Shown: positions 1 through 64,000 of the stretch, one piece after another
Position numbering within the stretch: position 1 is the stretch's first letter
Layout: every line of letters begins with the position of its first letter
Source of the DNA: Algoriphagus machipongonensis
Lineage (GTDB): Bacteria > Bacteroidota > Bacteroidia > Cytophagales > Cyclobacteriaceae
NCBI RefSeq assembly: GCF_000166275.1
Contig: NZ_CM001023.1
Location: 2,111,001-2,175,000 of the forward strand
Direction: 5' to 3'
Length of the DNA: 64,000 nt
Notes under the pieces: model-generated
The model's database searches: none
Told to the model about the DNA's origin: nothing
Seen by the model: only the letters and a program-made list of their open reading frames with translations
Translations under genes and position numbers: made by a program

Positions 1-3000
1 TACCAATGATTTTACAATTTCAAATCTTTCTCCCGGTATACATACAGTAAGTGTAACTGATGATAATGGTTGTCCAATGGAGGCCACTGTAGATTTGGTT
101 GCCCAACCTATACCTGTATTTGAAACAAATGATGTGACGATTTGTGAGAATGATTCATTCGCTACTCTTTCTCCTATTATCGTTGATCCAGCAGGCTCAA
201 GTCCTGTGTTTACATGGGCTTACGAGGATACTGCAAACCCTGGGACTTACATTGATATCAATAATAATGATGTAATCAATGGAGCTACCCATACTTTAGT
301 AGGGGATGATCTTCAAATTGAAGGTTTATCAAATGCTGATTCTCCTTATCAATATTTTCTAAAAGTTTCTGGGAATCTGGTTTGCCCTGAAGCTCCAATT
401 CCTGCTCAGGTTTCAGTGTTAAAATTGCCTGAAGTAGTTTTTGAATCTGAACCTACTTCTTGCTTTGAAGGAAATGATGGTAAGATCAGTCTTATTTCCA
501 GTGACCCTGATGTCAATATGACTTATACTTTGGTGGAAACTGGGGAGAGTAATCCTACTGGGAATTTTGTTGGACTTTCTGCTGGTACTTACACAGTTGT
601 TGCCCAAGAAAATGGAGCCCCATGTGATAATCAATTTACTGTTGAGGTTACTCAGCCAGAGGAACTGCAGTTATTAAATGAATCTAAAATTGACCCAACT
701 TGTGATGCAGATAATGGCTCCATTTCTTTTGATATTATTGGAGGTACTCCAGAATATGAGGTAGAAATCAATGGTAGTTCAATTGATACCTTTGATCATA
801 GTGTCACTGGAGATACTTATGAAATTAAAAAACTAGCCCCTGGAACATACTCCATTTCTATTCTTGATGCCAATGGTTGTCCATTAGATAGACCGGATTT
901 ATTTACACTAGTAAATGATGCTGGAATTGATGTCACTATAGATCCTATTGCCGAAGAAATTTGTGAAGGCCAAGAAGTTACTTTAACGCCTGTTTTCCAA
1001 GCCACGCCACCAGTAACACCAACTTTGAATTGGTATAAAGATCAAGCTTTATCAGAATCAATTACATCCAATGCTACTGCTGATGCAGATGGTTTAATTT
1101 ATCAAATATCAAATGGAGCACTGACTGTCTCAAACCTTCCAGCTGGAGATTACACGTATTATCTTGAAATTTCAGGTCCTGGAATTTGTACTTCCGTCGA
1201 AGAAGTATTAGTGACAGTATATCCAGAATTAAGGGCTGATATAGTGGTGACAAATGAAACATGTTTCCAAGCGTCAGATGGAACCATCACTGCAAACCCA
1301 TTAGGTGGAAATGGGAATTATGAATTCAGTTTTAATGGCTCAACATTCTCAAATGTGAACTCATGGACTGATTTAGCCCCTGGTACTTACACAATATCCA
1401 TAAGAAATGATATCGGTTGTACTTATACTGAGGATGTGGAAATAGTAGGTCCTTCGGCTCCAATACAAGTCAATACTCCTTCTTTTATCAGAAGTTCATG
1501 TAATTTGGACAATGGAAGTATTGAAGACTTGGTGATAACTGGAGGCACTCCTGATTATGCAATCGAATGGAGAAAAGGAAGTGCTACGGGCACTGTAGTG
1601 CCAGGTGACGAAACAGGAGCAAGCAATTTGGCTCCCGACACTTATTTCTTAATCGTATCAGATCTTGCGGGCTGTTCAGAGACTTTCACTTTTGAAGTAG
1701 AGGCTTCCTCTGACCCTGTCTATGATATTGTTCCACCGATTAACGAATGTTCAGGAAGCCCAGTGCTTATTCAGCCTGTTCATTTAGCTCCTGATCCTAG
1801 TTTGCCACCAGCAGCTGCTACAGAAGTCAAATGGTACAAATCTGCCGGCCAAGTGGATGAGATCAGTGATGGTGCAGATGCTGTAAATCCTGATGTTGTT
1901 TATACCATTGATGATTCTGATTGGATAAACCCAGAGTTGACCATCGAAGGATTACCCGCAGGCCAATACACCTATTACTTCTTTGTGGTTTGTACTGGTC
2001 AGGAAATACCTGTGGAAATTGAGGTGTTTGATACTCCTGAAGTGGTGTTTGAAACTAGCCCAGAAACGTGTTTTGGAGATAATAATGGTAAAATAAATTT
2101 AGTATCCGGTGATAACCCTGCCTATACCTATCAATTGGATTCTGATTCGCCAGGATCTTTGGCTGAGTTAGAGGCTAGAGATTTTGCCCCTGGCACCTAT
2201 AGCATAACAATAGCCACACCTGCAGGCTGTGCTCAAGTATTAACGGTGGAGGTAGAAGGTCCTACTGCCGCTTTGGAGGTAGAAGATCTTGAATCCATAA
2301 ATCCTGGCTGTGGTGCTGCAAATGGTAAAATTGAATCTGTAATTTCTGGCGGTTGGGCTCCTTATGAAGTAGAGTTATTTAAAGATGGGGCTTCCTTCTC
2401 TACTCAGTCAGTGGATGGCCCAGATATCAAAATAGATGGATTGACTATTGGGGAATATTACTTAACTGTAACAGATGCCCAAGGTTGTCTAGTTACTTCC
2501 ACAGAGGTGACTTTGATTGACGGCCCAACCCAAGTACTGATTGATGATGTGGATATTTGCGTAGGAGAGACAGCTACCTTATTTCCAAGTATAGATCCTG
2601 ATGCATCACCTGTTACTTACGAATGGTTCTATGACAAAGCTGCACTAAACCCTATCCAAGTAGACGGAACTCCAGATTCCAATGGATTTTCTTTTAATCA
2701 AACCAATTCTGGAGCATTGGAGATTTCTGGAATGGGATCGAGTTCAAGCCCTTTCACATTCTATGCAACTGTGGATGGAACGAGTATTTGTCCAGGATTT
2801 GTAGGTGAAGCAACTGTGACGGTTTATGAAGTTCCTACCGCCAGTGCATCCGTAGTAGAGGAGGCTTGTTTTGGAGAAAATGGGCAGATAACAATTTCGG
2901 CATCCGGAAACTCCGAAAATTATACGTATAGCTTAAATGGTGCTGATCCTGTTAGTGATCCTGTTTTCAGTGTTCCCCCGGGGATTTATGAAGTAGAGGT

Positions 3001-4420
3001 AATTACTCCAGCGTCCTGCAATGTTTTAGTAGAAAATATAGAAGTAAAAGGTCCAGCTGCTCCTATTGAAGCACTTAATGTTCAAGTGGAGAGCCCTACC
3101 TGTGATCTAGATATTGGCCTAATCAGTTTTGATGTTTCAGGTGGATATGAATCCTATACCGTTGAAACATTTAAAAATGGAAATTCAATTGATGTTCAGA
3201 CACTTGCAGCCCCCGGTGTATTCTCAATTTCTAATTTGGGTATAGGAACATATAGTTTTGAAATATCAGATATTGGTGGTTGTGTGGTGACGGTGGACAC
3301 TCCAATTGAATTGGAGGAAATGCCAACCATAATTACTGCAAATGATGAGAATATCTGTGAAGGCGAAACAGCAACATTGACGCCTTCTGTGCCATCCAAT
3401 ATTAGCAACCCTCAATTTACATGGTATTTTGATGAGAATGCCACTCAGGAAATTTCCTCTGGAACGCAAGCTGGCATTGATTATCAGATTGATTCTAATG
3501 GCGAGCTTTCGGTGACTGGATTGTTGACATCCAATAGCCCGACAACCTATTATGTGCTTGCTGAAGGAGTAGGAATCTGCGGGGTGTCACCAAAAGCTGT
3601 CAATGTTACTATCAGCACGATTCCTAACTTAAAAGTGTCTAACCCATCTATTGTTTGTGATCCGAGTGGGACAGTTGATCTGACAGACTTTATTGAAGGG
3701 TTTAACCCAAATGCTTATGATTACGATGTGACCTCTCCATCAGGAGTAGCGCTTAGACTTGATGAACTTGAAGAAGTGAGCCAATCAGGAGATTACCGTG
3801 TAAGCAGCAGCTTAAAAGGTACTTCTTGCTGGAATGCACCACAAAGGATTAAGGTGGTCATCGCGGATTCACTATTGGAGGCTGATTTCCAATATGAAGT
3901 TGATTTGGGAGGAGGTACCGTCTTGACAAATGGTGAAATTCAGATTCAGGAGCCCGTCCAATTTGAGGATTTAACTGTTGGGAATGCTGTTATATGGAAT
4001 TGGGATTTCGGTGATGGAGGATCAAGTTCTGAGCAGAACCCATTACATAGCTACGAATCCAAAGGAACCTATACCGTGACTCTTACTACGATTGATTCCA
4101 TTGGTTGTCAATCTGAGTTCCAAATGGTGGTGAATGTGTTTGATGATTATAACGTGATGATTCCGAATGCATTTACCCCAGACGGTCAAAAGAATCAATA
4201 TTTCAAACCTTATTACCGAGGTATTGCCTCCATGGATTTCTATATTTTCAATACTTGGGGTGAATTGATTTATCACGCCACTTCTTTGGAAGATTTAGGC
4301 TGGGATGGCACCTTAAATGGATCTGCGGTTCCGAATGGAAACTATGTTTACAGAGGTACTTTTGTCACCAGGTCCGGAGAAAAACTAGATAGATCAGGTG
4401 TTTTTGTCTTGATTAGATAA
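1..4420 (+). CDS. SprB-like repeat adhesin, 3' part, T9SS type B sorting domain
   Basis: The reading frame is open from the left edge, so the gene begins upstream; at least 1470 residues are visible. Two modules alternate: SprB-type repeats (pattern CF-G-NDGKI ... PGTYS ... GC ... V-GP) and Ig-like modules beginning IC-GE-ATL-P followed by WY-D. A PKD domain with WNWDFGDG lies near 3990-4110. The last 85 residues (from about 4159) form the CHU_C gliding-motility-associated C-terminal domain: IPNAFTPDGQ, FYIFNTWGELI, GWDGTLNGS, PNGNYVY. Such domains direct export through the type IX system and cell-surface attachment. Likely a cell-surface adhesin. The family and secretion route are confident; the ligand is unknown. 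Confidence 0.9.
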   Translation, partial: TNDFTISNLSPGIHTVSVTDDNGCPMEATVDLVAQPIPVFETNDVTICENDSFATLSPIIVDPAGSSPVFTWAYEDTANPGTYIDINNNDVINGATHTLVGDDLQIEGLSNADSPYQYFLKVSGNLVCPEAPIPAQVSVLKLPEVVFESEPTSCFEGNDGKISLISSDPDVNMTYTLVETGESNPTGNFVGLSAGTYTVVAQENGAPCDNQFTVEVTQPEELQLLNESKIDPTCDADNGSISFDIIGGTPEYEVEINGSSIDTFDHSVTGDTYEIKKLAPGTYSISILDANGCPLDRPDLFTLVNDAGIDVTIDPIAEEICEGQEVTLTPVFQATPPVTPTLNWYKDQALSESITSNATADADGLIYQISNGALTVSNLPAGDYTYYLEISGPGICTSVEEVLVTVYPELRADIVVTNETCFQASDGTITANPLGGNGNYEFSFNGSTFSNVNSWTDLAPGTYTISIRNDIGCTYTEDVEIVGPSAPIQVNTPSFIRSSCNLDNGSIEDLVITGGTPDYAIEWRKGSATGTVVPGDETGASNLAPDTYFLIVSDLAGCSETFTFEVEASSDPVYDIVPPINECSGSPVLIQPVHLAPDPSLPPAAATEVKWYKSAGQVDEISDGADAVNPDVVYTIDDSDWINPELTIEGLPAGQYTYYFFVVCTGQEIPVEIEVFDTPEVVFETSPETCFGDNNGKINLVSGDNPAYTYQLDSDSPGSLAELEARDFAPGTYSITIATPAGCAQVLTVEVEGPTAALEVEDLESINPGCGAANGKIESVISGGWAPYEVELFKDGASFSTQSVDGPDIKIDGLTIGEYYLTVTDAQGCLVTSTEVTLIDGPTQVLIDDVDICVGETATLFPSIDPDASPVTYEWFYDKAALNPIQVDGTPDSNGFSFNQTNSGALEISGMGSSSSPFTFYATVDGTSICPGFVGEATVTVYEVPTASASVVEEACFGENGQITISASGNSENYTYSLNGADPVSDPVFSVPPGIYEVEVITPASCNVLVENIEVKGPAAPIEALNVQVESPTCDLDIGLISFDVSGGYESYTVETFKNGNSIDVQTLAAPGVFSISNLGIGTYSFEISDIGGCVVTVDTPIELEEMPTIITANDENICEGETATLTPSVPSNISNPQFTWYFDENATQEISSGTQAGIDYQIDSNGELSVTGLLTSNSPTTYYVLAEGVGICGVSPKAVNVTISTIPNLKVSNPSIVCDPSGTVDLTDFIEGFNPNAYDYDVTSPSGVALRLDELEEVSQSGDYRVSSSLKGTSCWNAPQRIKVVIADSLLEADFQYEVDLGGGTVLTNGEIQIQEPVQFEDLTVGNAVIWNWDFGDGGSSSEQNPLHSYESKGTYTVTLTTIDSIGCQSEFQMVVNVFDDYNVMIPNAFTPDGQKNQYFKPYYRGIASMDFYIFNTWGELIYHATSLEDLGWDGTLNGSAVPNGNYVYRGTFVTRSGEKLDRSGVFVLIR

Positions 4421-4457
4421 TGCCGATTAGTCACAAATTCAAAATAATTCTTTTCAA

Positions 4458-5159
4458 ATGAAGATCGTTGCGGTAATTCCTGCCAGGGGAGGCTCTAAGG
4501 GTGTTCCTGGGAAAAATATTAAGTTACTGGGAGGTAAGCCATTATTAAATTATACTGCAGAGCTGGCTTTGAGCTCGAAGCTTATAGACCAGGTCATCTT
4601 AAGTACAGATTCCGAAGAAATAGCAAGCGTTGGTAGAAGTGCTGGAATTGAAGTTCCTTTTATTAGACCATCTCATTTAGCAGAAGATGCCACTCCAACT
4701 TTACCTGTTATTCAGCATGCTTTGGATTTCTTATTAAAAAGAGGGGGTCAGGTGGATGCGGTTTGCTTATTGGAAGTAACATCTCCATTTAGAACTATTG
4801 AATTTCTGGAGGCGGCTATTCAGAAATTTATTAATTCGGGTGCTGATTCATTGGTGTCTGTTCTACCGGTTCCTGCCACCTATAATCCCCATTGGGTATT
4901 TGAACCCAATGAAAATGACTATTTAAAAATAGCAACAGGGGAGGAAGAGATAATTCCACAAAGACAAGCCTTGCCAAAAGCCTATCATCGTGATGGAAGT
5001 ATTTACTTGACCAAAGCAGCAATAGTCGCAGGAGGATCCTTGTATGGCAAATCTATGACCTATTTAGAGAATGATCCAAGGGCTACTGTAAACATAGATA
5101 CTATGGAAGATTGGGAAGAAGCAGAAAACCTGCTATCCCAAAATGATGCTACAAGTTAA
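4458..5159 (+). CDS. Acylneuraminate cytidylyltransferase-family protein (CMP-sugar synthetase-like)
   Basis: 233 residues, the usual length for this family. The N-terminus has the nucleotide-binding signature IPARGGSKGVPGKNI at residues 7-21, followed by LLGGKPLL and STDSEEIA, as in NeuA, PseF and LegF enzymes. These activate nonulosonic (sialic-type) or related acids with CTP before transfer to a surface glycan. No nonulosonate synthase or epimerase is adjacent, so the sugar cannot be named. It starts with ATG 38 bases after the adhesin gene and is followed by a 180-bp gap before the WecA-like gene. Cytosolic. Confidence 0.8.
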   Translation: MKIVAVIPARGGSKGVPGKNIKLLGGKPLLNYTAELALSSKLIDQVILSTDSEEIASVGRSAGIEVPFIRPSHLAEDATPTLPVIQHALDFLLKRGGQVDAVCLLEVTSPFRTIEFLEAAIQKFINSGADSLVSVLPVPATYNPHWVFEPNENDYLKIATGEEEIIPQRQALPKAYHRDGSIYLTKAAIVAGGSLYGKSMTYLENDPRATVNIDTMEDWEEAENLLSQNDATS

Positions 5160-5339
5160 AATCTCTCCATAACCATAGCAGTCATTCATTATCAGAAAAG
5201 GTATTTCCGACGAATTATTTGCTTAATAATCGGATCAGGATCCATTTATATTTGATGAGAAGATTAGGTTCTAGTACTCAAAACTTGAATATATTAGTAT
5301 TTAATACCTAATTTCGAGTTTGGATAATTTCAAGTTTTA

Positions 5340-6302
5340 ATGATTCTCTCGCACCTCATAGTTTTTTTAATCTTATTATTATTAGCTCTGGTTTACCAGA
5401 GGTTAGCTATCAGGTTCAAAATCATAGACATACCTAACAACAGAAGTTCGCATACCATCCCCACGGTTAGGGGAGGAGGGATTCTTTTTCCAACTGCCGT
5501 CATCCTTTGGTGGATGGCTTTTGATTTCCAAAACACCTGGATGATTATTGGAATTCTCTGGGTAGCGGCGATTAGTTTATTGGACGATTTATATTCTTTG
5601 TCAAGAAGTATCAGGTTTGGAGTGCAGTTCCTAGCTGTTAGTTTGGCCTTTTATGATTTGGATTTATTTAATCAGGTATCCTGGATGGCACTGCCTATTT
5701 TTTATTTTCTGGCTTTGGGTACCATTAATGCCGTAAACTTCATGGATGGAATCAATGGCCTCACAGGCTTGTATTCCTTAGTGTTTATGGGGAGTATGCT
5801 TGCTGTGAATGTATACACTCCCATTTTTGATCGTGAGCTTATTCAATATGAAATTTTGGCAATCAGTGTTTTTCTGATTTTCAATTTTAGGAAAAAAGCA
5901 ATGATGTTTGCCGGAGATATTGGAAGTATCACGATTGCTTACCTAATGATTTATTTCCTTACTAAATGGTATTTGGAAGTTCAATCATGGACAGTTCTAT
6001 TGTTCTTGCTGGTATATGGGGCAGATTCCATGTTGACCATCATACAGAGATTGTTGAAGAAGGAAAATGTTTTAAAGCCCCATAGATTACATCTTTATCA
6101 GATTTTGGCAAATGAAGGGAAAAATGATCATGTTCTCATTGCAATATTTTACGCAGTGCTGCAGATCATGGTGAACTTTTTACTGTTTTTGCGCTACAAG
6201 ACCCTACCACCGGATGATTTGTCGGTAACTGTGATTGTGGTTTTCGGTCTATTATACCTTTCTTTTAAGACCTACCTACGAAAAAAATACAAACTTCTCT
6301 AG
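5340..6302 (+). CDS. WecA/TagO-type undecaprenyl-phosphate sugar-1-phosphate transferase
   Basis: 320 residues with about ten hydrophobic segments. Family motifs are present in order: LDD at 81-83 (Mg binding), NFMDGINGL at 133-141, FAGDIGS at 190-196 and the HRLHLYQ loop at 248-254. Members of the MraY/WecA superfamily transfer a HexNAc-1-phosphate from a UDP-sugar onto undecaprenyl phosphate in the inner membrane, the first step of O-antigen or capsule synthesis. It may supply the primer for the polysaccharide locus starting 9 kb downstream. The ATG start follows a 180-bp leader; a hairpin terminator follows the stop. Confidence 0.88.
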   Translation: MILSHLIVFLILLLLALVYQRLAIRFKIIDIPNNRSSHTIPTVRGGGILFPTAVILWWMAFDFQNTWMIIGILWVAAISLLDDLYSLSRSIRFGVQFLAVSLAFYDLDLFNQVSWMALPIFYFLALGTINAVNFMDGINGLTGLYSLVFMGSMLAVNVYTPIFDRELIQYEILAISVFLIFNFRKKAMMFAGDIGSITIAYLMIYFLTKWYLEVQSWTVLLFLLVYGADSMLTIIQRLLKKENVLKPHRLHLYQILANEGKNDHVLIAIFYAVLQIMVNFLLFLRYKTLPPDDLSVTVIVVFGLLYLSFKTYLRKKYKLL

Positions 6303-6334
6303 GGAAGGAATTGCAAAAGCTGGATAGAAAAATA

Positions 6335-6363
6335 AAAAAACCGCAGGAAACCCACGGTTTTTT
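6335..6363 (+). terminator. Intrinsic terminator after the WecA-like gene
   Basis: A perfect stem of AAAAAACCG with CGGTTTTTT around an 11-base loop lies 32 bases after the stop codon. The T-run suits Rho-independent termination on the + strand; the symmetric A-run would permit bidirectional function. Confidence 0.7.
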
Positions 6364-6424
6364 AATAAAGGCCTAGGCCTTTTAAAACTTAACGCTCTAC
6401 AAAGTAAATGACTTAAATCCATTA

Positions 6425-6452
6425 AAAAAATACCCAAAATTGGGTATTTTTT
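6425..6452. terminator. Hairpin AAAATACCC-GGGTATTTT
   Basis: An inverted repeat with A and T tails (AAAAAATACCC / GGGTATTTTTT, short AT loop). A near-identical hairpin follows the LRR gene at 11461-11490, so the same terminator-like element brackets the 6991-11339 operon. Confidence 0.6.
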
Positions 6453-6990
6453 GGCCTTTTTGGGTCAAAACCAGACAGCTTTCACACCTTTTTTTGCTTC
6501 TATTTAGGTTTTAGGATGGTTTGAATTCATTTTATCAATTCAATATTGCAGAGTTTTTAAAAAGTAGATTTTACAGGGATGGTTATTCAGATGGAATTCA
6601 AAATTCATTCAATGAATAAGTATTAAAAACTAAAATACCTGTTTAATGATTAGGTATTTATAAAAGCCGAACTAGGGATTAAAGATTGAAAAATTGAAGA
6701 GATTGGGCTTTTAGGGAAGTTTAATTTTGGCCTTATTATTTTACCCTTTTGCATTTTATCAAGGTGTTTTATCAATTCTGACTCATTTAATGCAAAATCT
6801 TTGTTGCCGTTCTCCAATAGATGTCACCGCCAACAGGCTGTTTCTAATTATTAACAAAAAGGATCAGGGAATTGGTATGAGTTTTGCCCTTTAATCATCT
6901 GTTTTTATTTACTTTGTAGCAAATTTGCCAGAAGGTAAAATCCCTGAAGCAAATCCTAAAAACACCTTAAAATTTAATCAAACCCCCAAA
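6453..6990. other. Non-coding leader region before the secreted-protein operon
   Basis: This stretch of about 540 bp is AT-rich, has no convincing ORF and probably holds the promoter for the operon. The element TTTACTTTG near 6908-6916 resembles the Bacteroidota -7 box (TAnnTTTG), with a TTTG about 23 bases upstream; the spacing is longer than usual, so this is only a candidate. Confidence 0.35.
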
Positions 6991-7458
6991 ATGAAAGAAA
7001 AGTTATTCTCTTTTACCATCAACCGCTCTCTGGTTATTGCCTTGGTAGGTCTGTTGGCTCTGGGTGCATGTAAGAGTAAGAAAAAAGCCGCTGCGCCGGC
7101 TCCTGCTCCTGCACCAGTTGAAACTGTAGAGCAAGCTCCGCCACCGCCGCCGGTAGCTTCTGCTGAAGAAGTCGCCGCAGAAAAGCTGGAGAATTACTTC
7201 AACAGTGTAGCTGCTTCTGGCAATGCTTCCATGGCAAATCAATCCATTCAGGAAACTTTGTCTATGTTCTCCAATCAAGAAACTCCGGTTTTGATTGTGA
7301 TCCATGAAGAAAATGGAATCAAGGATTATGATGAGCCTACGACCATCAAAAGATACCTTGAGTATTTAAAGGATACCAAGAAAAACCTGAATTACATCTC
7401 TGACATTCGTCTGGATGCTAATGGAAAAGTTTCTGAACTGGAACTTAGAAGAAAATAA
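6991..7458 (+). CDS. Small lipoprotein of unknown function
   Basis: 155 residues from the ATG at 6991; an upstream ATG at 6925 would bury the signal peptide. The N-terminus has two basic residues, a hydrophobic stretch and the lipobox LGAC, so it should be lipidated at Cys and held at the membrane. An Ala/Pro-rich linker follows, with PAPAPAPVE and PPPPP segments. The C-terminal part is a compact alpha/beta domain with LENYFNSVAA and KRYLEYLKDTKKNLNYI. First gene of a four-gene unit (27-bp gap, then overlaps) ending in an LRR protein. The family is not recognised. Confidence 0.75.
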   Translation: MKEKLFSFTINRSLVIALVGLLALGACKSKKKAAAPAPAPAPVETVEQAPPPPPVASAEEVAAEKLENYFNSVAASGNASMANQSIQETLSMFSNQETPVLIVIHEENGIKDYDEPTTIKRYLEYLKDTKKNLNYISDIRLDANGKVSELELRRK

Positions 7459-7484
7459 TCTCCCATTTGAAAATTTGATTTGAC

Positions 7485-8063
7485 ATGAAAAATAAAATGA
7501 TTCTTATGCTGGGCCTGTTTTTAGCCACGGCAGTAAGTGTATTTGCTCAGGCAGATGATATTAGCCCTTCTAGGAAGCAGGCAATTGACTCCCTGGCATT
7601 AGAGAAAGTAAAAGATCTTAGTAAATATATCAGCATCATCGGAAGTAAAGAGACTCAGTTTTCTGAAGCTAACCGTGTGATGGACAGAGCGGAAGAACTT
7701 TTCGCACCAGGAGCTGAAATGGGAGTTTCCAGCATCAACTCAAACGAAATCGCTTACTACAAAGTGAGACGATATTTCGAAAGATTGATGGCTTTAAATT
7801 ATGACAGAGTAAATATCACTTGGTATGATATCCAATATATTTCTGACCTAGAAAGGCAGCCTGATGGAAGATATGTAGGTGTGATCACCGTTTTTCAAAG
7901 ATTTGAAGGTACTTCTATTGAGACAGGTATGAATTATAAGGATACCACCAAAAAGGATATTACTATTTACGTTGAGAAAAAACAGACTCAGATTGCTGGC
8001 CGTACCATCGAATTTTGGGATGTGATGCTTGGCGATGTAAGAGTTACTGAAACCTCCGCATGA
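7485..8063 (+). CDS. Exported protein of unknown function
   Basis: 192 residues with a cleavable signal peptide (MKNKMILMLGLFLATAVSVFA, cut probably after the FAQA region). The mature part has a helix-rich start, then YYKVRRYFERLMALNYDRVN and alternating beta strands (GRYVGVITVFQRFEG). This resembles the N-terminal domain of the LRR protein at 8889 in order of elements (K-Y-I-GSKETQFSEAN against LNTVGNQETPARDKD), which suggests a shared domain. The stop overlaps the next start by four bases. Probably periplasmic. No known family recognised. Confidence 0.72.
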   Translation: MKNKMILMLGLFLATAVSVFAQADDISPSRKQAIDSLALEKVKDLSKYISIIGSKETQFSEANRVMDRAEELFAPGAEMGVSSINSNEIAYYKVRRYFERLMALNYDRVNITWYDIQYISDLERQPDGRYVGVITVFQRFEGTSIETGMNYKDTTKKDITIYVEKKQTQIAGRTIEFWDVMLGDVRVTETSA

Positions 8064-8902
8064 GATTAATTCCCCTGATCTTTGCGTTGTTTATCGCAAA
8101 CATTCTTATTGTCTCGGGGCAAGGTATTGGAAGCCCCGGGACAATCAAGGATGATGGTAAATTCGCAGCATCGACCAAACAACTCAATCAATTTTTTAGA
8201 AGATTCAACGGTGAAGAATCTCCCACTGACGGAAATGTCAGATATTATCCGGGTGATTCCCTTTATCGAAATACAAAACTTAGAGAAGGTTTTATCAAAG
8301 TCCTATTTGATAATCAAACTTCCTCAATCTCTACAGATTTAAAAGAGGAGTTTATTAAAAATGTCCTTTCGGATGTTTACCCTCAATACATAAATTTTCA
8401 TAGGGAAGGCTGGATAGCTGAAGTCCAGGCAGATTTCCTTTTTAAAGGAAAAAGAGAAACGGCAACCATCATTTTAAAACTTCAACCGGAAGGTTTGGGG
8501 TATGAATGGGTATTTGATCGGGTAAGTTTTCCCCCTTTTAAGAACTTGTTCAATAAACCTGTGGGAGATTCAAAAGATTTTCTCCACCCTTTAAGCCATG
8601 AATTAGGCTTCATGAACCTCCGGAGAGCCTTTCAGGACTCCAAAGTTCCAGAGGCATTTACAAAATCAAGCTTCAAACCAGATTATTTGACACTATTTTT
8701 GTATGAGATGAAACAAAATAACATCCGTTTCCAAACTGTCACAGATGTCAAGTTTCATTTCTTCCAGATAGAAGGCTGGTATTTTGAAGTAAATCAATTT
8801 AATAGACCCGGTTTTAATACGGGCTGGTTGATCTCAAACCTGTTGAAATTAAGTCCAGGTGACAAGGAAACTATCCTGAAATACATTTATGATCAAGAAT
8901 AA
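8060..8902 (+). CDS. Exported protein of unknown function
   Basis: 280 residues with signal peptide MRLIPLIFALFIANILIVSG. The mature protein has two similar-looking halves, each with a helical start (STKQLNQFFRRFN; GFMNLRRAFQDSKVPEAF) followed by beta strands ending in an aromatic GW motif (REGWIAEVQADF; IEGWYFEVNQF), so an internal duplication is possible. It overlaps the preceding gene by 4 bp and the following gene by 14 bp, so it is co-translated with the LRR protein. Function unknown. Confidence 0.72.
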   Translation: MRLIPLIFALFIANILIVSGQGIGSPGTIKDDGKFAASTKQLNQFFRRFNGEESPTDGNVRYYPGDSLYRNTKLREGFIKVLFDNQTSSISTDLKEEFIKNVLSDVYPQYINFHREGWIAEVQADFLFKGKRETATIILKLQPEGLGYEWVFDRVSFPPFKNLFNKPVGDSKDFLHPLSHELGFMNLRRAFQDSKVPEAFTKSSFKPDYLTLFLYEMKQNNIRFQTVTDVKFHFFQIEGWYFEVNQFNRPGFNTGWLISNLLKLSPGDKETILKYIYDQE

Positions 8903-11339
8903 AGTATCCATATTCATTTTTCTTCTTCTTGGGCTGAATTTCAGTTCTTTTGGTCAAAACATCAAAGGATATACCCCAGAGGAAATAAAAGACTTTGAAG
9001 GGAAAGTTGAAGATCAGGTTCGTTTTTTAGAATACCTGCTCAATACTGTTGGTAATCAAGAAACCCCGGCAAGAGATAAAGATGTCGTCATCAGAGAAAG
9101 CTATCTAAAGATTTTCCGTGACGCTCAAGTCCAAGTGGAAGATGACCTTTTGATGGATAGGCAAGTGGTCACCAATAAAGATGTTACCGCCTACCTGAAG
9201 GATATTGAGTTCTTTTTTAATAATGTAAACTTTAAATTTAAAATCAGAGAGGTAAAACCTGCCCAAAAAGATAATGGGGATGTTTACTTTTTAGTTTCTC
9301 TGGATAGAACGATTACTGCCGCTGGCAAGACGGGAGAAGAAATCACCAATACCAAACCAAGGTTTGTAGAGGTGAACTTGGAAGATAAATCCCAAGAATT
9401 AAAGATTGCCAGCATTTACACCACCAAATTGAGTAGAGATGAAGAACTCATGGAATGGTGGGAGATTCTTGATACCAACTGGAAAGCATTTTTCAGAGAT
9501 AAATTCCAATTGACAGAATATGATTCAATTGATGTGGATCAGTTGTACCGATTTGTAGGAATGGATTCCTTGGATATTTCGGGAACAGACTCCCTTTTAA
9601 GCCTCAAGCCATTGGAGGCTATGAGAGAATTGAAATATGTCAACTTAAGCAATACTCAGATTACCGAGTTGGGCCCTATTTCCAACGTAACTTTCCTTCA
9701 ATACCTGGATGTATCTAATACCCCTACTTCAGATATTCAGTTTATTAAGTATTCGGATCGATTGAAACATTTGGATATCTCCAATACCAATATTCAGAAC
9801 ATTGATGAATTAGCCAATTTAAAGTCTTTAACTAGCCTTAGAGCTAATTATACACCCATCATGAGCTTTGCGGTTCTAAATGAATTTGATAGCCTCAAAT
9901 CGCTTAGTATGGTGGAAAGCGGCTTTAATAACGCGGAGAATATCAAGGAACTGAATCATTTAACAGATTTGAATCTCAGTAGAAATTATTTGATCAATTT
10001 CACCGCCCTGGGAGATTTGAGTGCTTTGGAAGTGCTGAATTTATCTGAAACCAATATTCAGGATTTGAGCCCATTGGATAGTCTTGAAAATCTGGAAGTG
10101 GTAGACCTTACCTCAACTCAAGTGGCAGATATTTCTGTGTTGGACGACAAGCCTAATTTGGTGAAGGTATTGGTAGATCAGACAAAGCTTTCGGTCTTTG
10201 CAGCGGATAATTATATTAGAAAGAACCCAAAAGTACTTCTTATCCACCATATCAAGGATCTTGAGAGCTGGTGGTCTGGATTATCAGATGCCTGGAAAGA
10301 AACTCTAAAAGAGGCTAATCCTCAAATACGATCAAACAACCCTAATGTGGAAATTCTTACCCAGACCATTGGTTTGGAAGAATTGAATATGGCTGGAAAG
10401 GGAATTACAACTTTGAATCCGATTACGCGATTTGTCAAATTAAGAAAAGTGGATTTCTCTGATAATGAGGTGGCAGATTTGATTCCTTTATCCGAGGTAA
10501 AGACTTTGGTTGAGATTCTAGGTAAGAATACGCAGGTTTCTGATATTTCTCCTATCAAGAATAATGAACTCTTGGAAAGTATCAATCTGGAAGGCTCACC
10601 TGTAACAAGTATCATGGATGTTCTTGCCCTGCCTGAATTGACTTATCTAAATGTGAATGGTTCTCAGATTATGGAGGAAGAGGTTCCTGAAATATTAATT
10701 CAAAAACCTACTTTAAATATTGTTTATAGAACGGATGAGCTCTTTGCATGGTGGGAAGGACTGGATAATACCTGGAAGGTATTGTTACGTAGACAAAACT
10801 CTACACCAGAGAATCCAGATGCAGACCAGCTTCATGCCATGACAGGTAAGTCCTCCTTGGATTTTGAGAGAGTATCAGTCGGGAATATTGAGGCTTTAAC
10901 AGTGTTTAGCAACCTTAGATCTTTGACAATTTTTGATGCTCCATTTATGAATGTAGAACCACTTTCTGAAATGAAACTCTTGAAGAGTCTGAGTATTTCT
11001 CAAGTGCCTGTTCAGGATTTTAGCCCAATCAGTAATTTGGTGTCATTGGAATCTCTAGATATTTCAAATACCGGTATTGAGGATTTAGATCCCCTGGAAA
11101 ACCTGATTAATTTGAAAAAACTCAATATTTCAGGAACAAACTTGAGAACCTTGAAAGGATTGGAAGGACTGATATCTTTGGAAGAGTTGGATGTGGCTAG
11201 TACAAACCTACGTTCCTTGAGACCTATTCAAGGTCTTACTAACCTGAAAAAGCTTTCTTGCTTCAATACAAGAGTAAATAGCAGAGCCGTAGATAGTTTT
11301 AAAGAATCAGTTCCTGATTGCGAAGTCCGGTATTATTAA
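8889..11339 (+). CDS. Secreted leucine-rich-repeat protein with three WW-L-WK modules
   Basis: 816 residues. Signal peptide to about residue 22 (FSSFGQ), then an alpha/beta N-domain (24-185) and three blocks of 21-22-residue internalin-type LRRs (L-x-x-LDISNTxIxDLxPLxxL). Each block is introduced by WWxxLxxxWK, at residues 190-199, 461-470 and 621-630. LRRs of this kind mediate protein or glycan binding outside the cytoplasm. No C-terminal sorting domain or anchor is visible, so it may partner with the lipoprotein encoded first in the operon. Last gene of the unit; a terminator follows 120 bp later. Confidence 0.85.
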   Translation: MIKNKVSIFIFLLLGLNFSSFGQNIKGYTPEEIKDFEGKVEDQVRFLEYLLNTVGNQETPARDKDVVIRESYLKIFRDAQVQVEDDLLMDRQVVTNKDVTAYLKDIEFFFNNVNFKFKIREVKPAQKDNGDVYFLVSLDRTITAAGKTGEEITNTKPRFVEVNLEDKSQELKIASIYTTKLSRDEELMEWWEILDTNWKAFFRDKFQLTEYDSIDVDQLYRFVGMDSLDISGTDSLLSLKPLEAMRELKYVNLSNTQITELGPISNVTFLQYLDVSNTPTSDIQFIKYSDRLKHLDISNTNIQNIDELANLKSLTSLRANYTPIMSFAVLNEFDSLKSLSMVESGFNNAENIKELNHLTDLNLSRNYLINFTALGDLSALEVLNLSETNIQDLSPLDSLENLEVVDLTSTQVADISVLDDKPNLVKVLVDQTKLSVFAADNYIRKNPKVLLIHHIKDLESWWSGLSDAWKETLKEANPQIRSNNPNVEILTQTIGLEELNMAGKGITTLNPITRFVKLRKVDFSDNEVADLIPLSEVKTLVEILGKNTQVSDISPIKNNELLESINLEGSPVTSIMDVLALPELTYLNVNGSQIMEEEVPEILIQKPTLNIVYRTDELFAWWEGLDNTWKVLLRRQNSTPENPDADQLHAMTGKSSLDFERVSVGNIEALTVFSNLRSLTIFDAPFMNVEPLSEMKLLKSLSISQVPVQDFSPISNLVSLESLDISNTGIEDLDPLENLINLKKLNISGTNLRTLKGLEGLISLEELDVASTNLRSLRPIQGLTNLKKLSCFNTRVNSRAVDSFKESVPDCEVRYY

Positions 11340-11460
11340 GAAGGGTGAAAATAAAAGGGATAAAAAAATGTTAGAAAAAATCCCTTAATGTTGGTTCCAT
11401 AAAAAATTATGAGAAAAGTTGCTTAATCACCCTGACATAAAGGTATATAGTAGCAATGAA

Positions 11461-11490
11461 AAAAAAATACCCAGTACTGGGTATTTTTTT
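11461..11490. terminator. Hairpin terminator after the LRR operon
   Basis: AAAAAATACCC and GGGTATTTTTT surround the loop AGTACT. It has the same stem as the element at 6425-6452 and lies 122 bp after the LRR stop codon. Confidence 0.65.
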
Positions 11491-11588
11491 GTTTTAAGTA
11501 AGGGTATTTATCCACAAAATAATACTTTGGCGTTAAATCATTGTATTTTGTAGTGTTGGTGTTTTTAGCTGATAGTCAATTTTCAGAA

Positions 11589-13136
11589 GTGAAAAAAAAC
11601 AAAAATCAAGGTGTTCGAGTGGTTTTGCTAGTATCAACTCTGCTTTGTCTATGCTTGATTTTAGTTGGAATCAATAGAGGATTTGATGTTACTGATGAAG
11701 GATTGTACCTGCTTTTGATAAACCCAGTTCAAGAGAATGAAGGTGCCTTTTTTAATTATGACCTTTTTTTTAAACTCATTTATCAGATAAGTTCAATTGA
11801 TTTTGGAATAATAGGTTCTAGATTAATTCGTCTGATATCTTACTCATTAGGAGCATTTTTTTGTGCCTTGTTTTGGAAAAACATTCATGAACAGGAAGAT
11901 TTCAACTGGGATGTCTTCATGGTGAGCCTTCTGGCCATCTTTGGAGGTTACTCTTTTTTACCTCCCAGTCTTTCCTATAACTCACTTTCTGTAGTGCTTG
12001 CCTGTATCTGGTTGTATTGCACTTCAATCAAGGGTGAAAAACTTCAGAAATACATATGTTTAGGAATAGTCCTAGCATTGATGGCATACGTCAAAATCAC
12101 AGCATGTATTTCCTTAAGCTTTCTTACGATTTTAATTTTGCTTTGGAGGAAAGAGTTAAAACTGAAGGGGATTCTCTTTTTGGTTTTGCCAGTACCAATT
12201 TTAGAATTGGTCTTTTATTTTTTTCTGGGTGAATCCCTGCTTACTCGAATTAATACATCTTTGTCGATAATTCAAGGAAGGCCTGATTATGATTGGTATC
12301 TTCTTTTAAAGCATAATTTGGTAGGAATCTTTTGGTTTTCCATGGTCTTCCTACCCGGTTTTATCCTGTCAAAATGGATCAAAATTAACTTTAAGGCAAA
12401 GTTTTTTTTATTGGCTGTAATCGTCATTATCGTATTTTATTTCACTAAAATCACTGCAGAATGGACGCATTTAGTAATGCTAATTTCAGCAGCATTTCTT
12501 TCTTATGTGCTTGGTCAAATACAATGGACTAAGATTTCTAGCCTACATAAGCAATTGATATTGGTTTTGATTTGTATCCCATTTGCCTTACACCTAGGGT
12601 CTAATGTGTATTGGATGCGTTTGGCAATCCATTATTGGTTGTTTTGGGTATTAGCAATTCTGCTAGTATGGCCCCATTTTAAAGAAGTTACTTTAGGTTT
12701 TTCAAGCACATTAGCTACTGTAGCCTTTATACTTGTATTCGCAGGGAGATGGTTTCAACCTTTTGAAGGAATTCCTCTTTGGGAAAGCAATACTAAATGG
12801 GAGTATAGACAGGGTAAGAACATCTATTTATCAAAAGAAATGGTTGATGTGTTGAGGGATTTAAAAGAAAAAACAAACGTGATTCCTGAAGGTGAGTTGA
12901 TTGCCGTTTACAGAAATGCGGGTTGGTTGGTTCTACTTAATAGAACTTCTCCCTTTAACCCGGGGATTTGGGATAAGGAACAATTGATTTTTCACTTTTC
13001 TAAATTTCCGAAAGGAGTGGAGGGAATTATTTACTTTCCATATCAGGAGCTTCCTAAGCTTAACTTAGCAGATTATTTAGTAAATAGGTATCAGCTAAAG
13101 CAAGGTGAAATGAATTTATTAGTTAAAAAACAGTGA
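11589..13136 (+). CDS. Polytopic membrane protein, possible GT-C-type glycosyltransferase
   Basis: 515 residues from the GTG at 11589 (VKKNKNQ); a TTG at 11541 is possible but gives a less natural N-terminus. About ten to twelve hydrophobic helices. FDVTDEGLYL follows the first membrane segment, and an acidic motif in the first periplasmic loop is typical of GT-C enzymes that use lipid-linked sugars. The C-terminal 120 residues are soluble (IYLSKEMVDVLRDLKEKTN). The downstream gene overlaps by 4 bases, so the two are translationally coupled. Assignment to GT-C rests on topology and the early acidic motif only. Confidence 0.6.
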   Translation: MKKNKNQGVRVVLLVSTLLCLCLILVGINRGFDVTDEGLYLLLINPVQENEGAFFNYDLFFKLIYQISSIDFGIIGSRLIRLISYSLGAFFCALFWKNIHEQEDFNWDVFMVSLLAIFGGYSFLPPSLSYNSLSVVLACIWLYCTSIKGEKLQKYICLGIVLALMAYVKITACISLSFLTILILLWRKELKLKGILFLVLPVPILELVFYFFLGESLLTRINTSLSIIQGRPDYDWYLLLKHNLVGIFWFSMVFLPGFILSKWIKINFKAKFFLLAVIVIIVFYFTKITAEWTHLVMLISAAFLSYVLGQIQWTKISSLHKQLILVLICIPFALHLGSNVYWMRLAIHYWLFWVLAILLVWPHFKEVTLGFSSTLATVAFILVFAGRWFQPFEGIPLWESNTKWEYRQGKNIYLSKEMVDVLRDLKEKTNVIPEGELIAVYRNAGWLVLLNRTSPFNPGIWDKEQLIFHFSKFPKGVEGIIYFPYQELPKLNLADYLVNRYQLKQGEMNLLVKKQ

Positions 13137-14686
13137 AAGATTTTATTAAAAAGAATTTATTCATTTTTTGGGTTACGCTTTTCTCGATCTTCACCTTGAT
13201 TATTTGGTTTCTTCCTTGGCGATTTCAGGTTAACGATGACCAAGTGATGATGTGGTTGGTGTCGGGAGCTTATACAGGAACTCCTGAGTCCTATGCTGTC
13301 TATATTCACCCCTTTCTAAGTTGGACATTTTCAAAACTTTATATTCTGTCTCCAACAACCCCTTGGTATCCATTGACCTGGTTTTTGGTGGTTTATTTTT
13401 CTTTTTTGAGTCTAATAAAAGTCCTTTCAATCAAGATTATCCCATTCTTTCAACAACAGTTTATGGCAATTTTGATTTGCCTGATATGTATTCACTTTCT
13501 TTTCTTTTTGCAATTTACCCAGGTAGCAGGAATAGCGTTTCTGGCGGGTTTAATTCTGTGTATTAACTCGGGTGCTAAGTCATTAAATTATTTATTGTCA
13601 ATAACCCTAATGTCCCTAGCCTTTTTGATTCGGTATGAGGCAGTCTTGTTGGTGACAATTGGGGCAAGTTTTTATTTTTTAATTGTTTATAGGTATGCCG
13701 AACTCAAGAAATTAGCATTTATGTTTTTACCAATAGTTGGGATCGCTTTACTTCTTTTTTTCTCGAAGTTTTATTGGGAGAAAAATTCAGAATACTCAAA
13801 ATTTCTTCAATTTAATAAAGCTCGATCGGGTGTTTTGGATCATCCCGCATTTCATAGAATATTAATTGAAAACGAGATTTCGGAGGACTCTAAATGGTTT
13901 TTCTTTTCTAGATGGTTTTTTGAGGAAGGAGAGCTAGCTACACAGGACTTAATTGAATATAAATCAGAGCTTGATCAAATGTTATTTTCCTTGGATCAGG
14001 TTGCTGAAACCTTTAGGCGAACAGCCAAGATTCAAATGGCTGAGGCTTTTAAAAGTTTTATTTCCTTATTGATTTTAGGTTTATTATTCTTTTATGGAAA
14101 GAAAAAAGTGGTCACTTTCACTATTGTTTGGCTACTTGTACTTCTTGTTTTGAGCCATTTTTTTATTTTTTATGGAAGAGTGACAATATTATTTTTTCTT
14201 GTTTTGCTTATTCCTTTGATTCTGGACTCTTCATTTTTCGGGAAAGAAAACTATTGGAAATGGGGTATTAGTCTTTTGGTTTTTGCATTAATTTTCCATT
14301 CAATTAATTTTTTGAAAGAAGGATATGGAAGGAAGATTATGAGAAGTGAAATAACAGAATTAACAATGAATACTTCAGCATCTGAACCAATATTCATAGA
14401 AGGGTATCAAGTACATATGTTTGGATTAAACTATAATCAATTTAATCCTTCTCCATTTATTATTCAAGGGTGGATTTCAAGGTCTCCGTTCCAAGAAAAA
14501 GCACTTAAAAGGTTTAATGTTTCTAAAATTAGTAAGCTTGGTACTTTTTCCCTTCTTGCTATCCAAATGGATGAACCACTTGTATTTCCGGATTATATGA
14601 AAAGTTTGAATCCCAACATTCATAGAGTTTCTTTTACAACTAGCCCGAACTTTCAATTCCTTCAGTTCAAATCAGATCCTTATTGA
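13133..14686 (+). CDS. Polytopic membrane protein, possible GT-C-type glycosyltransferase
   Basis: 517 residues, GTG start overlapping the previous stop (GTGA). About ten hydrophobic segments. The first loop carries FQVNDDQVMMWLVSGAYTG, an acidic motif placed like that of GT-C enzymes or EpsG/O-unit processing proteins, and the C-terminal third is a soluble domain (EPIFIEGYQVHMFGLNYN). It probably works with the preceding gene on a lipid-linked glycan substrate. The substrate cannot be told. No terminator hairpin follows. Confidence 0.58.
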   Translation: MKDFIKKNLFIFWVTLFSIFTLIIWFLPWRFQVNDDQVMMWLVSGAYTGTPESYAVYIHPFLSWTFSKLYILSPTTPWYPLTWFLVVYFSFLSLIKVLSIKIIPFFQQQFMAILICLICIHFLFFLQFTQVAGIAFLAGLILCINSGAKSLNYLLSITLMSLAFLIRYEAVLLVTIGASFYFLIVYRYAELKKLAFMFLPIVGIALLLFFSKFYWEKNSEYSKFLQFNKARSGVLDHPAFHRILIENEISEDSKWFFFSRWFFEEGELATQDLIEYKSELDQMLFSLDQVAETFRRTAKIQMAEAFKSFISLLILGLLFFYGKKKVVTFTIVWLLVLLVLSHFFIFYGRVTILFFLVLLIPLILDSSFFGKENYWKWGISLLVFALIFHSINFLKEGYGRKIMRSEITELTMNTSASEPIFIEGYQVHMFGLNYNQFNPSPFIIQGWISRSPFQEKALKRFNVSKISKLGTFSLLAIQMDEPLVFPDYMKSLNPNIHRVSFTTSPNFQFLQFKSDPY

Positions 14687-14971
14687 AATTATTAAATCAG
14701 ATTGAAGATAATTTGGTATTACAATTCTACCGAGTAAATTTATTACTCAGTCAAAAGTAGTTTTTAATTTCCTTTGAATATTACTAGTTCAATACTTTAA
14801 GTCAATGTCCTAGTAGTAGATCTCCCCTCCGCGATAGCTATCGGGAAAGGGGGCTTGGGGATTGGGAGTGAAAGGGCGAAGCTGAAATAGTTGGGGATTA
14901 TTAAGGGGTTAATTGTTGTTGGTTGTAAAGTTCAAATGTTGATAAACGTATGCTTATTGGGATTTACTTAT
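14687..14971. other. Non-coding gap with dispersed repeat pieces
   Basis: It holds a 25-bp palindromic element (14729-14753; second identical copy at 31300-31324), a GATAGCTATCGGG-type piece near 14831 and a GTGAAAGGGCGAAGC piece near 14868 that recurs in similar form near 31484. No ORF is supported. Confidence 0.6.
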
Positions 14972-15340
14972 TTAACATCTCCATTTTGATCTAACATACT
15001 CTTTAAAAGAATGAATTTTACCCCCTAACAAATTGTAATTATTAAGAAGATCTTCAGACTCCTGAGATAGGTAAGGGTAAAGTACTTTAATTTTCTCCAA
15101 ATGGCTGATCGTTTCTAAGCAGCTTGCCTCAGAATAAACTAGAAATTTGATAAAATCATTTTTGTAGGACCTTCTGCCATATCCCTCTACAATATTGGTA
15201 TTTACTGAATCTGAAGATCGCCTGAGTTGATTCCCTAATTCATAAAGTTCGTGCTTTGGAAGCTTTAAGGTAAATGGATGAGTTTTTAAAAATAGACTTA
15301 GGCTAATCTGATAGATATCAAGATCTTTATAGCTACTCAT
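14972..15340 (-). CDS. Four-helix bundle protein (S23/IVS family)
   Basis: 122 residues from the ATG at 15340; an upstream ATG would add a hydrophobic tail foreign to the family. Family hallmarks are YKDLDIYQISLSL at the start, ELGNQLRRSSDSVNTNIVEG and the mid-chain YSEASCLETISHL. These proteins were named after ORFs in intervening sequences of 23S rRNA genes and are widespread as solitary genes in Bacteroidota; their function is unsettled. This one is convergent to the membrane-protein genes and sits next to a 7-bp-period array (15405-15450). A second member lies at 53206. Confidence 0.82.
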   Translation of the reverse strand: MSSYKDLDIYQISLSLFLKTHPFTLKLPKHELYELGNQLRRSSDSVNTNIVEGYGRRSYKNDFIKFLVYSEASCLETISHLEKIKVLYPYLSQESEDLLNNYNLLGGKIHSFKEYVRSKWRC

Positions 15341-15404
15341 AAAGACAACTTTCAATTCAATTAAAAAATAAAAACTAAACACAAAGTAATTAAATTAATT
15401 AGTA

Positions 15405-15450
15405 TTCACAACCCCCCAACTTACAACCAACAACCAACATCTAACAACTT
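15405..15450. repeat. 7-bp-period array abutting the wHTH gene
   Basis: Degenerate heptads such as AACAACC and AACATCT, with no G on the + strand, end two bases before the TTG start of the downstream gene. Confidence 0.7.
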
Positions 15451-15452
15451 TT

Positions 15453-15959
15453 TTGCTCGAATCCCTCGTCACATCTAAAACCCGCATAAAACTTCTTCTC
15501 AAGTTCTTTGCTCATGCTAATTCAGGATACCTGCGTTCTTTGGCCAAAGAATTTGATGAGTCTACTAATTCTGTTCGCGTCGAACTCAATCGCTTGACAG
15601 AAGCAGGTTTATTGGTTTCTGAGGAAGAGGGGAAAACCAAGCTTTACAAAGCCAATAAAAACCATCCCTTTTTCAATGAAATTACCAATATGGTCTCCAA
15701 ATTCCTCGGACTGGATGATTTGATGGAGAGAATCGTCAAAAGAATGGGAGAGGTGGAGAAGGCTTATATTGTCGGAGACTATGCATTAGGGATAGACTCC
15801 GGAACAGTCAATATGATCTTAATAGGTAAAAACCTGGATAAGGAATACCTGGAATTCATCAAAGAAAAAACCTTTGAAAAGGTCAATAGAAAAGTGGACG
15901 TAAAAATTCTGGAGAATGACCCGGGAGACATTCAAGGAATCTTGGTTTTTGGGAAATGA
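15453..15959 (+). CDS. wHTH regulator with C-terminal nucleotidyltransferase-like domain
   Basis: 168 residues, TTG start. Residues 8-75 form a winged helix of ArsR/MarR type (SLAKEFDESTNSVRVELNRLTEAGLLVSEEEG). Residues 95-165 resemble a minimal nucleotidyltransferase fold (AYIVGDYALGIDSGTVNMILIG). The canonical G-S plus two-aspartate motif is eroded there, so the domain probably binds rather than catalyses. In Bacteroidota such genes commonly head polysaccharide loci, and this is the first gene of the locus. It likely controls transcription of the downstream cluster. A 7-bp repeat array reaches its start codon. Confidence 0.72.
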   Translation: MLESLVTSKTRIKLLLKFFAHANSGYLRSLAKEFDESTNSVRVELNRLTEAGLLVSEEEGKTKLYKANKNHPFFNEITNMVSKFLGLDDLMERIVKRMGEVEKAYIVGDYALGIDSGTVNMILIGKNLDKEYLEFIKEKTFEKVNRKVDVKILENDPGDIQGILVFGK

Positions 15960-16010
15960 TAGGCTTCCTACCTACGGTAGGCAGGCTTTAAATTTTTCAC
16001 TTCTAATAAC

Positions 16011-16061
16011 TATTTCGCTCCCGCAGGGAGCCTATTTCTATAGTATTTCAACAGTATTTCC
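16011..16061. repeat. GCTCCC-GGGAGC palindromic repeat, copy 1
   Basis: It contains the perfect palindrome GCTCCCGCAGGGAGC, followed by CCTATTTCTATAGTATTT and a further TATTTC block. The same unit recurs at about 18171, 22402, 23475, 23520 and 27131. A CCTACCTACGGTAGGCAGG hairpin precedes it at 15967. Confidence 0.75.
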
Positions 16062-16081
16062 CAACTACCTCCGGCTGACAG

Positions 16082-16172
16082 GCTTTAAACTTTAAATCCT
16101 CCACTTTATACTTGGTGCTTGGTACTTCGTACCCCAAATACCATATACCAAATACCATTTACTCAACTCAAC
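16082..16172. repeat. 7-bp-period array abutting the permease gene
   Basis: Thirteen degenerate heptads (CTTTAAA, CTTGGTA, CTTCGTA, TACCATA, TACCAAA and similar) end exactly at the likely TTG start at 16173. Confidence 0.75.
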
Positions 16173-17000
16173 TTGGAACAAAAACAACATTATAAAGTAA
16201 TTCAACCTACTTCAGGTTGGCAATTAATTGATTTTAAGGAGCTTTGGAGGTATAAGGACTTACTTTATTTCCTAACTCTTAGAGGTATAAAAGCTCGCTA
16301 TGCCCAGTCAGTTTTAGGTGTGGCCTGGGCGATAATTCAACCATTATTTACAACGCTAGTCTTCACAGTTGTTTTTGGAAATCTGGCGAAAGTTGACTCA
16401 GATGGAATTCCATATACCCTGTTTTCCTACCTGGCACTTTGGCCCTGGAATTACTTTTCTGGAACACTTACCGAATCAGCAAATTCACTGATTCAAAATG
16501 CCAATATGATTACAAAGGTTTACTTTCCAAGAATGGTTTTGCCTTTGTCATCAATACTATCCAAACTACTTGATTTCTTGATTGCCTTTGTTGTGGTTAT
16601 TGGGATGATGATTTATTATCAGGTGACGCCGGGATGGGGTTTATTGTTTTTACCATTGCTGATTGTTCAACTTTTGATGTGTAGCCTGGGAGTGGGAATG
16701 ACTCTATCAGCGATGGCTGTAAAATACCGAGACGTGAAGCATGCTTTGACCTTTGTCGTCCAACTTTTACTTTATGCTGCTCCTGTGGTTTATAGTACAA
16801 CCGCAGTTCCTGCAGAATATCAAAAATTCTATATTCTAAACCCCATGGTAGGTGTCATAGAAGGGTTCAGAGCTGCATTTCTTGGCCGCCCAATGCCATG
16901 GGAATGGATCTGGCCAGGCAGTATCGTAGCCATTATTCTCTTTGTTTTCGGCATGATGTACTTTCGCCGAATGGAACGAATTTTTGCTGACGTAGCATAA
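16173..17000 (+). CDS. ABC-2 type polysaccharide exporter permease (Wzm-like)
   Basis: About 275 residues from the TTG at 16173; an in-frame TTG at 16119 would translate repeat DNA. The family pattern is clear: DFKELWRYKDLLYFLTLRGIKARYAQSVLGVAWAI, split here as ELWRYKDLLYFL and KARYAQSVLGVAWAIIQPL, then six membrane helices and the C-terminal ILNPMVGVIEGFR. It forms the inner-membrane channel that exports lipid-linked O-antigen or capsule, with the ATPase at 37505. The two subunits are usually adjacent but lie 20 kb apart here. The last ten codons are repeated three more times downstream. Confidence 0.9.
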   Translation: MEQKQHYKVIQPTSGWQLIDFKELWRYKDLLYFLTLRGIKARYAQSVLGVAWAIIQPLFTTLVFTVVFGNLAKVDSDGIPYTLFSYLALWPWNYFSGTLTESANSLIQNANMITKVYFPRMVLPLSSILSKLLDFLIAFVVVIGMMIYYQVTPGWGLLFLPLLIVQLLMCSLGVGMTLSAMAVKYRDVKHALTFVVQLLLYAAPVVYSTTAVPAEYQKFYILNPMVGVIEGFRAAFLGRPMPWEWIWPGSIVAIILFVFGMMYFRRMERIFADVA

Positions 17001-17177
17001 TTACAATCCATGAGGCGATCCCGATCAAACTTTATTGTATTAATTAATCGGGATGGAGAATGGAACGAATTTTTGCTGACGTGGCATAATTACAATACAT
17101 GAGGCGATCCCGATCAGATACAATTTGACAAGAAATCGGGACGCCGAATGGAACGCATATTCGCTGATGTTGCTTAA
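16969..17177 (+). repeat. Tandem copies of the permease 3' end (period 88-89 bp)
   Basis: Copy 1 (16969-17027) contains the true end of the gene. Copy 2 (17058-17116) matches it over 59 bp with two differences I can see, and includes the stop codon and the following CGATCCCGATCA. Copy 3 (17146-17177) keeps only the coding tail and stop. Each interval contains a CCCGAT...ATCGGG hairpin. A fourth tail copy lies at 17832-17860. Confidence 0.9.
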
Positions 17178-17352
17178 CTACCCCCCAACCCCCTGAAGGG
17201 GGAGCAAGTCACGAAAAAGCTATTAGGTATTTGAAGTATAACTTATTCGCAATAAAAATTTCTCCGCCATTATAGCAATCAAATAAAGATAAGGCCAATT
17301 CACCCCTTTAGGGGTCAGGGGTAGAAAAAGGCTAACGAATTTCTAAAAAAGA
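17178..17352. other. Gap with CCCC-GGGG palindromes before the DUF559 gene
   Basis: It contains ACCCCCTGAAGGGGGAG near 17187 and CACCCCTTTAGGGGTCAGGGG near 17302. Similar CCCC-GGGG palindromes follow the DUF559 gene, so the gene is bracketed by them. Confidence 0.65.
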
Positions 17353-17724
17353 ATGCATCACAGAGCTTCTCCAGAAATATTTAGACGAGCTAAAGAACTC
17401 CGGATGAAATTAACTCCTTCTGAAAATATATTGTGGGAGAGAATAAGAGCAAATAGGCTTAATGACCTACACTTCAGAAGGCAACATCCTGTTTCTAAGT
17501 ATATCCTAGATTTCTATTGTCATCAATATCGCTTAGGAATAGAACTAGATGGGGAAATCCATAATAAAATAGACCAAAAAGCAAGAGATGTAGCAAGGGA
17601 GGAAGACTTAAAAGCTTTGGGGATCCACATCCTTAGATTCAAAAATTCTTTTGTAATTCAAGAAACAGACGAAGTTCTCAAACTGATTTTAGTGGAAATT
17701 GAAAATCTTAACAAGTCACTTTAA
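17353..17724 (+). CDS. DUF559 (Vsr-like endonuclease fold) protein
   Basis: 123 residues, the usual length. Family features are LRMKLTPSENILWERIR, HFRRQHPVSKYILDFYC, the acidic motif LGIELDGEIH and the terminal LRFKNSFV. DUF559 belongs to the PD-(D/E)XK/Vsr-related nuclease group; the D in ILDFYC and E-D in IELDG fit the metal site. Biochemical roles are mostly unproven. It lies between two copies of the permease 3' end (17146-17177 and 17832-17860) and between CCCC-GGGG palindromes, so it looks like a small inserted cassette rather than a glycan gene. Confidence 0.82.
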   Translation: MHHRASPEIFRRAKELRMKLTPSENILWERIRANRLNDLHFRRQHPVSKYILDFYCHQYRLGIELDGEIHNKIDQKARDVAREEDLKALGIHILRFKNSFVIQETDEVLKLILVEIENLNKSL

Positions 17725-18399
17725 AATTAAAAGAAAAAGTGATGAGAAATAGGGCCCTGTTACTCATTATTAGCTCTTCAGTAACTTAGAATTTTACCTA
17801 TCTCCAATTTCTCCCCTTTAGGGGTAGGGGGTTGAACGCATATTCGCAGAGGTAGCATAAAAAGTAATCAGTTGGCAGTTGGCAGTCTCAGTTAACAGTG
17901 AGCACTGATAAGTAATTTCTTCATGACTCATACATTCCCTCTAAATGCCACATTCGAAATACTTTGTACAACTAACAACCAACAACAAATATGACCTTAG
18001 TTCCAGTCATTTCGAACGAGCGAATACTATTGAAAAAGGAAGAATAGCTAATACCGCGAGGAGAAATCTAAAAAGATTAAAATCAAACCACTTAATATTG
18101 CTTGGACTTTGGCAGAGAAATACAGAATCTTCGATTCTGAAATAGGTTTTTAAAAATAAATTTGTTCTCAATATTTCGCTCCCTCAGGGAGCCTATTTCT
18201 ATAGTATTTCAAAACTATTTCCAACTTTAAACTCTAAACTCTCCACTATAAACTTTAAACTTTATAAATCTTTATAGCTCCAGGAGGGACCTTATTTCAA
18301 CTAACACCTGTCCGCCGTGGCGGAACCAACAAACTATTATTCTATCAACTTTTTCTTCTCAAGAAGACTTGAATTCATCCACTAAAATCTTACCCATTA
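17725..18399. other. 675-bp gap filled with repeats
   Basis: In order: a CCCCTTTAGGGGTAGGGGG palindrome (17813), the fourth copy of the permease tail (17832-17860, encoding ERIFAEVA and stop), CAGTTGGCAGTTGGCAGT heptads (17868), a CAGTCATTTCGAACGAG element (18005), a GCTCCC-type palindrome (about 18171-18221), TTTAAACTTTA heptads (18212-18270) and a GTCCGCCGTGGCGGA hairpin (18309). The short ORF at 17945-18145 is made of these repeats and is not a gene. Confidence 0.7.
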
Positions 18400-19125
18400 A
18401 TGTACTCAGACAAGGATTATATTAAACCTACCTATAAAATAGTAGGGAGGTTTTTGAGTGAAACTTTAAAATACATACAACAAGGAAAACCTATATCTGA
18501 AGCGATAAAAGGATTTCCTGCATACTTTCATTATTGTAGGAAATATAAATATCCCTACGAAGCTGAAATGCCCTGGATCAACCATTTTGCATTTAAAAAG
18601 TTGGAATCTTTGATAAAACCTGAAATGAATGTCTTGGAATTTGGCTCAGGAGGTAGCACCATGTTTTTGAGGAATCAAGTGAATAGCATTTATTCTATTG
18701 AACATGATGCAGTTTGGTTTCAGGAAGTCGTGAAAAATTGTGGTAACCATCCAAACGTAAAACTCAATTTGCATATCCCTGAAAAGGAAAATAATGAAAA
18801 CCTCCCAGATGAATATAAAAGTGTAAACGGGATGTATTGTGAAGGTTTAACATTCAAGGATTATGCACATGCTGCGGATCATTTGCCTGATGAATCTATA
18901 GATTTATTGATTATTGATGGCAGGGTAAGACCGGCCTGCCTTGTTCAAACGCTATCCAAATTAAAACCAGGAGGAATTTTATTATTTGATAATACAGAGC
19001 GTGAATCTTATCAGGCCACCATTAATAAGTATTTAAATGGTTGGAAAAGAGAAAAATATCAGGGAGTGACCGTCTGTTATGCTTTTTTTACCGAGACCAG
19101 TATTTTTTGGAAGCCTAATCAATAA
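18400..19125 (+). CDS. Class I SAM-dependent methyltransferase-like protein
   Basis: 241 residues from ATG. The glycine-rich SAM site NVLEFGSGGSTMFL lies near residue 76, motif II SIEHDAVWF near 100, and an acidic motif post-II in DLLIIDGRVRP near 167. GGILLFDNTER follows, in the place of motif III. It probably methylates a sugar or lipid-linked glycan; no homologue was identified by name. It is the first gene after the repeat-filled gap and is followed 61 bp later by a GT2 gene. Cytosolic. Confidence 0.72.
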   Translation: MYSDKDYIKPTYKIVGRFLSETLKYIQQGKPISEAIKGFPAYFHYCRKYKYPYEAEMPWINHFAFKKLESLIKPEMNVLEFGSGGSTMFLRNQVNSIYSIEHDAVWFQEVVKNCGNHPNVKLNLHIPEKENNENLPDEYKSVNGMYCEGLTFKDYAHAADHLPDESIDLLIIDGRVRPACLVQTLSKLKPGGILLFDNTERESYQATINKYLNGWKREKYQGVTVCYAFFTETSIFWKPNQ

Positions 19126-19186
19126 ACACTGAAAAATGAATTTGAAATTGTATTTTTAACCATTCATCACTCGCACAAAATTTTAA

Positions 19187-20035
19187 ATGGTATCAGCTGT
19201 AGTTCCTGTTTTTAATGCGGAAAAGACATTAAAAAAATCTGTTGAATCTCTTTTGATTCAGCCAGAAATTAACGAGATATTTTTAGTTGATGATGGCTCA
19301 AAAGACAAATCTTATTCTATCTGCTTGGAATTAGCAGATAAATATGATCTCATTACTGTGTTACATCATCCAGGAAAAAGCAATAAAGGTGCTCCAGCTA
19401 CAAGAAATCTAGGGCTTGCACATTGTAAGAATAAATGGATACAATTTCAGGATGCCGATGATGAACTCCTTCCTGGGAAAATTAAAAAGCAATTAGAATA
19501 CCTTGATGAAGAAAGTTCTTTTTTAGTGGGCACTTTTTTATTTCAAAAAGATGGAAAAAGAGAGTTCCAAAACTACCTTACTGATCCATGGTCAGGTTTG
19601 TTGGGAATCAAATTTGGGATAACAATATCAAATCTGTGGAACGGTGATCTGATCAAGCAAATTGGGGGATGGAGAGAAAACCTACCAAACATGCAGGAAT
19701 ACTACCTGATGTTTGACCTACTAAGAATAAATTCTAAAGTTTCTTATTGCCCTGAAGCGCTTGCAGTAATGAAATTCAGAAATAATTCCATTACCAACGC
19801 CAAAAATAATAAAAAGGCTAAACAGGATAATTATTTTAAATACAGAAAGAAAGTAAGAGAATACCTGGAAAGTTGTAATGAGTTTTCATTGGTAAGAAGA
19901 CACTATTATCATATCAGCACCGGAAATAATTTATCCTATCACAAACCTCCATTTGAGGTGAAAATCAACCGACTGTATTATAACCTCTACAAGAAGATGA
20001 AAGAGTTTAAATCAGTGATCACTTACCCATCCTGA
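19187..20035 (+). CDS. GT2 family glycosyltransferase
   Basis: 282 residues. The GT-A start VSAVVPVFNAEKTLKKSVESL, the LVDDGSKD nucleotide-sugar site and the D-x-D-type FQDADDELLP are all present, as is GAPATRNLGL between them. It transfers a sugar from a nucleotide donor to a growing lipid-linked chain at the cytosolic face of the inner membrane. Donor and acceptor cannot be predicted. ATG start at 19187; a 7-bp-period array separates it from the next gene. Confidence 0.85.
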   Translation: MVSAVVPVFNAEKTLKKSVESLLIQPEINEIFLVDDGSKDKSYSICLELADKYDLITVLHHPGKSNKGAPATRNLGLAHCKNKWIQFQDADDELLPGKIKKQLEYLDEESSFLVGTFLFQKDGKREFQNYLTDPWSGLLGIKFGITISNLWNGDLIKQIGGWRENLPNMQEYYLMFDLLRINSKVSYCPEALAVMKFRNNSITNAKNNKKAKQDNYFKYRKKVREYLESCNEFSLVRRHYYHISTGNNLSYHKPPFEVKINRLYYNLYKKMKEFKSVITYPS

Positions 20036-20049
20036 TTTTGGACCTGTGT

Positions 20050-20187
20050 TTTTGTATTTATTACATCGTACTCCCAAATACTACATACTACATCCCACAT
20101 ACCAAATACCCCCATACTTAGTACTTGGTACATTGTACTTAATACTTATAACATCTAAAATCAGAAATCATACATCCTAAACCCCCA
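20050..20187. repeat. 7-bp-period array between two GT2 genes
   Basis: About 19 successive degenerate heptads (AATACTA, CATACTA, CATACCA, TGGTACA, TTGTACT, TAATACT, TCATACA) fill the gap. They end at the TTG start of the next gene at 20188. Confidence 0.8.
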
Positions 20188-21096
20188 TTGCTCCTCTCCA
20201 TTATCTCTCCAGTTTACCGTGCAGAAAATACACTTGAAGATTTGATTTCAAGAATCAAGCAAGTTTTGCCTGAGCATAAAATGGAAATAATTTTGGTAGA
20301 CGACTTTAGCCCGGATAATTCCTGGCATAAAATCGAGCAACTCGCAGAAATTCATCCAGAAATAAGAGGCGTTAAATTATCCCGGAATTTTGGACAGCAT
20401 TATGCGATTACTGCTGGATTGGATGCTTCAAAAGGTGATTGGGTGGTAGTAATGGATTGTGATCTGCAAGATAGACCGGAAGAAATCCCAAACTTATTAG
20501 CAAAAGCGCAGGAAGGTTTTGATGTGGTATTGGCGAGAAGAAAGAACAGGCAAGACAGCTTTTTTAAAAGGATATCTTCTAAGATTTTCTATAGAACACT
20601 CGCATGGCTAACGGGTTCGGATCAGGATGAAACCATCGCTAATTTCGGAATCTATCATCGCAAAGTCATCAATGAGGTGGTAGGAATGCGAGAAAGCATC
20701 AGATACTTTCCTACCATGGTCAAGTGGGTTGGCTTTAGGCAAAGCAGTATCGACGTAATCCATGCAGGTAGGGAGGAAGGAAACAGTAATTATGGTTATA
20801 AAAAGCTGTTCAATTTAGCTTTAGATATCATGTTAGCCTATTCGGATAAACCAATTAGGCTGACGGTAAAGTTGGGGTTGCTTGTAGCTCTAACTGGCTT
20901 TTTATTTGCCTTATATACGCTCCTAAAATACTTTCAAGGCGATATTATCGTGGCAGGCTATGCAAGTCTCATAATTTCGATATGGGTTCTCACAGGATTT
21001 CTATTAGTGACACTGGGAATGGTTGGCTTGTACATTGGAAAAACCTTTGAAGGAGTAAAAAAACGACCTATTTATATTATTGAAAAGGAGATTTAA
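20188..21096 (+). CDS. GT2 glycosyltransferase with C-terminal membrane helices (DPM/ArnC-like)
   Basis: 302 residues, TTG start directly at the edge of a heptad array. Motifs are LSIISPVYRAENTL, ILVDDFSPDNSW, LSRNFGQHYAITAGLDAS and VVMDCDLQDRPE (D-x-D). The C-terminal third has two membrane helices (about 228-250 and 262-287) and the GLYIGKTFEGVKKRP ending typical of the polyprenyl-phosphate sugar synthase group (DPM1, ArnC, GtrB). It probably makes a polyprenyl-phosphate-linked sugar or attaches a residue at the membrane. Followed by a 340-bp gap. Confidence 0.85.
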   Translation: MLLSIISPVYRAENTLEDLISRIKQVLPEHKMEIILVDDFSPDNSWHKIEQLAEIHPEIRGVKLSRNFGQHYAITAGLDASKGDWVVVMDCDLQDRPEEIPNLLAKAQEGFDVVLARRKNRQDSFFKRISSKIFYRTLAWLTGSDQDETIANFGIYHRKVINEVVGMRESIRYFPTMVKWVGFRQSSIDVIHAGREEGNSNYGYKKLFNLALDIMLAYSDKPIRLTVKLGLLVALTGFLFALYTLLKYFQGDIIVAGYASLIISIWVLTGFLLVTLGMVGLYIGKTFEGVKKRPIYIIEKEI

Positions 21097-21438
21097 TTCC
21101 TACCTGCAGAGCATAGTTTGTTGTAGCACAGTGAGTCAGTTTTCCAATCAAAAACCCATCACTTACTTCATGAGGGTGATTTTAAACTGAACTTAGGATT
21201 ATTACCTATACCGTCTTTCCTGAAAATTTCTCTTTGTCAAAACCATTGCAAAACAAAATTTCACAATTTTAAGAAGTTTATTCTCAGTGTTTTTTAATAA
21301 TCTTCATAATGAAAAAGTATTCTTTGCGATCTTAATCAGTTCAGTTATTTTGAATTCTTCAAGAAATGAATTTTGCCATGATAAAGAGTGAATATTTTAA
21401 ATCACCTTTGTCAAAGGTTTCCACTTTAAAGATTGAGA
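21097..21438. other. 340-bp AT-rich gap
   Basis: Unlike most gaps of the locus, this one lacks heptads and palindromes. It may hold a promoter for the FkbM-like gene; no convincing -33/-7 pair was found. Confidence 0.4.
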
Positions 21439-22263
21439 ATGAATTTTATCGCAGTCAATGTTCGAAATATTTTTTATAAAATCACAAAACCCATTGCACA
21501 TTTTTTTCATTTATCGATCACATATAGACTGCCAGAAAAAACAATTCAAGGATTAATAGACAAACTCCACCCGAGGAAATCAGGACATAAATTACGGAGG
21601 ATTGGACCTAATGCAGATGGTGGTTACCTAGTTCCAGATGTATTAGAAGGAATTAAGTATTGCTTTTCCCCTGGGGTTGATATTGAATCTAGGTTTGAAT
21701 TAGAACTTGCCGAAATAGGTATGCAGGTTTTTATGGCTGATTACTCCATCGAAAAGCCGAAAATTGATCATTCTAATTTTCACTTTTTGAAAAAATTTCT
21801 TGGATCCTGGGACCATGGGGAATTTATAAGTTTAGATACCTGGGTCAAAGAAAGCCTGCCAGAGGGAGATAATTCCGACTTAATATTGCAAATGGATATT
21901 GAAGGTTTTGAGTATGAATGTCTTTTTTCTATTTCCTCCCAACTACTAAAACGCTTTCGAATCATCATCATAGAGTTTCATGGTCTCGACCGATTATTTG
22001 ATGGGGCTTTTTACAATCAAGCATTAAGAGCTTTTGATAAGTTGCTGGTAAATCATACAGTTGTTCATAATCACCCAAATAATATTTTCAAGCCACATAA
22101 GGTTAAAGGTATAGATTTACCGGTCTATTCGGAATTTACTTTTTTGAGGAATGATTATGTGAAAGACGAAGGGTTTGTGTCTACTTTCCCTCATCCACTG
22201 GATCGGGATTGCACGGATAAAGAGAGTTATATACTTCCTGAGATGTGGTATAGAAAGAGTTAA
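21439..22263 (+). CDS. FkbM-like methyltransferase family protein (paralogue 1)
   Basis: 274 residues from ATG 21439; a TTG two codons earlier is possible. Key segments are IGPNADGGYLVPD (SAM-site-like), YCFSPGVDIESRFE, the ILQMDIEGFEYECL motif typical of FkbM/Methyltransf_21 proteins, and RIIIIEFHGLDRLF. It is more than half identical by eye to the protein at 35725, including the ends (HPLDRD). Probably an O-methyltransferase acting on a glycan residue. Downstream DNA is repeat-rich. Confidence 0.75.
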   Translation: MNFIAVNVRNIFYKITKPIAHFFHLSITYRLPEKTIQGLIDKLHPRKSGHKLRRIGPNADGGYLVPDVLEGIKYCFSPGVDIESRFELELAEIGMQVFMADYSIEKPKIDHSNFHFLKKFLGSWDHGEFISLDTWVKESLPEGDNSDLILQMDIEGFEYECLFSISSQLLKRFRIIIIEFHGLDRLFDGAFYNQALRAFDKLLVNHTVVHNHPNNIFKPHKVKGIDLPVYSEFTFLRNDYVKDEGFVSTFPHPLDRDCTDKESYILPEMWYRKS

Positions 22264-22665
22264 AACTGGAGTATTTTACTTTTCCTTTAAAATTTCTAAT
22301 ACCCTAGAATTGACCAGGCTAATTTATAAAAACGAAATTAAGCTTTGCAGAAATGCAGAACCCTCGATTCTGAGATATGATTGTAGTCCACAAACGCTTC
22401 TAATATCTCGCTCCCGCAGGGAGCCTATTTCAATAGTATTTCAACTGTATTTTTCCTTCAGAACTTTAAACTTGTAAAGGGAGTATATTTCTATTGTATT
22501 TCCATAGTATTTCGCCCGAAGGGCTTATTTCCACTTTCCAACTTCCCACCTACTACATACCACCTACCACATACTAAATACTACATACCACCTACTTTGT
22601 ACAACCAACTTTAAACTTTCAACTTCCCACTTATAACTTCCCACTTTAAACTTATCAACTTTAAC
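22264..22665. repeat. Repeat-filled gap ending in a 7-bp-period array
   Basis: It contains a GCAGAAATGCAGAACCCTCG element (22347) like one near 18112, the GCTCCC-GGGAGC unit (22402-22455) and a CGCCCGAAGGGC hairpin (22513). A heptad array from about 22536 to 22680 follows (ACATACC, ACCTACC, ACATACT, TTCAACT, TCCCACT, TATAACT, TTAAACT). The array runs into the GNAT coding frame without a start codon. Confidence 0.75.
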
Positions 22666-23331
22666 ATTCAACCCCTTCCTTTCGATTCCTCCCTTTTCAA
22701 CTACCCCGTAGGCAAAACGAAGGTAGATCAGGATTGGAATGAAAACTCCTTTTTGGATGCTGCATCAGAATTCCAACTCGTCTATATTTTTTCTGATTCT
22801 CCTCAGGAGTTTCAGAGTTCGGAGATTCAATTTATGGGAGAGAAGGTCACTTTTAAGAAGTTATTGAGTCAACCAAATCAGGTAGATGATATTCAGGTTT
22901 TCAACTCTACATTAAACCAACAAATTGCATCTTTGGCATTGGAGAGCGGTAAATATTCCCGGTTTAAAAAGGATGCCCGCTTAAACCTAAAGGAGTTTGA
23001 AAACTTATACCAGCACTGGATAGAAAAAGCCATTGACGAGGATATTGTCCTTACCAATAAAAGCTTGACTGCCATGGTGACAATTTCAGTGGAGGAAAAA
23101 GAAGCCAGCATAGGCTTATTGGCGGTGAATGAAAAGGAGAGAGAAAAAGGACTTGCCCGCCAACTCGTACAGTCAGCAGAAAATAGAGCTATTCATTTGG
23201 GAGCTGACAGGATGTTAATCAATACTCAGGAGCAGAATATCGCAGCATGTAATCTCTACAAATCCATGGGATACGAGGTTGCAGAAAGGGTATTTATTTA
23301 TCATTATTATAATACAGCTTCCCTGAGATAA
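22666..23331 (+). CDS. GNAT acetyltransferase of the WecD type, no canonical start codon
   Basis: The frame is conserved in style from about 22666 (IQPLPFDSSLFNYPVGK), matching the usual N-terminus of sugar-amine acetyltransferases related to WecD. No ATG, GTG or TTG occurs in frame between the TAA at 22612 and the TTG at 22753, which would delete the first 29 residues. ATT at 22666 is the only start-like codon at the expected place. The C-terminal GNAT core is intact: IGLLAVNEKEREKGLARQLV (acetyl-CoA site) and NIAACNLYKSMGYE. Its stop lies inside a dispersed repeat. It is paired with the sugar aminotransferase downstream, as WecD is with WecE, so it likely N-acetylates a 4-amino-6-deoxyhexose. 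Possibly a decaying gene. Confidence 0.7.
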   Translation: MQPLPFDSSLFNYPVGKTKVDQDWNENSFLDAASEFQLVYIFSDSPQEFQSSEIQFMGEKVTFKKLLSQPNQVDDIQVFNSTLNQQIASLALESGKYSRFKKDARLNLKEFENLYQHWIEKAIDEDIVLTNKSLTAMVTISVEEKEASIGLLAVNEKEREKGLARQLVQSAENRAIHLGADRMLINTQEQNIAACNLYKSMGYEVAERVFIYHYYNTASLR

Positions 23332-23488
23332 AGCTTCCTGCCTTCGGGAGGCAGGCGCTGAGATATTCCGCCTTTGGAAGAGAGATACAGCCTCGTCCCT
23401 CGGCTGAAATATAAGCTCCTTCGTCGCTTGAAATAGGCTTCGCTGAGATAGGCTTCTAAAATTATTCTGTTTCAATATCACGCTCCCG
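23323..23488. repeat. 166-bp dispersed direct repeat, copy 1
   Basis: It matches 26981-27146 over its full length with roughly ten differences, same orientation. It includes a CCTGCCTTCGGGAGGCAGG hairpin, CTCGTCCCTCGGCTGAAATA and ATAGGCTTCGCTGAGATAGG, and supplies the last codons and stop of the GNAT gene. Confidence 0.85.
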
Positions 23489-23783
23489 TAGGGAAACTAT
23501 TTCTACAGTATTTCCATAGTATTTCGCTCCCACAGGGAGCCTATTTCCAACCTACAACTAACAACCTCCTAAATACCATATACCACATACTACATACTAC
23601 CTACCACATACTACCTACCATATACCCATTCTTTGTACTTTGTACTTCGTACTTTGTACCTTAAATACCAGATACCACATCCCAAATACCACATACCCTA
23701 AACTTTGTACTTAATACATTGTACTTTGTACATCTCCTAAATCATACATCATAAATCCTACATCATACATCATACATCCCCCA
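23489..23783. repeat. Palindromic units plus long 7-bp-period array
   Basis: Two GCTCCC-type units (about 23475-23520 and 23520-23548) are followed by about 210 bp of heptads from 23570 (CATACTA, CCTACCA, GTACTTT, GTACTTC, ACATACC, TTGTACT, CATCATA). This is the longest array in the window. It merges into the aminotransferase frame. Confidence 0.85.
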
Positions 23784-24923
23784 ACTCCTTTCAACAAACC
23801 CTACCAAACCGGTAAGGAACTGACATACATCCAAGACGCGATCAATCGTGGCAAAATCTCCGGAAATGGTCACTATACCCATCTCTGTCAGGATTTTTTT
23901 GAGAAACGGTATGGATTTCAAAAATGCCTTCTCACCACCTCCTGCACAGATGCCCTGGAGATGGCTGCTATTCTTTTGGATATCCAGCCAGGTGATGAGG
24001 TGATCATGCCGGCTTTTACCTATGTATCTACGGCGAATGCTTTTGTGCTCAGGGGAGCCAAAATAGTTTTTGTGGATAGTAAGTCTGATCATCCCAATAT
24101 GGATGAAACTCGGATTGAAGAGCTAATTACTCCCAATACCAAAGCCATTGTTGTTGTCCATTATGCAGGAAAAGCCTGTGAAATGGATGCCATTATGGAG
24201 ATTGCAGAGAGGCATGACCTATTTTTGGTGGAGGATGCAGCCCAGGCCATAGATAGCTTTGATGGAGAAAAACCTTTGGGAGGAATAGGACATCTGGGAT
24301 GCTTCAGCTTCCATGAGACCAAAAATATCCAATGCGGAGAAGGAGGGATGCTAACGATCAATGATCCCCAATTCATCCAAAGGGCAGAGATAATCTGGGA
24401 AAAAGGAACGGATAGAGCAGCCTTCTTTCGTGGAGAAAAAAACAAATACGGTTGGGTAGATATAGGAAGTTCCTTTTTGCCATCCGAACTCAATGCTGCC
24501 TACCTCTGGGCTCAGCTGGAAAACCTAGATTCAATTCAGGAAAGAAGAAAGACGATTTGGGAGGATTACTATCACTTTTTTATCCATTCCGATAGAGAAG
24601 CTTCTATTCTACAGTCAACTTATCTAAATCAATTTCAGGAAGTTTTGGAACAAGAAAGTCTTTGGGATTCAATCCATGTTCCGGCAATTCAAAGCTCCTC
24701 CAATGCCCATGCATTTTATTTGGTGTTTGATAGCCAAGCATCTCGAACGCGATTTATAGAAGGTATGCTAGCAAAAGGAATTCTATGCATTTTCCATTAC
24801 CAGAATCTGCAGAATTCAGAATATTATCAAAGCATCAGCTCAGATCAAAGGCCGTTGCCCAATGCAGATAAATACGCTGATTGCCTAGTACGATTGCCTT
24901 TGTTTTATGAGTTGGGAAAGTGA
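23781..24923 (+). CDS. WecE-like sugar aminotransferase lacking a canonical start, shortened C-terminus
   Basis: DegT/DnrJ/EryC1 family, closest in style to WecE (dTDP-4-oxo-6-deoxyglucose transaminase). The conserved N-terminus TPFNKPYQTGKELTYIQDAI begins at 23784, followed by TTSCTDALEMAA. VEDAAQAID and the PLP-lysine region FSFHETKNIQCGEGG are intact. The first ATG in frame (23961) would remove about 60 essential residues. The open frame from the TAA at 23712 contains no ATG, GTG or TTG before it. The protein also stops at LPLFYELGK, about 18-20 residues before the usual family end. It should aminate a 4-keto sugar for the GNAT enzyme upstream. Either a non-AUG start is used or the gene is decaying at both ends. 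Confidence 0.75.
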   Translation, partial: PTPFNKPYQTGKELTYIQDAINRGKISGNGHYTHLCQDFFEKRYGFQKCLLTTSCTDALEMAAILLDIQPGDEVIMPAFTYVSTANAFVLRGAKIVFVDSKSDHPNMDETRIEELITPNTKAIVVVHYAGKACEMDAIMEIAERHDLFLVEDAAQAIDSFDGEKPLGGIGHLGCFSFHETKNIQCGEGGMLTINDPQFIQRAEIIWEKGTDRAAFFRGEKNKYGWVDIGSSFLPSELNAAYLWAQLENLDSIQERRKTIWEDYYHFFIHSDREASILQSTYLNQFQEVLEQESLWDSIHVPAIQSSSNAHAFYLVFDSQASRTRFIEGMLAKGILCIFHYQNLQNSEYYQSISSDQRPLPNADKYADCLVRLPLFYELGK

Positions 24924-24954
24924 AGCAGATTTAGGATGTATGATATTAGATATA

Positions 24955-25200
24955 AGATGTAAGGACTTCCAACCTCCCACCTACCTCCGGTAGGCAGGCT
25001 TCCCACCTATCTACAATCGACAGGCTTTAAACTCTCAACTTTAAACTTCCCACCTCCAGCTTCCAACTTCCCATCTTCTAAATACCACATACGCCCTACT
25101 TTGTACTTGGTACCTCGTACTTCGTACACCCCACATACCAAATACCAAATACTATATACTTCATTCAACTGTCCTCCGTGTCGAATTCCACATCCAACTC
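24955..25200. repeat. 7-bp-period array between convergent genes
   Basis: Heptads (AACTTCC, CACCTCC, TACTTTG, TACTTGG, TACTTCG, ATACCAA) are interrupted by a CCTACCTCCGGTAGGCAGG hairpin at about 24979. The array lies between the stops of the aminotransferase and the FAD oxidoreductase. Confidence 0.75.
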
Positions 25201-25201
25201 C

Positions 25202-26863
25202 CTACTTCAACCTCTGCTTATATTTCAATAAACTATTTTTTAATGTAGCATACTCCAAGTCCTGAACAGCAATCCCTTCATCAATCGCCAAAGAAGCTGC
25301 AATTGCTGCAGATTGACCCAAAACCATAAAAACAGGTTCCATACGAATCGAGCCAAAAGCAATATGTGAAGCGCTGACACATACTGGGACGAATAGGTTT
25401 TCGGCCTCAGACTTTTTGGGAACAATAGATCTATAACTGATCGGGTAGGGGCCTCCTACATGCGCTTCAACATTTCCTTCATTTTGAACAAAGCCATTCG
25501 CGTCTACATAGCGCTGGATATTATGGGAATCCATTCCATAAGCAGCCAAGCCAATGGCATCTTCCACGACCTCAAGCCCTTCACAATGATGCTGAGTCAT
25601 GACCAAGTCACTGATCATTCTTCTGGCTTCTCTGACGTACAACTGGTTCTGCCAACCATCTTCTCGTTCAAATTCATCTTTACTGGTTCCCCATCGGGAA
25701 ACTTCATTTCGGATCTTTTCAGGAATTCTTGGGTGATATGCAAGCGTCCACATTAGCCCTTGCTGGTACTTTCTATGGGCTTCTACAATCTTCTCCCGCT
25801 CTTCATAACTAGCCTCTGGATAATCATAATTTTGACCAATGAAATCGGTGGAGAATCCCGCTCGGTTATTGGTATCTGTTTTTCTATTGGGCATAGATGA
25901 ATTAATCCAAGGCACAGAGTTTTCTCCTGCCTCATAGTTTCTAAACAATAATTCATAATCTAACTCATCATAACCTTCAGGCTTCTCAAATGGAATTCTA
26001 TTCTCTGGATGATCTGTCATACACATTCTAAAGCAATAAGCCTGAACTTTATTATCTCCCATACCATCAATTCCGGGACCTTTGAGAGAAATAAAGGGAA
26101 GCAATCCGCTATCGGGATTTCCTTTTTCTATATAAGGATCTACCCCTGGGACAAAATTATGATTGATGGCATTTCGGGAAACATGATTCTCTAAGGTAGG
26201 AGCATAATAATTTGCCTGAACTCCATTGAGTGATTCTTTGTACTTCTTGTTTCCTTCCCTTCCTACCGTGTAACTAACGCCAGCAGTAGCCATCAAATCC
26301 CCTTCATAGGTAGCATCCATAAACATTTTACCTTGGAATACTTTTCCACTTTCCATCTGAATGGAGGTAATTTTCCCATTGGATTTCTCCACTCCTTGAT
26401 CTGTTCTTAGTAAGCGCTCACCATAGACAACTGTCACATCTTCCTGATCCAACATCTGTTGGTAAACTGTCAATGCTGCGGATGGCTCAAAGGTCCACAT
26501 GGCATCCTCACCCTCAGCTGTGGTGGTTTGACCTCCATCTTTATATTCTTCTTTTTTCTGCCATTTCCAGTTTTCAGCTTGATTATAATAGGTTTTTATT
26601 CCCTGGTAAAACTCCCTGCTAACGCCACCAATGGCCTGTTTATTACCAATATCCGTTTGCCCTAGACCTCCAGTGGTCAGTCCACCCAATCGATTACTTG
26701 GTTCAATCAAAACTACTGATTTATCCATCCTTGAGGCTTGGATTGCTGCTGCCACCCCAGCAGAAGTTCCTCCATAGATTACCAGGTCATATTCCTGAGC
26801 TTTTACTCCGGTCAACTGGAATATCAACATTAAAAAACAAAGCAATATACGGATGGAATTCAT
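25202..26863 (-). CDS. Secreted FAD-dependent oxidoreductase (FAD_oxidored family)
   Basis: 553 residues with signal peptide (to about VKAQ, residue 23). The dinucleotide site [20 protein letters not shown] is followed by [35 protein letters not shown] and, near the C-terminus, [19 protein letters not shown] with [11 protein letters not shown]. Many Bacteroidota encode such exported flavoproteins next to polysaccharide-utilisation genes, where they are thought to oxidise or rearrange sugars; the reaction here is unknown. It lies on the opposite strand to the locus, flanked by repeat-rich gaps, and may not belong to it. Confidence 0.85.
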
Positions 26864-27464
26864 AGGTTTTGGGGTTTTGTTAAGTAAGATTAATTCTGAT
26901 TAAAAGTTTTAAGATAATGATTTTGAGAAATATTGCTTTGCTGATATTCACCTTCGTTTAAATATTGGCTCCTAGGTTTCCTGAGATACAGCTTCCTACC
27001 TTCGGTAGGCAGGTGCTGAGATATTCGGCCTTTGGTAGAGAGATACAGCCTCGTCCCTCGGCTGAAATATAAGCTCCTTCGTCGCTTGAAATAGGCTTCG
27101 CTGAGATAGGGTTCTAAAATTATTATGTTTCAATATCTCGCTCCCGCGGGGAGCCTATTTCAATAGTATTTCAACAGTATTTCCCACTTCCCACTTCCTA
27201 ACCTCCAACCAACAACCAACAACCAACAACTTCAAACTTTAAACTTTTCACTTCTAACCTACCTTCGGTAGGCAGGCTTCCCACCTCCAACCTCGCAAAT
27301 ATCACCTACTTTGTACTTCGTACACCCCACCTACCCCATACTTTGTACTTAATACTTGGTACTTTGTACTTCCCAACCTCCAACCTCCAACTTCCAACCA
27401 ACAACTCCCATCCCCCTCAGAGAGCCTATTTTCATTGTGCCTAAAAAGTTGAATAAATGACGAA
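26864..27464. repeat. 600-bp gap: 166-bp direct repeat copy 2, palindrome and 7-bp arrays
   Basis: The direct repeat copy lies at 26981-27146 (partner 23323-23488). The GCTCCC-type unit follows at 27131-27183. Heptads run from 27180 to 27415 (AACCAAC repeated, AACTTTA, TACTTTG, CCAACCT), with another CCTACCTTCGGTAGGCAGG hairpin near 27257. No gene is supported. Confidence 0.8.
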
Positions 27465-30400
27465 TTATTGTTTTTTCCCAAAGCCAATATTTGGAATCAA
27501 TTTACTAATCCCTTCCATTACGATTCCTGCAGCACCTACTACTACTGTGGTTATAGCTTCGAGTTGTCCTAAAACACCTCGATTGAAATAACTGATAATC
27601 CCAATGACCAAAATGGCAAAACAGCTAAGCAACCAGCTGTAATTTGCTAGGGTGCCGTTTGATTTGGTATCTTTTTCAAACTCTTTGATCAACTCAACCG
27701 GACAATTATCAATTACAAAGTATCTAAAGACCACATCAAAAAATAAATACTTGAACTTATCCTCATCATAGACCAAGATGCCTTTTTGCGTCAGCCCGGA
27801 TAAGACCGACAGATTTCTTGAATTTATAAATCCCTCTTTGGCCATGTAGTAACAGAATTTCTTTTCATAAAAGCTTAATTCCGCCCATAAATTCAGATAA
27901 TATGCTTTTTTACACCGTAAACTTTTAATCAGTTTAAAGGTCTCCTCCTCATGTACTTTATCCTTGAGTAATGGTGATTCCTTTTCTTCCGCTTCTTGCT
28001 TCTCTGGAACCCCCTCTTTTGATTTCTTTGATTCCTCAAGAATAATTTTTGGCTTTATGGGTACATAATAAAATGAATAGTCACTCAGTAACTCCGTCAT
28101 TTGAACGAGCTTAATATTAGTGGTTTGGGTAGCGATTCCATAGTGAAAAATGCTCAGTTCCCTGATAGAAAATCCTGAACCCAAAACCAATATCTCATCT
28201 TTGTGATCGGCCTCCCAACCAATCAGTTTTTCGGCGATTTTATCTTCTTTTCCCAGGCAGTGAATATTTTTTATCAAAACCACTTTTTTCTTATTTGGCT
28301 TCTTTAAAACCTCCTCTTTTACAGGTTCTTCACTCTTTTCAGTGGGGGTTTTTGGAAGTGATGCATTACAGTCAATGATTTCAATATCATCTTCCGCAAT
28401 ACCGGGTATCTTGTCAATAATCCAGGCTTTAAACAAATCGGAATCCAGACCTGTAAGAAATAATCTTCTTTCTTTTGTCTTAAGGATATCCAACTTCTTA
28501 TTGGGGATGACATCACGCACAGTACTCGCAAAGCAAGTCTGTAATAGTTTTTGGGTGAGGGCATACATCCCGATCAACAATATTATTATCAGCAGGACGA
28601 TCAAGAACAAACCATAGTTCCACTGCAGGTTGTATCCCAATTTCATGTTCTTGCTGACCCTGTTAAGCATTTTATAATCGGCAAATACCAATTCTTTCAA
28701 TTGACCCTCAGAGAGGTCCACGATGGTGGAGGCAAAATTCCTTCTCGCCAATTCTAAATTCGGAGTAAAAATCCCCTGATTAAGAATTTCGAGCTCCTTT
28801 TTTTGCAATTGCAAAACCTCCTTTTTCTCGCCTTCCCAGATCTTGTTTTCTATGTTATTTACAGTGTCATAAACTCCAAATGCAGGTAAAAACCCTATGG
28901 AGAAAAAGAATAAAAATATAAACAGGGTGTAAAGACTTCGGGTAGCCAGTTTATCTTCCTTTTTTTCATCATCCTGCTGTGGCTCATCATCCTTTTCTGA
29001 GTCAGCCGATAATTGAGCCTTGATCCTATTTTTTTCTCTTTGAGGAATCCACCATACCACTAGTAATGAAAAAATCAGATTGAAAACGAGTACCCAAAAT
29101 CGATTCTCCAGGCTGGTTCCAAATTGCCATAGGAAAAATATCTGTAGAACTATGATTGCAAGAAACATCATACATCCCCTCGAATAGGCATGCAGCATCT
29201 TTGGATGATACATCAAGGTTCTGAATGGAGTCTTTTTCCAATTGTGCTGGGATCTTTCAATAAACAGATAATAAATAAGACCAATCAAAAGCACCAGAAA
29301 CAACAAGTAACCAAGTAAGAGACTAAGACTTTCCAGACCTACAACAGAAATAAACCGGTGGCCTAGGTTAAAATCTATAAAATATACCAACCAAAGCTTA
29401 GAATCGAGATTTTCAAATTCCAAAGGGACTAAAACAGCCCTGTATGCATTTCCATTCATCCTCAGGTCCATGAATTGTTTTTCCTCCGAACCCAACAAAA
29501 ACCTCATTTCCTCCCATTTCTCTTTTTCGACCAAATCCTGAATAGTTTGAATAGGAGTTTTAATCTGAGAGGAATTGAAAATCAATTCTCCGCTTTGTTT
29601 CATGACCAGAAACCTTCTGGTATTGTCATAAGGCACTGATTCGGCTTGAATACCAAAAGTAAGAGCTTCAACCTGAGCATTTTGAAAGGAATTTTCCCTA
29701 GGTTTTGCCTGCGTGCTGAGTACTAGTTCAGGTTTCCCGGATCTACGGGAAAATACCCTGGTTAAAAAATATTCGTTGTCTTGGCTATCAAGAAAATATT
29801 TAAAATACTCCCGGTCTTTTACACTGATATAATTCGGGTTTCCCTCTGGTACCAGTTCTTTAAATTCTGCATCGGTAATACTATTATCGTCATATTCTTT
29901 AAAATTAATTATGGTACCTTCTTTGGAGACCAGGATTTTTTCATTCACTTCAATGATCTTCATCATATCCTCCTGTAGTTTTTCTCCAGTATGAAAGCCA
30001 GTTATTTCTTTTAGTTTACTGATTGTAGTTTCTATTTCAACTACTTTTTTCATCTCCTCATTTTCATAAGTAAACAGGTTGCCCAAGAGGAAGTAGGAGG
30101 CACTCCAACCTAATACCACAAAGAGGAAAAAAAGTGAAATGGTATTAGAAAAAATAGTTCTTTGTTTGATGACATCTCCTGATCTGATCCCTAGGAAAGA
30201 AAATACCGGAATGCCCACAACCAATAAAATAACAAGGATCAGAAGAAGTACCAGAAGGTTGTAATTGACCTTAAAGGAAGCCTGATCCAGATTGTCCTCT
30301 GAAATAGCACCAAGGATATAGAAATTTTCCCCCTCTATCTGCAATTCGGTCAAAACCGCCTGATAATTGGTGTTCAAAAGATCAAAATCCATACTACGGG

Positions 30401-31055
30401 TTCCTAACCTTTTAGGAGCACTGCTATCTGGGAGATTTAAAGTAATTCCTGCCCATTTTTTGGGATGTTGAATTACTCCTGCAGAATCCAGGAACATCAA
30501 TTGATCAAAAAAAGAATTTAGGGCCCGGTCTTTTTTATAGAGATCTTCGATAGGAAATGAAGCATCAAACTGGATATTTTCATTTTGTAATATTAGAGAG
30601 TTAAAGGGGATGCCAAAGGTTTTCGAAAGTGCTCTTTGAACGCTCAGATTAAAAGGAGTTAACCATTCCGACAATCTATTTCCATTGATATTTTCAATGT
30701 GCAGTTTCCCCTGGGACACTCGAAGGGTAGACTGTTTTTCAGGCTTCTTCGAAATAGAAATCTGGTATTCAAATTGGGAATCTTTGGTAATAGTCTCGGC
30801 AAAAAGAGCCATTTTCATTAATCCCAATTCAGATTTATTGCTGATTAAAATCTGAATCTTCAATTGTTCCAATATTTCATCTTTGGAAGCGGAATAGGCA
30901 TCTAAGATGTTTTTTTTAACCAAGAGCATGTTTTGCTCCACGGTGGATTCCAGTTCTTTTCTGTTTTCCTGGGATTGGTGAAATAAAAAAATCATCAAAA
31001 TACCCAAGAAACACATCAGGCTCAGGCCTAATCCAAAAGTTTTGCTCTTTGTCAT
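27465..31055 (-). CDS. Large multi-pass sensor-like protein with Cache region and degenerate ATPase-like cytosolic domain
   Basis: 1196 residues; family not recognised. Hydrophobic helices lie at about 8-25, 265-290, 302-325, 572-598, 628-645, 653-671, 707-727, 812-835 and 1140-1158. Region 330-570 resembles a double-Cache sensor (VKDREYFKYF near 412, TRVFSRRSG). Linker 680-702 is strongly acidic/basic. Cytosolic region 836-1140 begins RRLFLTGLDSDLFKAWI where a P-loop would be expected, but lacks GKS/T, then has a strand-like KKVVLIKNIHCLG. Residues 1050-1115 look like a winged helix (LWAELSFYEKKFCYYMAKEG ... FRYFV). It may sense an external ligand and signal through a non-hydrolysing STAND-like core. 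ATG at 31055; upstream gap 800 bp. Confidence 0.6.
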   Translation of the reverse strand: MTKSKTFGLGLSLMCFLGILMIFLFHQSQENRKELESTVEQNMLLVKKNILDAYSASKDEILEQLKIQILISNKSELGLMKMALFAETITKDSQFEYQISISKKPEKQSTLRVSQGKLHIENINGNRLSEWLTPFNLSVQRALSKTFGIPFNSLILQNENIQFDASFPIEDLYKKDRALNSFFDQLMFLDSAGVIQHPKKWAGITLNLPDSSAPKRLGTRSMDFDLLNTNYQAVLTELQIEGENFYILGAISEDNLDQASFKVNYNLLVLLLILVILLVVGIPVFSFLGIRSGDVIKQRTIFSNTISLFFLFVVLGWSASYFLLGNLFTYENEEMKKVVEIETTISKLKEITGFHTGEKLQEDMMKIIEVNEKILVSKEGTIINFKEYDDNSITDAEFKELVPEGNPNYISVKDREYFKYFLDSQDNEYFLTRVFSRRSGKPELVLSTQAKPRENSFQNAQVEALTFGIQAESVPYDNTRRFLVMKQSGELIFNSSQIKTPIQTIQDLVEKEKWEEMRFLLGSEEKQFMDLRMNGNAYRAVLVPLEFENLDSKLWLVYFIDFNLGHRFISVVGLESLSLLLGYLLFLVLLIGLIYYLFIERSQHNWKKTPFRTLMYHPKMLHAYSRGCMMFLAIIVLQIFFLWQFGTSLENRFWVLVFNLIFSLLVVWWIPQREKNRIKAQLSADSEKDDEPQQDDEKKEDKLATRSLYTLFIFLFFFSIGFLPAFGVYDTVNNIENKIWEGEKKEVLQLQKKELEILNQGIFTPNLELARRNFASTIVDLSEGQLKELVFADYKMLNRVSKNMKLGYNLQWNYGLFLIVLLIIILLIGMYALTQKLLQTCFASTVRDVIPNKKLDILKTKERRLFLTGLDSDLFKAWIIDKIPGIAEDDIEIIDCNASLPKTPTEKSEEPVKEEVLKKPNKKKVVLIKNIHCLGKEDKIAEKLIGWEADHKDEILVLGSGFSIRELSIFHYGIATQTTNIKLVQMTELLSDYSFYYVPIKPKIILEESKKSKEGVPEKQEAEEKESPLLKDKVHEEETFKLIKSLRCKKAYYLNLWAELSFYEKKFCYYMAKEGFINSRNLSVLSGLTQKGILVYDEDKFKYLFFDVVFRYFVIDNCPVELIKEFEKDTKSNGTLANYSWLLSCFAILVIGIISYFNRGVLGQLEAITTVVVGAAGIVMEGISKLIPNIGFGKKQ

Positions 31056-31862
31056 GCCTAAAAGCTTTTATTTAAAAATGATTACCAAAGAAGAATTTTA
31101 TGCCCCAGAAATCGGATAATCCTTAAAAATCCAGTTATCTGTATTTAGTAAAAATTAATAAGAGAAATCTTATTGTACTTAAAATCAATGTATTATAAAT
31201 ATAAAGATTTTTTAAATCAGGCTAAAATTTGTACTTCAAAATCAAGCGAAGAGCAATGATAAATCAAATAATAGAGTCAAAGTTTGCGAATCCAACTCAA
31301 CCGAGTAAATTTATTACTCAGTCAGCAATTTGTCATTTCGACTTCCTCGATAGCTATCGGGAGGAGAAATCTCAATCCTATAATTTGAGTGTAATGAAAG
31401 TCTCAAATGAGACAAAGAAATAATGGGACTGAAAAAGCGGACCTGCCTCCCGCAGCGTGAGCTATGTAATTCCTGATAATTGGGACTGAAAGGGCGAAGC
31501 CATATCCAGTAAGCAGTGATCAGTAAACAGTCTCAGTAGTCAGTCTCAGTAACCAGTTCGCTTCACGTACTAAATACCAAATACTAGATACTTGATACTA
31601 GGTACTTTGTACATCTCATAGTGATTAGTAGGCAGTCTCAGTAAGCAGTGATCAGTGTCGAGTTAACAGTTTACTAAATACTCCATCTTTCCTATTTCAG
31701 ACTTCGTACTTGGTACTTTGTACTTTGTACTTTGTACCTTAAATACTACATACCAAATACCACATACCTTGTACTTAGAACCAAAACAGTAAACTTTCCC
31801 AATTAGCCTTCTGACTTAAAACCTTGCTGTTCAATTCTTTTTCTTTCCTGATATAAATTCTT
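31056..31862. repeat. 800-bp gap with palindrome and 7-bp-period array
   Basis: It contains the second copy of the 25-bp GAGTAA-TTACTC palindrome (31300-31324) and a GTCATTTCGACTTCCTCGAT element with GATAGCTATCGGG (31330). Heptads run from about 31500 to 31790 (CAGTGAT, CAGTAAA, CAGTCTC, TACTTTG, TACTTGG, ATACCAA). The ORF at 31229 is repeat-derived. AT-rich DNA from 31056 to 31250 could be the promoter region of the minus-strand gene. Confidence 0.7.
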
Positions 31863-32681
31863 TTGGCAATAAGATTTCTCTTTATTCGTAAAAGTAAGCC
31901 TTACCAATATTTAAAGGATAAATTCCTGTACGGTAGGGCTTATATCCAGTATAAATTAAATCCATATCCAGAAGAAGTAGGAGAGAATCCTATTTTTATT
32001 TTTAACCATATACCGAAATGTGGAGGGACTAGTTTGGTATTAATTTTAGGTAAATGGTTTTACTTGAGAAAGGATTATTCTCCACTTGATATTAAATATC
32101 CTAACAGGAATGATTTTTTGGACGCCTATGAAAACTTTAAAAATTCTCAACCTGAAATATTTTATTTAAAACCATGGGAAATCATAGTTGGACACTACTA
32201 TATTTCTGAGATTAGATTGAGTGAAAGATTTCCAGGTATATATAACAACTTAAATGTAAATAAAATAACTTTTGTTAGAGACCCATTAAGTCATCATCTT
32301 TCCTTATTTAAATTTGGAAAAGAAAGAGGTCATAATTTTGTTAAAGGCATGGAACTTACAGATTATCTTCATGAGGACAGTAATTACATGGCAAAATCCC
32401 TTGAATGTACTCAGGAAAATTATAAATCAATTATTGATAGTTATTTTTTTGTTGGAATAGTTGAAAGATATGATGATTCTATTAAGGTACTTTCAAAATT
32501 GTTGGGAAAGGATCAGAGAATAGATATACCTAATAAAAACACAACTAATTCAAAAAGTCTCTATCAAAATCTTTCAAAAGAAGATATTGATTTATTTAAA
32601 ATTAATAATTCCTTGGATTACAATATCTATAATTATTGTAATTCAATATTTAATAATAATTATTGTAATATTTTAGATTAA
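31863..32681 (+). CDS. Sulfotransferase family protein
   Basis: 272 residues, TTG start. The PAPS 5'-phosphosulfate loop is FNHIPKCGGTSLVLIL (near residue 48) and the 3'-phosphate site is TFVRDPLSHHLSLF (near 138), both as in Sulfotransfer_2 proteins. It should transfer sulfate from PAPS to a sugar hydroxyl, but no PAPS-synthesis genes are in the window. First gene of the AT-rich core of the locus, 34 bp before a methyltransferase-like gene. Confidence 0.8.
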   Translation: MAIRFLFIRKSKPYQYLKDKFLYGRAYIQYKLNPYPEEVGENPIFIFNHIPKCGGTSLVLILGKWFYLRKDYSPLDIKYPNRNDFLDAYENFKNSQPEIFYLKPWEIIVGHYYISEIRLSERFPGIYNNLNVNKITFVRDPLSHHLSLFKFGKERGHNFVKGMELTDYLHEDSNYMAKSLECTQENYKSIIDSYFFVGIVERYDDSIKVLSKLLGKDQRIDIPNKNTTNSKSLYQNLSKEDIDLFKINNSLDYNIYNYCNSIFNNNYCNILD

Positions 32682-32715
32682 TCAATGTAATGACCTTACT
32701 GAAAATTTTAAAAAA

Positions 32716-33372
32716 ATGGGTATAGTTTCTTTTTCAATTCCGAAAAACTTGGTTGTTAAGTTAATTGAATTTAAAAAAATCGACTATTTCGTAGAAACAG
32801 GAACTTATAAAGGTGGTACATGTTTTTGGGCAGCTCAATATTTTGAAAAAGTACTTACTATTGAAATAGACGAGAATATTTCTATGCAAACTTCGTCAAA
32901 ACATAATTGTCCAAATAATATTGAATTTTTTATTGGTAATAGTAAGGACGTTCTTCCTGATATAGTACATTCTAGAATTAAGAATAGCTCATCTTTTTTT
33001 TGGTTAGATGGACATTGGTGTAAAGGGGGAAGTGGTAAAGAAGAAGAATGCCCATTACTAGAAGAATTAGATGCTATTAAAAGCTTAAAAGATCCAGTAA
33101 TATTTATTGATGATGCAAGATGCTTTCTAGGTCCTTTACCTTCTCCTCATGACTCTAATCAATGGCCTAGAGTTGATGACATATTTAATAAAGTAAGTAA
33201 AATATTCCCAAGCCATCGATTTACGATTCAGGATGATGTCATTATGGTTATTCCACAAGAATATATGTCTGTTTTTGATAGCGAATGGAAAAAGAGTTTT
33301 AATGACAGGTTTTCAAATAAGAAAAGTGTTAGCTTATTAGACAAGATTAAAAATAAGATTAAACTTTTGTGA
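32716..33372 (+). CDS. SAM-dependent methyltransferase-like protein
   Basis: 218 residues, ATG start. FVETGTYKGGTCFWAAQ (near 28) resembles a class I SAM site, with TIEIDENISMQTS as motif II and FFIGNSKDVLPDI following. PVIFIDDARCF carries a possible metal-binding acidic pair, and FFWLDGHWCKGG is also acidic/His-rich, reminiscent of cation-dependent sugar O-methyltransferases such as the TylF group. Substrate unknown. The next gene starts inside its stop codon. Confidence 0.65.
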   Translation: MGIVSFSIPKNLVVKLIEFKKIDYFVETGTYKGGTCFWAAQYFEKVLTIEIDENISMQTSSKHNCPNNIEFFIGNSKDVLPDIVHSRIKNSSSFFWLDGHWCKGGSGKEEECPLLEELDAIKSLKDPVIFIDDARCFLGPLPSPHDSNQWPRVDDIFNKVSKIFPSHRFTIQDDVIMVIPQEYMSVFDSEWKKSFNDRFSNKKSVSLLDKIKNKIKLL

Positions 33373-34103
33373 AGCTACTAATAAATAGAATTTTAAATAA
33401 ACTTGGATACTCGATTACAAAGGCTCCTTTGGTGATTAATGGTATAAAAGTTGAATACAATTTCCTTGAAAAGCATTCATGGATTGTCAAATATAATATT
33501 TCTACAATTTTAGATATAGGAGCAAATAAGGGGCAATTTGCGGCAAGATTTCGGATACTATTTCCGAAGGCAAAGATTTATTCTTTTGAGCCAATTCCAG
33601 AAATTTTCGAACATTTATGTGCTCGATTTAAATTAGATGAAAATTTTAAAGCTTTCAATTTAGGCTTGGGCAATAAATCCGGGAAAATTGATTTTTTTCA
33701 AAATGAATTTTCTGATTCGTCAAGTGCTTTTCCAATGAAAGGTCTTCATAAAAGTAATTTCCCAAAAACAATTCACGAAAAGCAAATTAGAATTGATGTT
33801 GAGCGATTGGATGATGTTATGAATGATATTTCATTTGCCCAACCTTTACTTATTAAAATTGATGTTCAAGGCTTTGAAGAGATGGTAATACTAGGAGGAC
33901 TAAAAACTCTTTCTAAAGCTGAGATTGTAATAGTTGAAGTGTCATTTTTTGAACTTTATGAAAATCAAGTCTACTTCGAAACTATATATAATCACATGAA
34001 AAGCTTATTCTTCAGTTTTAAAGGAAACTTTGAACAATTAATATCACCAATTGATGGATGCGTCCTTCAAGCAGACGCTATTTTTGTTAGAGATAATGTC
34101 TGA
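33369..34103 (+). CDS. FkbM family methyltransferase
   Basis: 244 residues; GTG start overlaps the previous stop (GTGA). Motif I ILDIGANKGQFAARFR (near 47), YSFEPIPEIFEHL, and LLIKIDVQGFEEMVILGG (near 158) followed by IVIVEVSFFELYE are the textbook FkbM pattern. O-methylation of a sugar residue is expected. It overlaps the downstream GT2 start by 8 bases. Confidence 0.88.
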   Translation: MKLLINRILNKLGYSITKAPLVINGIKVEYNFLEKHSWIVKYNISTILDIGANKGQFAARFRILFPKAKIYSFEPIPEIFEHLCARFKLDENFKAFNLGLGNKSGKIDFFQNEFSDSSSAFPMKGLHKSNFPKTIHEKQIRIDVERLDDVMNDISFAQPLLIKIDVQGFEEMVILGGLKTLSKAEIVIVEVSFFELYENQVYFETIYNHMKSLFFSFKGNFEQLISPIDGCVLQADAIFVRDNV

Positions 34104-34845
34104 TAGAATTGATCTCTCTATTATTATTCCAAATTTTAACTCTGGTAAATTTCTAGAGAATACTTTAAGTAGTATTTTTCTTAAAAAGACTTGTTTTTCA
34201 TTTGAAGTTTTGATTATTGATAATAATTCTTCTGATAATCCTTTTCAATATGTTAAAAAGTTTCCCTTAGAATCTATTCTGTTTTGTTCTGATAAGGATA
34301 ATGGTGTTTATGAGGCAATGAATAAAGGAGTGAAATTAGCAAAAGGAAATTGGATTATTTTTTTGGGAGCAGGAGACGAATTAAAAGTTGAATCAGTAAA
34401 TCAAATCGAATTCAACCCATTACAGAATTTGAAACTTATATATGGAAATACCTTACTTCTTAAAAACAAAAAAACGTATGATGGAGAATTTAGCCTTTTG
34501 AAATTAATGAAGCGAAATATATCGCATCAAGCTATTTTTTATCATCATTCTCTTTTTCTAGAAAATGGTAGTTTCGATACAGAATATAGAATAGCTGCAG
34601 ATTATATGTATAATTTAAAAGTCTTTTTAAATACATCAATAAAAGTTCAATATGTACCCTTAGTAGTTTCTCATTTTTTAGGAGGTGGGCTTTCAGATAT
34701 TAAAAGAGATGACTTATTTCAGGAAAATAAATTATTGTTAATAAATAAATTAGTTTTAAAAAGCTTAAGTTGGAATGGTTTTATTTCTCTCATTAGTTAT
34801 AATCTTTATTATTTAAAGAAATTTATTCAATTTAGAATTGGTTAA
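34096..34845 (+). CDS. GT2 family glycosyltransferase (WcaE-like)
   Basis: 249 residues from ATG 34096, which overlaps the previous stop; an upstream ATG at 34051 reads the other gene out of frame. LSIIIPNFNSGKFLENTL, LIIDNNSSDN, the characteristic DNGVYEAMNKGVKLAKGNWI and FLGAGDE replace the classic D-x-D, as in WcaE/WcaA-type enzymes. Cytosolic sugar transfer to the lipid-linked chain. Confidence 0.85.
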   Translation: MSDRIDLSIIIPNFNSGKFLENTLSSIFLKKTCFSFEVLIIDNNSSDNPFQYVKKFPLESILFCSDKDNGVYEAMNKGVKLAKGNWIIFLGAGDELKVESVNQIEFNPLQNLKLIYGNTLLLKNKKTYDGEFSLLKLMKRNISHQAIFYHHSLFLENGSFDTEYRIAADYMYNLKVFLNTSIKVQYVPLVVSHFLGGGLSDIKRDDLFQENKLLLINKLVLKSLSWNGFISLISYNLYYLKKFIQFRIG

Positions 34846-35626
34846 GATTGATATTTCAGTTGTATTGCTAACTTATAATCAAGAAGCATATGTGAATAAA
34901 TCAATAGATTCTATTCTTAACCAAAAGTTTTCTGGGTCTTTGGAAATAATAGTAGTAGACGATTGTTCTGATGATCATACTTTTGAAATAATTCAATCTA
35001 AAAAGCCTATTAATTCCGTCTTGATTCGAACCTATTCAAATAAGGTTAATCTTGGACTAGCTAAAAATTATGAAAAAGCCATCTTCAAAGCTAATGGAAA
35101 ATATATTGCATACCTTGAAGGTGATGATTATTGGACCGATCCTTTTAAGCTTCAAAAACAATTTGAGTTTTTAGAGAAACACCCTGAATGTGTGCTCTCA
35201 TTTCATGATTTTGTGACAATTGATAAAAATGATAAAATAATTTCTGATAAGAACCTTCTTAATAAATCTATTAAAAAAAATAGAAGTAAAAAGGAAATGG
35301 TAATGGGCTGCTTAATACATCAAAATACGATGGTTTTTAGAAATGTGGTTAGAAAATTTCCATTGGGTTTTTTTAAGGCAAGAAATCATGATACTTTTTT
35401 TATATCCTTTTTATCAAATTGGGGAACGGCAGGATATGTTGAATGCGACCCTCTTCATTATAGGATAATTGAAAATTCTTTATGGTCAAGTTTGTCAACA
35501 AGAAAGAAGCATATTAATGGATTAATCACTTATTTATGGATTTTTTCTATTGTAAAGCCAAGTTTTTATTTTGTACTACTAAATAAAATTTTACTTAAAA
35601 TGAAATATATCTTATTAAGATTTTAA
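34838..35626 (+). CDS. GT2 family glycosyltransferase
   Basis: 262 residues, TTG start overlapping the previous gene by 8 bases. ISVVLLTYNQEAYVNKSIDS, IIVVDDCSDDHTFE and YLEGDDYWTDPFKLQKQ define the GT-A catalytic region; EGDDYW is a common variant for GT2 capsule enzymes. The C-terminal region is short and basic. Donor unknown. Very AT-rich. Confidence 0.85.
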   Translation: MVKIDISVVLLTYNQEAYVNKSIDSILNQKFSGSLEIIVVDDCSDDHTFEIIQSKKPINSVLIRTYSNKVNLGLAKNYEKAIFKANGKYIAYLEGDDYWTDPFKLQKQFEFLEKHPECVLSFHDFVTIDKNDKIISDKNLLNKSIKKNRSKKEMVMGCLIHQNTMVFRNVVRKFPLGFFKARNHDTFFISFLSNWGTAGYVECDPLHYRIIENSLWSSLSTRKKHINGLITYLWIFSIVKPSFYFVLLNKILLKMKYILLRF

Positions 35627-35724
35627 AATTAATTTTATGTTTCGATTTATTAATTATTTTGAGAAAAGAAGGTAATTTAAATTTAGTTCTTTAATACTTT
35701 AGCTTTTTTAAACTCCTATTAATT

Positions 35725-36546
35725 GTGAAAAGAGTAGTCTATAATCGATTTCGGAATCTAATATTTAGATTTATTAATGCATTGGGGAGTTTTTTTGATT
35801 TCTCAGTTACGTCAAGAGTTGAAAAAGAAAATGTTCTAAAATTAATAGAACTTCTTCATCCTAAAATATCTAATAAACCTTTAATAAGGCTTGGTCCTGC
35901 CAGAGATGGTGGGTATTTAATTCCTGACGATTTAGAAGGCATAAGTGCTTGTTTTTCTCCTGGTGTTGATTTGGAATCTGGATTTGAGTATAATTTAGCT
36001 GAACATGGAATTAATGTTTATATGTGTGACTATACAGTCGAAAAACCTAAATTATATCATCCCAATTTTCATTTTATCAAAAAACACTTGTCATCAAAAA
36101 ACAATGATCAATTTATGACAATTGATACTTGGGTAAATGAAGTTCTTCCTAATGATAAGTCGTCTGACCTTATTCTTCAGATGGATATTGAAGGGTTTGA
36201 ATTTGAATGTATATTTTCTTTATCTCAATCTTTACTTAATCGGTTTAGAATTATTGTGATTGAATTTCATGAAATACATCGTTTGTTTGACAAAAGTTAT
36301 TTCAAATTTTTTAAAGCTGCAATTGAAAAGTTATTAGAAAATCACAGTGTTGTCCATATTCATCCTAATAACATCAAAACTCCAAAAAAAATAAATGGAA
36401 TTGAATTATATCATTTTATGGAATTTACTTTTGTTAGAAATGATCATGTTAAATTAGAATCTTTTTCTAAAGAATTTCCTAACCATTTGGATAGAGATAA
36501 TACATTCAATAAAGGTGTTATTTTATCTAATAATTGGTTTAGATAA
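35725..36546 (+). CDS. FkbM-like methyltransferase family protein (paralogue 2)
   Basis: 273 residues, GTG start. It aligns end to end with the protein at 21439: RLGPARDGGYLIPDDLEG, CFSPGVDLESGFE, LILQMDIEGFEFECIFSLS, RIIVIEFHEIHRLFD and the terminal HLDRD. The DNA is clearly more AT-rich than paralogue 1, so the two copies have different recent histories. Probably methylates a glycan residue. The fucosyltransferase gene starts immediately after its stop. Confidence 0.75.
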   Translation: MKRVVYNRFRNLIFRFINALGSFFDFSVTSRVEKENVLKLIELLHPKISNKPLIRLGPARDGGYLIPDDLEGISACFSPGVDLESGFEYNLAEHGINVYMCDYTVEKPKLYHPNFHFIKKHLSSKNNDQFMTIDTWVNEVLPNDKSSDLILQMDIEGFEFECIFSLSQSLLNRFRIIVIEFHEIHRLFDKSYFKFFKAAIEKLLENHSVVHIHPNNIKTPKKINGIELYHFMEFTFVRNDHVKLESFSKEFPNHLDRDNTFNKGVILSNNWFR

Positions 36547-37494
36547 TTGGTACTTATTAAAATTAAATTTGTTGATCACTATAATGGATTTAATCCTGAA
36601 TCGGATAGAATCTTTACTTTTCTAAAACGTCATTTTCCTGTTGTTCTTACAGAAAGTGATCCAGATTTTATTATTTATTCTTCTTGGGGTTCCGAACATT
36701 TACATTATGATTGTCCAAAGATCTTCTATACCGGTGAGAATCATCGGCCTAATTTTTTTCTTTGTGATTACGCTTTAGGTTTTGATTTCCTAAATAGAAC
36801 AGATTATTTAAGAGTACCGCTATATTCGATATTATGGTATTATGATTTTTCTACATTACTATTTCCAAAGCAACAACAAATCCTAGATCAAAACCCCAAA
36901 ACCAAATTTTGCTGCTTTGTCGCTTCCAATGCAGGGGCGATGGAACGAAATAATTTTTTTAAAAAGCTAAGCAACTACTTACCTGTAGATTCAGGAGGTA
37001 AGGTATTAAATAATGTCGGTGGGCCAGTTCCAGATAAAATCCAGTTTATGAAACCCTATAAATTTTGTATCGCATACGAAAACAGTTCATACCCCGGTTA
37101 TGTGACTGAAAAAATCATGGATTGTTTTATAGCAGGTTGTATTCCGATTTATTGGGGGAGTACTTGCATAGAAAAGGATTTTAACCCTAAAAGGATTTTA
37201 AATAGGCTTGATTACAAATCAGATGAAGAATTGATTGCAGAAATAAAGTATTTGAATGAAAATCATTCAGCATATAATGAATTTATAGCTCAACCAATTT
37301 TCACAAACAATCAGTTTACTGAATATTTTGATGAAAGTAGATTAGTTAAATTTTTTGAAAAAATCTTTAATGGTCCAAGTGAGTCAAGATCTAAAGGCAT
37401 TCGAAAATATATAGGTCTGTCACTTCGCTTTAATAAAATGATATATAGCCGAATAAAGAAAAAACTCGGATACACTGGACGTGTGTGGTACTAA
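36547..37494 (+). CDS. GT10 alpha-1,3/4-fucosyltransferase-like protein
   Basis: 315 residues, TTG start directly after the previous stop. The family signature spans residues 171-204: KFCIAYENSSYPGYVTEKI followed by DCFIAGCIPIYWGS, the GDP-fucose-binding motif of GT10 enzymes. The N-terminal domain has the acceptor-side pattern PKIFYTGENHRP. It should add fucose or a related 6-deoxyhexose from a GDP donor. No GDP-fucose synthesis genes are visible here. The following gene overlaps only if the early ATG at 37481 is used. Confidence 0.9.
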   Translation: MVLIKIKFVDHYNGFNPESDRIFTFLKRHFPVVLTESDPDFIIYSSWGSEHLHYDCPKIFYTGENHRPNFFLCDYALGFDFLNRTDYLRVPLYSILWYYDFSTLLFPKQQQILDQNPKTKFCCFVASNAGAMERNNFFKKLSNYLPVDSGGKVLNNVGGPVPDKIQFMKPYKFCIAYENSSYPGYVTEKIMDCFIAGCIPIYWGSTCIEKDFNPKRILNRLDYKSDEELIAEIKYLNENHSAYNEFIAQPIFTNNQFTEYFDESRLVKFFEKIFNGPSESRSKGIRKYIGLSLRFNKMIYSRIKKKLGYTGRVWY

Positions 37495-37504
37495 GAAAAA
37501 AGTT

Positions 37505-38770
37505 ATGAGCAATACTGTAATTCGAGTAGAAGATCTTTCGAAGAGGTATAGGTTAGGTTTGAAAGAAAAGCAAGCTGATACCTTAGCTGGCCAGGTGGCA
37601 AACCTTATTAAATCGCCTTGGCAGAATCTTAAGAGACTTCGGGCCTTGAATAAATTTGGAGTGGAAGATGAATCTGTTTTTTGGGCGCTCAAAGACATCA
37701 ATTTTGAGGTAATGGAGGGAGAAGTTTTAGGGATTATCGGAAAAAATGGCGCAGGTAAATCCACCCTACTGAAAATCCTCTCCCAGATTACAGACCCTAC
37801 TTCTGGGAAAATTGAAATCCGTGGAAGGGTTGCTTCCCTCTTAGAGGTGGGAACTGGATTTCATCCGGAACTTTCAGGACGAGAAAACATCTATATGAAT
37901 GGAACTATTCTGGGAATGACCCGAAAAGAAATTGATAGTAAACTGGATGAAATTATTGATTTCTCAGGAGTGGAAAAGTTTATTGATACACCAGTTAAGT
38001 TTTATTCTTCAGGTATGAAAGTCCGTTTGGGGTTTTCAGTAGCTGCTCATTTGGAACCTGAAATACTTATAATTGATGAAGTACTAGCTGTGGGAGATTA
38101 TGAGTTTCAAAAGAAATGCTTAGGTAAGATGGAGGATGTAGCAGGTCAAGGTAGAACAGTATTGTTTGTAAGTCATAATATGGGAGCAATTCAAAACTTA
38201 ACCAAAAATTCAATATTGTTAGAAAGTGGAAAAATTAAACTGCGTGATAGTACAAGAAATGTTGTGGATGCCTACATAAGTTTAGGATTTAATTATTCAG
38301 TAAAAAATATTGAAGGTGAGAGCTTTTTTTCTAAAGTGATTCCTTTATATCTTGCCAATGACACTGCTTTTAGATTTAATTCTGAATTAAAATTTCTAAT
38401 TTATTTTGATCAAATAAAACCATTACCAAGCAATTTTAGAATTGGATTTACAATTTCCTCAATTGATGATATTAATATAATTTCTGGTATTTCGAACTAT
38501 TTGGAAAGAGACCAAAATGAAATGAAATATGAACTTACAATTAAAAATTCTGGATTGGTTGAAGGAAATTATAAACTTTCATTATCTGTTGGAATAGGGA
38601 GTTTATTCGAGGCAAGGAAGGAGCTCGAAGTATGTAGAGATGTATCAATTTTTTCAATAATTAATTCTCAAGTAGGAGGGTTGTCTTTATTTAATTGGCA
38701 TAAATCATATGGAATGGCTGTTAAGAATGAAAACGATGTAACCTTAACTTATCGTGAAAATAATAAATAG
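37505..38770 (+). CDS. ABC exporter ATPase with substrate-recognition domain (Wzt-like)
   Basis: 421 residues from ATG 37505. Walker A GKNGAGKST is at 79-87, signature YSSGMKVRLG at 167-176, Walker B EILIIDEVLAVGD near 186, and H-loop SHN near 224. Residues 265-421 form a beta-rich C-terminal domain of Wzt type, which in known exporters binds the modified end of the glycan chain. It should pair with the permease at 16173. The ATPase half is closer in base composition to housekeeping genes, while the C-terminal half is very AT-rich, suggesting exchange of the recognition module. Overlaps the next gene by 17 bp. Confidence 0.92.
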   Translation: MSNTVIRVEDLSKRYRLGLKEKQADTLAGQVANLIKSPWQNLKRLRALNKFGVEDESVFWALKDINFEVMEGEVLGIIGKNGAGKSTLLKILSQITDPTSGKIEIRGRVASLLEVGTGFHPELSGRENIYMNGTILGMTRKEIDSKLDEIIDFSGVEKFIDTPVKFYSSGMKVRLGFSVAAHLEPEILIIDEVLAVGDYEFQKKCLGKMEDVAGQGRTVLFVSHNMGAIQNLTKNSILLESGKIKLRDSTRNVVDAYISLGFNYSVKNIEGESFFSKVIPLYLANDTAFRFNSELKFLIYFDQIKPLPSNFRIGFTISSIDDINIISGISNYLERDQNEMKYELTIKNSGLVEGNYKLSLSVGIGSLFEARKELEVCRDVSIFSIINSQVGGLSLFNWHKSYGMAVKNENDVTLTYRENNK

Positions 38771-39374
38771 AATAAAAACATATTACAATATTTTTAAAAA
38801 TCGAAATAATGTAAATAGATTTCTTGAAATAGGGCCTGGAGAAAGTAGGTTGAAAGGATTTGAAACGATGAATATTGTAAATTCAAAAGTTACTGACTAT
38901 ATATTAGATGCTAGATCCAAATTACCTTTTCCAGATGAAACTTTTGATGTTATTTATGCAAGTCATATTTTGGAGCATATTCCATGGTATCAGACAAGTT
39001 ATGTGTTAAATGAATGGCAACGAATATTAAAAAGAAATGGTAGATTAGAAATATGGGTTCCAAATGGATATAAAATTGCAAAAGCTTTTGTAGATGCCGA
39101 AAATGGATATAATTATATCGAAGAAGATGGGTGGTATAAATTTAATGAAATTAAAGACCCTTGTATATGGGCAAATGGAAGAATTTTTACTTATGGTGAT
39201 GGAAAAGGAACTCTTGGTCACCCGAATTGGCATTTATCTTTATTTTCGTCTCGGTATTTAAAAAAATTATTAATTGAAGCGGGGTTTGATAAGGTAAGAA
39301 TTATGAATTCTGATGAAGTTAGAGGGTATGACCACAAATGGATAAATTTAGGTGTATCGGGTTGCAAGTTATAA
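38754..39374 (+). CDS. SAM-dependent methyltransferase (Methyltransf_11 type)
   Basis: 206 residues, GTG start inside the end of the ATPase gene. RFLEIGPGESRLKGFETMNI, ILDARSKLPFPDETFDVIYA and SHILEHIPWYQ are the usual motifs of this group, followed by EWQRILKRNGRLEIWVPN. Similar enzymes beside Wzt proteins cap O-antigen chains by terminal methylation, which signals export; the coupling to Wzt here fits that role but is an inference. Confidence 0.8.
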   Translation: MKIINRIKTYYNIFKNRNNVNRFLEIGPGESRLKGFETMNIVNSKVTDYILDARSKLPFPDETFDVIYASHILEHIPWYQTSYVLNEWQRILKRNGRLEIWVPNGYKIAKAFVDAENGYNYIEEDGWYKFNEIKDPCIWANGRIFTYGDGKGTLGHPNWHLSLFSSRYLKKLLIEAGFDKVRIMNSDEVRGYDHKWINLGVSGCKL

Positions 39375-40299
39375 AAGATTAAATTATAGATCATTTGATG
39401 ATCTACACCAAACTATAAGTCAGAATATTTCAAAAATTGATTTTGAAGTTGATTTAGTAGTTGGTGTACCTCGAAGTGGAATAATACCAGCAACTATAAT
39501 ATCACTTCTTCTACATAAACCATTTGTTACTCTCACGGAGTTTATAAATGAATTTGAACCCATTGGAGGAATGAGAACTTCTGGATTTCAATATCGAAAG
39601 AAGAATGTGTTATTAGTTGATGATTCGATAAACAGTGGAAATGCTATTAATCAAGTTAAAAAGTCTATTTCTCTATTTCATGATATTGATTTTAAATTTG
39701 CAGCAATTTATTCTACTCCAGATGCATCAAATAAGATTGATGTGTTTTTTGAAATAGTAAATTCACCTAGAATATTTCAATGGAATGTTTTAAATTCTTG
39801 GATTTACTCTAAATCATGTGTTGATATTGACGGAGTCCTCTGTGAAGATCCTACTGAATATGAAAATGACGATTCTTTAAATTATATTCATTTTTTATTA
39901 AATGCTAAACCTAAATATATCCCCCCTGTCCCTGTCGATATTTTAGTTACTAATAGGTTGGAAAAATATAGAAAAGAGACTGTTATTTGGTTAAATAAAA
40001 ATGGTATTAAGTATAATGAATTACATATGTCTCCCCACAAGTCTAAAATTGAAAGACAGAGAGCCAAGGATTACAGTAGTTTTAAAGCTAATGTTTATTT
40101 AAAAAATAAAAGTAAATCATTATTGTTTATAGAAAGTTCATATAATCAAGCTGTTAGTATAAATTCTATCACGAAACTGCCTGTTTTTTGTATTGAATCA
40201 ATGAGTTTAATAGATGAGTTTGTTAACCAAGATAAATTTCAATATTTGAAAACGAAATATTTTAATAAAATCTGGAAATTTTTTGGTGTAGATGTGTGA
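39352..40299 (+). CDS. Phosphoribosyltransferase-HAD fusion protein
   Basis: 315 residues, GTG start overlapping the previous gene by 23 bp. The N-terminal part has a type I PRTase pattern: VVGVPRSGIIPA and the PRPP loop KNVLLVDDSINSGNAI (near 82-97). The C-terminal part starts with a HAD nucleophile motif SCVDIDGVLCEDPTE (near 158; D-x-D), later VDILVTNRLEKYR and a Lys-containing stretch. Such a fusion suggests making or removing a phosphoribosyl-type group, perhaps a sugar phosphate modification of the glycan. The exact reaction is unknown. Embedded among glycosyltransferases, with an 8-bp overlap to the next gene. Confidence 0.72.
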   Translation: MYRVASYKRLNYRSFDDLHQTISQNISKIDFEVDLVVGVPRSGIIPATIISLLLHKPFVTLTEFINEFEPIGGMRTSGFQYRKKNVLLVDDSINSGNAINQVKKSISLFHDIDFKFAAIYSTPDASNKIDVFFEIVNSPRIFQWNVLNSWIYSKSCVDIDGVLCEDPTEYENDDSLNYIHFLLNAKPKYIPPVPVDILVTNRLEKYRKETVIWLNKNGIKYNELHMSPHKSKIERQRAKDYSSFKANVYLKNKSKSLLFIESSYNQAVSINSITKLPVFCIESMSLIDEFVNQDKFQYLKTKYFNKIWKFFGVDV

Positions 40300-41350
40300 A
40301 AGTTTTTTAGTATCTGTACTTATTCCGAACTATAATAAAGTATTGTATCTGGAAGAGTGCTTGGACTCAGTTTTGGCTCAATCTTATTCCAATTGGGAAT
40401 GTATCATTGTAGATGATCATAGTACTGATGATTCATGGAATATTATTGAATCGTTCTCAAAAAGAAATAAAAGGTTTCAAGCTTACCAAAGACCATCTTA
40501 CCTACCAAAGGGAGGAAATGTTTGTAGGAAATTTGCTCTTTCTAGATCAAAAGGAACCCATATTTTATTTTTAGATTCTGATGATGTATTGATGCCCTTT
40601 TGTTTAGCTCAGCGGATTCAAAAGATTGAAGAAAATCAATACTTAGATTTTTGGGCGTTCTCTACTGCACTTTTTCAAGAAAAAGTGTCTGATGCCAAAT
40701 TTCTTTGGAACATTGATCATGAAAAGGAGTCTGATCTTACTAGGTTTTTGAGAATGGATGCATTATGGCAAACTTCTGGAGCTATTTACGAGCGTACATT
40801 TCTCATTCATTTGAATGGGTTGAATTCTTCTCGAATGTTTTGGCAGGATTATGAATTGCATTTAAAAGCATTGATATCTACAGAGAACTATAGGAAATTT
40901 TTTGATTTACCGCCAGATGTTTTTATTCGAGATGGGGATAAGTCTTCCTTAAGTAGATCTACACCATTTACTGCTGATATTGATATTTTAAAAGAAAGGA
41001 TTGAGTTTTTAGAGGAAATCATAAATTTTGCAACTGAAAACGGTAAGGATTTCTCTCCTAAAGAATTTCATTCCATATTTTCGTTTCAATATTTTTTAAT
41101 TCTACAACTTTTTTTGAAGCACGGGGAGTTTTCACTTTTTAAAGAAAAATGGAAACTTTACGCTTATCAAAAAAAAATTTCATTTCATGCATATTTGAAG
41201 GGGTATTATATAGCTGCAAAATTGAAGCTTTCAAACAGGCTTAAAAGTGTGACTATTAGGCCTAATAGAAAACAAAAAATTGACTTTCCTGATTTCCTAA
41301 TTTTGGATAAGATTGAAATAGGAAAGCATCCAATAAAGTTCCAAAGTTAA
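40292..41350 (+). CDS. GT2 family glycosyltransferase
   Basis: 352 residues, ATG start overlapping the previous gene. LVSVLIPNYNKVLYLEECLD, CIIVDDHSTDDSW and HILFLDSDDVL (D-x-D) are present. A longer than usual C-terminal region (residues 230-352) is helical and basic (YYIAAKLKLSNRLK), likely for membrane association. Sugar specificity unknown. Confidence 0.86.
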   Translation: MCESFLVSVLIPNYNKVLYLEECLDSVLAQSYSNWECIIVDDHSTDDSWNIIESFSKRNKRFQAYQRPSYLPKGGNVCRKFALSRSKGTHILFLDSDDVLMPFCLAQRIQKIEENQYLDFWAFSTALFQEKVSDAKFLWNIDHEKESDLTRFLRMDALWQTSGAIYERTFLIHLNGLNSSRMFWQDYELHLKALISTENYRKFFDLPPDVFIRDGDKSSLSRSTPFTADIDILKERIEFLEEIINFATENGKDFSPKEFHSIFSFQYFLILQLFLKHGEFSLFKEKWKLYAYQKKISFHAYLKGYYIAAKLKLSNRLKSVTIRPNRKQKIDFPDFLILDKIEIGKHPIKFQS

Positions 41351-41360
41351 AATTAATCAA

Positions 41361-42359
41361 TTGAACAATCCTTCGATTTACTTCACTCTTTGCTCCAATA
41401 ATTACCTGCCATTTGCTTTAAGTTTGGCAAAATCTGTCAAAGGGTTTTTACCAAAATCCAGATTTATTATCGGTTTGGTTGATTATTTGGATCCTCAAAT
41501 CGATTATAATTTTGATGTCGAAGTAGAAATTCTTCCCTGTTTTGAATTGGGGTATGAAGAGTTCAATTCTATGCTCCAAGGGTACAATGTGGTTGAATTT
41601 AATACAGCAGTAAAGCCTTTTTATTTTGAATATTTATTCAAGGAAAATGGTGATGTAGATAGAATCTATTATTTAGATCCAGATCTGTTTTTTTATCAAT
41701 CCCCCTTAGAACTTGATGATGTTTGGAAGAAAGGAGACTCTATTCAACTAACTCCAAATTTGCTTTATCTGCCAGATCATTTAGTACGAGGAGAGTTAGC
41801 GTCTCTAAAACACGGGCATAATAATCTAGGATATTTAGGGATGCAAAGAGGGGTAGAAACTATGAAAATCATTTCTTGGTGGAAGGAAAGGTTGACGACT
41901 CATTGTCTTTTAGATAAATGCCGAGGCATATTTGTAGATCAAAAGTGGATGGATTTGGCCCCATTATTTTTTAAAGGGATCAATTCTGTCAAACATCCGG
42001 GTTGGAATATGGCTTGGTGGAATCTTACTGAAAGGAATTTAATGGAGGATGACGGTACTTATCACGTTAATTCTAAAGAATTTCCATTGGTATTCTTTCA
42101 TTTTAGTGGTTATAAACCAGGCAGAGAGATTATGACTGAACGGATATTATCCAATGAATTTGATATGGAATCTGAAGGTTGTTTGAGGGATTTGTTTGAA
42201 GGATATGAACAAAGCCTTTTTGAAAATAAGTATGAACTATTAAGTCAGGTAAAGCCTTTAATCCAATTTAAGGAAGCGCCAAACAAGCTTCAACACAGGA
42301 TTGGAAGAAAAATCAAATCCAAAATGACCAATGCTATTTATAGAATATTTGGCGTATAA
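41361..42359 (+). CDS. GT8-like glycosyltransferase
   Basis: 332 residues, TTG start. IYFTLCSNNYLPFALSLAKS opens a GT-A fold; RIYYLDPDLFFYQ gives the D-x-D metal site and NNLGYLGMQRG follows. FVDQKWMDLAPLFF and the late HFSGYKPG resemble GT8 and related retaining enzymes. Predicted cytosolic. It probably adds a hexose in the chain. Separated by 2 bp from the next gene. Confidence 0.78.
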   Translation: MNNPSIYFTLCSNNYLPFALSLAKSVKGFLPKSRFIIGLVDYLDPQIDYNFDVEVEILPCFELGYEEFNSMLQGYNVVEFNTAVKPFYFEYLFKENGDVDRIYYLDPDLFFYQSPLELDDVWKKGDSIQLTPNLLYLPDHLVRGELASLKHGHNNLGYLGMQRGVETMKIISWWKERLTTHCLLDKCRGIFVDQKWMDLAPLFFKGINSVKHPGWNMAWWNLTERNLMEDDGTYHVNSKEFPLVFFHFSGYKPGREIMTERILSNEFDMESEGCLRDLFEGYEQSLFENKYELLSQVKPLIQFKEAPNKLQHRIGRKIKSKMTNAIYRIFGV

Positions 42360-42361
42360 GG

Positions 42362-43369
42362 ATGATTGAGGGGGTAAGTATAATTGTATGTACCCATAAT
42401 GGCAAAAATAGGCTTGAGCCCACTTTGTCTTCCTTCACTAAGCTTAAATCTCGATTTCCAATTGAATTAATACTTATTGATAATGGCTCTTCTGATGGTG
42501 TTGGGAACTGGGTGAAGGAATGGTGGGAAATCAATCTTGTAAAAGTTCCTATCAAGGTATTTCAGGAGCAAAATCCCGGGTTAATGAATGCGAGAATTAA
42601 AGGGATACAAGAATCAAGTTTTGATTTCCTCTTGTTTTGTGACGATGATAATGAGCTAAGTTTTGATTATTTAGAAATAGGGATTAATTTATTTCTAAAT
42701 AATCCGAAAGTTGGAGTTATTGGGGGCTATGGAGAGATTCCAATCGGTTATTCTGTCCCTGATTGGTTTCATTCTTATCAAAAAAGTTTTGCATTAGGAC
42801 CACAGGCTTTGGCATCTGGAGTACTAACCGAAAAGCTTTCCTATGTTTATGGGGCTGGGTCTTTCTTCCGTAGAGAACCTTTAATTCGATTAATCGAAAA
42901 AGGCTTTCAATTTCAGCTGACAGGCAGAACTCAAGGTCGTTTGATTTCAGGGGATGATTTAGAGCTTTGCTGGTTAATGCAGTTAATGGGATATCAAATT
43001 TATTATTGCGATTCCCTAAGGTTTGTTCATCATTTGGGCGAAAGTCGGATTTCTACGAATTATTTGATTCAGATGAAATCAGGTACCAGTTTTGGAAGTG
43101 CTTTGCTATTCGGTTATAAATCTTATTTCGAAAACCCAACAAAATCTTCTCTCTTATATTTCTTGCAATATTTGAAAAATTGGAGTTTAAGTGGTTTAAT
43201 TTACACTAAAAATTGGATCAATTTTTTATTTCAAACTCCAGAGTGGGAAGGTAGAATGGCGGTTTTGATTTTAAAATCAAGATTTATTTCATTTTCAACT
43301 AAGTGGAAAAAATCACTATTAACCTTTAATCAACTTAAAAATTTTTCTGAAAATTGGAATCGATATTAA
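42362..43369 (+). CDS. GT2 family glycosyltransferase
   Basis: 335 residues, ATG start. VSIIVCTHNGKNRLEPTLSS, LILIDNGSSDGVGNW, and FLLFCDDDNEL with an extended acidic D-x-D. The acceptor half contains GRTQGRLISGDDLELCWLMQ, a metal/base motif seen in GT2 enzymes of capsule loci. The last 15 bases overlap the following gene. Confidence 0.85.
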   Translation: MIEGVSIIVCTHNGKNRLEPTLSSFTKLKSRFPIELILIDNGSSDGVGNWVKEWWEINLVKVPIKVFQEQNPGLMNARIKGIQESSFDFLLFCDDDNELSFDYLEIGINLFLNNPKVGVIGGYGEIPIGYSVPDWFHSYQKSFALGPQALASGVLTEKLSYVYGAGSFFRREPLIRLIEKGFQFQLTGRTQGRLISGDDLELCWLMQLMGYQIYYCDSLRFVHHLGESRISTNYLIQMKSGTSFGSALLFGYKSYFENPTKSSLLYFLQYLKNWSLSGLIYTKNWINFLFQTPEWEGRMAVLILKSRFISFSTKWKKSLLTFNQLKNFSENWNRY

Positions 43370-44214
43370 TTAGAATATCTATCATTATTCCAACTCTGGA
43401 GCGTCCAAAAGAGCTTTTAAGGATTTTAAAAGAATTAGAAGTCTCGAAAAACGACCAAGTTGAAATTATAGTTGTTGACGATTCGGTAGTTTCACAAAAT
43501 GAAGAATTAGCAATTACTTATTCGGATTTAATTTATATTCATAGAGGGGAGAAGTTAGGAGTAAGTTCAGCAAGAAATGTTGGGGCAGAGGTGGCAAAAG
43601 GGCAATATTTAATATTTTTTGATGATGACGATTCCTTCACTGATTTATGGCTTGGCAGATTTTTGAATTCCATCAAAGAAAAACCAGATTTGGTGTTTTG
43701 TAATTTTCTTTCAATTAATCCCTCAGGAAAAGAGACAATCGTTTTTGCAAAAAATGAAAAATGGAGGGCAGTCATTCCGGGAACATGGATGGTTCGGAAG
43801 GATATTTTTTTTAAAATAGGAGGCTTCGATTCCCGGTTGAAGTTTGCTGAAAATACTGAATTGTTTTTTAGACTTAATCAGTTAGACCTTAAAATATGCT
43901 ATATAGATCAGGTTAATTTTATTTATAAACAATCTGTCGATGGAGGAAGTAAAAATATGCAAAACATGTTGGACTCAATAGCATTGATTCTCCAAAAGCA
44001 TGAAAATTACTTGACCGACCATGTGAAGCATTTATATCACCAAAACATAGGGGTTATCCAAATGCGTTTTAAAAAGTTTAAGGAATCAAGAAGGAATTTA
44101 GCTTTGGCTATTAAATATAAACCATCTAAAATCGGGACATATTTTAGATTTGGTATAGCCTGTTTTCCAATACTTGCAAAGAAAATTTATACTCAAGAAA
44201 TTAGCCCAAAATGA
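43354..44214 (+). CDS. GT2 family glycosyltransferase
   Basis: 286 residues, TTG start within the previous gene. RISIIIPTLERPKELLRILK, IIVVDDSVVSQNE, GVSSARNVGAEVAKGQYLIF and FDDDDSFTDLW. An ATG overlap (ATGA) joins it to the next gene. C-terminal helical repeats resembling TPR (GVIQMRFKKFKESRRNLALA) may mediate contacts. Confidence 0.85.
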   Translation: MESILIRISIIIPTLERPKELLRILKELEVSKNDQVEIIVVDDSVVSQNEELAITYSDLIYIHRGEKLGVSSARNVGAEVAKGQYLIFFDDDDSFTDLWLGRFLNSIKEKPDLVFCNFLSINPSGKETIVFAKNEKWRAVIPGTWMVRKDIFFKIGGFDSRLKFAENTELFFRLNQLDLKICYIDQVNFIYKQSVDGGSKNMQNMLDSIALILQKHENYLTDHVKHLYHQNIGVIQMRFKKFKESRRNLALAIKYKPSKIGTYFRFGIACFPILAKKIYTQEISPK

Positions 44215-45095
44215 AATTTGGAGGCTTTATAATCACTTATAATCGTCCTGAGATCTTACTGATTACTCTGGAAAAAATTTTCCAGCAGACCATTTCACCA
44301 GAATTAATTTGGGTAATTGATAATTCAGAAGGGTTGGAAACGGATCATATTATTGCATCCCATTTAAATTCTAAAATTAAATACTATCGGATGGGCAATA
44401 ACGCTGGGCCGGCAGGAGCTGCAGCAAAAGGTTTAGAACTATGCGAAGCATCGGGTATGGATTGGATTTATTGGGGAGATGATAATGATCCTCCTTTTTT
44501 TGAGAACACTTTTGAACGATTATTGGCTTTTAAAGACGTCAATCCATTTTGTGGTATATTAGGTTCTGTAGGTCATTTTTTTGATCGCAAAAAGGGCGTT
44601 ATCAAAAGAATCCAATCTAAGTTATTGGAAAAGAAAGAATATGTTGAGGTAGATGTTGTAGCTGGGGGAATGTCTATGTTGGTAAATTCTAATGTGGTAA
44701 GAGATGGCATATTTCCAAATAAGGATTTGTTTTTTGGATTTGAAGAATTAGATTTTTGTTTAAAGGCTTCTAGGAGAGGCTTTTCAATTATTGTTCCATG
44801 TTCCATTTTTATAGATTTAAGAAAACTGCATAACAGAACAGATTTTGAACGACCAAAATATAAGAAAAAGGCTAGCCTAATTAGAGAGTATTATAGTTTG
44901 AGAAATTTATTCATGATATCAGATGAATTGACTCTCAGGTCAATGAGAAATCAATTGATGAAAAAATGGTCAATAAAAATGCTTTATGGATTTAGATATG
45001 GGCCTGCTTATGGTTTAGAAAATTTAAAAATGATTTCTTTAGCATTTTATCATTATTGGAAGGGAATCAAAGGTAAAACTTTTAATCTTGATTGA
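44211..45095 (+). CDS. GT2 family glycosyltransferase, galactofuranosyl/rhamnosyltransferase-like
   Basis: 294 residues. KFGGFIITYNRPEILLITLE, VIDNSEG, YYRMGNNAGPAGAAAKGLEL and IYWGDDNDPPFFENTF. The N-GPAGA motif and WGDDNDP metal site are typical of the GlfT/RfbF-like branch of GT2 that uses UDP-Galf or dTDP-Rha, which is suggestive only. ATG start inside the previous stop. Confidence 0.83.
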   Translation: MKFGGFIITYNRPEILLITLEKIFQQTISPELIWVIDNSEGLETDHIIASHLNSKIKYYRMGNNAGPAGAAAKGLELCEASGMDWIYWGDDNDPPFFENTFERLLAFKDVNPFCGILGSVGHFFDRKKGVIKRIQSKLLEKKEYVEVDVVAGGMSMLVNSNVVRDGIFPNKDLFFGFEELDFCLKASRRGFSIIVPCSIFIDLRKLHNRTDFERPKYKKKASLIREYYSLRNLFMISDELTLRSMRNQLMKKWSIKMLYGFRYGPAYGLENLKMISLAFYHYWKGIKGKTFNLD

Positions 45096-45966
45096 AATAA
45101 AACTGGAGAAAGTAGCCTTAGTTATGGTTACTTTTAATCGTGCGGAATTGCTTGATGAAATTTTAAATTCAATCAAAAAATTTCAATGGTCCTATACCAA
45201 TTTTGTGATTATTGACAATGGTAGTGAACAGGAAACCCAAGAAGTCTTAGAAAGAAATAAAGGGGTTTTATCATTAGATGTTCTTACTTTGAATCATAAT
45301 TTAGGTCACGGAGCAGGCCTTTTTTATGGTCTGAATTTTTTAAGACATAAGTTCCCTCATACTGAATATGTTGTGTTTCTTGAGGATGATAGTATTCCGC
45401 AAGAAGGATACTTTAATTTTTTACTTTCAAAAATTAGAAAATCACATTATTCATTAATTTCCTCTGCAGGTTCCAAGGTAAGTTTAGGAAAACGAAAAGA
45501 AATCATCCCAAATGCTAAAGAGATAAAAGAAGCAGATTTTGTTCTTTTTGATGGTGCAATAGCTAAATTTTATGAACTAGTTAAAGTTGGTTTTCCTGTT
45601 GAAAATTGGTTTATGATGTTTGATGATTATGAATACTGTTACAGATTAAGAAAGGCAAATAAAAAATTGGGTGTTGTCCAAAATCCATATGTAGATATTT
45701 TACATGAGGGTTTTGGAGGAGGAAGTTCACATTCTCATTTGTGGCGTTCTTATTACCAATCTCGTAATTTTATACTTTTTGTAAGAACTCATTTTACATG
45801 GTTTAATTTATTGGATGCAATAATTTTGAACTTTAAAAGAATTTTAGGTGGTCTATTTTCAAAAAATGGACTAAAAGTAACGAGACTAAGATTTTTAGGA
45901 ATTAGAGCTGGGGTTCTAGGTAAAACTGGGAAATCATTGGATATAAATACCTTGAAGGAGGTATGA
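45088..45966 (+). CDS. GT2 family glycosyltransferase, rhamnosyltransferase-like
   Basis: 292 residues, TTG start overlapping the previous gene by 8 bp. VALVMVTFNRAELLDEILNS, FVIIDNGSEQETQE, NHNLGHGAGLFYGL and VVFLEDDSIPQEGYF. The FMMFDDYEYCYRLRKANK motif is like RfbF-type enzymes. It forms a pair with the preceding gene. The next gene starts in its stop (ATGA). Confidence 0.83.
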   Translation: MIEIKLEKVALVMVTFNRAELLDEILNSIKKFQWSYTNFVIIDNGSEQETQEVLERNKGVLSLDVLTLNHNLGHGAGLFYGLNFLRHKFPHTEYVVFLEDDSIPQEGYFNFLLSKIRKSHYSLISSAGSKVSLGKRKEIIPNAKEIKEADFVLFDGAIAKFYELVKVGFPVENWFMMFDDYEYCYRLRKANKKLGVVQNPYVDILHEGFGGGSSHSHLWRSYYQSRNFILFVRTHFTWFNLLDAIILNFKRILGGLFSKNGLKVTRLRFLGIRAGVLGKTGKSLDINTLKEV

Positions 45967-47258
45967 AACTCCTCTTTACACAAGATGCTTTAGTTAATTC
46001 AGGAGCAGAACGGAGTCATTTAGAAATCCTTTCCAGATTTTCCACGGAAATAGAAGTCGTTTTTGTGTACTTCTATCCGAAACATGATTTAAAAGAGGAA
46101 TACGAAAAAGCCGGAATCCGGCTTATTTTTTTGCAGATTGCAGAGTCATATCACTTTCGCTTGGCGGTGACTCTATTGATAAAAGTGATTAGAGCCGAAA
46201 AGCCTGATCTCTTAATCTCTTCACTCTGGAGAGCTGATATCATCACTCGAATTGCGTCAGTGATCACTAGAGTTCCGCTTGTGGGAACACTTGTCAATGA
46301 TAGCTATGCTCCCATAGCTTGGAAGGATAAGAAAGGTTTGAAATACAAGTTGGTTTATTGGCTAGATCGGTTAACAGCCAGAATTCCCAAATATTGGATT
46401 GCAAATGCTCAGGCTTTGGTAGAGTCGCATGAAAAGACGTTGGGCTTGAATGGTAAGAAAATATCTGTTGTTTATCGGGGAAGATCTGTTCCAGAAACAT
46501 TTTGGACAAAAGATAAGCTTCGCGATATAGGCCTTCGGCGAGATATGCCTTCGGCGAAATATGATCAAGTTCAAAAGGGAAAAGATTGCTTCGTGCCCAC
46601 AGTGTCGGGACAGGCTCTTCCTCATCGCAATGACGGATATTTTAACTTTATTTCTTACGGGAGACTGTTGGAAAGAAAGGGCTTTCAGGATGCCATCCAA
46701 GCTTTTTCAAAGGTTCTTCAAAAATACCCCAATTGTACATTGACCATTTATGGAGAGGGGCCTTTTAGAACAGAACTTGAAAAACTAGTTCAGGATTTAG
46801 ATTTGCAAGAATCTGTTTTTCTTCCAGGAAAGATCTCCAACCCTATTGATTTATTAATATCTAACTATAATTCAACAGTAGTTAATCGAAACTTCCAATC
46901 ACATCATAAATCATATATCCTACATCCTACATCCTACAACTGTTTTCTTTTTCCCAGTTGGTACGAAGGATTCTCCGGTGCTTTGGTAGAAGCCATGATG
47001 TCGGGGATTCCAATTATCGCATCCAATATTTCTATGAATTTGGAGGCAGTCAGCCCCAAAACTGCTTTGATTTTTGAGGTTCAAAATAGAGATCAATTAG
47101 CTAATCAAATGATTTTTGCCATCGATCACCCGGGTCTAATGGCTGGTTTGGGGAAAGCGGCCCGAGAAGAAGCGATTGCTAGATTTGATATAGAAAAGAT
47201 TGCTAAAGACTATGAAGCTTTACTTTTTGAGATAAAAAATGGAATAAAGAATAATTGA
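45963..47258 (+). CDS. GT4 family glycosyltransferase carrying two in-frame repeat insertions
   Basis: 431 residues, about 60 more than typical GT4 enzymes. The N-domain starts LLFTQDALVNSGAERSHLEI; the donor domain has FISYGRLLERKGFQDAI, YGEGPFRTELE and WYEGFSGALVEAMMSGIPII (E-x7-E). Two extra segments interrupt it. Residues about 182-222 come from intergenic-type repeats (DIGLRRDMPSAKYD; VSGQALPHRND), and residues about 300-326 include a 7-bp-period array (SHHKSYILHPTSYN). Both leave the frame open and lie in predicted loops before conserved strands. Activity may persist. Confidence 0.85.
   Translation: MKLLFTQDALVNSGAERSHLEILSRFSTEIEVVFVYFYPKHDLKEEYEKAGIRLIFLQIAESYHFRLAVTLLIKVIRAEKPDLLISSLWRADIITRIASVITRVPLVGTLVNDSYAPIAWKDKKGLKYKLVYWLDRLTARIPKYWIANAQALVESHEKTLGLNGKKISVVYRGRSVPETFWTKDKLRDIGLRRDMPSAKYDQVQKGKDCFVPTVSGQALPHRNDGYFNFISYGRLLERKGFQDAIQAFSKVLQKYPNCTLTIYGEGPFRTELEKLVQDLDLQESVFLPGKISNPIDLLISNYNSTVVNRNFQSHHKSYILHPTSYNCFLFPSWYEGFSGALVEAMMSGIPIIASNISMNLEAVSPKTALIFEVQNRDQLANQMIFAIDHPGLMAGLGKAAREEAIARFDIEKIAKDYEALLFEIKNGIKNN
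46507..46632. repeat. Intergenic repeat inserted in frame in a GT4 gene
   Basis: ATAGGCCTTCGGCGAGATAT resembles the CTTCGCTGAGATAGGC part of the 166-bp repeat. GATTGCTTCGTGCCCACAGT and CTCATCGCAATGACGG match the common CATTGCGAGG...GAAGCAATC palindromic repeat type of Bacteroidota. Confidence 0.7.
46903..46940. repeat. 7-bp-period array inside a GT4 coding region
   Basis: CATCATA, AATCATA, TATCCTA, CATCCTA, CATCCTA run in phase, as in the intergenic array at 23740-23780, but within an open GT4 frame. Confidence 0.8.
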
Positions 47259-47284
47259 GGTTTCTCAGTTGTTCCTCCTTCGAA

Positions 47285-48931
47285 ATGACTTTCAAAAATT
47301 ACAATTCCCCTCAATTGTATAGAATAGGAATTTTAACGGATTCTGATACGCTTCAGGCCTGGGAATGGGAATGCTTGAATGCATTGATCCAGCAGGTTAA
47401 TGCTGAGCTAGTTTTGGAGATCAGGAATCTTTCCCCAAAACCATCTGGTAAAAAATCCCCTTTTCTATACCGGGTCTATCGGGCTTTGGATCGGAAGATT
47501 TTTAAATCTGAGTTTGATGCATTTAAAAGAACTCCAATAGACAGCTTATCTCAGAGTAATTTCACCCAGATTCAGGTGAAGCCAATTCAGACTACTTACC
47601 GAGATGATTTTTTGAAAGAAGATCTTGAAAAAATCAAAGCCTTTAAATTGGACCTGATTTTACGATTTGGATTCCGCATCCTTACAGGTGAAATACTTAA
47701 AATTCCCCGCTTGGGAGTTTGGTCTTTTCATCATGGAGATCCTTCCGTTTATCGAGGAGGTCCCCCAGCATTTTGGGAAGTAATGCTGGGATGGGAAACC
47801 ACTGGGACTGTTTTACAAAAGTTAACCGAGCAATTAGATCAGGGAGAAATACTTTATCAATCGTATGCTCAGACCAACCCACTTTCAGTGGATCGGAATG
47901 CAAATGCAATATTTTGGAAGTCCTCGTGTTTTGTGGCCAGAATTCTTTCTAGAATTAATACCCTTGGAGAAGAGGCCTGGTTGGAGGAACTGAGTGAATC
48001 AAAGCGAGATCAAAAACCAAAGGTGGAATTAAAGAGGCCTCCAGAGACATTCGAGATGATTGCTTTGTTCTGGAAACTGCTCCGAAGAAATATAAATCGG
48101 AAGATTCAAGAAATTAAAAAGCCGGCTCATTGGGAAATAGCAGTAGTAAATCATTCCCAATCTGATGCAATTCAAAGTTCAGAAATTGAATTGCTAAGGC
48201 AAGAAGATATCTCATCAAACTATCTGGCGGATCCCTTTCCTGTCTTTTATCAGGGTAAATCTTATGTGTTTGCTGAAGAATTTGATCAGCAAACCAAAAA
48301 AGGAAGGATTGTTTGCTTGGTACCTGAAACCGAGAAGCAAACGATTTTAAAACCTGTGATTCAGGAAGCCTGGCACGTATCTTATCCCTTTATTTGGGAA
48401 GAAAATGGCAGTTACTACCTGATTCCAGAATCGGCGGAGGCTGGTAAGCTGTTTATTTATAAAGGGTTGGATTTTCCATTTCAATGGGGAATGAAGGAAG
48501 TTTTTTTTGATGGGGAAGGTTATGACCCAACACTTTATGTTGCAAATGGGAAGTATTGGCTGTTCCTTAATCAAAAACCCCACCCGGCATCTTCACCTTT
48601 TGATGAATTGAATTTATACTACTCTGACTCTTTGCATTCTTCAGAATGGAAAGCACATCCAATGAATCCCATCGTATCTGATGTGAGATGCTCTAGACCA
48701 GCGGGAAAATTATTTGAAAAAGAAGGAAAACTGTTTCGGCCAGCACAGGATTCTGGAAGGAGATATGGACATAGGATTGCTGTTCGGGAAATTCTGGAAA
48801 TGACAGAGAACAGCTATGAAGAACAAACAGCCTATTTTATAGAACCGGAGCTTGTACCACCTGCTTTGGGAGTTCACACACTCAATTTTTGTGGAGATCA
48901 GATGTATTTGGATTTTTACTTTCGAAAATGA
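47285..48931 (+). CDS. Formyltransferase-like domain fused to a beta-propeller domain
   Basis: 548 residues from ATG 47285. A TTG at 47255 would translate a dispersed GAGGTTTCTCAG...CTTCGAAATGAC repeat, so I prefer the ATG. Residues 100-235 contain a formyl_trans_N pattern (LDLILRFGFRILTGEIL, GVWSFHHGDPSVYRGGPPAF, LDQGEILYQ). From about 285, a blade-repeat region (YLADPFPVFYQGKSYVFAEE, HVSYPFIWEENGSYYLIPES, GYDPTLYVANGKYWLF, SRPAGKLFEKEGKLFRPAQD) resembles the five-bladed propeller seen with plant GINT1-type transferases. It may add a formyl group to an amino sugar. Overlaps the next gene by 4 bp. Confidence 0.8.
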   Translation: MTFKNYNSPQLYRIGILTDSDTLQAWEWECLNALIQQVNAELVLEIRNLSPKPSGKKSPFLYRVYRALDRKIFKSEFDAFKRTPIDSLSQSNFTQIQVKPIQTTYRDDFLKEDLEKIKAFKLDLILRFGFRILTGEILKIPRLGVWSFHHGDPSVYRGGPPAFWEVMLGWETTGTVLQKLTEQLDQGEILYQSYAQTNPLSVDRNANAIFWKSSCFVARILSRINTLGEEAWLEELSESKRDQKPKVELKRPPETFEMIALFWKLLRRNINRKIQEIKKPAHWEIAVVNHSQSDAIQSSEIELLRQEDISSNYLADPFPVFYQGKSYVFAEEFDQQTKKGRIVCLVPETEKQTILKPVIQEAWHVSYPFIWEENGSYYLIPESAEAGKLFIYKGLDFPFQWGMKEVFFDGEGYDPTLYVANGKYWLFLNQKPHPASSPFDELNLYYSDSLHSSEWKAHPMNPIVSDVRCSRPAGKLFEKEGKLFRPAQDSGRRYGHRIAVREILEMTENSYEEQTAYFIEPELVPPALGVHTLNFCGDQMYLDFYFRK

Positions 48932-50004
48932 GGATTATTCAACTGGTTCAAAAACCACAGGCAAGAGGAGCAGAAATTTTCACTACCTGGCTATGTGAAG
49001 AGCTAAAGGATCTGGGCCATCAAGTATTGTTAGTTTCATTGTTTGAAGGAAATTTTGAGTTGCCATTTTCAGGAAAGCTGATCCGACTCAATCGAAAAAA
49101 AGAAAATAGATTTTGTGATTATACAGGTTGGAAAAAATTCAATGAAATCGTCCAAGACTTTAAACCGGACCTGGTCCAGGCAAATGGGGGAGATACTTTA
49201 AAATTTGCTGTATTCAGTAGAAAATTATTTCTAGGAAGTTACAGACTGGTATTCAATAATGGGGGACTTGTAAGTACCTATTTGACTTCCCTAGGTCATC
49301 GAGTATTCAATCGATTCCTTTTCAGAAATACGGATGCATTTGTTTCTGTTTCTAATTATACCAAACAAGATTTGGATCAGTTTTTAGAAGCTAATAAAAA
49401 GCATAAGATGATTCCTATTGGGATACAAATTCCCTTTTTTGATCATTTGGCAAGCATGAGTCCTTTTCCCGTGATCGTTCAGATTTCTGGCTTTACCCAT
49501 GAAAAAAATCATCAAGGTACACTTAGGATTTTTAGATGTTTCCAAGAAAAACACCCAACATCCCAACTCTGGTTTATCGGAGATGGACCTGAAAAAGCAA
49601 CAATTGAAGCAGAAGTAGAAAAGTTGGGATTTAATAGTCAGATAAAATTTCTTGGATCATTATCCCAGCCATTCAATTGGATCCCGGATAATGCCATTTT
49701 GATTTTGCCAAGCATTTCTGAAGGGCTGCCCGCAGTTCTTCTGGAAGCTTTTTTTGCTCGAATTCCAGTGGTTGCTTATGGTATTGGGGGGATTCCCGAA
49801 GTATTAGTGGACCGGAAAAATGGGTTTTTGGTCAACCCAAAAGATGAAGACCAATTTTATGAGTCATTGGAGCAGTGTTTACATATGGACGAAGTCACTA
49901 AAAAATCTCTACTTGACAGGGCTCAAAAGACAGTAGAAGAAAATTATACCATAGCTCAAGTAGCTAAAAAGTATTTGGATTTTTACTCGGAACTATGCGG
50001 ATAA
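48928..50004 (+). CDS. GT4 family glycosyltransferase
   Basis: 358 residues from ATG 48928, which overlaps the previous stop (ATGA); an ATG 39 bases earlier is out of context. RIIQLVQKPQARGAEIFTTW, VVQIS-like IVQISGFTHEKNHQG, FIGDGPEKATIE and SISEGLPAVLLEAFFARIPVV (E-x7-E) mark a GT-B retaining enzyme. It is clearly related to the next gene (RIIQL-x-RPQ-RGAEIF). The pair arose by tandem duplication or acquisition. Confidence 0.9.
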   Translation: MRIIQLVQKPQARGAEIFTTWLCEELKDLGHQVLLVSLFEGNFELPFSGKLIRLNRKKENRFCDYTGWKKFNEIVQDFKPDLVQANGGDTLKFAVFSRKLFLGSYRLVFNNGGLVSTYLTSLGHRVFNRFLFRNTDAFVSVSNYTKQDLDQFLEANKKHKMIPIGIQIPFFDHLASMSPFPVIVQISGFTHEKNHQGTLRIFRCFQEKHPTSQLWFIGDGPEKATIEAEVEKLGFNSQIKFLGSLSQPFNWIPDNAILILPSISEGLPAVLLEAFFARIPVVAYGIGGIPEVLVDRKNGFLVNPKDEDQFYESLEQCLHMDEVTKKSLLDRAQKTVEENYTIAQVAKKYLDFYSELCG

Positions 50005-51077
50005 TTCAATTAATCACCAGACCTCAAAGGAGAGGTGCTGAGATTTTTGCAGTTCAATTGGCCGAATGTTTAAAAATCAGGGGACATGAGCTTTGGGTGA
50101 TCTCTTTATTGGAGGGACCGGGTGGGCTAAGTTTTTCGGAAGGTTTAATCAAAATGGATTTTAAAAACAGACCAAAACTGGATTATGAGGGGTATAAGGA
50201 ACTAGCCGCAACCATCAAAAAAATTAAACCGGATATCATTCAGGCCAATGCGTCTGATACACTTCGATATGCTGTGGGAGCAAAATATTTATGTTCATCA
50301 AAGTTTAAGCTTGTGTATAGAAATGCAAATATGATTTCAAGTTTTATTCGAGGAAAATCCCAATTGTATTTTAATAAAATTCTTCATTCAAATGTGGATG
50401 CAGTTATTTCAGTTTCAGAAAATTCAAGGCTTGATTATCAAAAATTATTTAAGCCTAATATGATTACATCAATCCCCATCGGAATTGATCCCAAAGAGAT
50501 TGATAAGAAACTATTGCAAGAGATGTTTCAAATTGATAAAGACTATTTACTTTTTGTGGGGTCTCTAGTACCGGAAAAAGATCCATTAGGTTTACTCAAA
50601 ATCTATAGTGAAGTATTAAAGACATATCCGAAAATTAATTTGGTTTATCTTGGTTCTGGACCATTAAGAAAGCATTTGGAGAGTGAAATTGCAGTTTTAG
50701 GTTTAACTAAATCAGTCCAGATAATTCCCAATCAGAAAAATATTTTCCCAATTCTCTCAAAAGCAAAAGCTTTAGTAATGGCTTCTAAAATAGAAGGTTT
50801 ACCCAGTGTGATTTTGGAGGCCATGTATTGTGAAATTCCAGTGATAGCATATCGTGTTGGAGGAATTCCTGAGGTGCTGAAAAATGGGGGAACAGGCTGG
50901 TCTGTTAATGTTGGAGATCAAACTTCTTTTGAAAACTCGATTTTAGATGTGATGAATCTTAACAAAGATGCTTTAGAAACTATTACTCAAAAAGCAAAAG
51001 ATCAAGTTCTAGAAAATTATCAAAATATTGATCTCTTTAAAAAATTTGAAGTGTTTTATGAAAATTTGCTTCAATGA
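49995..51077 (+). CDS. GT4 family glycosyltransferase
   Basis: 360 residues, ATG start overlapping the previous gene by 10 bp. RIIQLITRPQRRGAEIFAVQ, LLFVGSLVPEKDPLGLL, YLGSGPLRKHLE and SKIEGLPSVILEAMYCEIPVIAY. It mirrors the preceding protein. The downstream sulfotransferase-like gene starts in its stop codon. Confidence 0.9.
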   Translation: MRIIQLITRPQRRGAEIFAVQLAECLKIRGHELWVISLLEGPGGLSFSEGLIKMDFKNRPKLDYEGYKELAATIKKIKPDIIQANASDTLRYAVGAKYLCSSKFKLVYRNANMISSFIRGKSQLYFNKILHSNVDAVISVSENSRLDYQKLFKPNMITSIPIGIDPKEIDKKLLQEMFQIDKDYLLFVGSLVPEKDPLGLLKIYSEVLKTYPKINLVYLGSGPLRKHLESEIAVLGLTKSVQIIPNQKNIFPILSKAKALVMASKIEGLPSVILEAMYCEIPVIAYRVGGIPEVLKNGGTGWSVNVGDQTSFENSILDVMNLNKDALETITQKAKDQVLENYQNIDLFKKFEVFYENLLQ

Positions 51078-51832
51078 TTAAATACTTGTTTTCTATTAAC
51101 CCTGGACGCTCAGGTTCCCATTATTTATCGAATGTTCTCAGTCATGTAAAAGGAATAAGTTCTAATCATGAACCTTCTCCAAGAATGAATGGTAAAGAGA
51201 TGATGGAATTTTTAAAAGGGAAAAATGAGGGTTTGGTAAAACTAATGCCTCAAAAGATAAAGTCAATTCACGAAAATCTTGGTGTAAATGAATGTTATGT
51301 TGAGACAAGTCATCTGTTTATCAAAGGGTTTGGCTGGATGATTCCAGAGTACATTCCCCAAGAGGAAATTGGGGTTATAGTTTTAAAAAGAGAGAAGCAA
51401 AAAGTCATTGAAAGTTTATATAGAATTCATACTACTCCATTGAGTTATCATGGAAGGATGTGGGTTATGTTTCCTTCTATGAAAAATGCTATCAATAAGA
51501 TAAACAACTTAAATCTTATTAAATATCGATTTTTGTACTTATTAAATAGGCTCATCCGAACTGGGTATAATCCTTTTCGGAAATTAAGAATCGAGAAAAA
51601 GCTCTTCCCAAAGTATGAAAAAGAGCTAACAGAATGGTATATAAATGAAACTTATGCTCAAGGAGAATTATTTATTAAAAAGTTTCCAAAAATCAAAGTT
51701 TATAATACAAATGTGGAAAATTTAAATAAAGTGGAAGAATTCGAAAAAATGTTTGATTTTTTTAATTTAAACTTCAGACCGAAGCCCTCATTCTTTGAAG
51801 TAATTAATAAAAAAACTAATCTTAAAAGATAA
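51074..51832 (+). CDS. Sulfotransferase-like P-loop protein
   Basis: 252 residues. The N-terminus YLFSINPGRSGSHYLSNVLS has the PAPS-loop-like pattern (G-R-S-G-S) of sulfotransferases, and VIVLKREKQKVIESLYR stands where the 3'-phosphate site R-x-P is usual, but with R-E-K instead of R-D-P. So the fold is likely and activity uncertain. ATG start within the previous stop. It probably modifies the same glycan as the neighbouring GT4 enzymes. Confidence 0.65.
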   Translation: MIKYLFSINPGRSGSHYLSNVLSHVKGISSNHEPSPRMNGKEMMEFLKGKNEGLVKLMPQKIKSIHENLGVNECYVETSHLFIKGFGWMIPEYIPQEEIGVIVLKREKQKVIESLYRIHTTPLSYHGRMWVMFPSMKNAINKINNLNLIKYRFLYLLNRLIRTGYNPFRKLRIEKKLFPKYEKELTEWYINETYAQGELFIKKFPKIKVYNTNVENLNKVEEFEKMFDFFNLNFRPKPSFFEVINKKTNLKR

Positions 51833-51910
51833 GTTTTTTTAATTCTGGTGATTGCTAAAATAAATTCTCTTAAACCCGCTTTTTCTTAATTCAGTTTTAA
51901 AATTTCAAGT

Positions 51911-53110
51911 TTGCTAAAGATCAAAGTCTTACATCTTATTAAGTCCCTTGGAAGAGGAGGAGCGGAAAAACTGATACCAGAAACTGCCATGGTTCATCAT
52001 CAGGATAAATTTGAGTTTCATTGCCTCTACTTTTACCATCAGGAAAAGAACATTGTAGATGAATTAAAGGCTGCGGGTATTCAGGTGCATTTAATTCCCT
52101 CTGGGAATTTGGGCTTGTTTTTTCAGGTGAATAAAGTAAGAGATTTTGCAAAAGAAAAAGGTATAGATATCATCCATGCACACCTTCCTTGGGCTGGGAT
52201 TTTGGCAAGATTTGTTGGTAAAAAATTAAATATCCCCATTGTCTACACAGAGCATAATACATGGGAGCGATATAATAAGCTTTCCTATTGGGGTAATCGG
52301 ATGACCTTTAAGCAACAGGACATTGCCATTGCAGTGTCCAATGAAGTGGCACTTTCCATGCAGCTTAACTCCATGGTAGATCCCTATCGCCGTGGAGGAA
52401 GAATGAAGATAAAAGTGATACAGAATGGGGTGAATACGGATGTTTTTAGAAGGCAGCTAATTGACCCCTCACTTATTGAAGAACCTTCACCAACTCCCCC
52501 TTTTCAAAGGGGGGCAGGGGGGATTAATTTGAAAAACCAACTGCAAATTCCACTATCATCCATAATCATAGGCATCGTTGCCGTCTTTCGAGACCAAAAG
52601 CGCCTTTGGATCTGGATTGAATTGGCCTTGAAAATTCTGGAAAAATGCCCGAATACTCATTTCCTGTTGGTTGGCGATGGGGAATGGAGGGAAAGATTGG
52701 AAAAGCAGATAAAAGATTCTGGAAAAGAAAACCATTTCCATTTGGTGGGAGTGCAGACTCAGGTGATTCCATACCTTTCTATCATGGAAATTTATCTCAG
52801 TACTTCCGAGTTCGAGGGTTTACCCATTGCCATGCTGGAAGCCATGTCCTGTGAAGTACCAGTAGTAGCTACAAGAGCTGGGGGAATAGGAGAGGTCGTG
52901 CAACATGGAGTGCAGGGTTATTTATCCGAGATCGAAGAATATGAAGAGTTGGTTGATTATTGCATCCAACTAATTCAAAAACCAGAACTTCATCAAATGA
53001 TGTCTCTAGCCGCCAGAGAAAGGGTTGTCAAACAATTTAGCATGACCAGGATGGTTGAGGAGTTGGAAGGAGTCTATGAGTCGGTTATTGGTAAATCAGT
53101 GGAGCAGTAA
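51911..53110 (+). CDS. GT4 family glycosyltransferase with palindrome-derived insert
   Basis: 399 residues, TTG start. KVLHLIKSLGRGGAEKLIPE, IDIIHAHLPWAGILARF, EHNTWERYNKLS, VAVFRDQKRLW, LVGDGEWRERLEKQ and STSEFEGLPIAMLEAMSCEVPVVAT. Residues about 188-206 (LIEEPSPTPPFQRGAGG) are encoded by a CCCCCTTT-TC-AAAGGGGG palindrome and its flanks, placed between the N- and C-domains where others have a short linker. The last codons (GKSVEQ) lie in a 16-bp tandem repeat that continues downstream. Function likely kept. Confidence 0.88.
   Translation: MLKIKVLHLIKSLGRGGAEKLIPETAMVHHQDKFEFHCLYFYHQEKNIVDELKAAGIQVHLIPSGNLGLFFQVNKVRDFAKEKGIDIIHAHLPWAGILARFVGKKLNIPIVYTEHNTWERYNKLSYWGNRMTFKQQDIAIAVSNEVALSMQLNSMVDPYRRGGRMKIKVIQNGVNTDVFRRQLIDPSLIEEPSPTPPFQRGAGGINLKNQLQIPLSSIIIGIVAVFRDQKRLWIWIELALKILEKCPNTHFLLVGDGEWRERLEKQIKDSGKENHFHLVGVQTQVIPYLSIMEIYLSTSEFEGLPIAMLEAMSCEVPVVATRAGGIGEVVQHGVQGYLSEIEEYEELVDYCIQLIQKPELHQMMSLAARERVVKQFSMTRMVEELEGVYESVIGKSVEQ
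52493..52516. repeat. CCCCC-GGGGG palindrome inside a GT4 gene
   Basis: A perfect 8-bp stem (CCCCCTTT / AAAGGGGG) followed by GGCAGGGGGG. It is the same class as those near 17187, 17302 and 17813. Confidence 0.75.
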
Positions 53111-53203
53111 ATCAGTGGAGCAGTAAATTAGTATATTAGTTTACCAATTAACCATTTAACCGATTTACTAATTAACCAATTTTCCATTTTACTCTAAAAC
53201 CAA
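53094..53203. repeat. Tandem and 7-bp-period repeats before the second four-helix bundle gene
   Basis: TAAATCAGTGGAGCAG occurs twice in tandem (53094-53125) and covers the GT4 stop codon. Heptad-like TTTACCA, ATTAACC, CGATTTA follow up to the ATG at 53206. Confidence 0.75.
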
Positions 53204-53205
53204 CC

Positions 53206-53583
53206 ATGCCACCGATATCAGATTTTAGAACATTAGAATGTTGGATGAAGTGTAAAGAACTTAGGGAGGTTATTAAAACTGAAGTAATCAGTAAGCTTCC
53301 AAACGAAGAAAAATATAGATTAGCAGATCAATTGATCCGTGCTGCTAGGTCAACCACAAATAATATTGCAGAAGGCTGGGGGAAATTTCACTACAAAGAT
53401 CAAATTAAATATTGTTATCAAGCAAGAGGTTCTTGTGCTGAGATAATTGATCACATGGTAATTGCGTTTGAAGAAAAATATTGCTCTAAAGAAACATTTG
53501 AATCTATAGAAAAGCTTGCTCAAGAGTCTATGAAACTGATAAATGGTTATATTAATTATTTGAACAAAAGTTCTAAAGAATAA
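53206..53583 (+). CDS. Four-helix bundle protein (S23/IVS family)
   Basis: 125 residues, ATG start. FRTLECWMKCKELREVI, KYRLADQLIRAARSTTNNIAEGWG, KDQIKYCYQARGSCAEIIDHM and the terminal YINYL follow the family pattern. It is related to but divergent from the protein at 14972. Solitary, not a glycan enzyme, and completely surrounded by 7-bp-period repeats (53094-53203 and 53584-53825). Function unknown; an RNA-binding or helper role has been suggested for the family but not proven. Confidence 0.85.
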   Translation: MPPISDFRTLECWMKCKELREVIKTEVISKLPNEEKYRLADQLIRAARSTTNNIAEGWGKFHYKDQIKYCYQARGSCAEIIDHMVIAFEEKYCSKETFESIEKLAQESMKLINGYINYLNKSSKE

Positions 53584-53825
53584 CTTTATCAACTGACTCA
53601 CTAATCTACGATTCAACTGATTTACAAATTTACCAATAAACTGATTTACTGATCTACCATTCTACTGATCAACAATTCAACTTGTTTACCAATTTACCGA
53701 TTTACTAATTAACCAATTTACCAATTTACCGATTTACCGACTTACTAATCAACCAACTTACTAATTAACCAATTTACCGACTTACTAATTAACCAATTAA
53801 CCGATTTACCAATTAACTGACATAC
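53584..53825. repeat. 240-bp 7-bp-period array
   Basis: Heptads ATTTACC, AATTTAC, CGATTTA, CTAATTA, ACCAATT and variants run from just after the four-helix bundle stop to one base before the TTG start at 53827. Almost no G on the + strand. Confidence 0.85.
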
Positions 53826-53826
53826 A

Positions 53827-55050
53827 TTGTTAGGCGCCGTCATCCTCATACTCCTTCTCTTCGGCATAAGCCAACCCATTCTGGGTAATCTCCAGAGAGA
53901 GCATAAATGGGTAAAAGCAGGTTTGCTGAACCAGATGTTCTGGTACCATATGTTCTTTGGCTTGGTGTATTGGACCTATGCACAATTCAACCGATCAGAT
54001 TCAGTGAATTATTTTAATAAAGCTAAGTATTCTTGGAGAAACTGGTCTGATTCCTTTGCGGAAGGGGCCGATTTCGTGGAGTGGATGGCTTTCCCATTTG
54101 TCCGATGGTTTGGTTTTAATTACGATATGATGATGTTCCTTACTACCTGGTTGGGGTTTTGGGGCTTTGTCTATTTTTATTTGTTTTTTAAAGAAAACCT
54201 TCGCTTCAATCCCAAATTTGAGGGCTGGGATGCTATTACGATTTTTATGTTTTTACCCAATATGCATTTTTGGACAGCTTCTCTAGGGAAAGGTGCAGTG
54301 ATTTTTGCCGGCATTGGGTTTTTGGTATATGGTCTTTCCTGGCCGGCCAAAAGACCTTGGCATATCGCATTTGGTAGCTTCTTGACCTATATGGTTCGTC
54401 CCCATATTTTATTTGCAATTCTGATAGGGATGGGAGTGGGATTTGTCTTAGGTAGAGAAAAAGTACCCATTTATCAAAAGTATTTGGTCGTGTTTTTTGC
54501 TATAGGAATGAGTGTTTTTGTTTATGAAGATTTGATCACTTACCTAGGCTATGATCCAAATAATTTGATTGATTCATTTGAAGAAGAATCTGCTCTAAAT
54601 GCTCAAAGACTTTCTTCAGCAGGTTCTGGGGTAGATATGAACTCTTATAGTATGCCGATGAAGTTGTTTACTTTTTGGTTCAGACCACTTTTTGTGGATT
54701 CTCCCAATGCTTTGGGAATTGCAATCTCCTTCGAAAATGCCTTGTATATCTATATGTTTAGTAAGGTGGTCAGGAAGGATTTTATTACCTATATCAAGCA
54801 AGCTCCAGCGATGGTAAAGATGTCGGCAGTGGTGTTTATATCTATCTCTATATCCATGACTTTTGTAATGTCGAATCTGGGAATAATCATTCGACAAAAA
54901 TCCCAGATCATGTACTTTATGCTCTTTGTGGTGGTCGCATTTATGGATTGGCAAAAAACCAACCGCATCAAAAAACGAGGGGAGATTTTTAATAGAATCG
55001 TAGAGGAGGAGAGACGAAATAGGGAGTTGGCAGAGGCGGAGAGTGGATGA
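53827..55050 (+). CDS. Polytopic membrane protein, possible polysaccharide polymerase
   Basis: 407 residues, TTG start touching the heptad array; a later start is possible but would lose the first helix. About ten membrane segments. FLPNMHFWTASLGKGAVIFAG and YMVRPHILFAIL place charged residues within membrane-loop borders as in Wzy/EpsG-type proteins, and RSDSVNYFNKAK lies in an early loop. The last 40 residues are a charged tail (RIVEEERRNRELAEAE). With an ABC exporter a Wzy is not strictly needed, so the function is an open guess. Confidence 0.6.
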   Translation: MLGAVILILLLFGISQPILGNLQREHKWVKAGLLNQMFWYHMFFGLVYWTYAQFNRSDSVNYFNKAKYSWRNWSDSFAEGADFVEWMAFPFVRWFGFNYDMMMFLTTWLGFWGFVYFYLFFKENLRFNPKFEGWDAITIFMFLPNMHFWTASLGKGAVIFAGIGFLVYGLSWPAKRPWHIAFGSFLTYMVRPHILFAILIGMGVGFVLGREKVPIYQKYLVVFFAIGMSVFVYEDLITYLGYDPNNLIDSFEEESALNAQRLSSAGSGVDMNSYSMPMKLFTFWFRPLFVDSPNALGIAISFENALYIYMFSKVVRKDFITYIKQAPAMVKMSAVVFISISISMTFVMSNLGIIIRQKSQIMYFMLFVVVAFMDWQKTNRIKKRGEIFNRIVEEERRNRELAEAESG

Positions 55051-55860
55051 AATGTTGGATGCCTTCGGCGTTGTCCTGCTTCTCCAGAAGCTGTATTAAC
55101 CATCATTCATCGACATCTTACTGGCGTAACGTTTACGTCTCCGAATGACGATCTCGAGCCAGCGCTGGTGGAATACTATGCCTTTTCACCCAGGGTTTCG
55201 TCGTTCCTCCTTACCCCGGGTTATAAATATTTGACCCCGTTGGGGTCTGTCCATTAACCTTCTCGTTGTTCTGCTTCTCCAGAAGCTGGACCATTATACT
55301 TTGCTGCTTCTCCAGAAGCTGTAATAACCATCATTCATCGACATCTTGCTGGCGAAATGTTCGAGTCTCCGAATGACGATCTCGAGCCAGCGCCGGCGAA
55401 AATACGATATCATTTTACCTAGGGTTAACCCCGATAGCTATCGGGGCCTAGGCTATTAAGCTTTGACCCCCCATAGGGGTCTGTCCAAAAAACGTCACTT
55501 TGCCTGTGCGAGGGGCTGTCGCAGCCGCGGGACAGGCTGTTGGCCTTGTGCGGGAGAAGCTTTGCTGCGACGAAGGCTTTTGTCAACTTTTGCTTGTCCG
55601 CCGGAGGAGGAGCCTTCAAAAGTTGGATTAAATTGAATTTTGCCATTCAAAAGTACCGAAAAGTTAGTTTCTTTCTTGCTGGCGTAACGTTTACGTCTCC
55701 GGTAGACGATCCCGGGCCAGCTCTTTTGAAAAACTATATCTTTTAACAAGTAAACTTTGACCCCGATGGGCTCTAAATCTTTAATAAAATGACGCCCATT
55801 AAAAAATCTATTTTTGAGTACTAAAGAGTTTAGAACAATTATTTAAATTATAAAATAAAA
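55051..55860. repeat. 810-bp gap with repeat units A, B and C
   Basis: Units at 55071-55172, 55266-55402 and 55675-55722 share TTGCTGGCGTAACGTTTACG, TCTCCGAATGACGAT and GGGCCAGCGC, closed by a GCTGGC-GCCAGC inverted repeat. They are accompanied by CTTCTCCAGAAG hairpins and TTGACCCC...GGGGTCTGTCC hairpins (55228, 55460, 55747). Small ORFs here are repeat-derived. The deacetylase ATG follows. Confidence 0.75.
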
Positions 55861-56850
55861 ATGAATCCTGGTACCCTAACTATCTCACTCGATTTCGAAC
55901 TCCTCTGGGGAATATTTGATAAGGTAGGAACGAGCTATCAGCCTTCTTACTTTAGAAATACCCGAGACCTGGTCCCTATTATGCTGGAGAAATTTGCGGA
56001 ATCAGGCATTCAGGTAACCTGGGCCACGGTAGGGATGCTTTTTGCAGAAAATGAGGAAGAATGGAAAGCTTACTCTCCCAACTTTTTGCCTTCTTATAGA
56101 GATAGGAAATACTCTGCCTATGAGTGGATCAAAAAACATGGAATACGCCCCGAAGTACACTTTGCTCCTGAACTGATACAAAAGATCATTGAAACACCTG
56201 GGCAGGAATTAGGTTCCCATTCTTTTGCACACTATTACACCTTGATGCGTGGTCAAAGTCCCGAGCAGTTTGGAGAAGATTTAATAGCCACCCAAAAGAT
56301 TGCAAAAGATAAGTTTGGAGTAAAATTAGATTCTCTGGTCTTTCCACGTAACCATATCAATGAATTATACCTAGGAATCTGCGTGGAGAACGGTTATCGC
56401 TATGTCCGTGGAAATCCGAAGAATTGGTTCTGGCAGGAAACCCAGCATGAGAATTTAAGCAAGAAGTTTTTTAGGTCTGCGGATTGCTTTTTTCAGGTAG
56501 GGGCTAGGACTAGTTATCCCTTGGATGAAATACAGACTTTCGAAAATGAACCTCTTATTATTCCGGCATCCAGAATTTTAAGACCTATTGTTAAAGGGAA
56601 CCCTTTGATGAATTCCAGTAGACTTTCCAGGATTTTGGAGGAGATGGAGTTTGCAGCCAAAAATGGAGAAGTATACCATCTCTGGTGGCATCCACATAAT
56701 TTTGGGAAGGATCCTATTGCCTCCTTAAAGGAACTAGGTCAGATCCTGGGCCAGTTTATAAAATTGAAAGATGCTTATGGCATGCAATCCCTTCATATGA
56801 AAGGAATTGGAGAACTCGTGGAGCAAAAAAGTATTATTACTTCAGAATAG
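55861..56850 (+). CDS. Polysaccharide deacetylase family protein
   Basis: 329 residues, ATG start. The NodB-type start TISLDFELLWGIFD carries the catalytic/metal aspartate, and GQELGSHSFAHYYTL gives the H-x4-H zinc motif near residue 122. The late YHLWWHPHNFG contains the family's C-terminal histidine. No signal peptide, so it probably acts in the cytosol on a sugar precursor or glycolipid, as deacetylases in O-antigen loci do. Last gene of the polysaccharide locus, closed by a strong terminator. Confidence 0.87.
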   Translation: MNPGTLTISLDFELLWGIFDKVGTSYQPSYFRNTRDLVPIMLEKFAESGIQVTWATVGMLFAENEEEWKAYSPNFLPSYRDRKYSAYEWIKKHGIRPEVHFAPELIQKIIETPGQELGSHSFAHYYTLMRGQSPEQFGEDLIATQKIAKDKFGVKLDSLVFPRNHINELYLGICVENGYRYVRGNPKNWFWQETQHENLSKKFFRSADCFFQVGARTSYPLDEIQTFENEPLIIPASRILRPIVKGNPLMNSSRLSRILEEMEFAAKNGEVYHLWWHPHNFGKDPIASLKELGQILGQFIKLKDAYGMQSLHMKGIGELVEQKSIITSE

Positions 56851-56870
56851 CTTTAAAATAAGAACTAAAT

Positions 56871-56903
56871 AAAAGCCCCGAATTACACTAATTCGGGGCT
56901 TTT
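56871..56903. terminator. Strong bidirectional terminator
   Basis: A perfect 15-bp stem (AAAAGCCCCGAATTA / TAATTCGGGGCTTTT) with a CAC loop lies between the deacetylase and the convergent small gene at 56956. Confidence 0.9.
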
Positions 56904-56955
56904 CTATTTTATAAGCTTCCAAAGAAATCACTGATGAAAAGCTATTCTTGGTTTT

Positions 56956-57264
56956 TCAAATATGATCAGGTCTGGTTTCTGGATGTTTCTCCCAATATTG
57001 AACAATGGAGGGCATATATTCAGCACTTTCTATAGTACCCTGCAGATCTTCTTTTTGGCCTATGTAAAGGTATATTTTATTATCCTCCACCTTTTCCACT
57101 GTCAGCGCATCTTTTTCTATAATGCTTTGTACTTTTTTCCATTCCTTAGGATCGGTAATATAAGTTTCAAAACGGATGTAAAACTCTTCTCCAATGGGCG
57201 GAATGGGATAATCGCTAGGGATTTCTGCACGAATGGGAGGTTCGGTTGGTATTATGATTTTCAT
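56956..57264 (-). CDS. Small hypothetical protein
   Basis: 102 residues, no signal peptide. Acidic, with proline-rich N-terminal EPPIRAEIPSDYPIPPIGEE, then FYIRFETYITDPKEWKKVQSI and a terminal IVQYWEKHPETRPDHI. Codon use looks like that of real genes, and it is convergent to the deacetylase at a shared terminator. The overlapping + strand ORF has an implausible composition. Family not recognised. Confidence 0.65.
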   Translation of the reverse strand: MKIIIPTEPPIRAEIPSDYPIPPIGEEFYIRFETYITDPKEWKKVQSIIEKDALTVEKVEDNKIYLYIGQKEDLQGTIESAEYMPSIVQYWEKHPETRPDHI

Positions 57265-58263
57265 GATTTTGGCATGTTTTAGGTTTATTCAATCTATTCA
57301 TGAGTACGTAGAAAGACCATCAAAGGGTTTTTTAGAACGGTAAGTAAGCTTGGTATTTTAAAATCAGCCGTTGCTATTTTCTTTGATTAACACCAATTCA
57401 CTTTCGCCTTTCCACTGTGGCGGGTTATATATTCTTCTTTCGTTGTCCTGCTTCTCCAGAAGCCGGGCTACCATACTTTGCTGCTTCTCCAGAAGCTGGA
57501 CTATCCATCATTCATCCACATCTTGCTGGCGTAACGTTCTTGTCTCCGAAAGACGATTTCGGGCCAGCGCTGGGGAATTGATGTTCTTTTAATACCTAGG
57601 GTTAAAACCCTAGGTTAATGAAATCTTTGACCCCGTTGGGGTCTGTCCAAAACACGCCACTTGGACTACTCGCCATTGGGGATATGCGGTTTTTGGTGTG
57701 CCGTTTGGACCGTTAAAAAAATCGGCTAGCTCACGAGCTTCGAGTGAGATCCGTCGATTTTTAGGTACAGACAAGCTCCAAAAATCAAATCGGTCGAGAA
57801 TCGATTTGTATTCTCATAATAAAGACCGATTTGAAGCATAGACTCTGGCAAGAGGTTTTGCCTGCCTTCCGGTAGGCAGGGGTACTTTTACCTTTCAAAA
57901 GTACCAAGAAGATATTGTTGATTTCATCTTGCTGGCGTAACGTTTACGTCTCCGAATAACGATCCCGGGCCAGCGCTGTGGGAAATCAAGGACCCCTTGA
58001 GGGGCTCATACCCCATACCTCAGTAATTCATCCATGGTCTTTACCAAAAGGCTAGTTTCTGTGATTTTACAGCAATAGAAGAAAATTTGGTAGAATTCTT
58101 AAAAACCATGGGGTTGTTTTAAGAAAAAACTCCTCTTGTTAATAGAATTTGGGTTTCATTAATTAAAAGAATCATCTTTTATCTTCGTAAGAAGTATTAG
58201 GTGATTTTTTTTGAATTCAATAGTTTAGGTTTCGAGAATAGATTTAAACCAAATAAATAAGAT
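57265..58263. repeat. 1-kb gap with repeat units D and E
   Basis: Unit D at about 57441-57575 and unit E at 57927-57978 belong to the family of 55.1-55.7 kb. Also present are an ACCTAGGGTT...AACCCTAGGTT hairpin (57592), GACCCCGTTGGGGTC (57628), a CCTGCCTTCCGGTAGGCAGG hairpin (57870) and ACCCCTTGAGGGG (58004). From 58040 the DNA is ordinary and AT-rich, and should hold the promoter for the haem lipoprotein gene. Confidence 0.7.
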
Positions 58264-60855
58264 ATGGGCATTGGTAAATTCAGAATATCAATTCATTCAA
58301 TTCTTTACTTTTTTTTAGTTTGCCCAATTACAATCTTGATTAGCTGCGATTCGGATAATGATAAACATGATTCTTATCCTGAATCCTTTGATGATAGAAT
58401 TACTATTTCATTGATTGCTTCAAGCCCCGATATTGTCACACCAATAGGTATTACCATAGACAAAGAGGATCAAATTTATTTTTTGGAATCACATACCCAT
58501 ACGCCATTAAGTGAATACCAAGGGCCAAAATTTGATAGGATTATGAAGGGTGTCGACTCCAATGGAGATGGTATCCCCGAAAGTTGGAAGATTTATGCCG
58601 ATAGCATCATGGATGGTATGAATTTATTTTCTGGTCCAAACAATCATATTTTTCTAACTACAAAAGATGGAGTTTTTAGCTTTTCTGATACTGACCAAGA
58701 TGGTGTTGCTGATGTAAAAAACACATTGCTTCGGATGGTAGAGCCAGACAATGTTTATGACCATGCAGGAATTTTGGGATTGACAATCCAGAATGAGTGG
58801 ATTTATATAAGTCGTGGAAATACAGGAGGCTTGAAGTGGAAAATTCAAGGATCCGATGGAAGAGAGTTGAATGGGTATGGTGATGGAGGTAATGTTTTCC
58901 GCTGCAAGCTCGATGGTTCAGGATTAGAAGAAGTAGCCACCGGGTTTTGGAATCCTTTTGATTTGAAATTTGATCATTTAGGTAAATTAATGCTGATAGA
59001 CAATGATCCTGATAGTAGAGGACCAAACCGGCTCCTTGAAATCGTAAAAGGAGGGGATTATGGATATCAGTCTATTTATGGAGGAAGCGGAATTCATCCT
59101 TTTTTGGCATGGAATGGAGAATTGCCAGGCACTTTACCTTATTCGGCGGGTTTGGGCGAAGCTCCATCTGGATTGCTTGATGCGGCTTTTTCTAATTTAC
59201 CGAAAGATTATGCTAGGAGCTTATTGGTGAGTATTTGGGAAGAGAATAGTATCGTAACTGTTCCTCTGCTTGAGGATGAAAATAGGATATATGGAGAGCC
59301 AAAAATTCTTTTCAAGGGCGATAGTACTTTTCACCCGGTAGCTTTTGCCACAAATTCCAAAGGTGATATTTATTTAACTGATTGGGTAAAGAGGGCGTAT
59401 CCAAATCATGGCCTGGGTAAAATTTGGAAAATATCCGGTTCCCAGAAAGAACCAATTCAAGAAGATAGGGTCCTTTACAAGAATGGATTTGATCAGAGGA
59501 TTGAAAATTTGGATAGTCCTGATAAAATGAAGGCTCTATTGAAAAATGGAGACCCATTTGAGCAGGCGGTTGCCAGAGATCAGTTGTTGAAATTGATTTC
59601 AAAGGAAGATCTTATTTCTATGTTGGAAGGTTCGGACAAAGAATTGCAAATGCAAGCATTATTGATGCTTCAAAAAACTGATTTTGAAGTTTCAGATACT
59701 ATATTAAAATCATTGCTGAGGGATCAAGACCCTAAAATACAGCAAATGACCATGATCTACATCGCAACCAAGGGAAGAATGGATCTAAAAGGTGATTTGG
59801 AGAAAGCACTTCGTGAGAATAAAATCCCAACTAAATTATTTGATACTTACTTGGCCACAATAGGCCATCTAGATCCCGAATATGTCAAAAATTATGCTTC
59901 AAAAGAGGAAGTCTATAGTAGAGGATTGAAAAGGGAATTGCCCAAAGATTATGTGCTTAATCTGGTAAAAGATCCTGCTATCCCTGCCGAAGTGAAGAGT
60001 ATTGCAATTCCTCATATTAAGCAACCTTATGAACACGTCCAGGATTTATTGGTACTCCTACAAAATGAGCCAATTGTTGTAAAAGCTGCCTTACTTCAGA
60101 CTTTTAAGAAAATACCCAACAAGGAAGCTGAGGCAGTGATGTTAAGTTTGGTAGAAAATGAACAGGTTTTGGATGAAATCCGATCTGATGCTATTATAGC
60201 ATTAAGCTACCAAGGCAATTCATATTGCCAAGAGATGACAGCTTTATTGAAAGATGATTCGGAATTGATACAGGAAACAGCGCTCAATTATTTATGCTCA
60301 TGTAGAGATGACCAAGGGATAGCTGCTTTGGTAAAATCTACAATTAACAAGAATGAAAGATTAGAGGCCATTTGGAATAACTGCGGAGGAGAAACCCCAT
60401 CCACTGTAAATGGAACAGAGAATTTATCTGAATTAATTACTTCGGGAGATCCTGGACGAGGCAAAATGATTTTTCAATTGCAGAAATCTCAATGTACAAA
60501 TTGTCATCAGGTGGACGGCTGGGGAGGTATATTGGGTCCCGACTTATCGAACATAGGTAGCAGTAAAAATGAAAAACTTTTGGTTAGTGCTATTCTAGAG
60601 CCATCGGCAGAAATTTCACCGGAATGGCAAGGTTGGTATCTAGTTACTGAAGAAGGAAAAACTGTTTATGGAAGGCAGATTGATGTAGGTTCAAATGAAG
60701 TTGAAATCATGATGCAGAATGGAGAATTCGAAACATTTAAAAATGTCAAAGAATTCGGCCCCTCAGAAAAGTCTTTAATGCCTGAAAATCTAATGAATCA
60801 ATTTACTACAGCAGAGTTTATTGATTTGATTGCCTATTTAAAAACGTTGAACTAA
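58264..60855 (+). CDS. PVC-type haem-binding dehydrogenase-like lipoprotein
   Basis: 863 residues. Signal with lipobox LISC (Cys near residue 28). Residues 45-400 form a sorbosone-dehydrogenase-like propeller (GVDSNGDGIPESWK, WNPFDLKFDHLGKLMLIDND, GGDYGYQSIYGGSG, DIYLTDWVKRAYPNHGLGKI). Residues 430-700 are HEAT-like helical repeats, and the C-terminal 130 residues carry a cytochrome c site CTNCH with a distal LMPENLMNQ methionine region. Such proteins are exported and thought to oxidise sugars, passing electrons to haem. Followed 5 bp later by a Tat-exported protein; the same operon. Confidence 0.9.
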   Translation: MGIGKFRISIHSILYFFLVCPITILISCDSDNDKHDSYPESFDDRITISLIASSPDIVTPIGITIDKEDQIYFLESHTHTPLSEYQGPKFDRIMKGVDSNGDGIPESWKIYADSIMDGMNLFSGPNNHIFLTTKDGVFSFSDTDQDGVADVKNTLLRMVEPDNVYDHAGILGLTIQNEWIYISRGNTGGLKWKIQGSDGRELNGYGDGGNVFRCKLDGSGLEEVATGFWNPFDLKFDHLGKLMLIDNDPDSRGPNRLLEIVKGGDYGYQSIYGGSGIHPFLAWNGELPGTLPYSAGLGEAPSGLLDAAFSNLPKDYARSLLVSIWEENSIVTVPLLEDENRIYGEPKILFKGDSTFHPVAFATNSKGDIYLTDWVKRAYPNHGLGKIWKISGSQKEPIQEDRVLYKNGFDQRIENLDSPDKMKALLKNGDPFEQAVARDQLLKLISKEDLISMLEGSDKELQMQALLMLQKTDFEVSDTILKSLLRDQDPKIQQMTMIYIATKGRMDLKGDLEKALRENKIPTKLFDTYLATIGHLDPEYVKNYASKEEVYSRGLKRELPKDYVLNLVKDPAIPAEVKSIAIPHIKQPYEHVQDLLVLLQNEPIVVKAALLQTFKKIPNKEAEAVMLSLVENEQVLDEIRSDAIIALSYQGNSYCQEMTALLKDDSELIQETALNYLCSCRDDQGIAALVKSTINKNERLEAIWNNCGGETPSTVNGTENLSELITSGDPGRGKMIFQLQKSQCTNCHQVDGWGGILGPDLSNIGSSKNEKLLVSAILEPSAEISPEWQGWYLVTEEGKTVYGRQIDVGSNEVEIMMQNGEFETFKNVKEFGPSEKSLMPENLMNQFTTAEFIDLIAYLKTLN

Positions 60856-60859
60856 GATT

Positions 60860-61873
60860 ATGAAGAATTCACCTAGAAGGAATTTCCTTAAGAAAACTAC
60901 ATCGTTGATGGCTGTGGCCTCAGGTATTCCAATCTTGGGAAAGGCACGCAATCTACCTCAAGAAGCTTCTAATTATGTATCATCAAACATAGAAATACCA
61001 GATAATCCACTTGTATTGTTTGATAATTTTCACACAGGAAACAGGAGAAGTTATTCCATAAAAGCCAGATTTGAATCAGCCAAAAAGGCTGGATTTGATG
61101 GGTTTGAATTTGTTTCGATTGATCCTGATTCCGATTTGTGGAAGGAGGCTATGGAATTGAAGGAAGCGAGCGACTTTAAGGTTTTTGGATTGCATTGGAC
61201 TACCAATACCGTAGTAGACAAAAATGCGAATCAGATTGATTCTGCGATAGAAGGAATTGTAAATGCTGTGGAAGCCTGCGCTAACAATAGCATTGATTAC
61301 ATGAGCCTTTCCCTAAGCGGAACTGATGAACTTGGTGGGCCTACTATTCAGGAAAGTGGTTCTGCCAAAGCGGAAGAGAGGCATTGGGAACGGGCATTTA
61401 AGATTATTGCAGCTTTTGATGCCGCCTGTAAAAGTTTTGGTGTTACCGGATCATTATACCCTCATACCCATTGGCTTTGTGATACACCGGAGTCCCAAGT
61501 CAAAATTCTGGAAGGGGCTAATGCCCATTCAATCGGGCCGGCTTTTTGTTCACATCACTGGTATGCAAATAAAGCTGCTGCCGGTTTGGAGGAAGTTTTG
61601 GATTATCCCATCATGGAAAAATTAAATTATGTGGTGTTCACAAATGGAAAGTTCAGCGGTACCAATTTTCCAGCTGTGAGATTTGACGAAGGTGAAATTG
61701 ATATGGCTTGGGTCTACGCCAATATTATAAAATTCGGCTATAAAGGTCCAATTTCCTCCCAAGGTTGGGCAATAGGAGGAGATCCTTTTCAATCAAGTAA
61801 ATTATTTGTTGATACGATGCGTGATTTAAAGAAACGCTTTAGAGAACAGCCTGATCTATGGCCACTCATTTAA
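60860..61873 (+). CDS. Tat-exported sugar isomerase/epimerase-like TIM-barrel protein
   Basis: 337 residues. Tat signal SPRRNFLKKTTS at residues 4-15. The mature region is an AP-endonuclease-2/xylose-isomerase-like TIM barrel: ESAKKAGFDGFEFVSID, FKVFGLHWTTN, GSLYPHTHWLCD, AFCSHHWYANKAA, and a late GPISSQGWAIGGD. Metal-binding His/Asp/Glu are plausible at GLHWTTN and PHTH. Probably periplasmic sugar conversion together with the haem lipoprotein upstream. Substrate unknown. Confidence 0.82.
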   Translation: MKNSPRRNFLKKTTSLMAVASGIPILGKARNLPQEASNYVSSNIEIPDNPLVLFDNFHTGNRRSYSIKARFESAKKAGFDGFEFVSIDPDSDLWKEAMELKEASDFKVFGLHWTTNTVVDKNANQIDSAIEGIVNAVEACANNSIDYMSLSLSGTDELGGPTIQESGSAKAEERHWERAFKIIAAFDAACKSFGVTGSLYPHTHWLCDTPESQVKILEGANAHSIGPAFCSHHWYANKAAAGLEEVLDYPIMEKLNYVVFTNGKFSGTNFPAVRFDEGEIDMAWVYANIIKFGYKGPISSQGWAIGGDPFQSSKLFVDTMRDLKKRFREQPDLWPLI

Positions 61874-61937
61874 GGAACACGAAATTTTGAAAAGGCTTCG
61901 ATTGAATAAAAAGATATTTTAGACTTAACCTTCAAAG

Positions 61938-63302
61938 TTAATTGTGTCCTGGTACTGGCACTTTCTGTAATTTCTCAGGGATGTTTTGTTTCACTATTCT
62001 GAAGTCATTGTTTTGAAAATCCTGAAATATTTCCGGCCCAACAATGGGTTCATTTACCTTGAAAAGTGGTCCATAGCTGGATGATTCTTCGACAACCATG
62101 TTTTTTCCTACCCAATTATTTATCAAGCTCAATTGCTTTTCTTCAAGATTTTCCTGGTTGTATGGAAATGGAATAGCCAAGTCAAACCCATAATTTCCCA
62201 AAGAAATATTGTCTTTGATTAGTACATCATGAAAGTTTGGTGACCTTAAATCTATCCCTCCTGTGGGTGCTGACCAATGGTTTGCACTGCCATTTCTTAC
62301 CACGGTATTATTTGAGATCTCTATATTCTTTCGCATCAGGTTATTTCCCCAGATGCCAAAGTAGATTCCTGATCCTCTATTGTCTCGGATTAGATTGTGA
62401 TGAAATTTAATGTCGTCTACGATGGAGTTTTCACCTTCTACCGAGATTACAAAACCCCATTCATTTTCATAAGCCACATTTTCATACAATTCTATATTCT
62501 TCAACTCACCAAACCAAGCATCCACATAGAATGCTTGCCTTTTCAGGTGGTGTACCACATTATGATGAACCTTTCCATTTTGGCTGACTTCCTTCACGTC
62601 GATTCCTTCTTTGTCGCAATGATGAATCTCATTTTGATAGATTTCAAAATTAGTTGCTCCTGCTACCGTCAAAGCTTCATGAGGAGCTTCAGAACCTACT
62701 TTTCGCCCCGGCGTGGCCATTTCCATTCTATTTGCACCTGTTATTTCACAGTCAAAAACTTTCGTATGGTCTGAATACCATAAGCCAATGCCCGAGCCAA
62801 ACGTATTGTCAATTTTGCAGTTTGAAATTTCGATATGAGCAGTTTCTGGACCCCGGACAATGATCCCTTGAGAGTGACTATTTCTTACTTGAATCCCGTG
62901 AATCCTGAAATATTGGCTATCTGAAATGAATACCACCGCATGATGATCTGTGCTTAAATGCTTTCCCTCGGAATCAAAGAGATAATCTTTGCCTTCTAAT
63001 ATTACAGGTTGGTTTTTATAGTTGCTTAAAGTAATCCACTGGTTTTCCTCACCTGATTTTTCAATTACAAGCCCTTTCTCCAATTCATATACACCTGCCA
63101 ACAAATAAACAGTATCTCCTGGGGTTGCTTCTGATAATCCACGTTCTATGGTATTAAAAGGCTGATCTAATGTTCCATTTCCTTGCTGCTCCTGATCTGG
63201 TGAAACAAACCAAGACCTCGGGTTTGCCTTTAGACTATTAGAGTGAAATAAAAGGATTGTTAGAGAAGAAAGTAAAATTAGTAGGTATGATTTTGGGGTC
63301 AT
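61938..63302 (-). CDS. Secreted right-handed parallel beta-helix protein
   Basis: 454 residues with signal peptide (ends near SLKANP). WFVSPDQEQQGNGTLDQPFNTIERGL is the DUF1565-type opening, followed by coils with G-x-x-I-x-N spacing: IHGIQVRNSHSQGIIVRG, IEISNCKIDNTFGSGIGLWY, IELYENVAYENEWGFVISVE and GSGIYFGIWGNNLMRKNIEI. Such folds occur in polysaccharide lyases and epimerases and in many uncharacterised surface proteins. No catalytic set could be assigned. Convergent with the TIM-barrel gene. Confidence 0.85.
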   Translation of the reverse strand: MTPKSYLLILLSSLTILLFHSNSLKANPRSWFVSPDQEQQGNGTLDQPFNTIERGLSEATPGDTVYLLAGVYELEKGLVIEKSGEENQWITLSNYKNQPVILEGKDYLFDSEGKHLSTDHHAVVFISDSQYFRIHGIQVRNSHSQGIIVRGPETAHIEISNCKIDNTFGSGIGLWYSDHTKVFDCEITGANRMEMATPGRKVGSEAPHEALTVAGATNFEIYQNEIHHCDKEGIDVKEVSQNGKVHHNVVHHLKRQAFYVDAWFGELKNIELYENVAYENEWGFVISVEGENSIVDDIKFHHNLIRDNRGSGIYFGIWGNNLMRKNIEISNNTVVRNGSANHWSAPTGGIDLRSPNFHDVLIKDNISLGNYGFDLAIPFPYNQENLEEKQLSLINNWVGKNMVVEESSSYGPLFKVNEPIVGPEIFQDFQNNDFRIVKQNIPEKLQKVPVPGHN

Positions 63303-63471
63303 TTTAGCTTAAGTATGATTCTTTAAAATAGAAGTGTCTCAAGAATAAGAGAATGATTTTCCTTTATTAACCCCATTGCTTTAAGCTTTTCTTGTTTGAT
63401 TTTAGTTACTTAACTCACTCAAACAGGTTTTTCAAACCATATTATGAAATCAACAAGCCTCCTATATTTTA

Positions 63472-64000
63472 ATGAAGCCATTTTCTAATTCTAAGTACTG
63501 GCTTGTTGTATATATTCTCATTTTTTCATGTCAGGAGAAAGATCAGGGAAACGTAATTTCACTTTCGGAAGGCGATTTGATTGAGAAAGGGAGGGTCCTT
63601 TCGGAATCTAAATGTGGATCATGTCATCTATATCCTGAACCTGGTATTCTTGACAAAAAGACTTGGCTTACAAGTGTATTGCCGGCAATGAAACCGTATC
63701 TCATTTCTGAAGAACAGGAAGATCAATGGAAATTCTGGCTACCTAAAAATAACTCTGAAAGTTCAGAGAAGGAATACGAGGCAATCGTTGCCTTTTATGA
63801 AGCAAATGCACCTTCATCCCTAACTGTTCCACCTTTAGATATTCCCTCACCAGGGATTCCTGGCTTCGAAGTAGAAACTCCAATACTTGATGAAAAAAGA
63901 CCTAGCCTCAGCACATTTGTCTTATTTGATTCCTTAACAAACCGTATTTGGATAGGGGATAGATTAAATAGAATCTATGGACTTAATACTCAGAATTTTA
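63472..64000 (+). CDS. Cytochrome c-domain lipoprotein (5' part)
   Basis: The frame is open from ATG 63472 to the window edge, at least 176 residues; the end is missing. Lipobox FSC is near residue 20 (LVVYILIFSCQEK). A haem site CGSCH (KCGSCHLYPEP) lies near residue 48, then PAMKPYLISEEQ and a propeller-like start TFVLFDSLTNRIWIGDRLNR, with LNRIYGLN at the edge. This resembles cytochrome c plus FG-GAP/VCBS-like proteins of the PVC-type set. It is divergent from the beta-helix gene with a 170-bp promoter region between, and probably belongs to the same sugar-oxidation group. Confidence 0.75.
   Translation, partial: MKPFSNSKYWLVVYILIFSCQEKDQGNVISLSEGDLIEKGRVLSESKCGSCHLYPEPGILDKKTWLTSVLPAMKPYLISEEQEDQWKFWLPKNNSESSEKEYEAIVAFYEANAPSSLTVPPLDIPSPGIPGFEVETPILDEKRPSLSTFVLFDSLTNRIWIGDRLNRIYGLNTQNF

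Follow-up and report, generated by a model that had tools for sequence, protein, structure and literature searches.

What are the degenerate tandem heptads that fill gaps between genes in a polysaccharide locus of Algoriphagus machipongonensis, and why do their units keep a register while the letters drift? We analyzed the 64-kb stretch of DNA that holds this locus (the window), and compared it with the rest of the genome, with relatives, and with other phyla. On balance, the window arrays are probably the arms of S23 elements, either present or leftover.

Periodic arrays in the window

We scanned the whole 64-kb window for periodicity in frames of 70 bp, taking the highest value from 20 local-composition shuffles as the threshold. 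Lag-7 islands above it started at 15362, 16071, 18190, 20032, 22503, 23526, 24926, 27153, and 31530, and lags 3, 5, 6, and 9 to 13 gave no islands. The sequence-only reading that preceded this work had proposed a strict 7-bp register for the arrays. Among the ten gaps it named that hold heptads, nine exceeded all local shuffles at lag 7, and the 17868 gap fell below them. The same reading took the window to be otherwise free of arrays, which is generally so, except for a weak lag-7 stretch within an ORF (46862–46979). It also called the + strand nearly G-free; this holds for seven of the nine gene-less arrays (G 0–9%) but not at 31.5 kb (15%) or 17.9 kb (28%). The arrays are real, but that reading overlooked the two S23 genes and did not see that the last two arrays repeat every 8 bp.

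At one threshold, island density was 9 per 64 kb in the window versus 4 per 400 kb in a systematic genome sample (20 × 20 kb), whose four lag-7 islands had unit types other than the window's. TAC-type arrays also occur beyond the polysaccharide locus in the same genome, at 748 kb, 1.866 Mb, and 2.192 Mb. Recurrence in independent assemblies was borne out, with equivalents found in many others; since the genome is moreover a single contig of 4,786,724 bp, an assembly artefact is unlikely.

Nine of the arrays, all unstranded, contain no gene. The first runs from TACTTGG to ATACCAA types (16082..16165; lag 7 0.62, G 8%), and the second is short, G-containing, and of CAGTTGG type (17868..17910; lag 7 0.61 over 43 bp, under the 70-bp threshold). 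They are followed by a G-free AACTTTA-type array (18220..18268; 0.71), one of ATACCAC and TACTTAG types (20060..20150; 0.62), one of ATACCAC then AACTTCC types (22536..22672; 0.63, G 1%), and one of about 215 bp in several blocks (23569..23785; 0.68). Two adjoin a FAD-oxidoreductase gene on opposite sides (24963..25155, 0.59, and 27180..27410, 0.62), and the last is mixed, with alternating CAGTNNN and TACNNNN blocks (31505..31785; 0.58, G 15%). We searched for S23 remnants adjoining these nine arrays and found none.

On the + strand, the 15960–16190 region folded with z −3.3, a value that includes palindromes outside the 16082..16165 array; the other gene-less arrays gave −1.9 at 23.6 kb and −0.9 to +1.4 elsewhere. 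Minus-strand folds reached z −4.6 at 23.6 kb, −4.0 at 25.0 kb, and −2.0 at 20.1 kb.

Two S23 elements in the window

The regions 53091–53825 and about 14915–15448 are S23-bearing elements, here called B and A. PF05635 matches at 53206–53583 and 14972–15382, and is absent from the nine gene-less arrays.

Element B lies on the + strand, with an upstream arm (53091..53193), an S23 / 23S-rRNA-IVP gene (53206..53583; PF05635 in Pfam 1e-28, TIGR02436 in NCBIfam 2.6e-26), and a downstream arm (53584..53825). The period of 7 first proposed for the arrays at 53094 and 53584 proved wrong: they are octads, with 0.66 and 0.64 at lag 8 against 0.30 and 0.33 at lag 7. The protein matched a solved relative, 2gsc (E 1.8e-8), and the gene is on the same strand as both neighbors. 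The arms matched inverted with a score of 43.5 (shuffle maximum 32) and directly with 67.5; as the direct score is above the inverted one, units of both orientations must be present.

Element A lies on the minus strand. Its S23 / 23S-rRNA-IVP four-helix-bundle gene (14972..15382; PF05635 in Pfam 7.9e-23, TIGR02436 in NCBIfam 1.2e-23) is antisense to both neighboring genes and may have its true start at an internal ATG near 15340. The upstream arm (15421..15448) reads (ACAACCA)n on the + strand (lag 7 0.84 over 15423–15448), and the 14-bp core of the downstream arm (14915..14928) is an exact inverted copy of 15421–15434 across the gene. The inverted-repeat score was 28 versus a shuffle maximum of 27.

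As RNA, the arms formed duplexes with z −5.0 in element B and −1.8 in element A. Whole-element folds of the sense strand were no stabler than shuffles (B +0.5, A −0.8), and the antisense strand of element B folded with z −4.3.

Inverted arms around S23 genes in other genomes

In Bacteroidota and in cyanobacteria, many S23 genes lie between inverted arms, and the same holds for one Gemmatimonadota locus. Counting an inverted-repeat score of at least 27 within 150-bp flanks, we found them at 8 of the 11 S23 loci in the own genome, 20/30 in the family, and 15/30 in the phylum (two of these 15 from the own genus), versus 5 of 307 control genes. Fisher P values were 8.6e-11, 1.7e-20, and 4.2e-14, respectively, with own-genome genes as the only controls; the family and phylum loci were the best-scoring, one per genome, rather than a random draw. 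Direct matches were seen at 1/30 and 2/30 loci, and pairing each arm with that of a wrong locus, as a control, gave 9.9% (family) and 3.8% (phylum). One of the three own-genome loci without a significant inverted repeat is broken.

The arms are inverted copies of one array, heptad or octad, particular to each locus. Among the 28 of 39 elements scoring at least 26, the best lag was 7 in 24, 8 in three, and 10 in one; the upstream arm was G-rich in 23/28 and the downstream arm C-rich in 21/28. The L078 element departs from this, since its arms are not heptads and its direct match exceeds the inverted one. S23 genes shared the strand of both neighboring ORFs at 62/69 loci (two with one neighbor uncalled) versus 157/307 control genes. 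In other genera (L082, L097, and L100), and at sucB–lpd in same-genus genomes, S23 genes have arms made of GTAC heptads like those of the window. S23 proteins occur in 157 of 198 Bacteroidota genomes, and across 78 genomes their count correlated with heptad-pattern matches (rho 0.47, a statistic that ignores kinship).

In cyanobacterial plasmids, S23 genes had inverted repeats in 9/16 cases versus 0/160 other CDS (Fisher P about 3e-11) and a lag-7 array in 12/16 versus 6/160; 16 of the 18 matches were used, H9 and H13 being left out as likely duplicates. Unit identity in these flanks was 0.54–1.00, and by their sequence style the heptads may be the classical STRRs. The analogy to STRRs drawn from the window alone is strengthened, for these plasmid genes bear STRR-like heptads as inverted arms, with the same anatomy as in Algoriphagus. 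As the Gemmatirosa record lacks a gene table, that locus was analyzed on its own; it had period 8, with raw scores of 56 inverted and 50 direct. With an E cut-off of 1e-3, one S23 protein had no match among 50,697 phage records, and none was confirmed in viral contigs.

The same gene borders in relatives

We compared three gene borders in relatives. Matches came from 60, 57, and 56 genomes, and the 30 best of each set were used. Under NCBIfam names, lepA, sucB, and lpd were above cut-offs and trpG passed as the trpG/pabA subfamily; for the other two genes, no name matched better than trpE and folD, but both stayed below cut-off. Six of 110 trp loci were dropped with one gene missing.

Relatives without an intact S23 gene at two of these orthologous sites retain one or both arms. 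At trpE–trpG, 15 of 29 gaps have S23 (including L228, where the gene is broken), and element-free gaps are present; L226 and L229 keep a G-poor downstream arm only, and L230 an upstream arm with the start of S23. At lepA–folD, 24/30 gaps have S23; arms but no S23 match are seen in L318, L327, L328, and, weakly, L314, and the L328 gap holds an S23 remnant (E 0.0016). Such arm-only sites have probably lost S23. By extension, the nine gene-less, mostly G-poor arrays of the window would be leftover or stripped arms of S23 elements, mostly of the downstream type.

The sucB–lpd border points elsewhere. There, 18/30 gaps lack S23, and their mean lag-7 identity was 0.52 and 0.55 at the ends and 0.23 mid-gap (averages over gaps). 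No S23 remnants were found in these 18 gaps; therefore, arrays may come first. A possible reading, though to us the less probable one, is that arrays are independent gene-border features (leader, 3′ stem, or terminator-flanking) produced by 7/8-nt slippage, and that S23 settles in or between them. The window arrays are mostly gene-less, as it would have them, and among TAC-array loci of relatives (one per genome, some truncated) S23 lay within 1.5 kb at 5/29 and was absent nearby at 24/29. Slippage in 7-nt steps has also been proposed for heptamers generally (Mrazek et al., as quoted in excerpts of PMC4679880 and PMC4692102). However, this reading does not predict register-matched inverted copies on either side of S23 genes, nor gaps that keep an arm together with a piece of S23, as in L230 and L328.

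It is unlikely that the arrays are plain degenerate microsatellites, born of replication slippage in variable DNA and unconnected to S23. They are dense in a variable polysaccharide locus, and their presence varies among close species: among the 12 closest FAD-gene orthologues (own included), long arrays were found in two, the own genome and L115, one weak island each in L113 and L121, and none in eight. Against this stand the association with S23 over control genes in the own genome, family, phylum, and cyanobacteria, the inverted arrangement of the arms, and the restriction to periods 7 and 8 in all but one of 28 elements.

Register, copying, and RNA pairing

Identity between units was 0.27 off phase and 0.64 for adjacent units. 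Comparing the two arms gave 0.84 at the best-fitting register, a value biased upward because that register was chosen. The strict register had suggested a copying process, either slippage or templated extension. Copying by 7 or 8 bases at a time is consistent with the strict register, the unit-sized difference between orthologous trpE–trpG arms (34 vs 42 nt), and the heptamer variation of the Coxiella IVS. However, slippage alone leaves the inverted pairing around one gene family unexplained, and templated extension by a reverse transcriptase is unsupported, PF00078 (the sole model used) having no match in the genome. That S23, as a relative of Avd, extended the arms in 7/8-nt steps with a reverse transcriptase and spread the elements via RNA is very improbable: a resemblance between PF05635 and Avd has been described, with homology cited via a 4DWL–2GSC alignment (PMC10053308, in excerpt), and S23 is mostly sense to both neighbors, but this complete genome with 11 S23 loci has no PF00078 match. 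The pairing of a reverse transcriptase with an Avd-like protein that marks diversity-generating retroelements was likewise not found by this model.

Flank RNA duplexes reached z ≤ −3 (20 shuffles each) at 12/30 family loci, 7/30 phylum loci, 8/16 cyanobacterial loci, and 1/9 own-genome loci, versus 1/70 controls; only 2/9 own-genome flank pairs reached z −2. An RNA-stem role for the arms, like that of rRNA intervening sequences, is suggested, with pairing energy backing part of the elements only.

Register-specific co-evolution of the octad arms at trpE–trpG was considered and rejected (pairing 0.827 with the own partner arm and 0.837 with that of another species; permutation P 0.91), using 9 of the 15 arm pairs and leaving out L251, with an interrupted arm, and five GTTGNAAA-type pairs. 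The arm unit TTNNAANN is conserved there, and pairing is equally good after slides of 8 or 16.

In the S23 element that we propose, an upstream heptad or octad array would precede an S23/IVP four-helix-bundle gene, and a downstream array would be the first one inverted. In the operon transcript, the two arms would pair into an imperfect stem with the S23 ORF in the loop, likened to the rRNA IVS excised by RNase III, and this stem may be cut. Arms would gain or lose whole units, with slippage as the likely cause of their changes in length, while base changes accumulate and species come to have different array families at a given site. Loss of the S23 gene would leave one or both arms, and the S23 protein presumably acts on the arms.

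Known systems compared

Heptanucleotide STRRs are near-identical units of few fixed sequences. The window arrays are likewise intergenic tandem heptads, but the gene-less ones have lag-7 identities of 0.58–0.71, several unit types per array, and other sequences. In REP/RAYT and MITE systems, a small gene lies between inverted repeats and gene-less copies are more numerous. Unlike these, the arms here are locus-specific periodic arrays instead of a conserved palindrome or terminal repeat, and no transposase was seen.

A close match is the 23S rRNA IVS of Coxiella burnetii, in which GACAGAT heptamers, two or three depending on the strain, precede an S23p ORF and RNase III cuts the arms (PMC4990558, in excerpt). 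They share an S23 ORF between inverted arms, tandem heptamers (in Coxiella directly ahead of the S23p start, in a number that varies with the strain), and an AG-rich upstream arm (same excerpt). Unlike it, the window, trp, folD, and lpd elements all lie between protein-coding ORFs, not in rRNA; many loci per genome each have their own heptad, and the arms are degenerate and longer at some sites. S23 proteins are described there as having "no known function" (PMC4990558, in excerpt). Apart from that IVS, no link between S23 and heptads was found among the matches listed from open-licence papers.

Heptads of Xanthomonas (GGGAATC) and Nostoc (GGGGA(C/T)T) are intergenic, mostly between co-directional genes and near the 5′ ORF end; two Xanthomonas genomes contain 70 and 75 GGGAATC pairs in inverted orientation, and in Anabaena few GGGGA(C/T)T repeats pair in this way, with none found on its plasmids (PMC4692102, in excerpt). 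That study, which also cites Calothrix heptanucleotide repeats, deals with one unit family and few inverted pairs in Nostoc, and its excerpted text contains no occurrence of S23. TAACTGA direct repeats occur in Beggiatoaceae, cyanobacteria, and five Bacteroidetes, with other heptamer repeats beside them and shorter, repeat-free gaps at the same sites in relatives (PMC4679880, in excerpt). They share intergenic heptamers with the window but have a single unit, mostly directly upstream of start codons, and S23 is likewise absent from the text excerpted.

More speculatively, and with considerable doubt, cyanobacterial STRRs, Bacteroidota arrays, Coxiella IVS heptamers, and perhaps Xanthomonas GGGAATC could form one class of S23 stem elements, in which an Avd-like S23 would make or maintain the arms in 7/8-nt steps and gene-less arrays would be non-autonomous, MITE-like relics.

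Significance

Heptanucleotides are the most abundant class of 5–11 nt repeats in most surveyed genomes, with slippage as the sole proposed cause (survey quoted in the excerpt of PMC4679880). If S23 and heptad repeats explain each other, two orphan observations would become one testable system. Intervening sequences would then be common between ordinary genes rather than an rRNA oddity, and the link between S23 and its arms may account for the long-known heptad repeats of other bacteria too.

Heptad and octad arrays in the window

At the sequence level, we scanned the window (2,111,001-2,175,000 of a single-contig genome of 4,786,724 bp) for periodicity against local shuffles. The sequence-only reading had described heptad arrays in the gaps of this locus; lag-7 islands were found at nine of the ten gaps named as such, whereas the arrays at 53.1 and 53.6 kb, also read as heptads, gave lag-8 islands and are octads. 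No islands appeared at lags 3, 5, 6, and 9-13. Thus, the array observation holds, with the last two as octads. The G-poor + strand attributed to the arrays was seen in seven of the nine gene-less ones (heptad arrays without an S23 gene, 16.1 to 31.5 kb), not in the other two. At one threshold, the window contained nine lag-7 islands vs. four in a systematic 400-kb genome sample. A weak lag-7 stretch (ACATCCT) at 46862-46979, within an ORF, looks unrelated to the gap arrays.

Pfam scans of the ORFs beside the arrays retrieved glycosyltransferases and other genes that fit a surface-polysaccharide locus, and matched PF05635 (S23, the 23S-rRNA intervening-sequence protein) twice. On the minus strand, the S23 gene of element A (14972-15382) lies between two 14-bp copies of an AACCAAC-heptad sequence, at 14915-14928 and 15421-15434, that are exact inverted matches of each other; that of element B (53206-53583) is flanked by the two octad arrays. 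Besides, a 1196-aa ORF with only a weak DUF4131 match lies between two arrays (27465-31055).

Inverted arms at S23 genes

The A. machipongonensis genome contains 11 PF05635 loci, two with internal stops. Comparing 150 bp on each side of S23, with significance assessed by shuffling, the inverted flank match was significant at eight loci (P ≤ 0.002) and not at L074, L077, and the broken L017. The direct match exceeded the inverted one at the 53.2 kb locus and at L078. Array units vary by locus (ATTTAGT, AAGTACG, and AAGGTGA types), and the trpE-trpG locus has octads of the TTGAAAAA type. L068:16650-17100 contains a tandem duplication of a heptad array and its surroundings, with the copies 276 bp apart (genome 2,191.7 and 2,192.0 kb).

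S23 genes were carried by 68 of the 78 genomes of the family and by 157 of the 198 from Bacteroidota. Taking the 30 best-scoring S23 loci of each set (two of the phylum set are own-genus loci), an inverted score (upstream flank against inverted downstream flank) of at least 27 was reached by 20/30 family and 15/30 phylum loci, and a direct score of at least 27 by 1/30 and 2/30. Mismatched locus pairs reached the inverted threshold in 9.9% (family) and 3.8% (phylum) of cases, and control genes, all from A. machipongonensis, in 5/307. The best lag was 7 in 24, 8 in three, and 10 in one of the 28 elements (out of 39) scoring at least 26; in the phylum set, it was 7 in ten and 8 in five of 15 elements. 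An ungapped score of at least 27 was reached by 42 of 69 elements. Their arm-to-arm identity was 0.84 in the best register (a value biased upward by the choice of register), 0.67 after a shift of one or two periods, whichever matched better, and 0.27 off phase, and adjacent units within one arm shared 0.64. For 22 of the 42, the lead of the best register exceeded 0.15.

S23 lay on the strand of both neighbouring ORFs (called mechanically) at 62/69 loci vs. 157/307 control genes. Across the 78 genomes, S23-gene count correlated with TAC/CAT heptad-pattern matches (rho 0.47, P = 2e-5, kinship ignored), which occurred in 45/68 genomes with S23 vs. 1/10 without. We consider the association of S23 with heptads very probably real.

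It extends to plasmids. When 72,556 plasmids were searched by tblastn with a single S23 protein, 18 records matched, 17 cyanobacterial and one from Gemmatimonadota; 16 of the 18 were analysed, and a control stretch yielded one further S23 gene. Inverted flanks (score at least 27) were found at 9/16 cyanobacterial S23 genes vs. 0/160 further genes from four of these plasmids, and a lag-7 array within 150 bp at 12/16 vs. 6/160. The units (AGTAGGG, AACAGGG, AAAAGGG, GGGTGTA, and GCAGGGG) resemble cyanobacterial STRRs. Octads flank the S23 gene of the control stretch and that of Gemmatirosa. On Pseudanabaena galeata plasmid pPg_01 (L376), S23 lies between cas6 and cas4, with long direct AAAAGCT/AAAAGCC arrays on both sides.

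We also tested whether the two sense-strand flanks of a locus (110 nt on either side) could pair as RNA. With 20 shuffles each, duplex z was ≤ -3 at 12/30 family, 7/30 phylum, and 8/16 cyanobacterial loci, and at 1/70 control genes. In A. machipongonensis, only 1/9 loci (53.2 kb) reached it, and whole-element sense-strand folds of both window elements were no more stable than shuffles (z +0.5 for B and -0.8 for A). Thus, some S23 elements could plausibly pair into a stem, and most of those in this genome gave no such signal. The octad arms at trpE-trpG displayed no compensatory changes; the octad unit is conserved, which would allow a stem to slide.

Relics or earlier arrays

We compared orthologous sites of same-genus genomes. 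By TrpG, Algoriphagus marincola (81%) was the closest named relative, ahead of Arthrospiribacter and Lunatimonas. At trpE-trpG, 15/29 gaps contained S23 (counting the broken L228) and 14/29 did not: two of the latter (L226, L229) had only a G-poor downstream arm. L230 had the upstream arm and the start of S23, and L227 a weak S23 remnant. At lepA-folD, 24/30 had S23; L318, L327, L328, and more weakly L314 had arms and no S23 match, with a faint remnant at L328. We read such sites, with arms and no intact S23, as losses of S23. At sucB-lpd, 10/30 had S23, with GTACCAA/GTACAAA arms whose heptads are similar to those of the gene-less arrays of the window. Of the 20 gaps without S23, 18 measured 100-147 bp and, on average, had heptads at each end that belong to other families.

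Some sites showed further structures. A GC-rich palindrome breaks the downstream arm at L251 (trpE-trpG), and in four gene-less sucB-lpd gaps (L343, L346, L349, L353), two dissimilar heptad arrays enclose what by eye is a terminator-like hairpin with a T run. In another genus (L252), S23 precedes an apparent trpG directly followed by a further heptad array.

On balance, we lean slightly towards an S23 element of which the gene-less arrays of the window are relics. That the arrays came first is a serious rival, although a distinctly less probable one. No S23 remnant was found at the nine gene-less arrays, and S23 lay within 1.5 kb at only 5/29 TAC-array loci of relatives. The window FAD-oxidoreductase gene has arrays of 193 and 231 bp at its two sides; among its 12 closest orthologues (own included), two had long arrays, two one weak island, and eight none, and the heptads of the second long case (L115) are unrelated. 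On the + strand, the nine gene-less arrays formed no hairpins, save perhaps at 16.1 and 23.6 kb, which is weakly in line with single arms. Gene-less arrays of relatives at L267, L272, and L276 resemble two-arm hairpins by eye. Minus-strand folds at 23.6 and 25.0 kb (z -4.6 and -4.0) are not predicted by the element model.

A further family of dispersed repeats shares these gaps: a tandem unit of 11 bp (TATTTCAACAG type) that directly precedes several heptad arrays (16033, 18193, 22426, 22486, 23498, 27156) and is often accompanied by small GC-rich palindromes. REP-like palindromes of the CTACCTTCGGTAGGCAGG type lie in or beside arrays at about 15960-15990, 25010-25030, and 27290-27315.

Relation to known systems

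In the Coxiella 23S rRNA intervening sequence (IVS), complementary arms surround the S23p ORF, two or three GACAGAT heptamers, depending on strain, precede it, and RNase III excises the IVS (PMC4990558). S23 elements share this plan, an S23 ORF between arms and heptamers, but are not located in rRNA; anatomically, they represent an IVS variant. PF05635 is said to resemble Avd of diversity-generating retroelements (PMC10053308), and a PF00078 profile search of the A. machipongonensis genome gave no match.

Heptamer repeats are already known, as are the Coxiella IVS heptamers: they are described for Xanthomonas and Nostoc, inverted pairs being few in Nostoc but numbering 70 and 75 in two genomes of Xanthomonas (PMC4692102), and for Beggiatoaceae, cyanobacteria, and Bacteroidetes (PMC4679880). 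A link of S23 genes to heptad repeats outside rRNA was not found in the excerpts our literature search returned. Intergenic S23 elements may work on operon mRNA as the Coxiella IVS does on rRNA.
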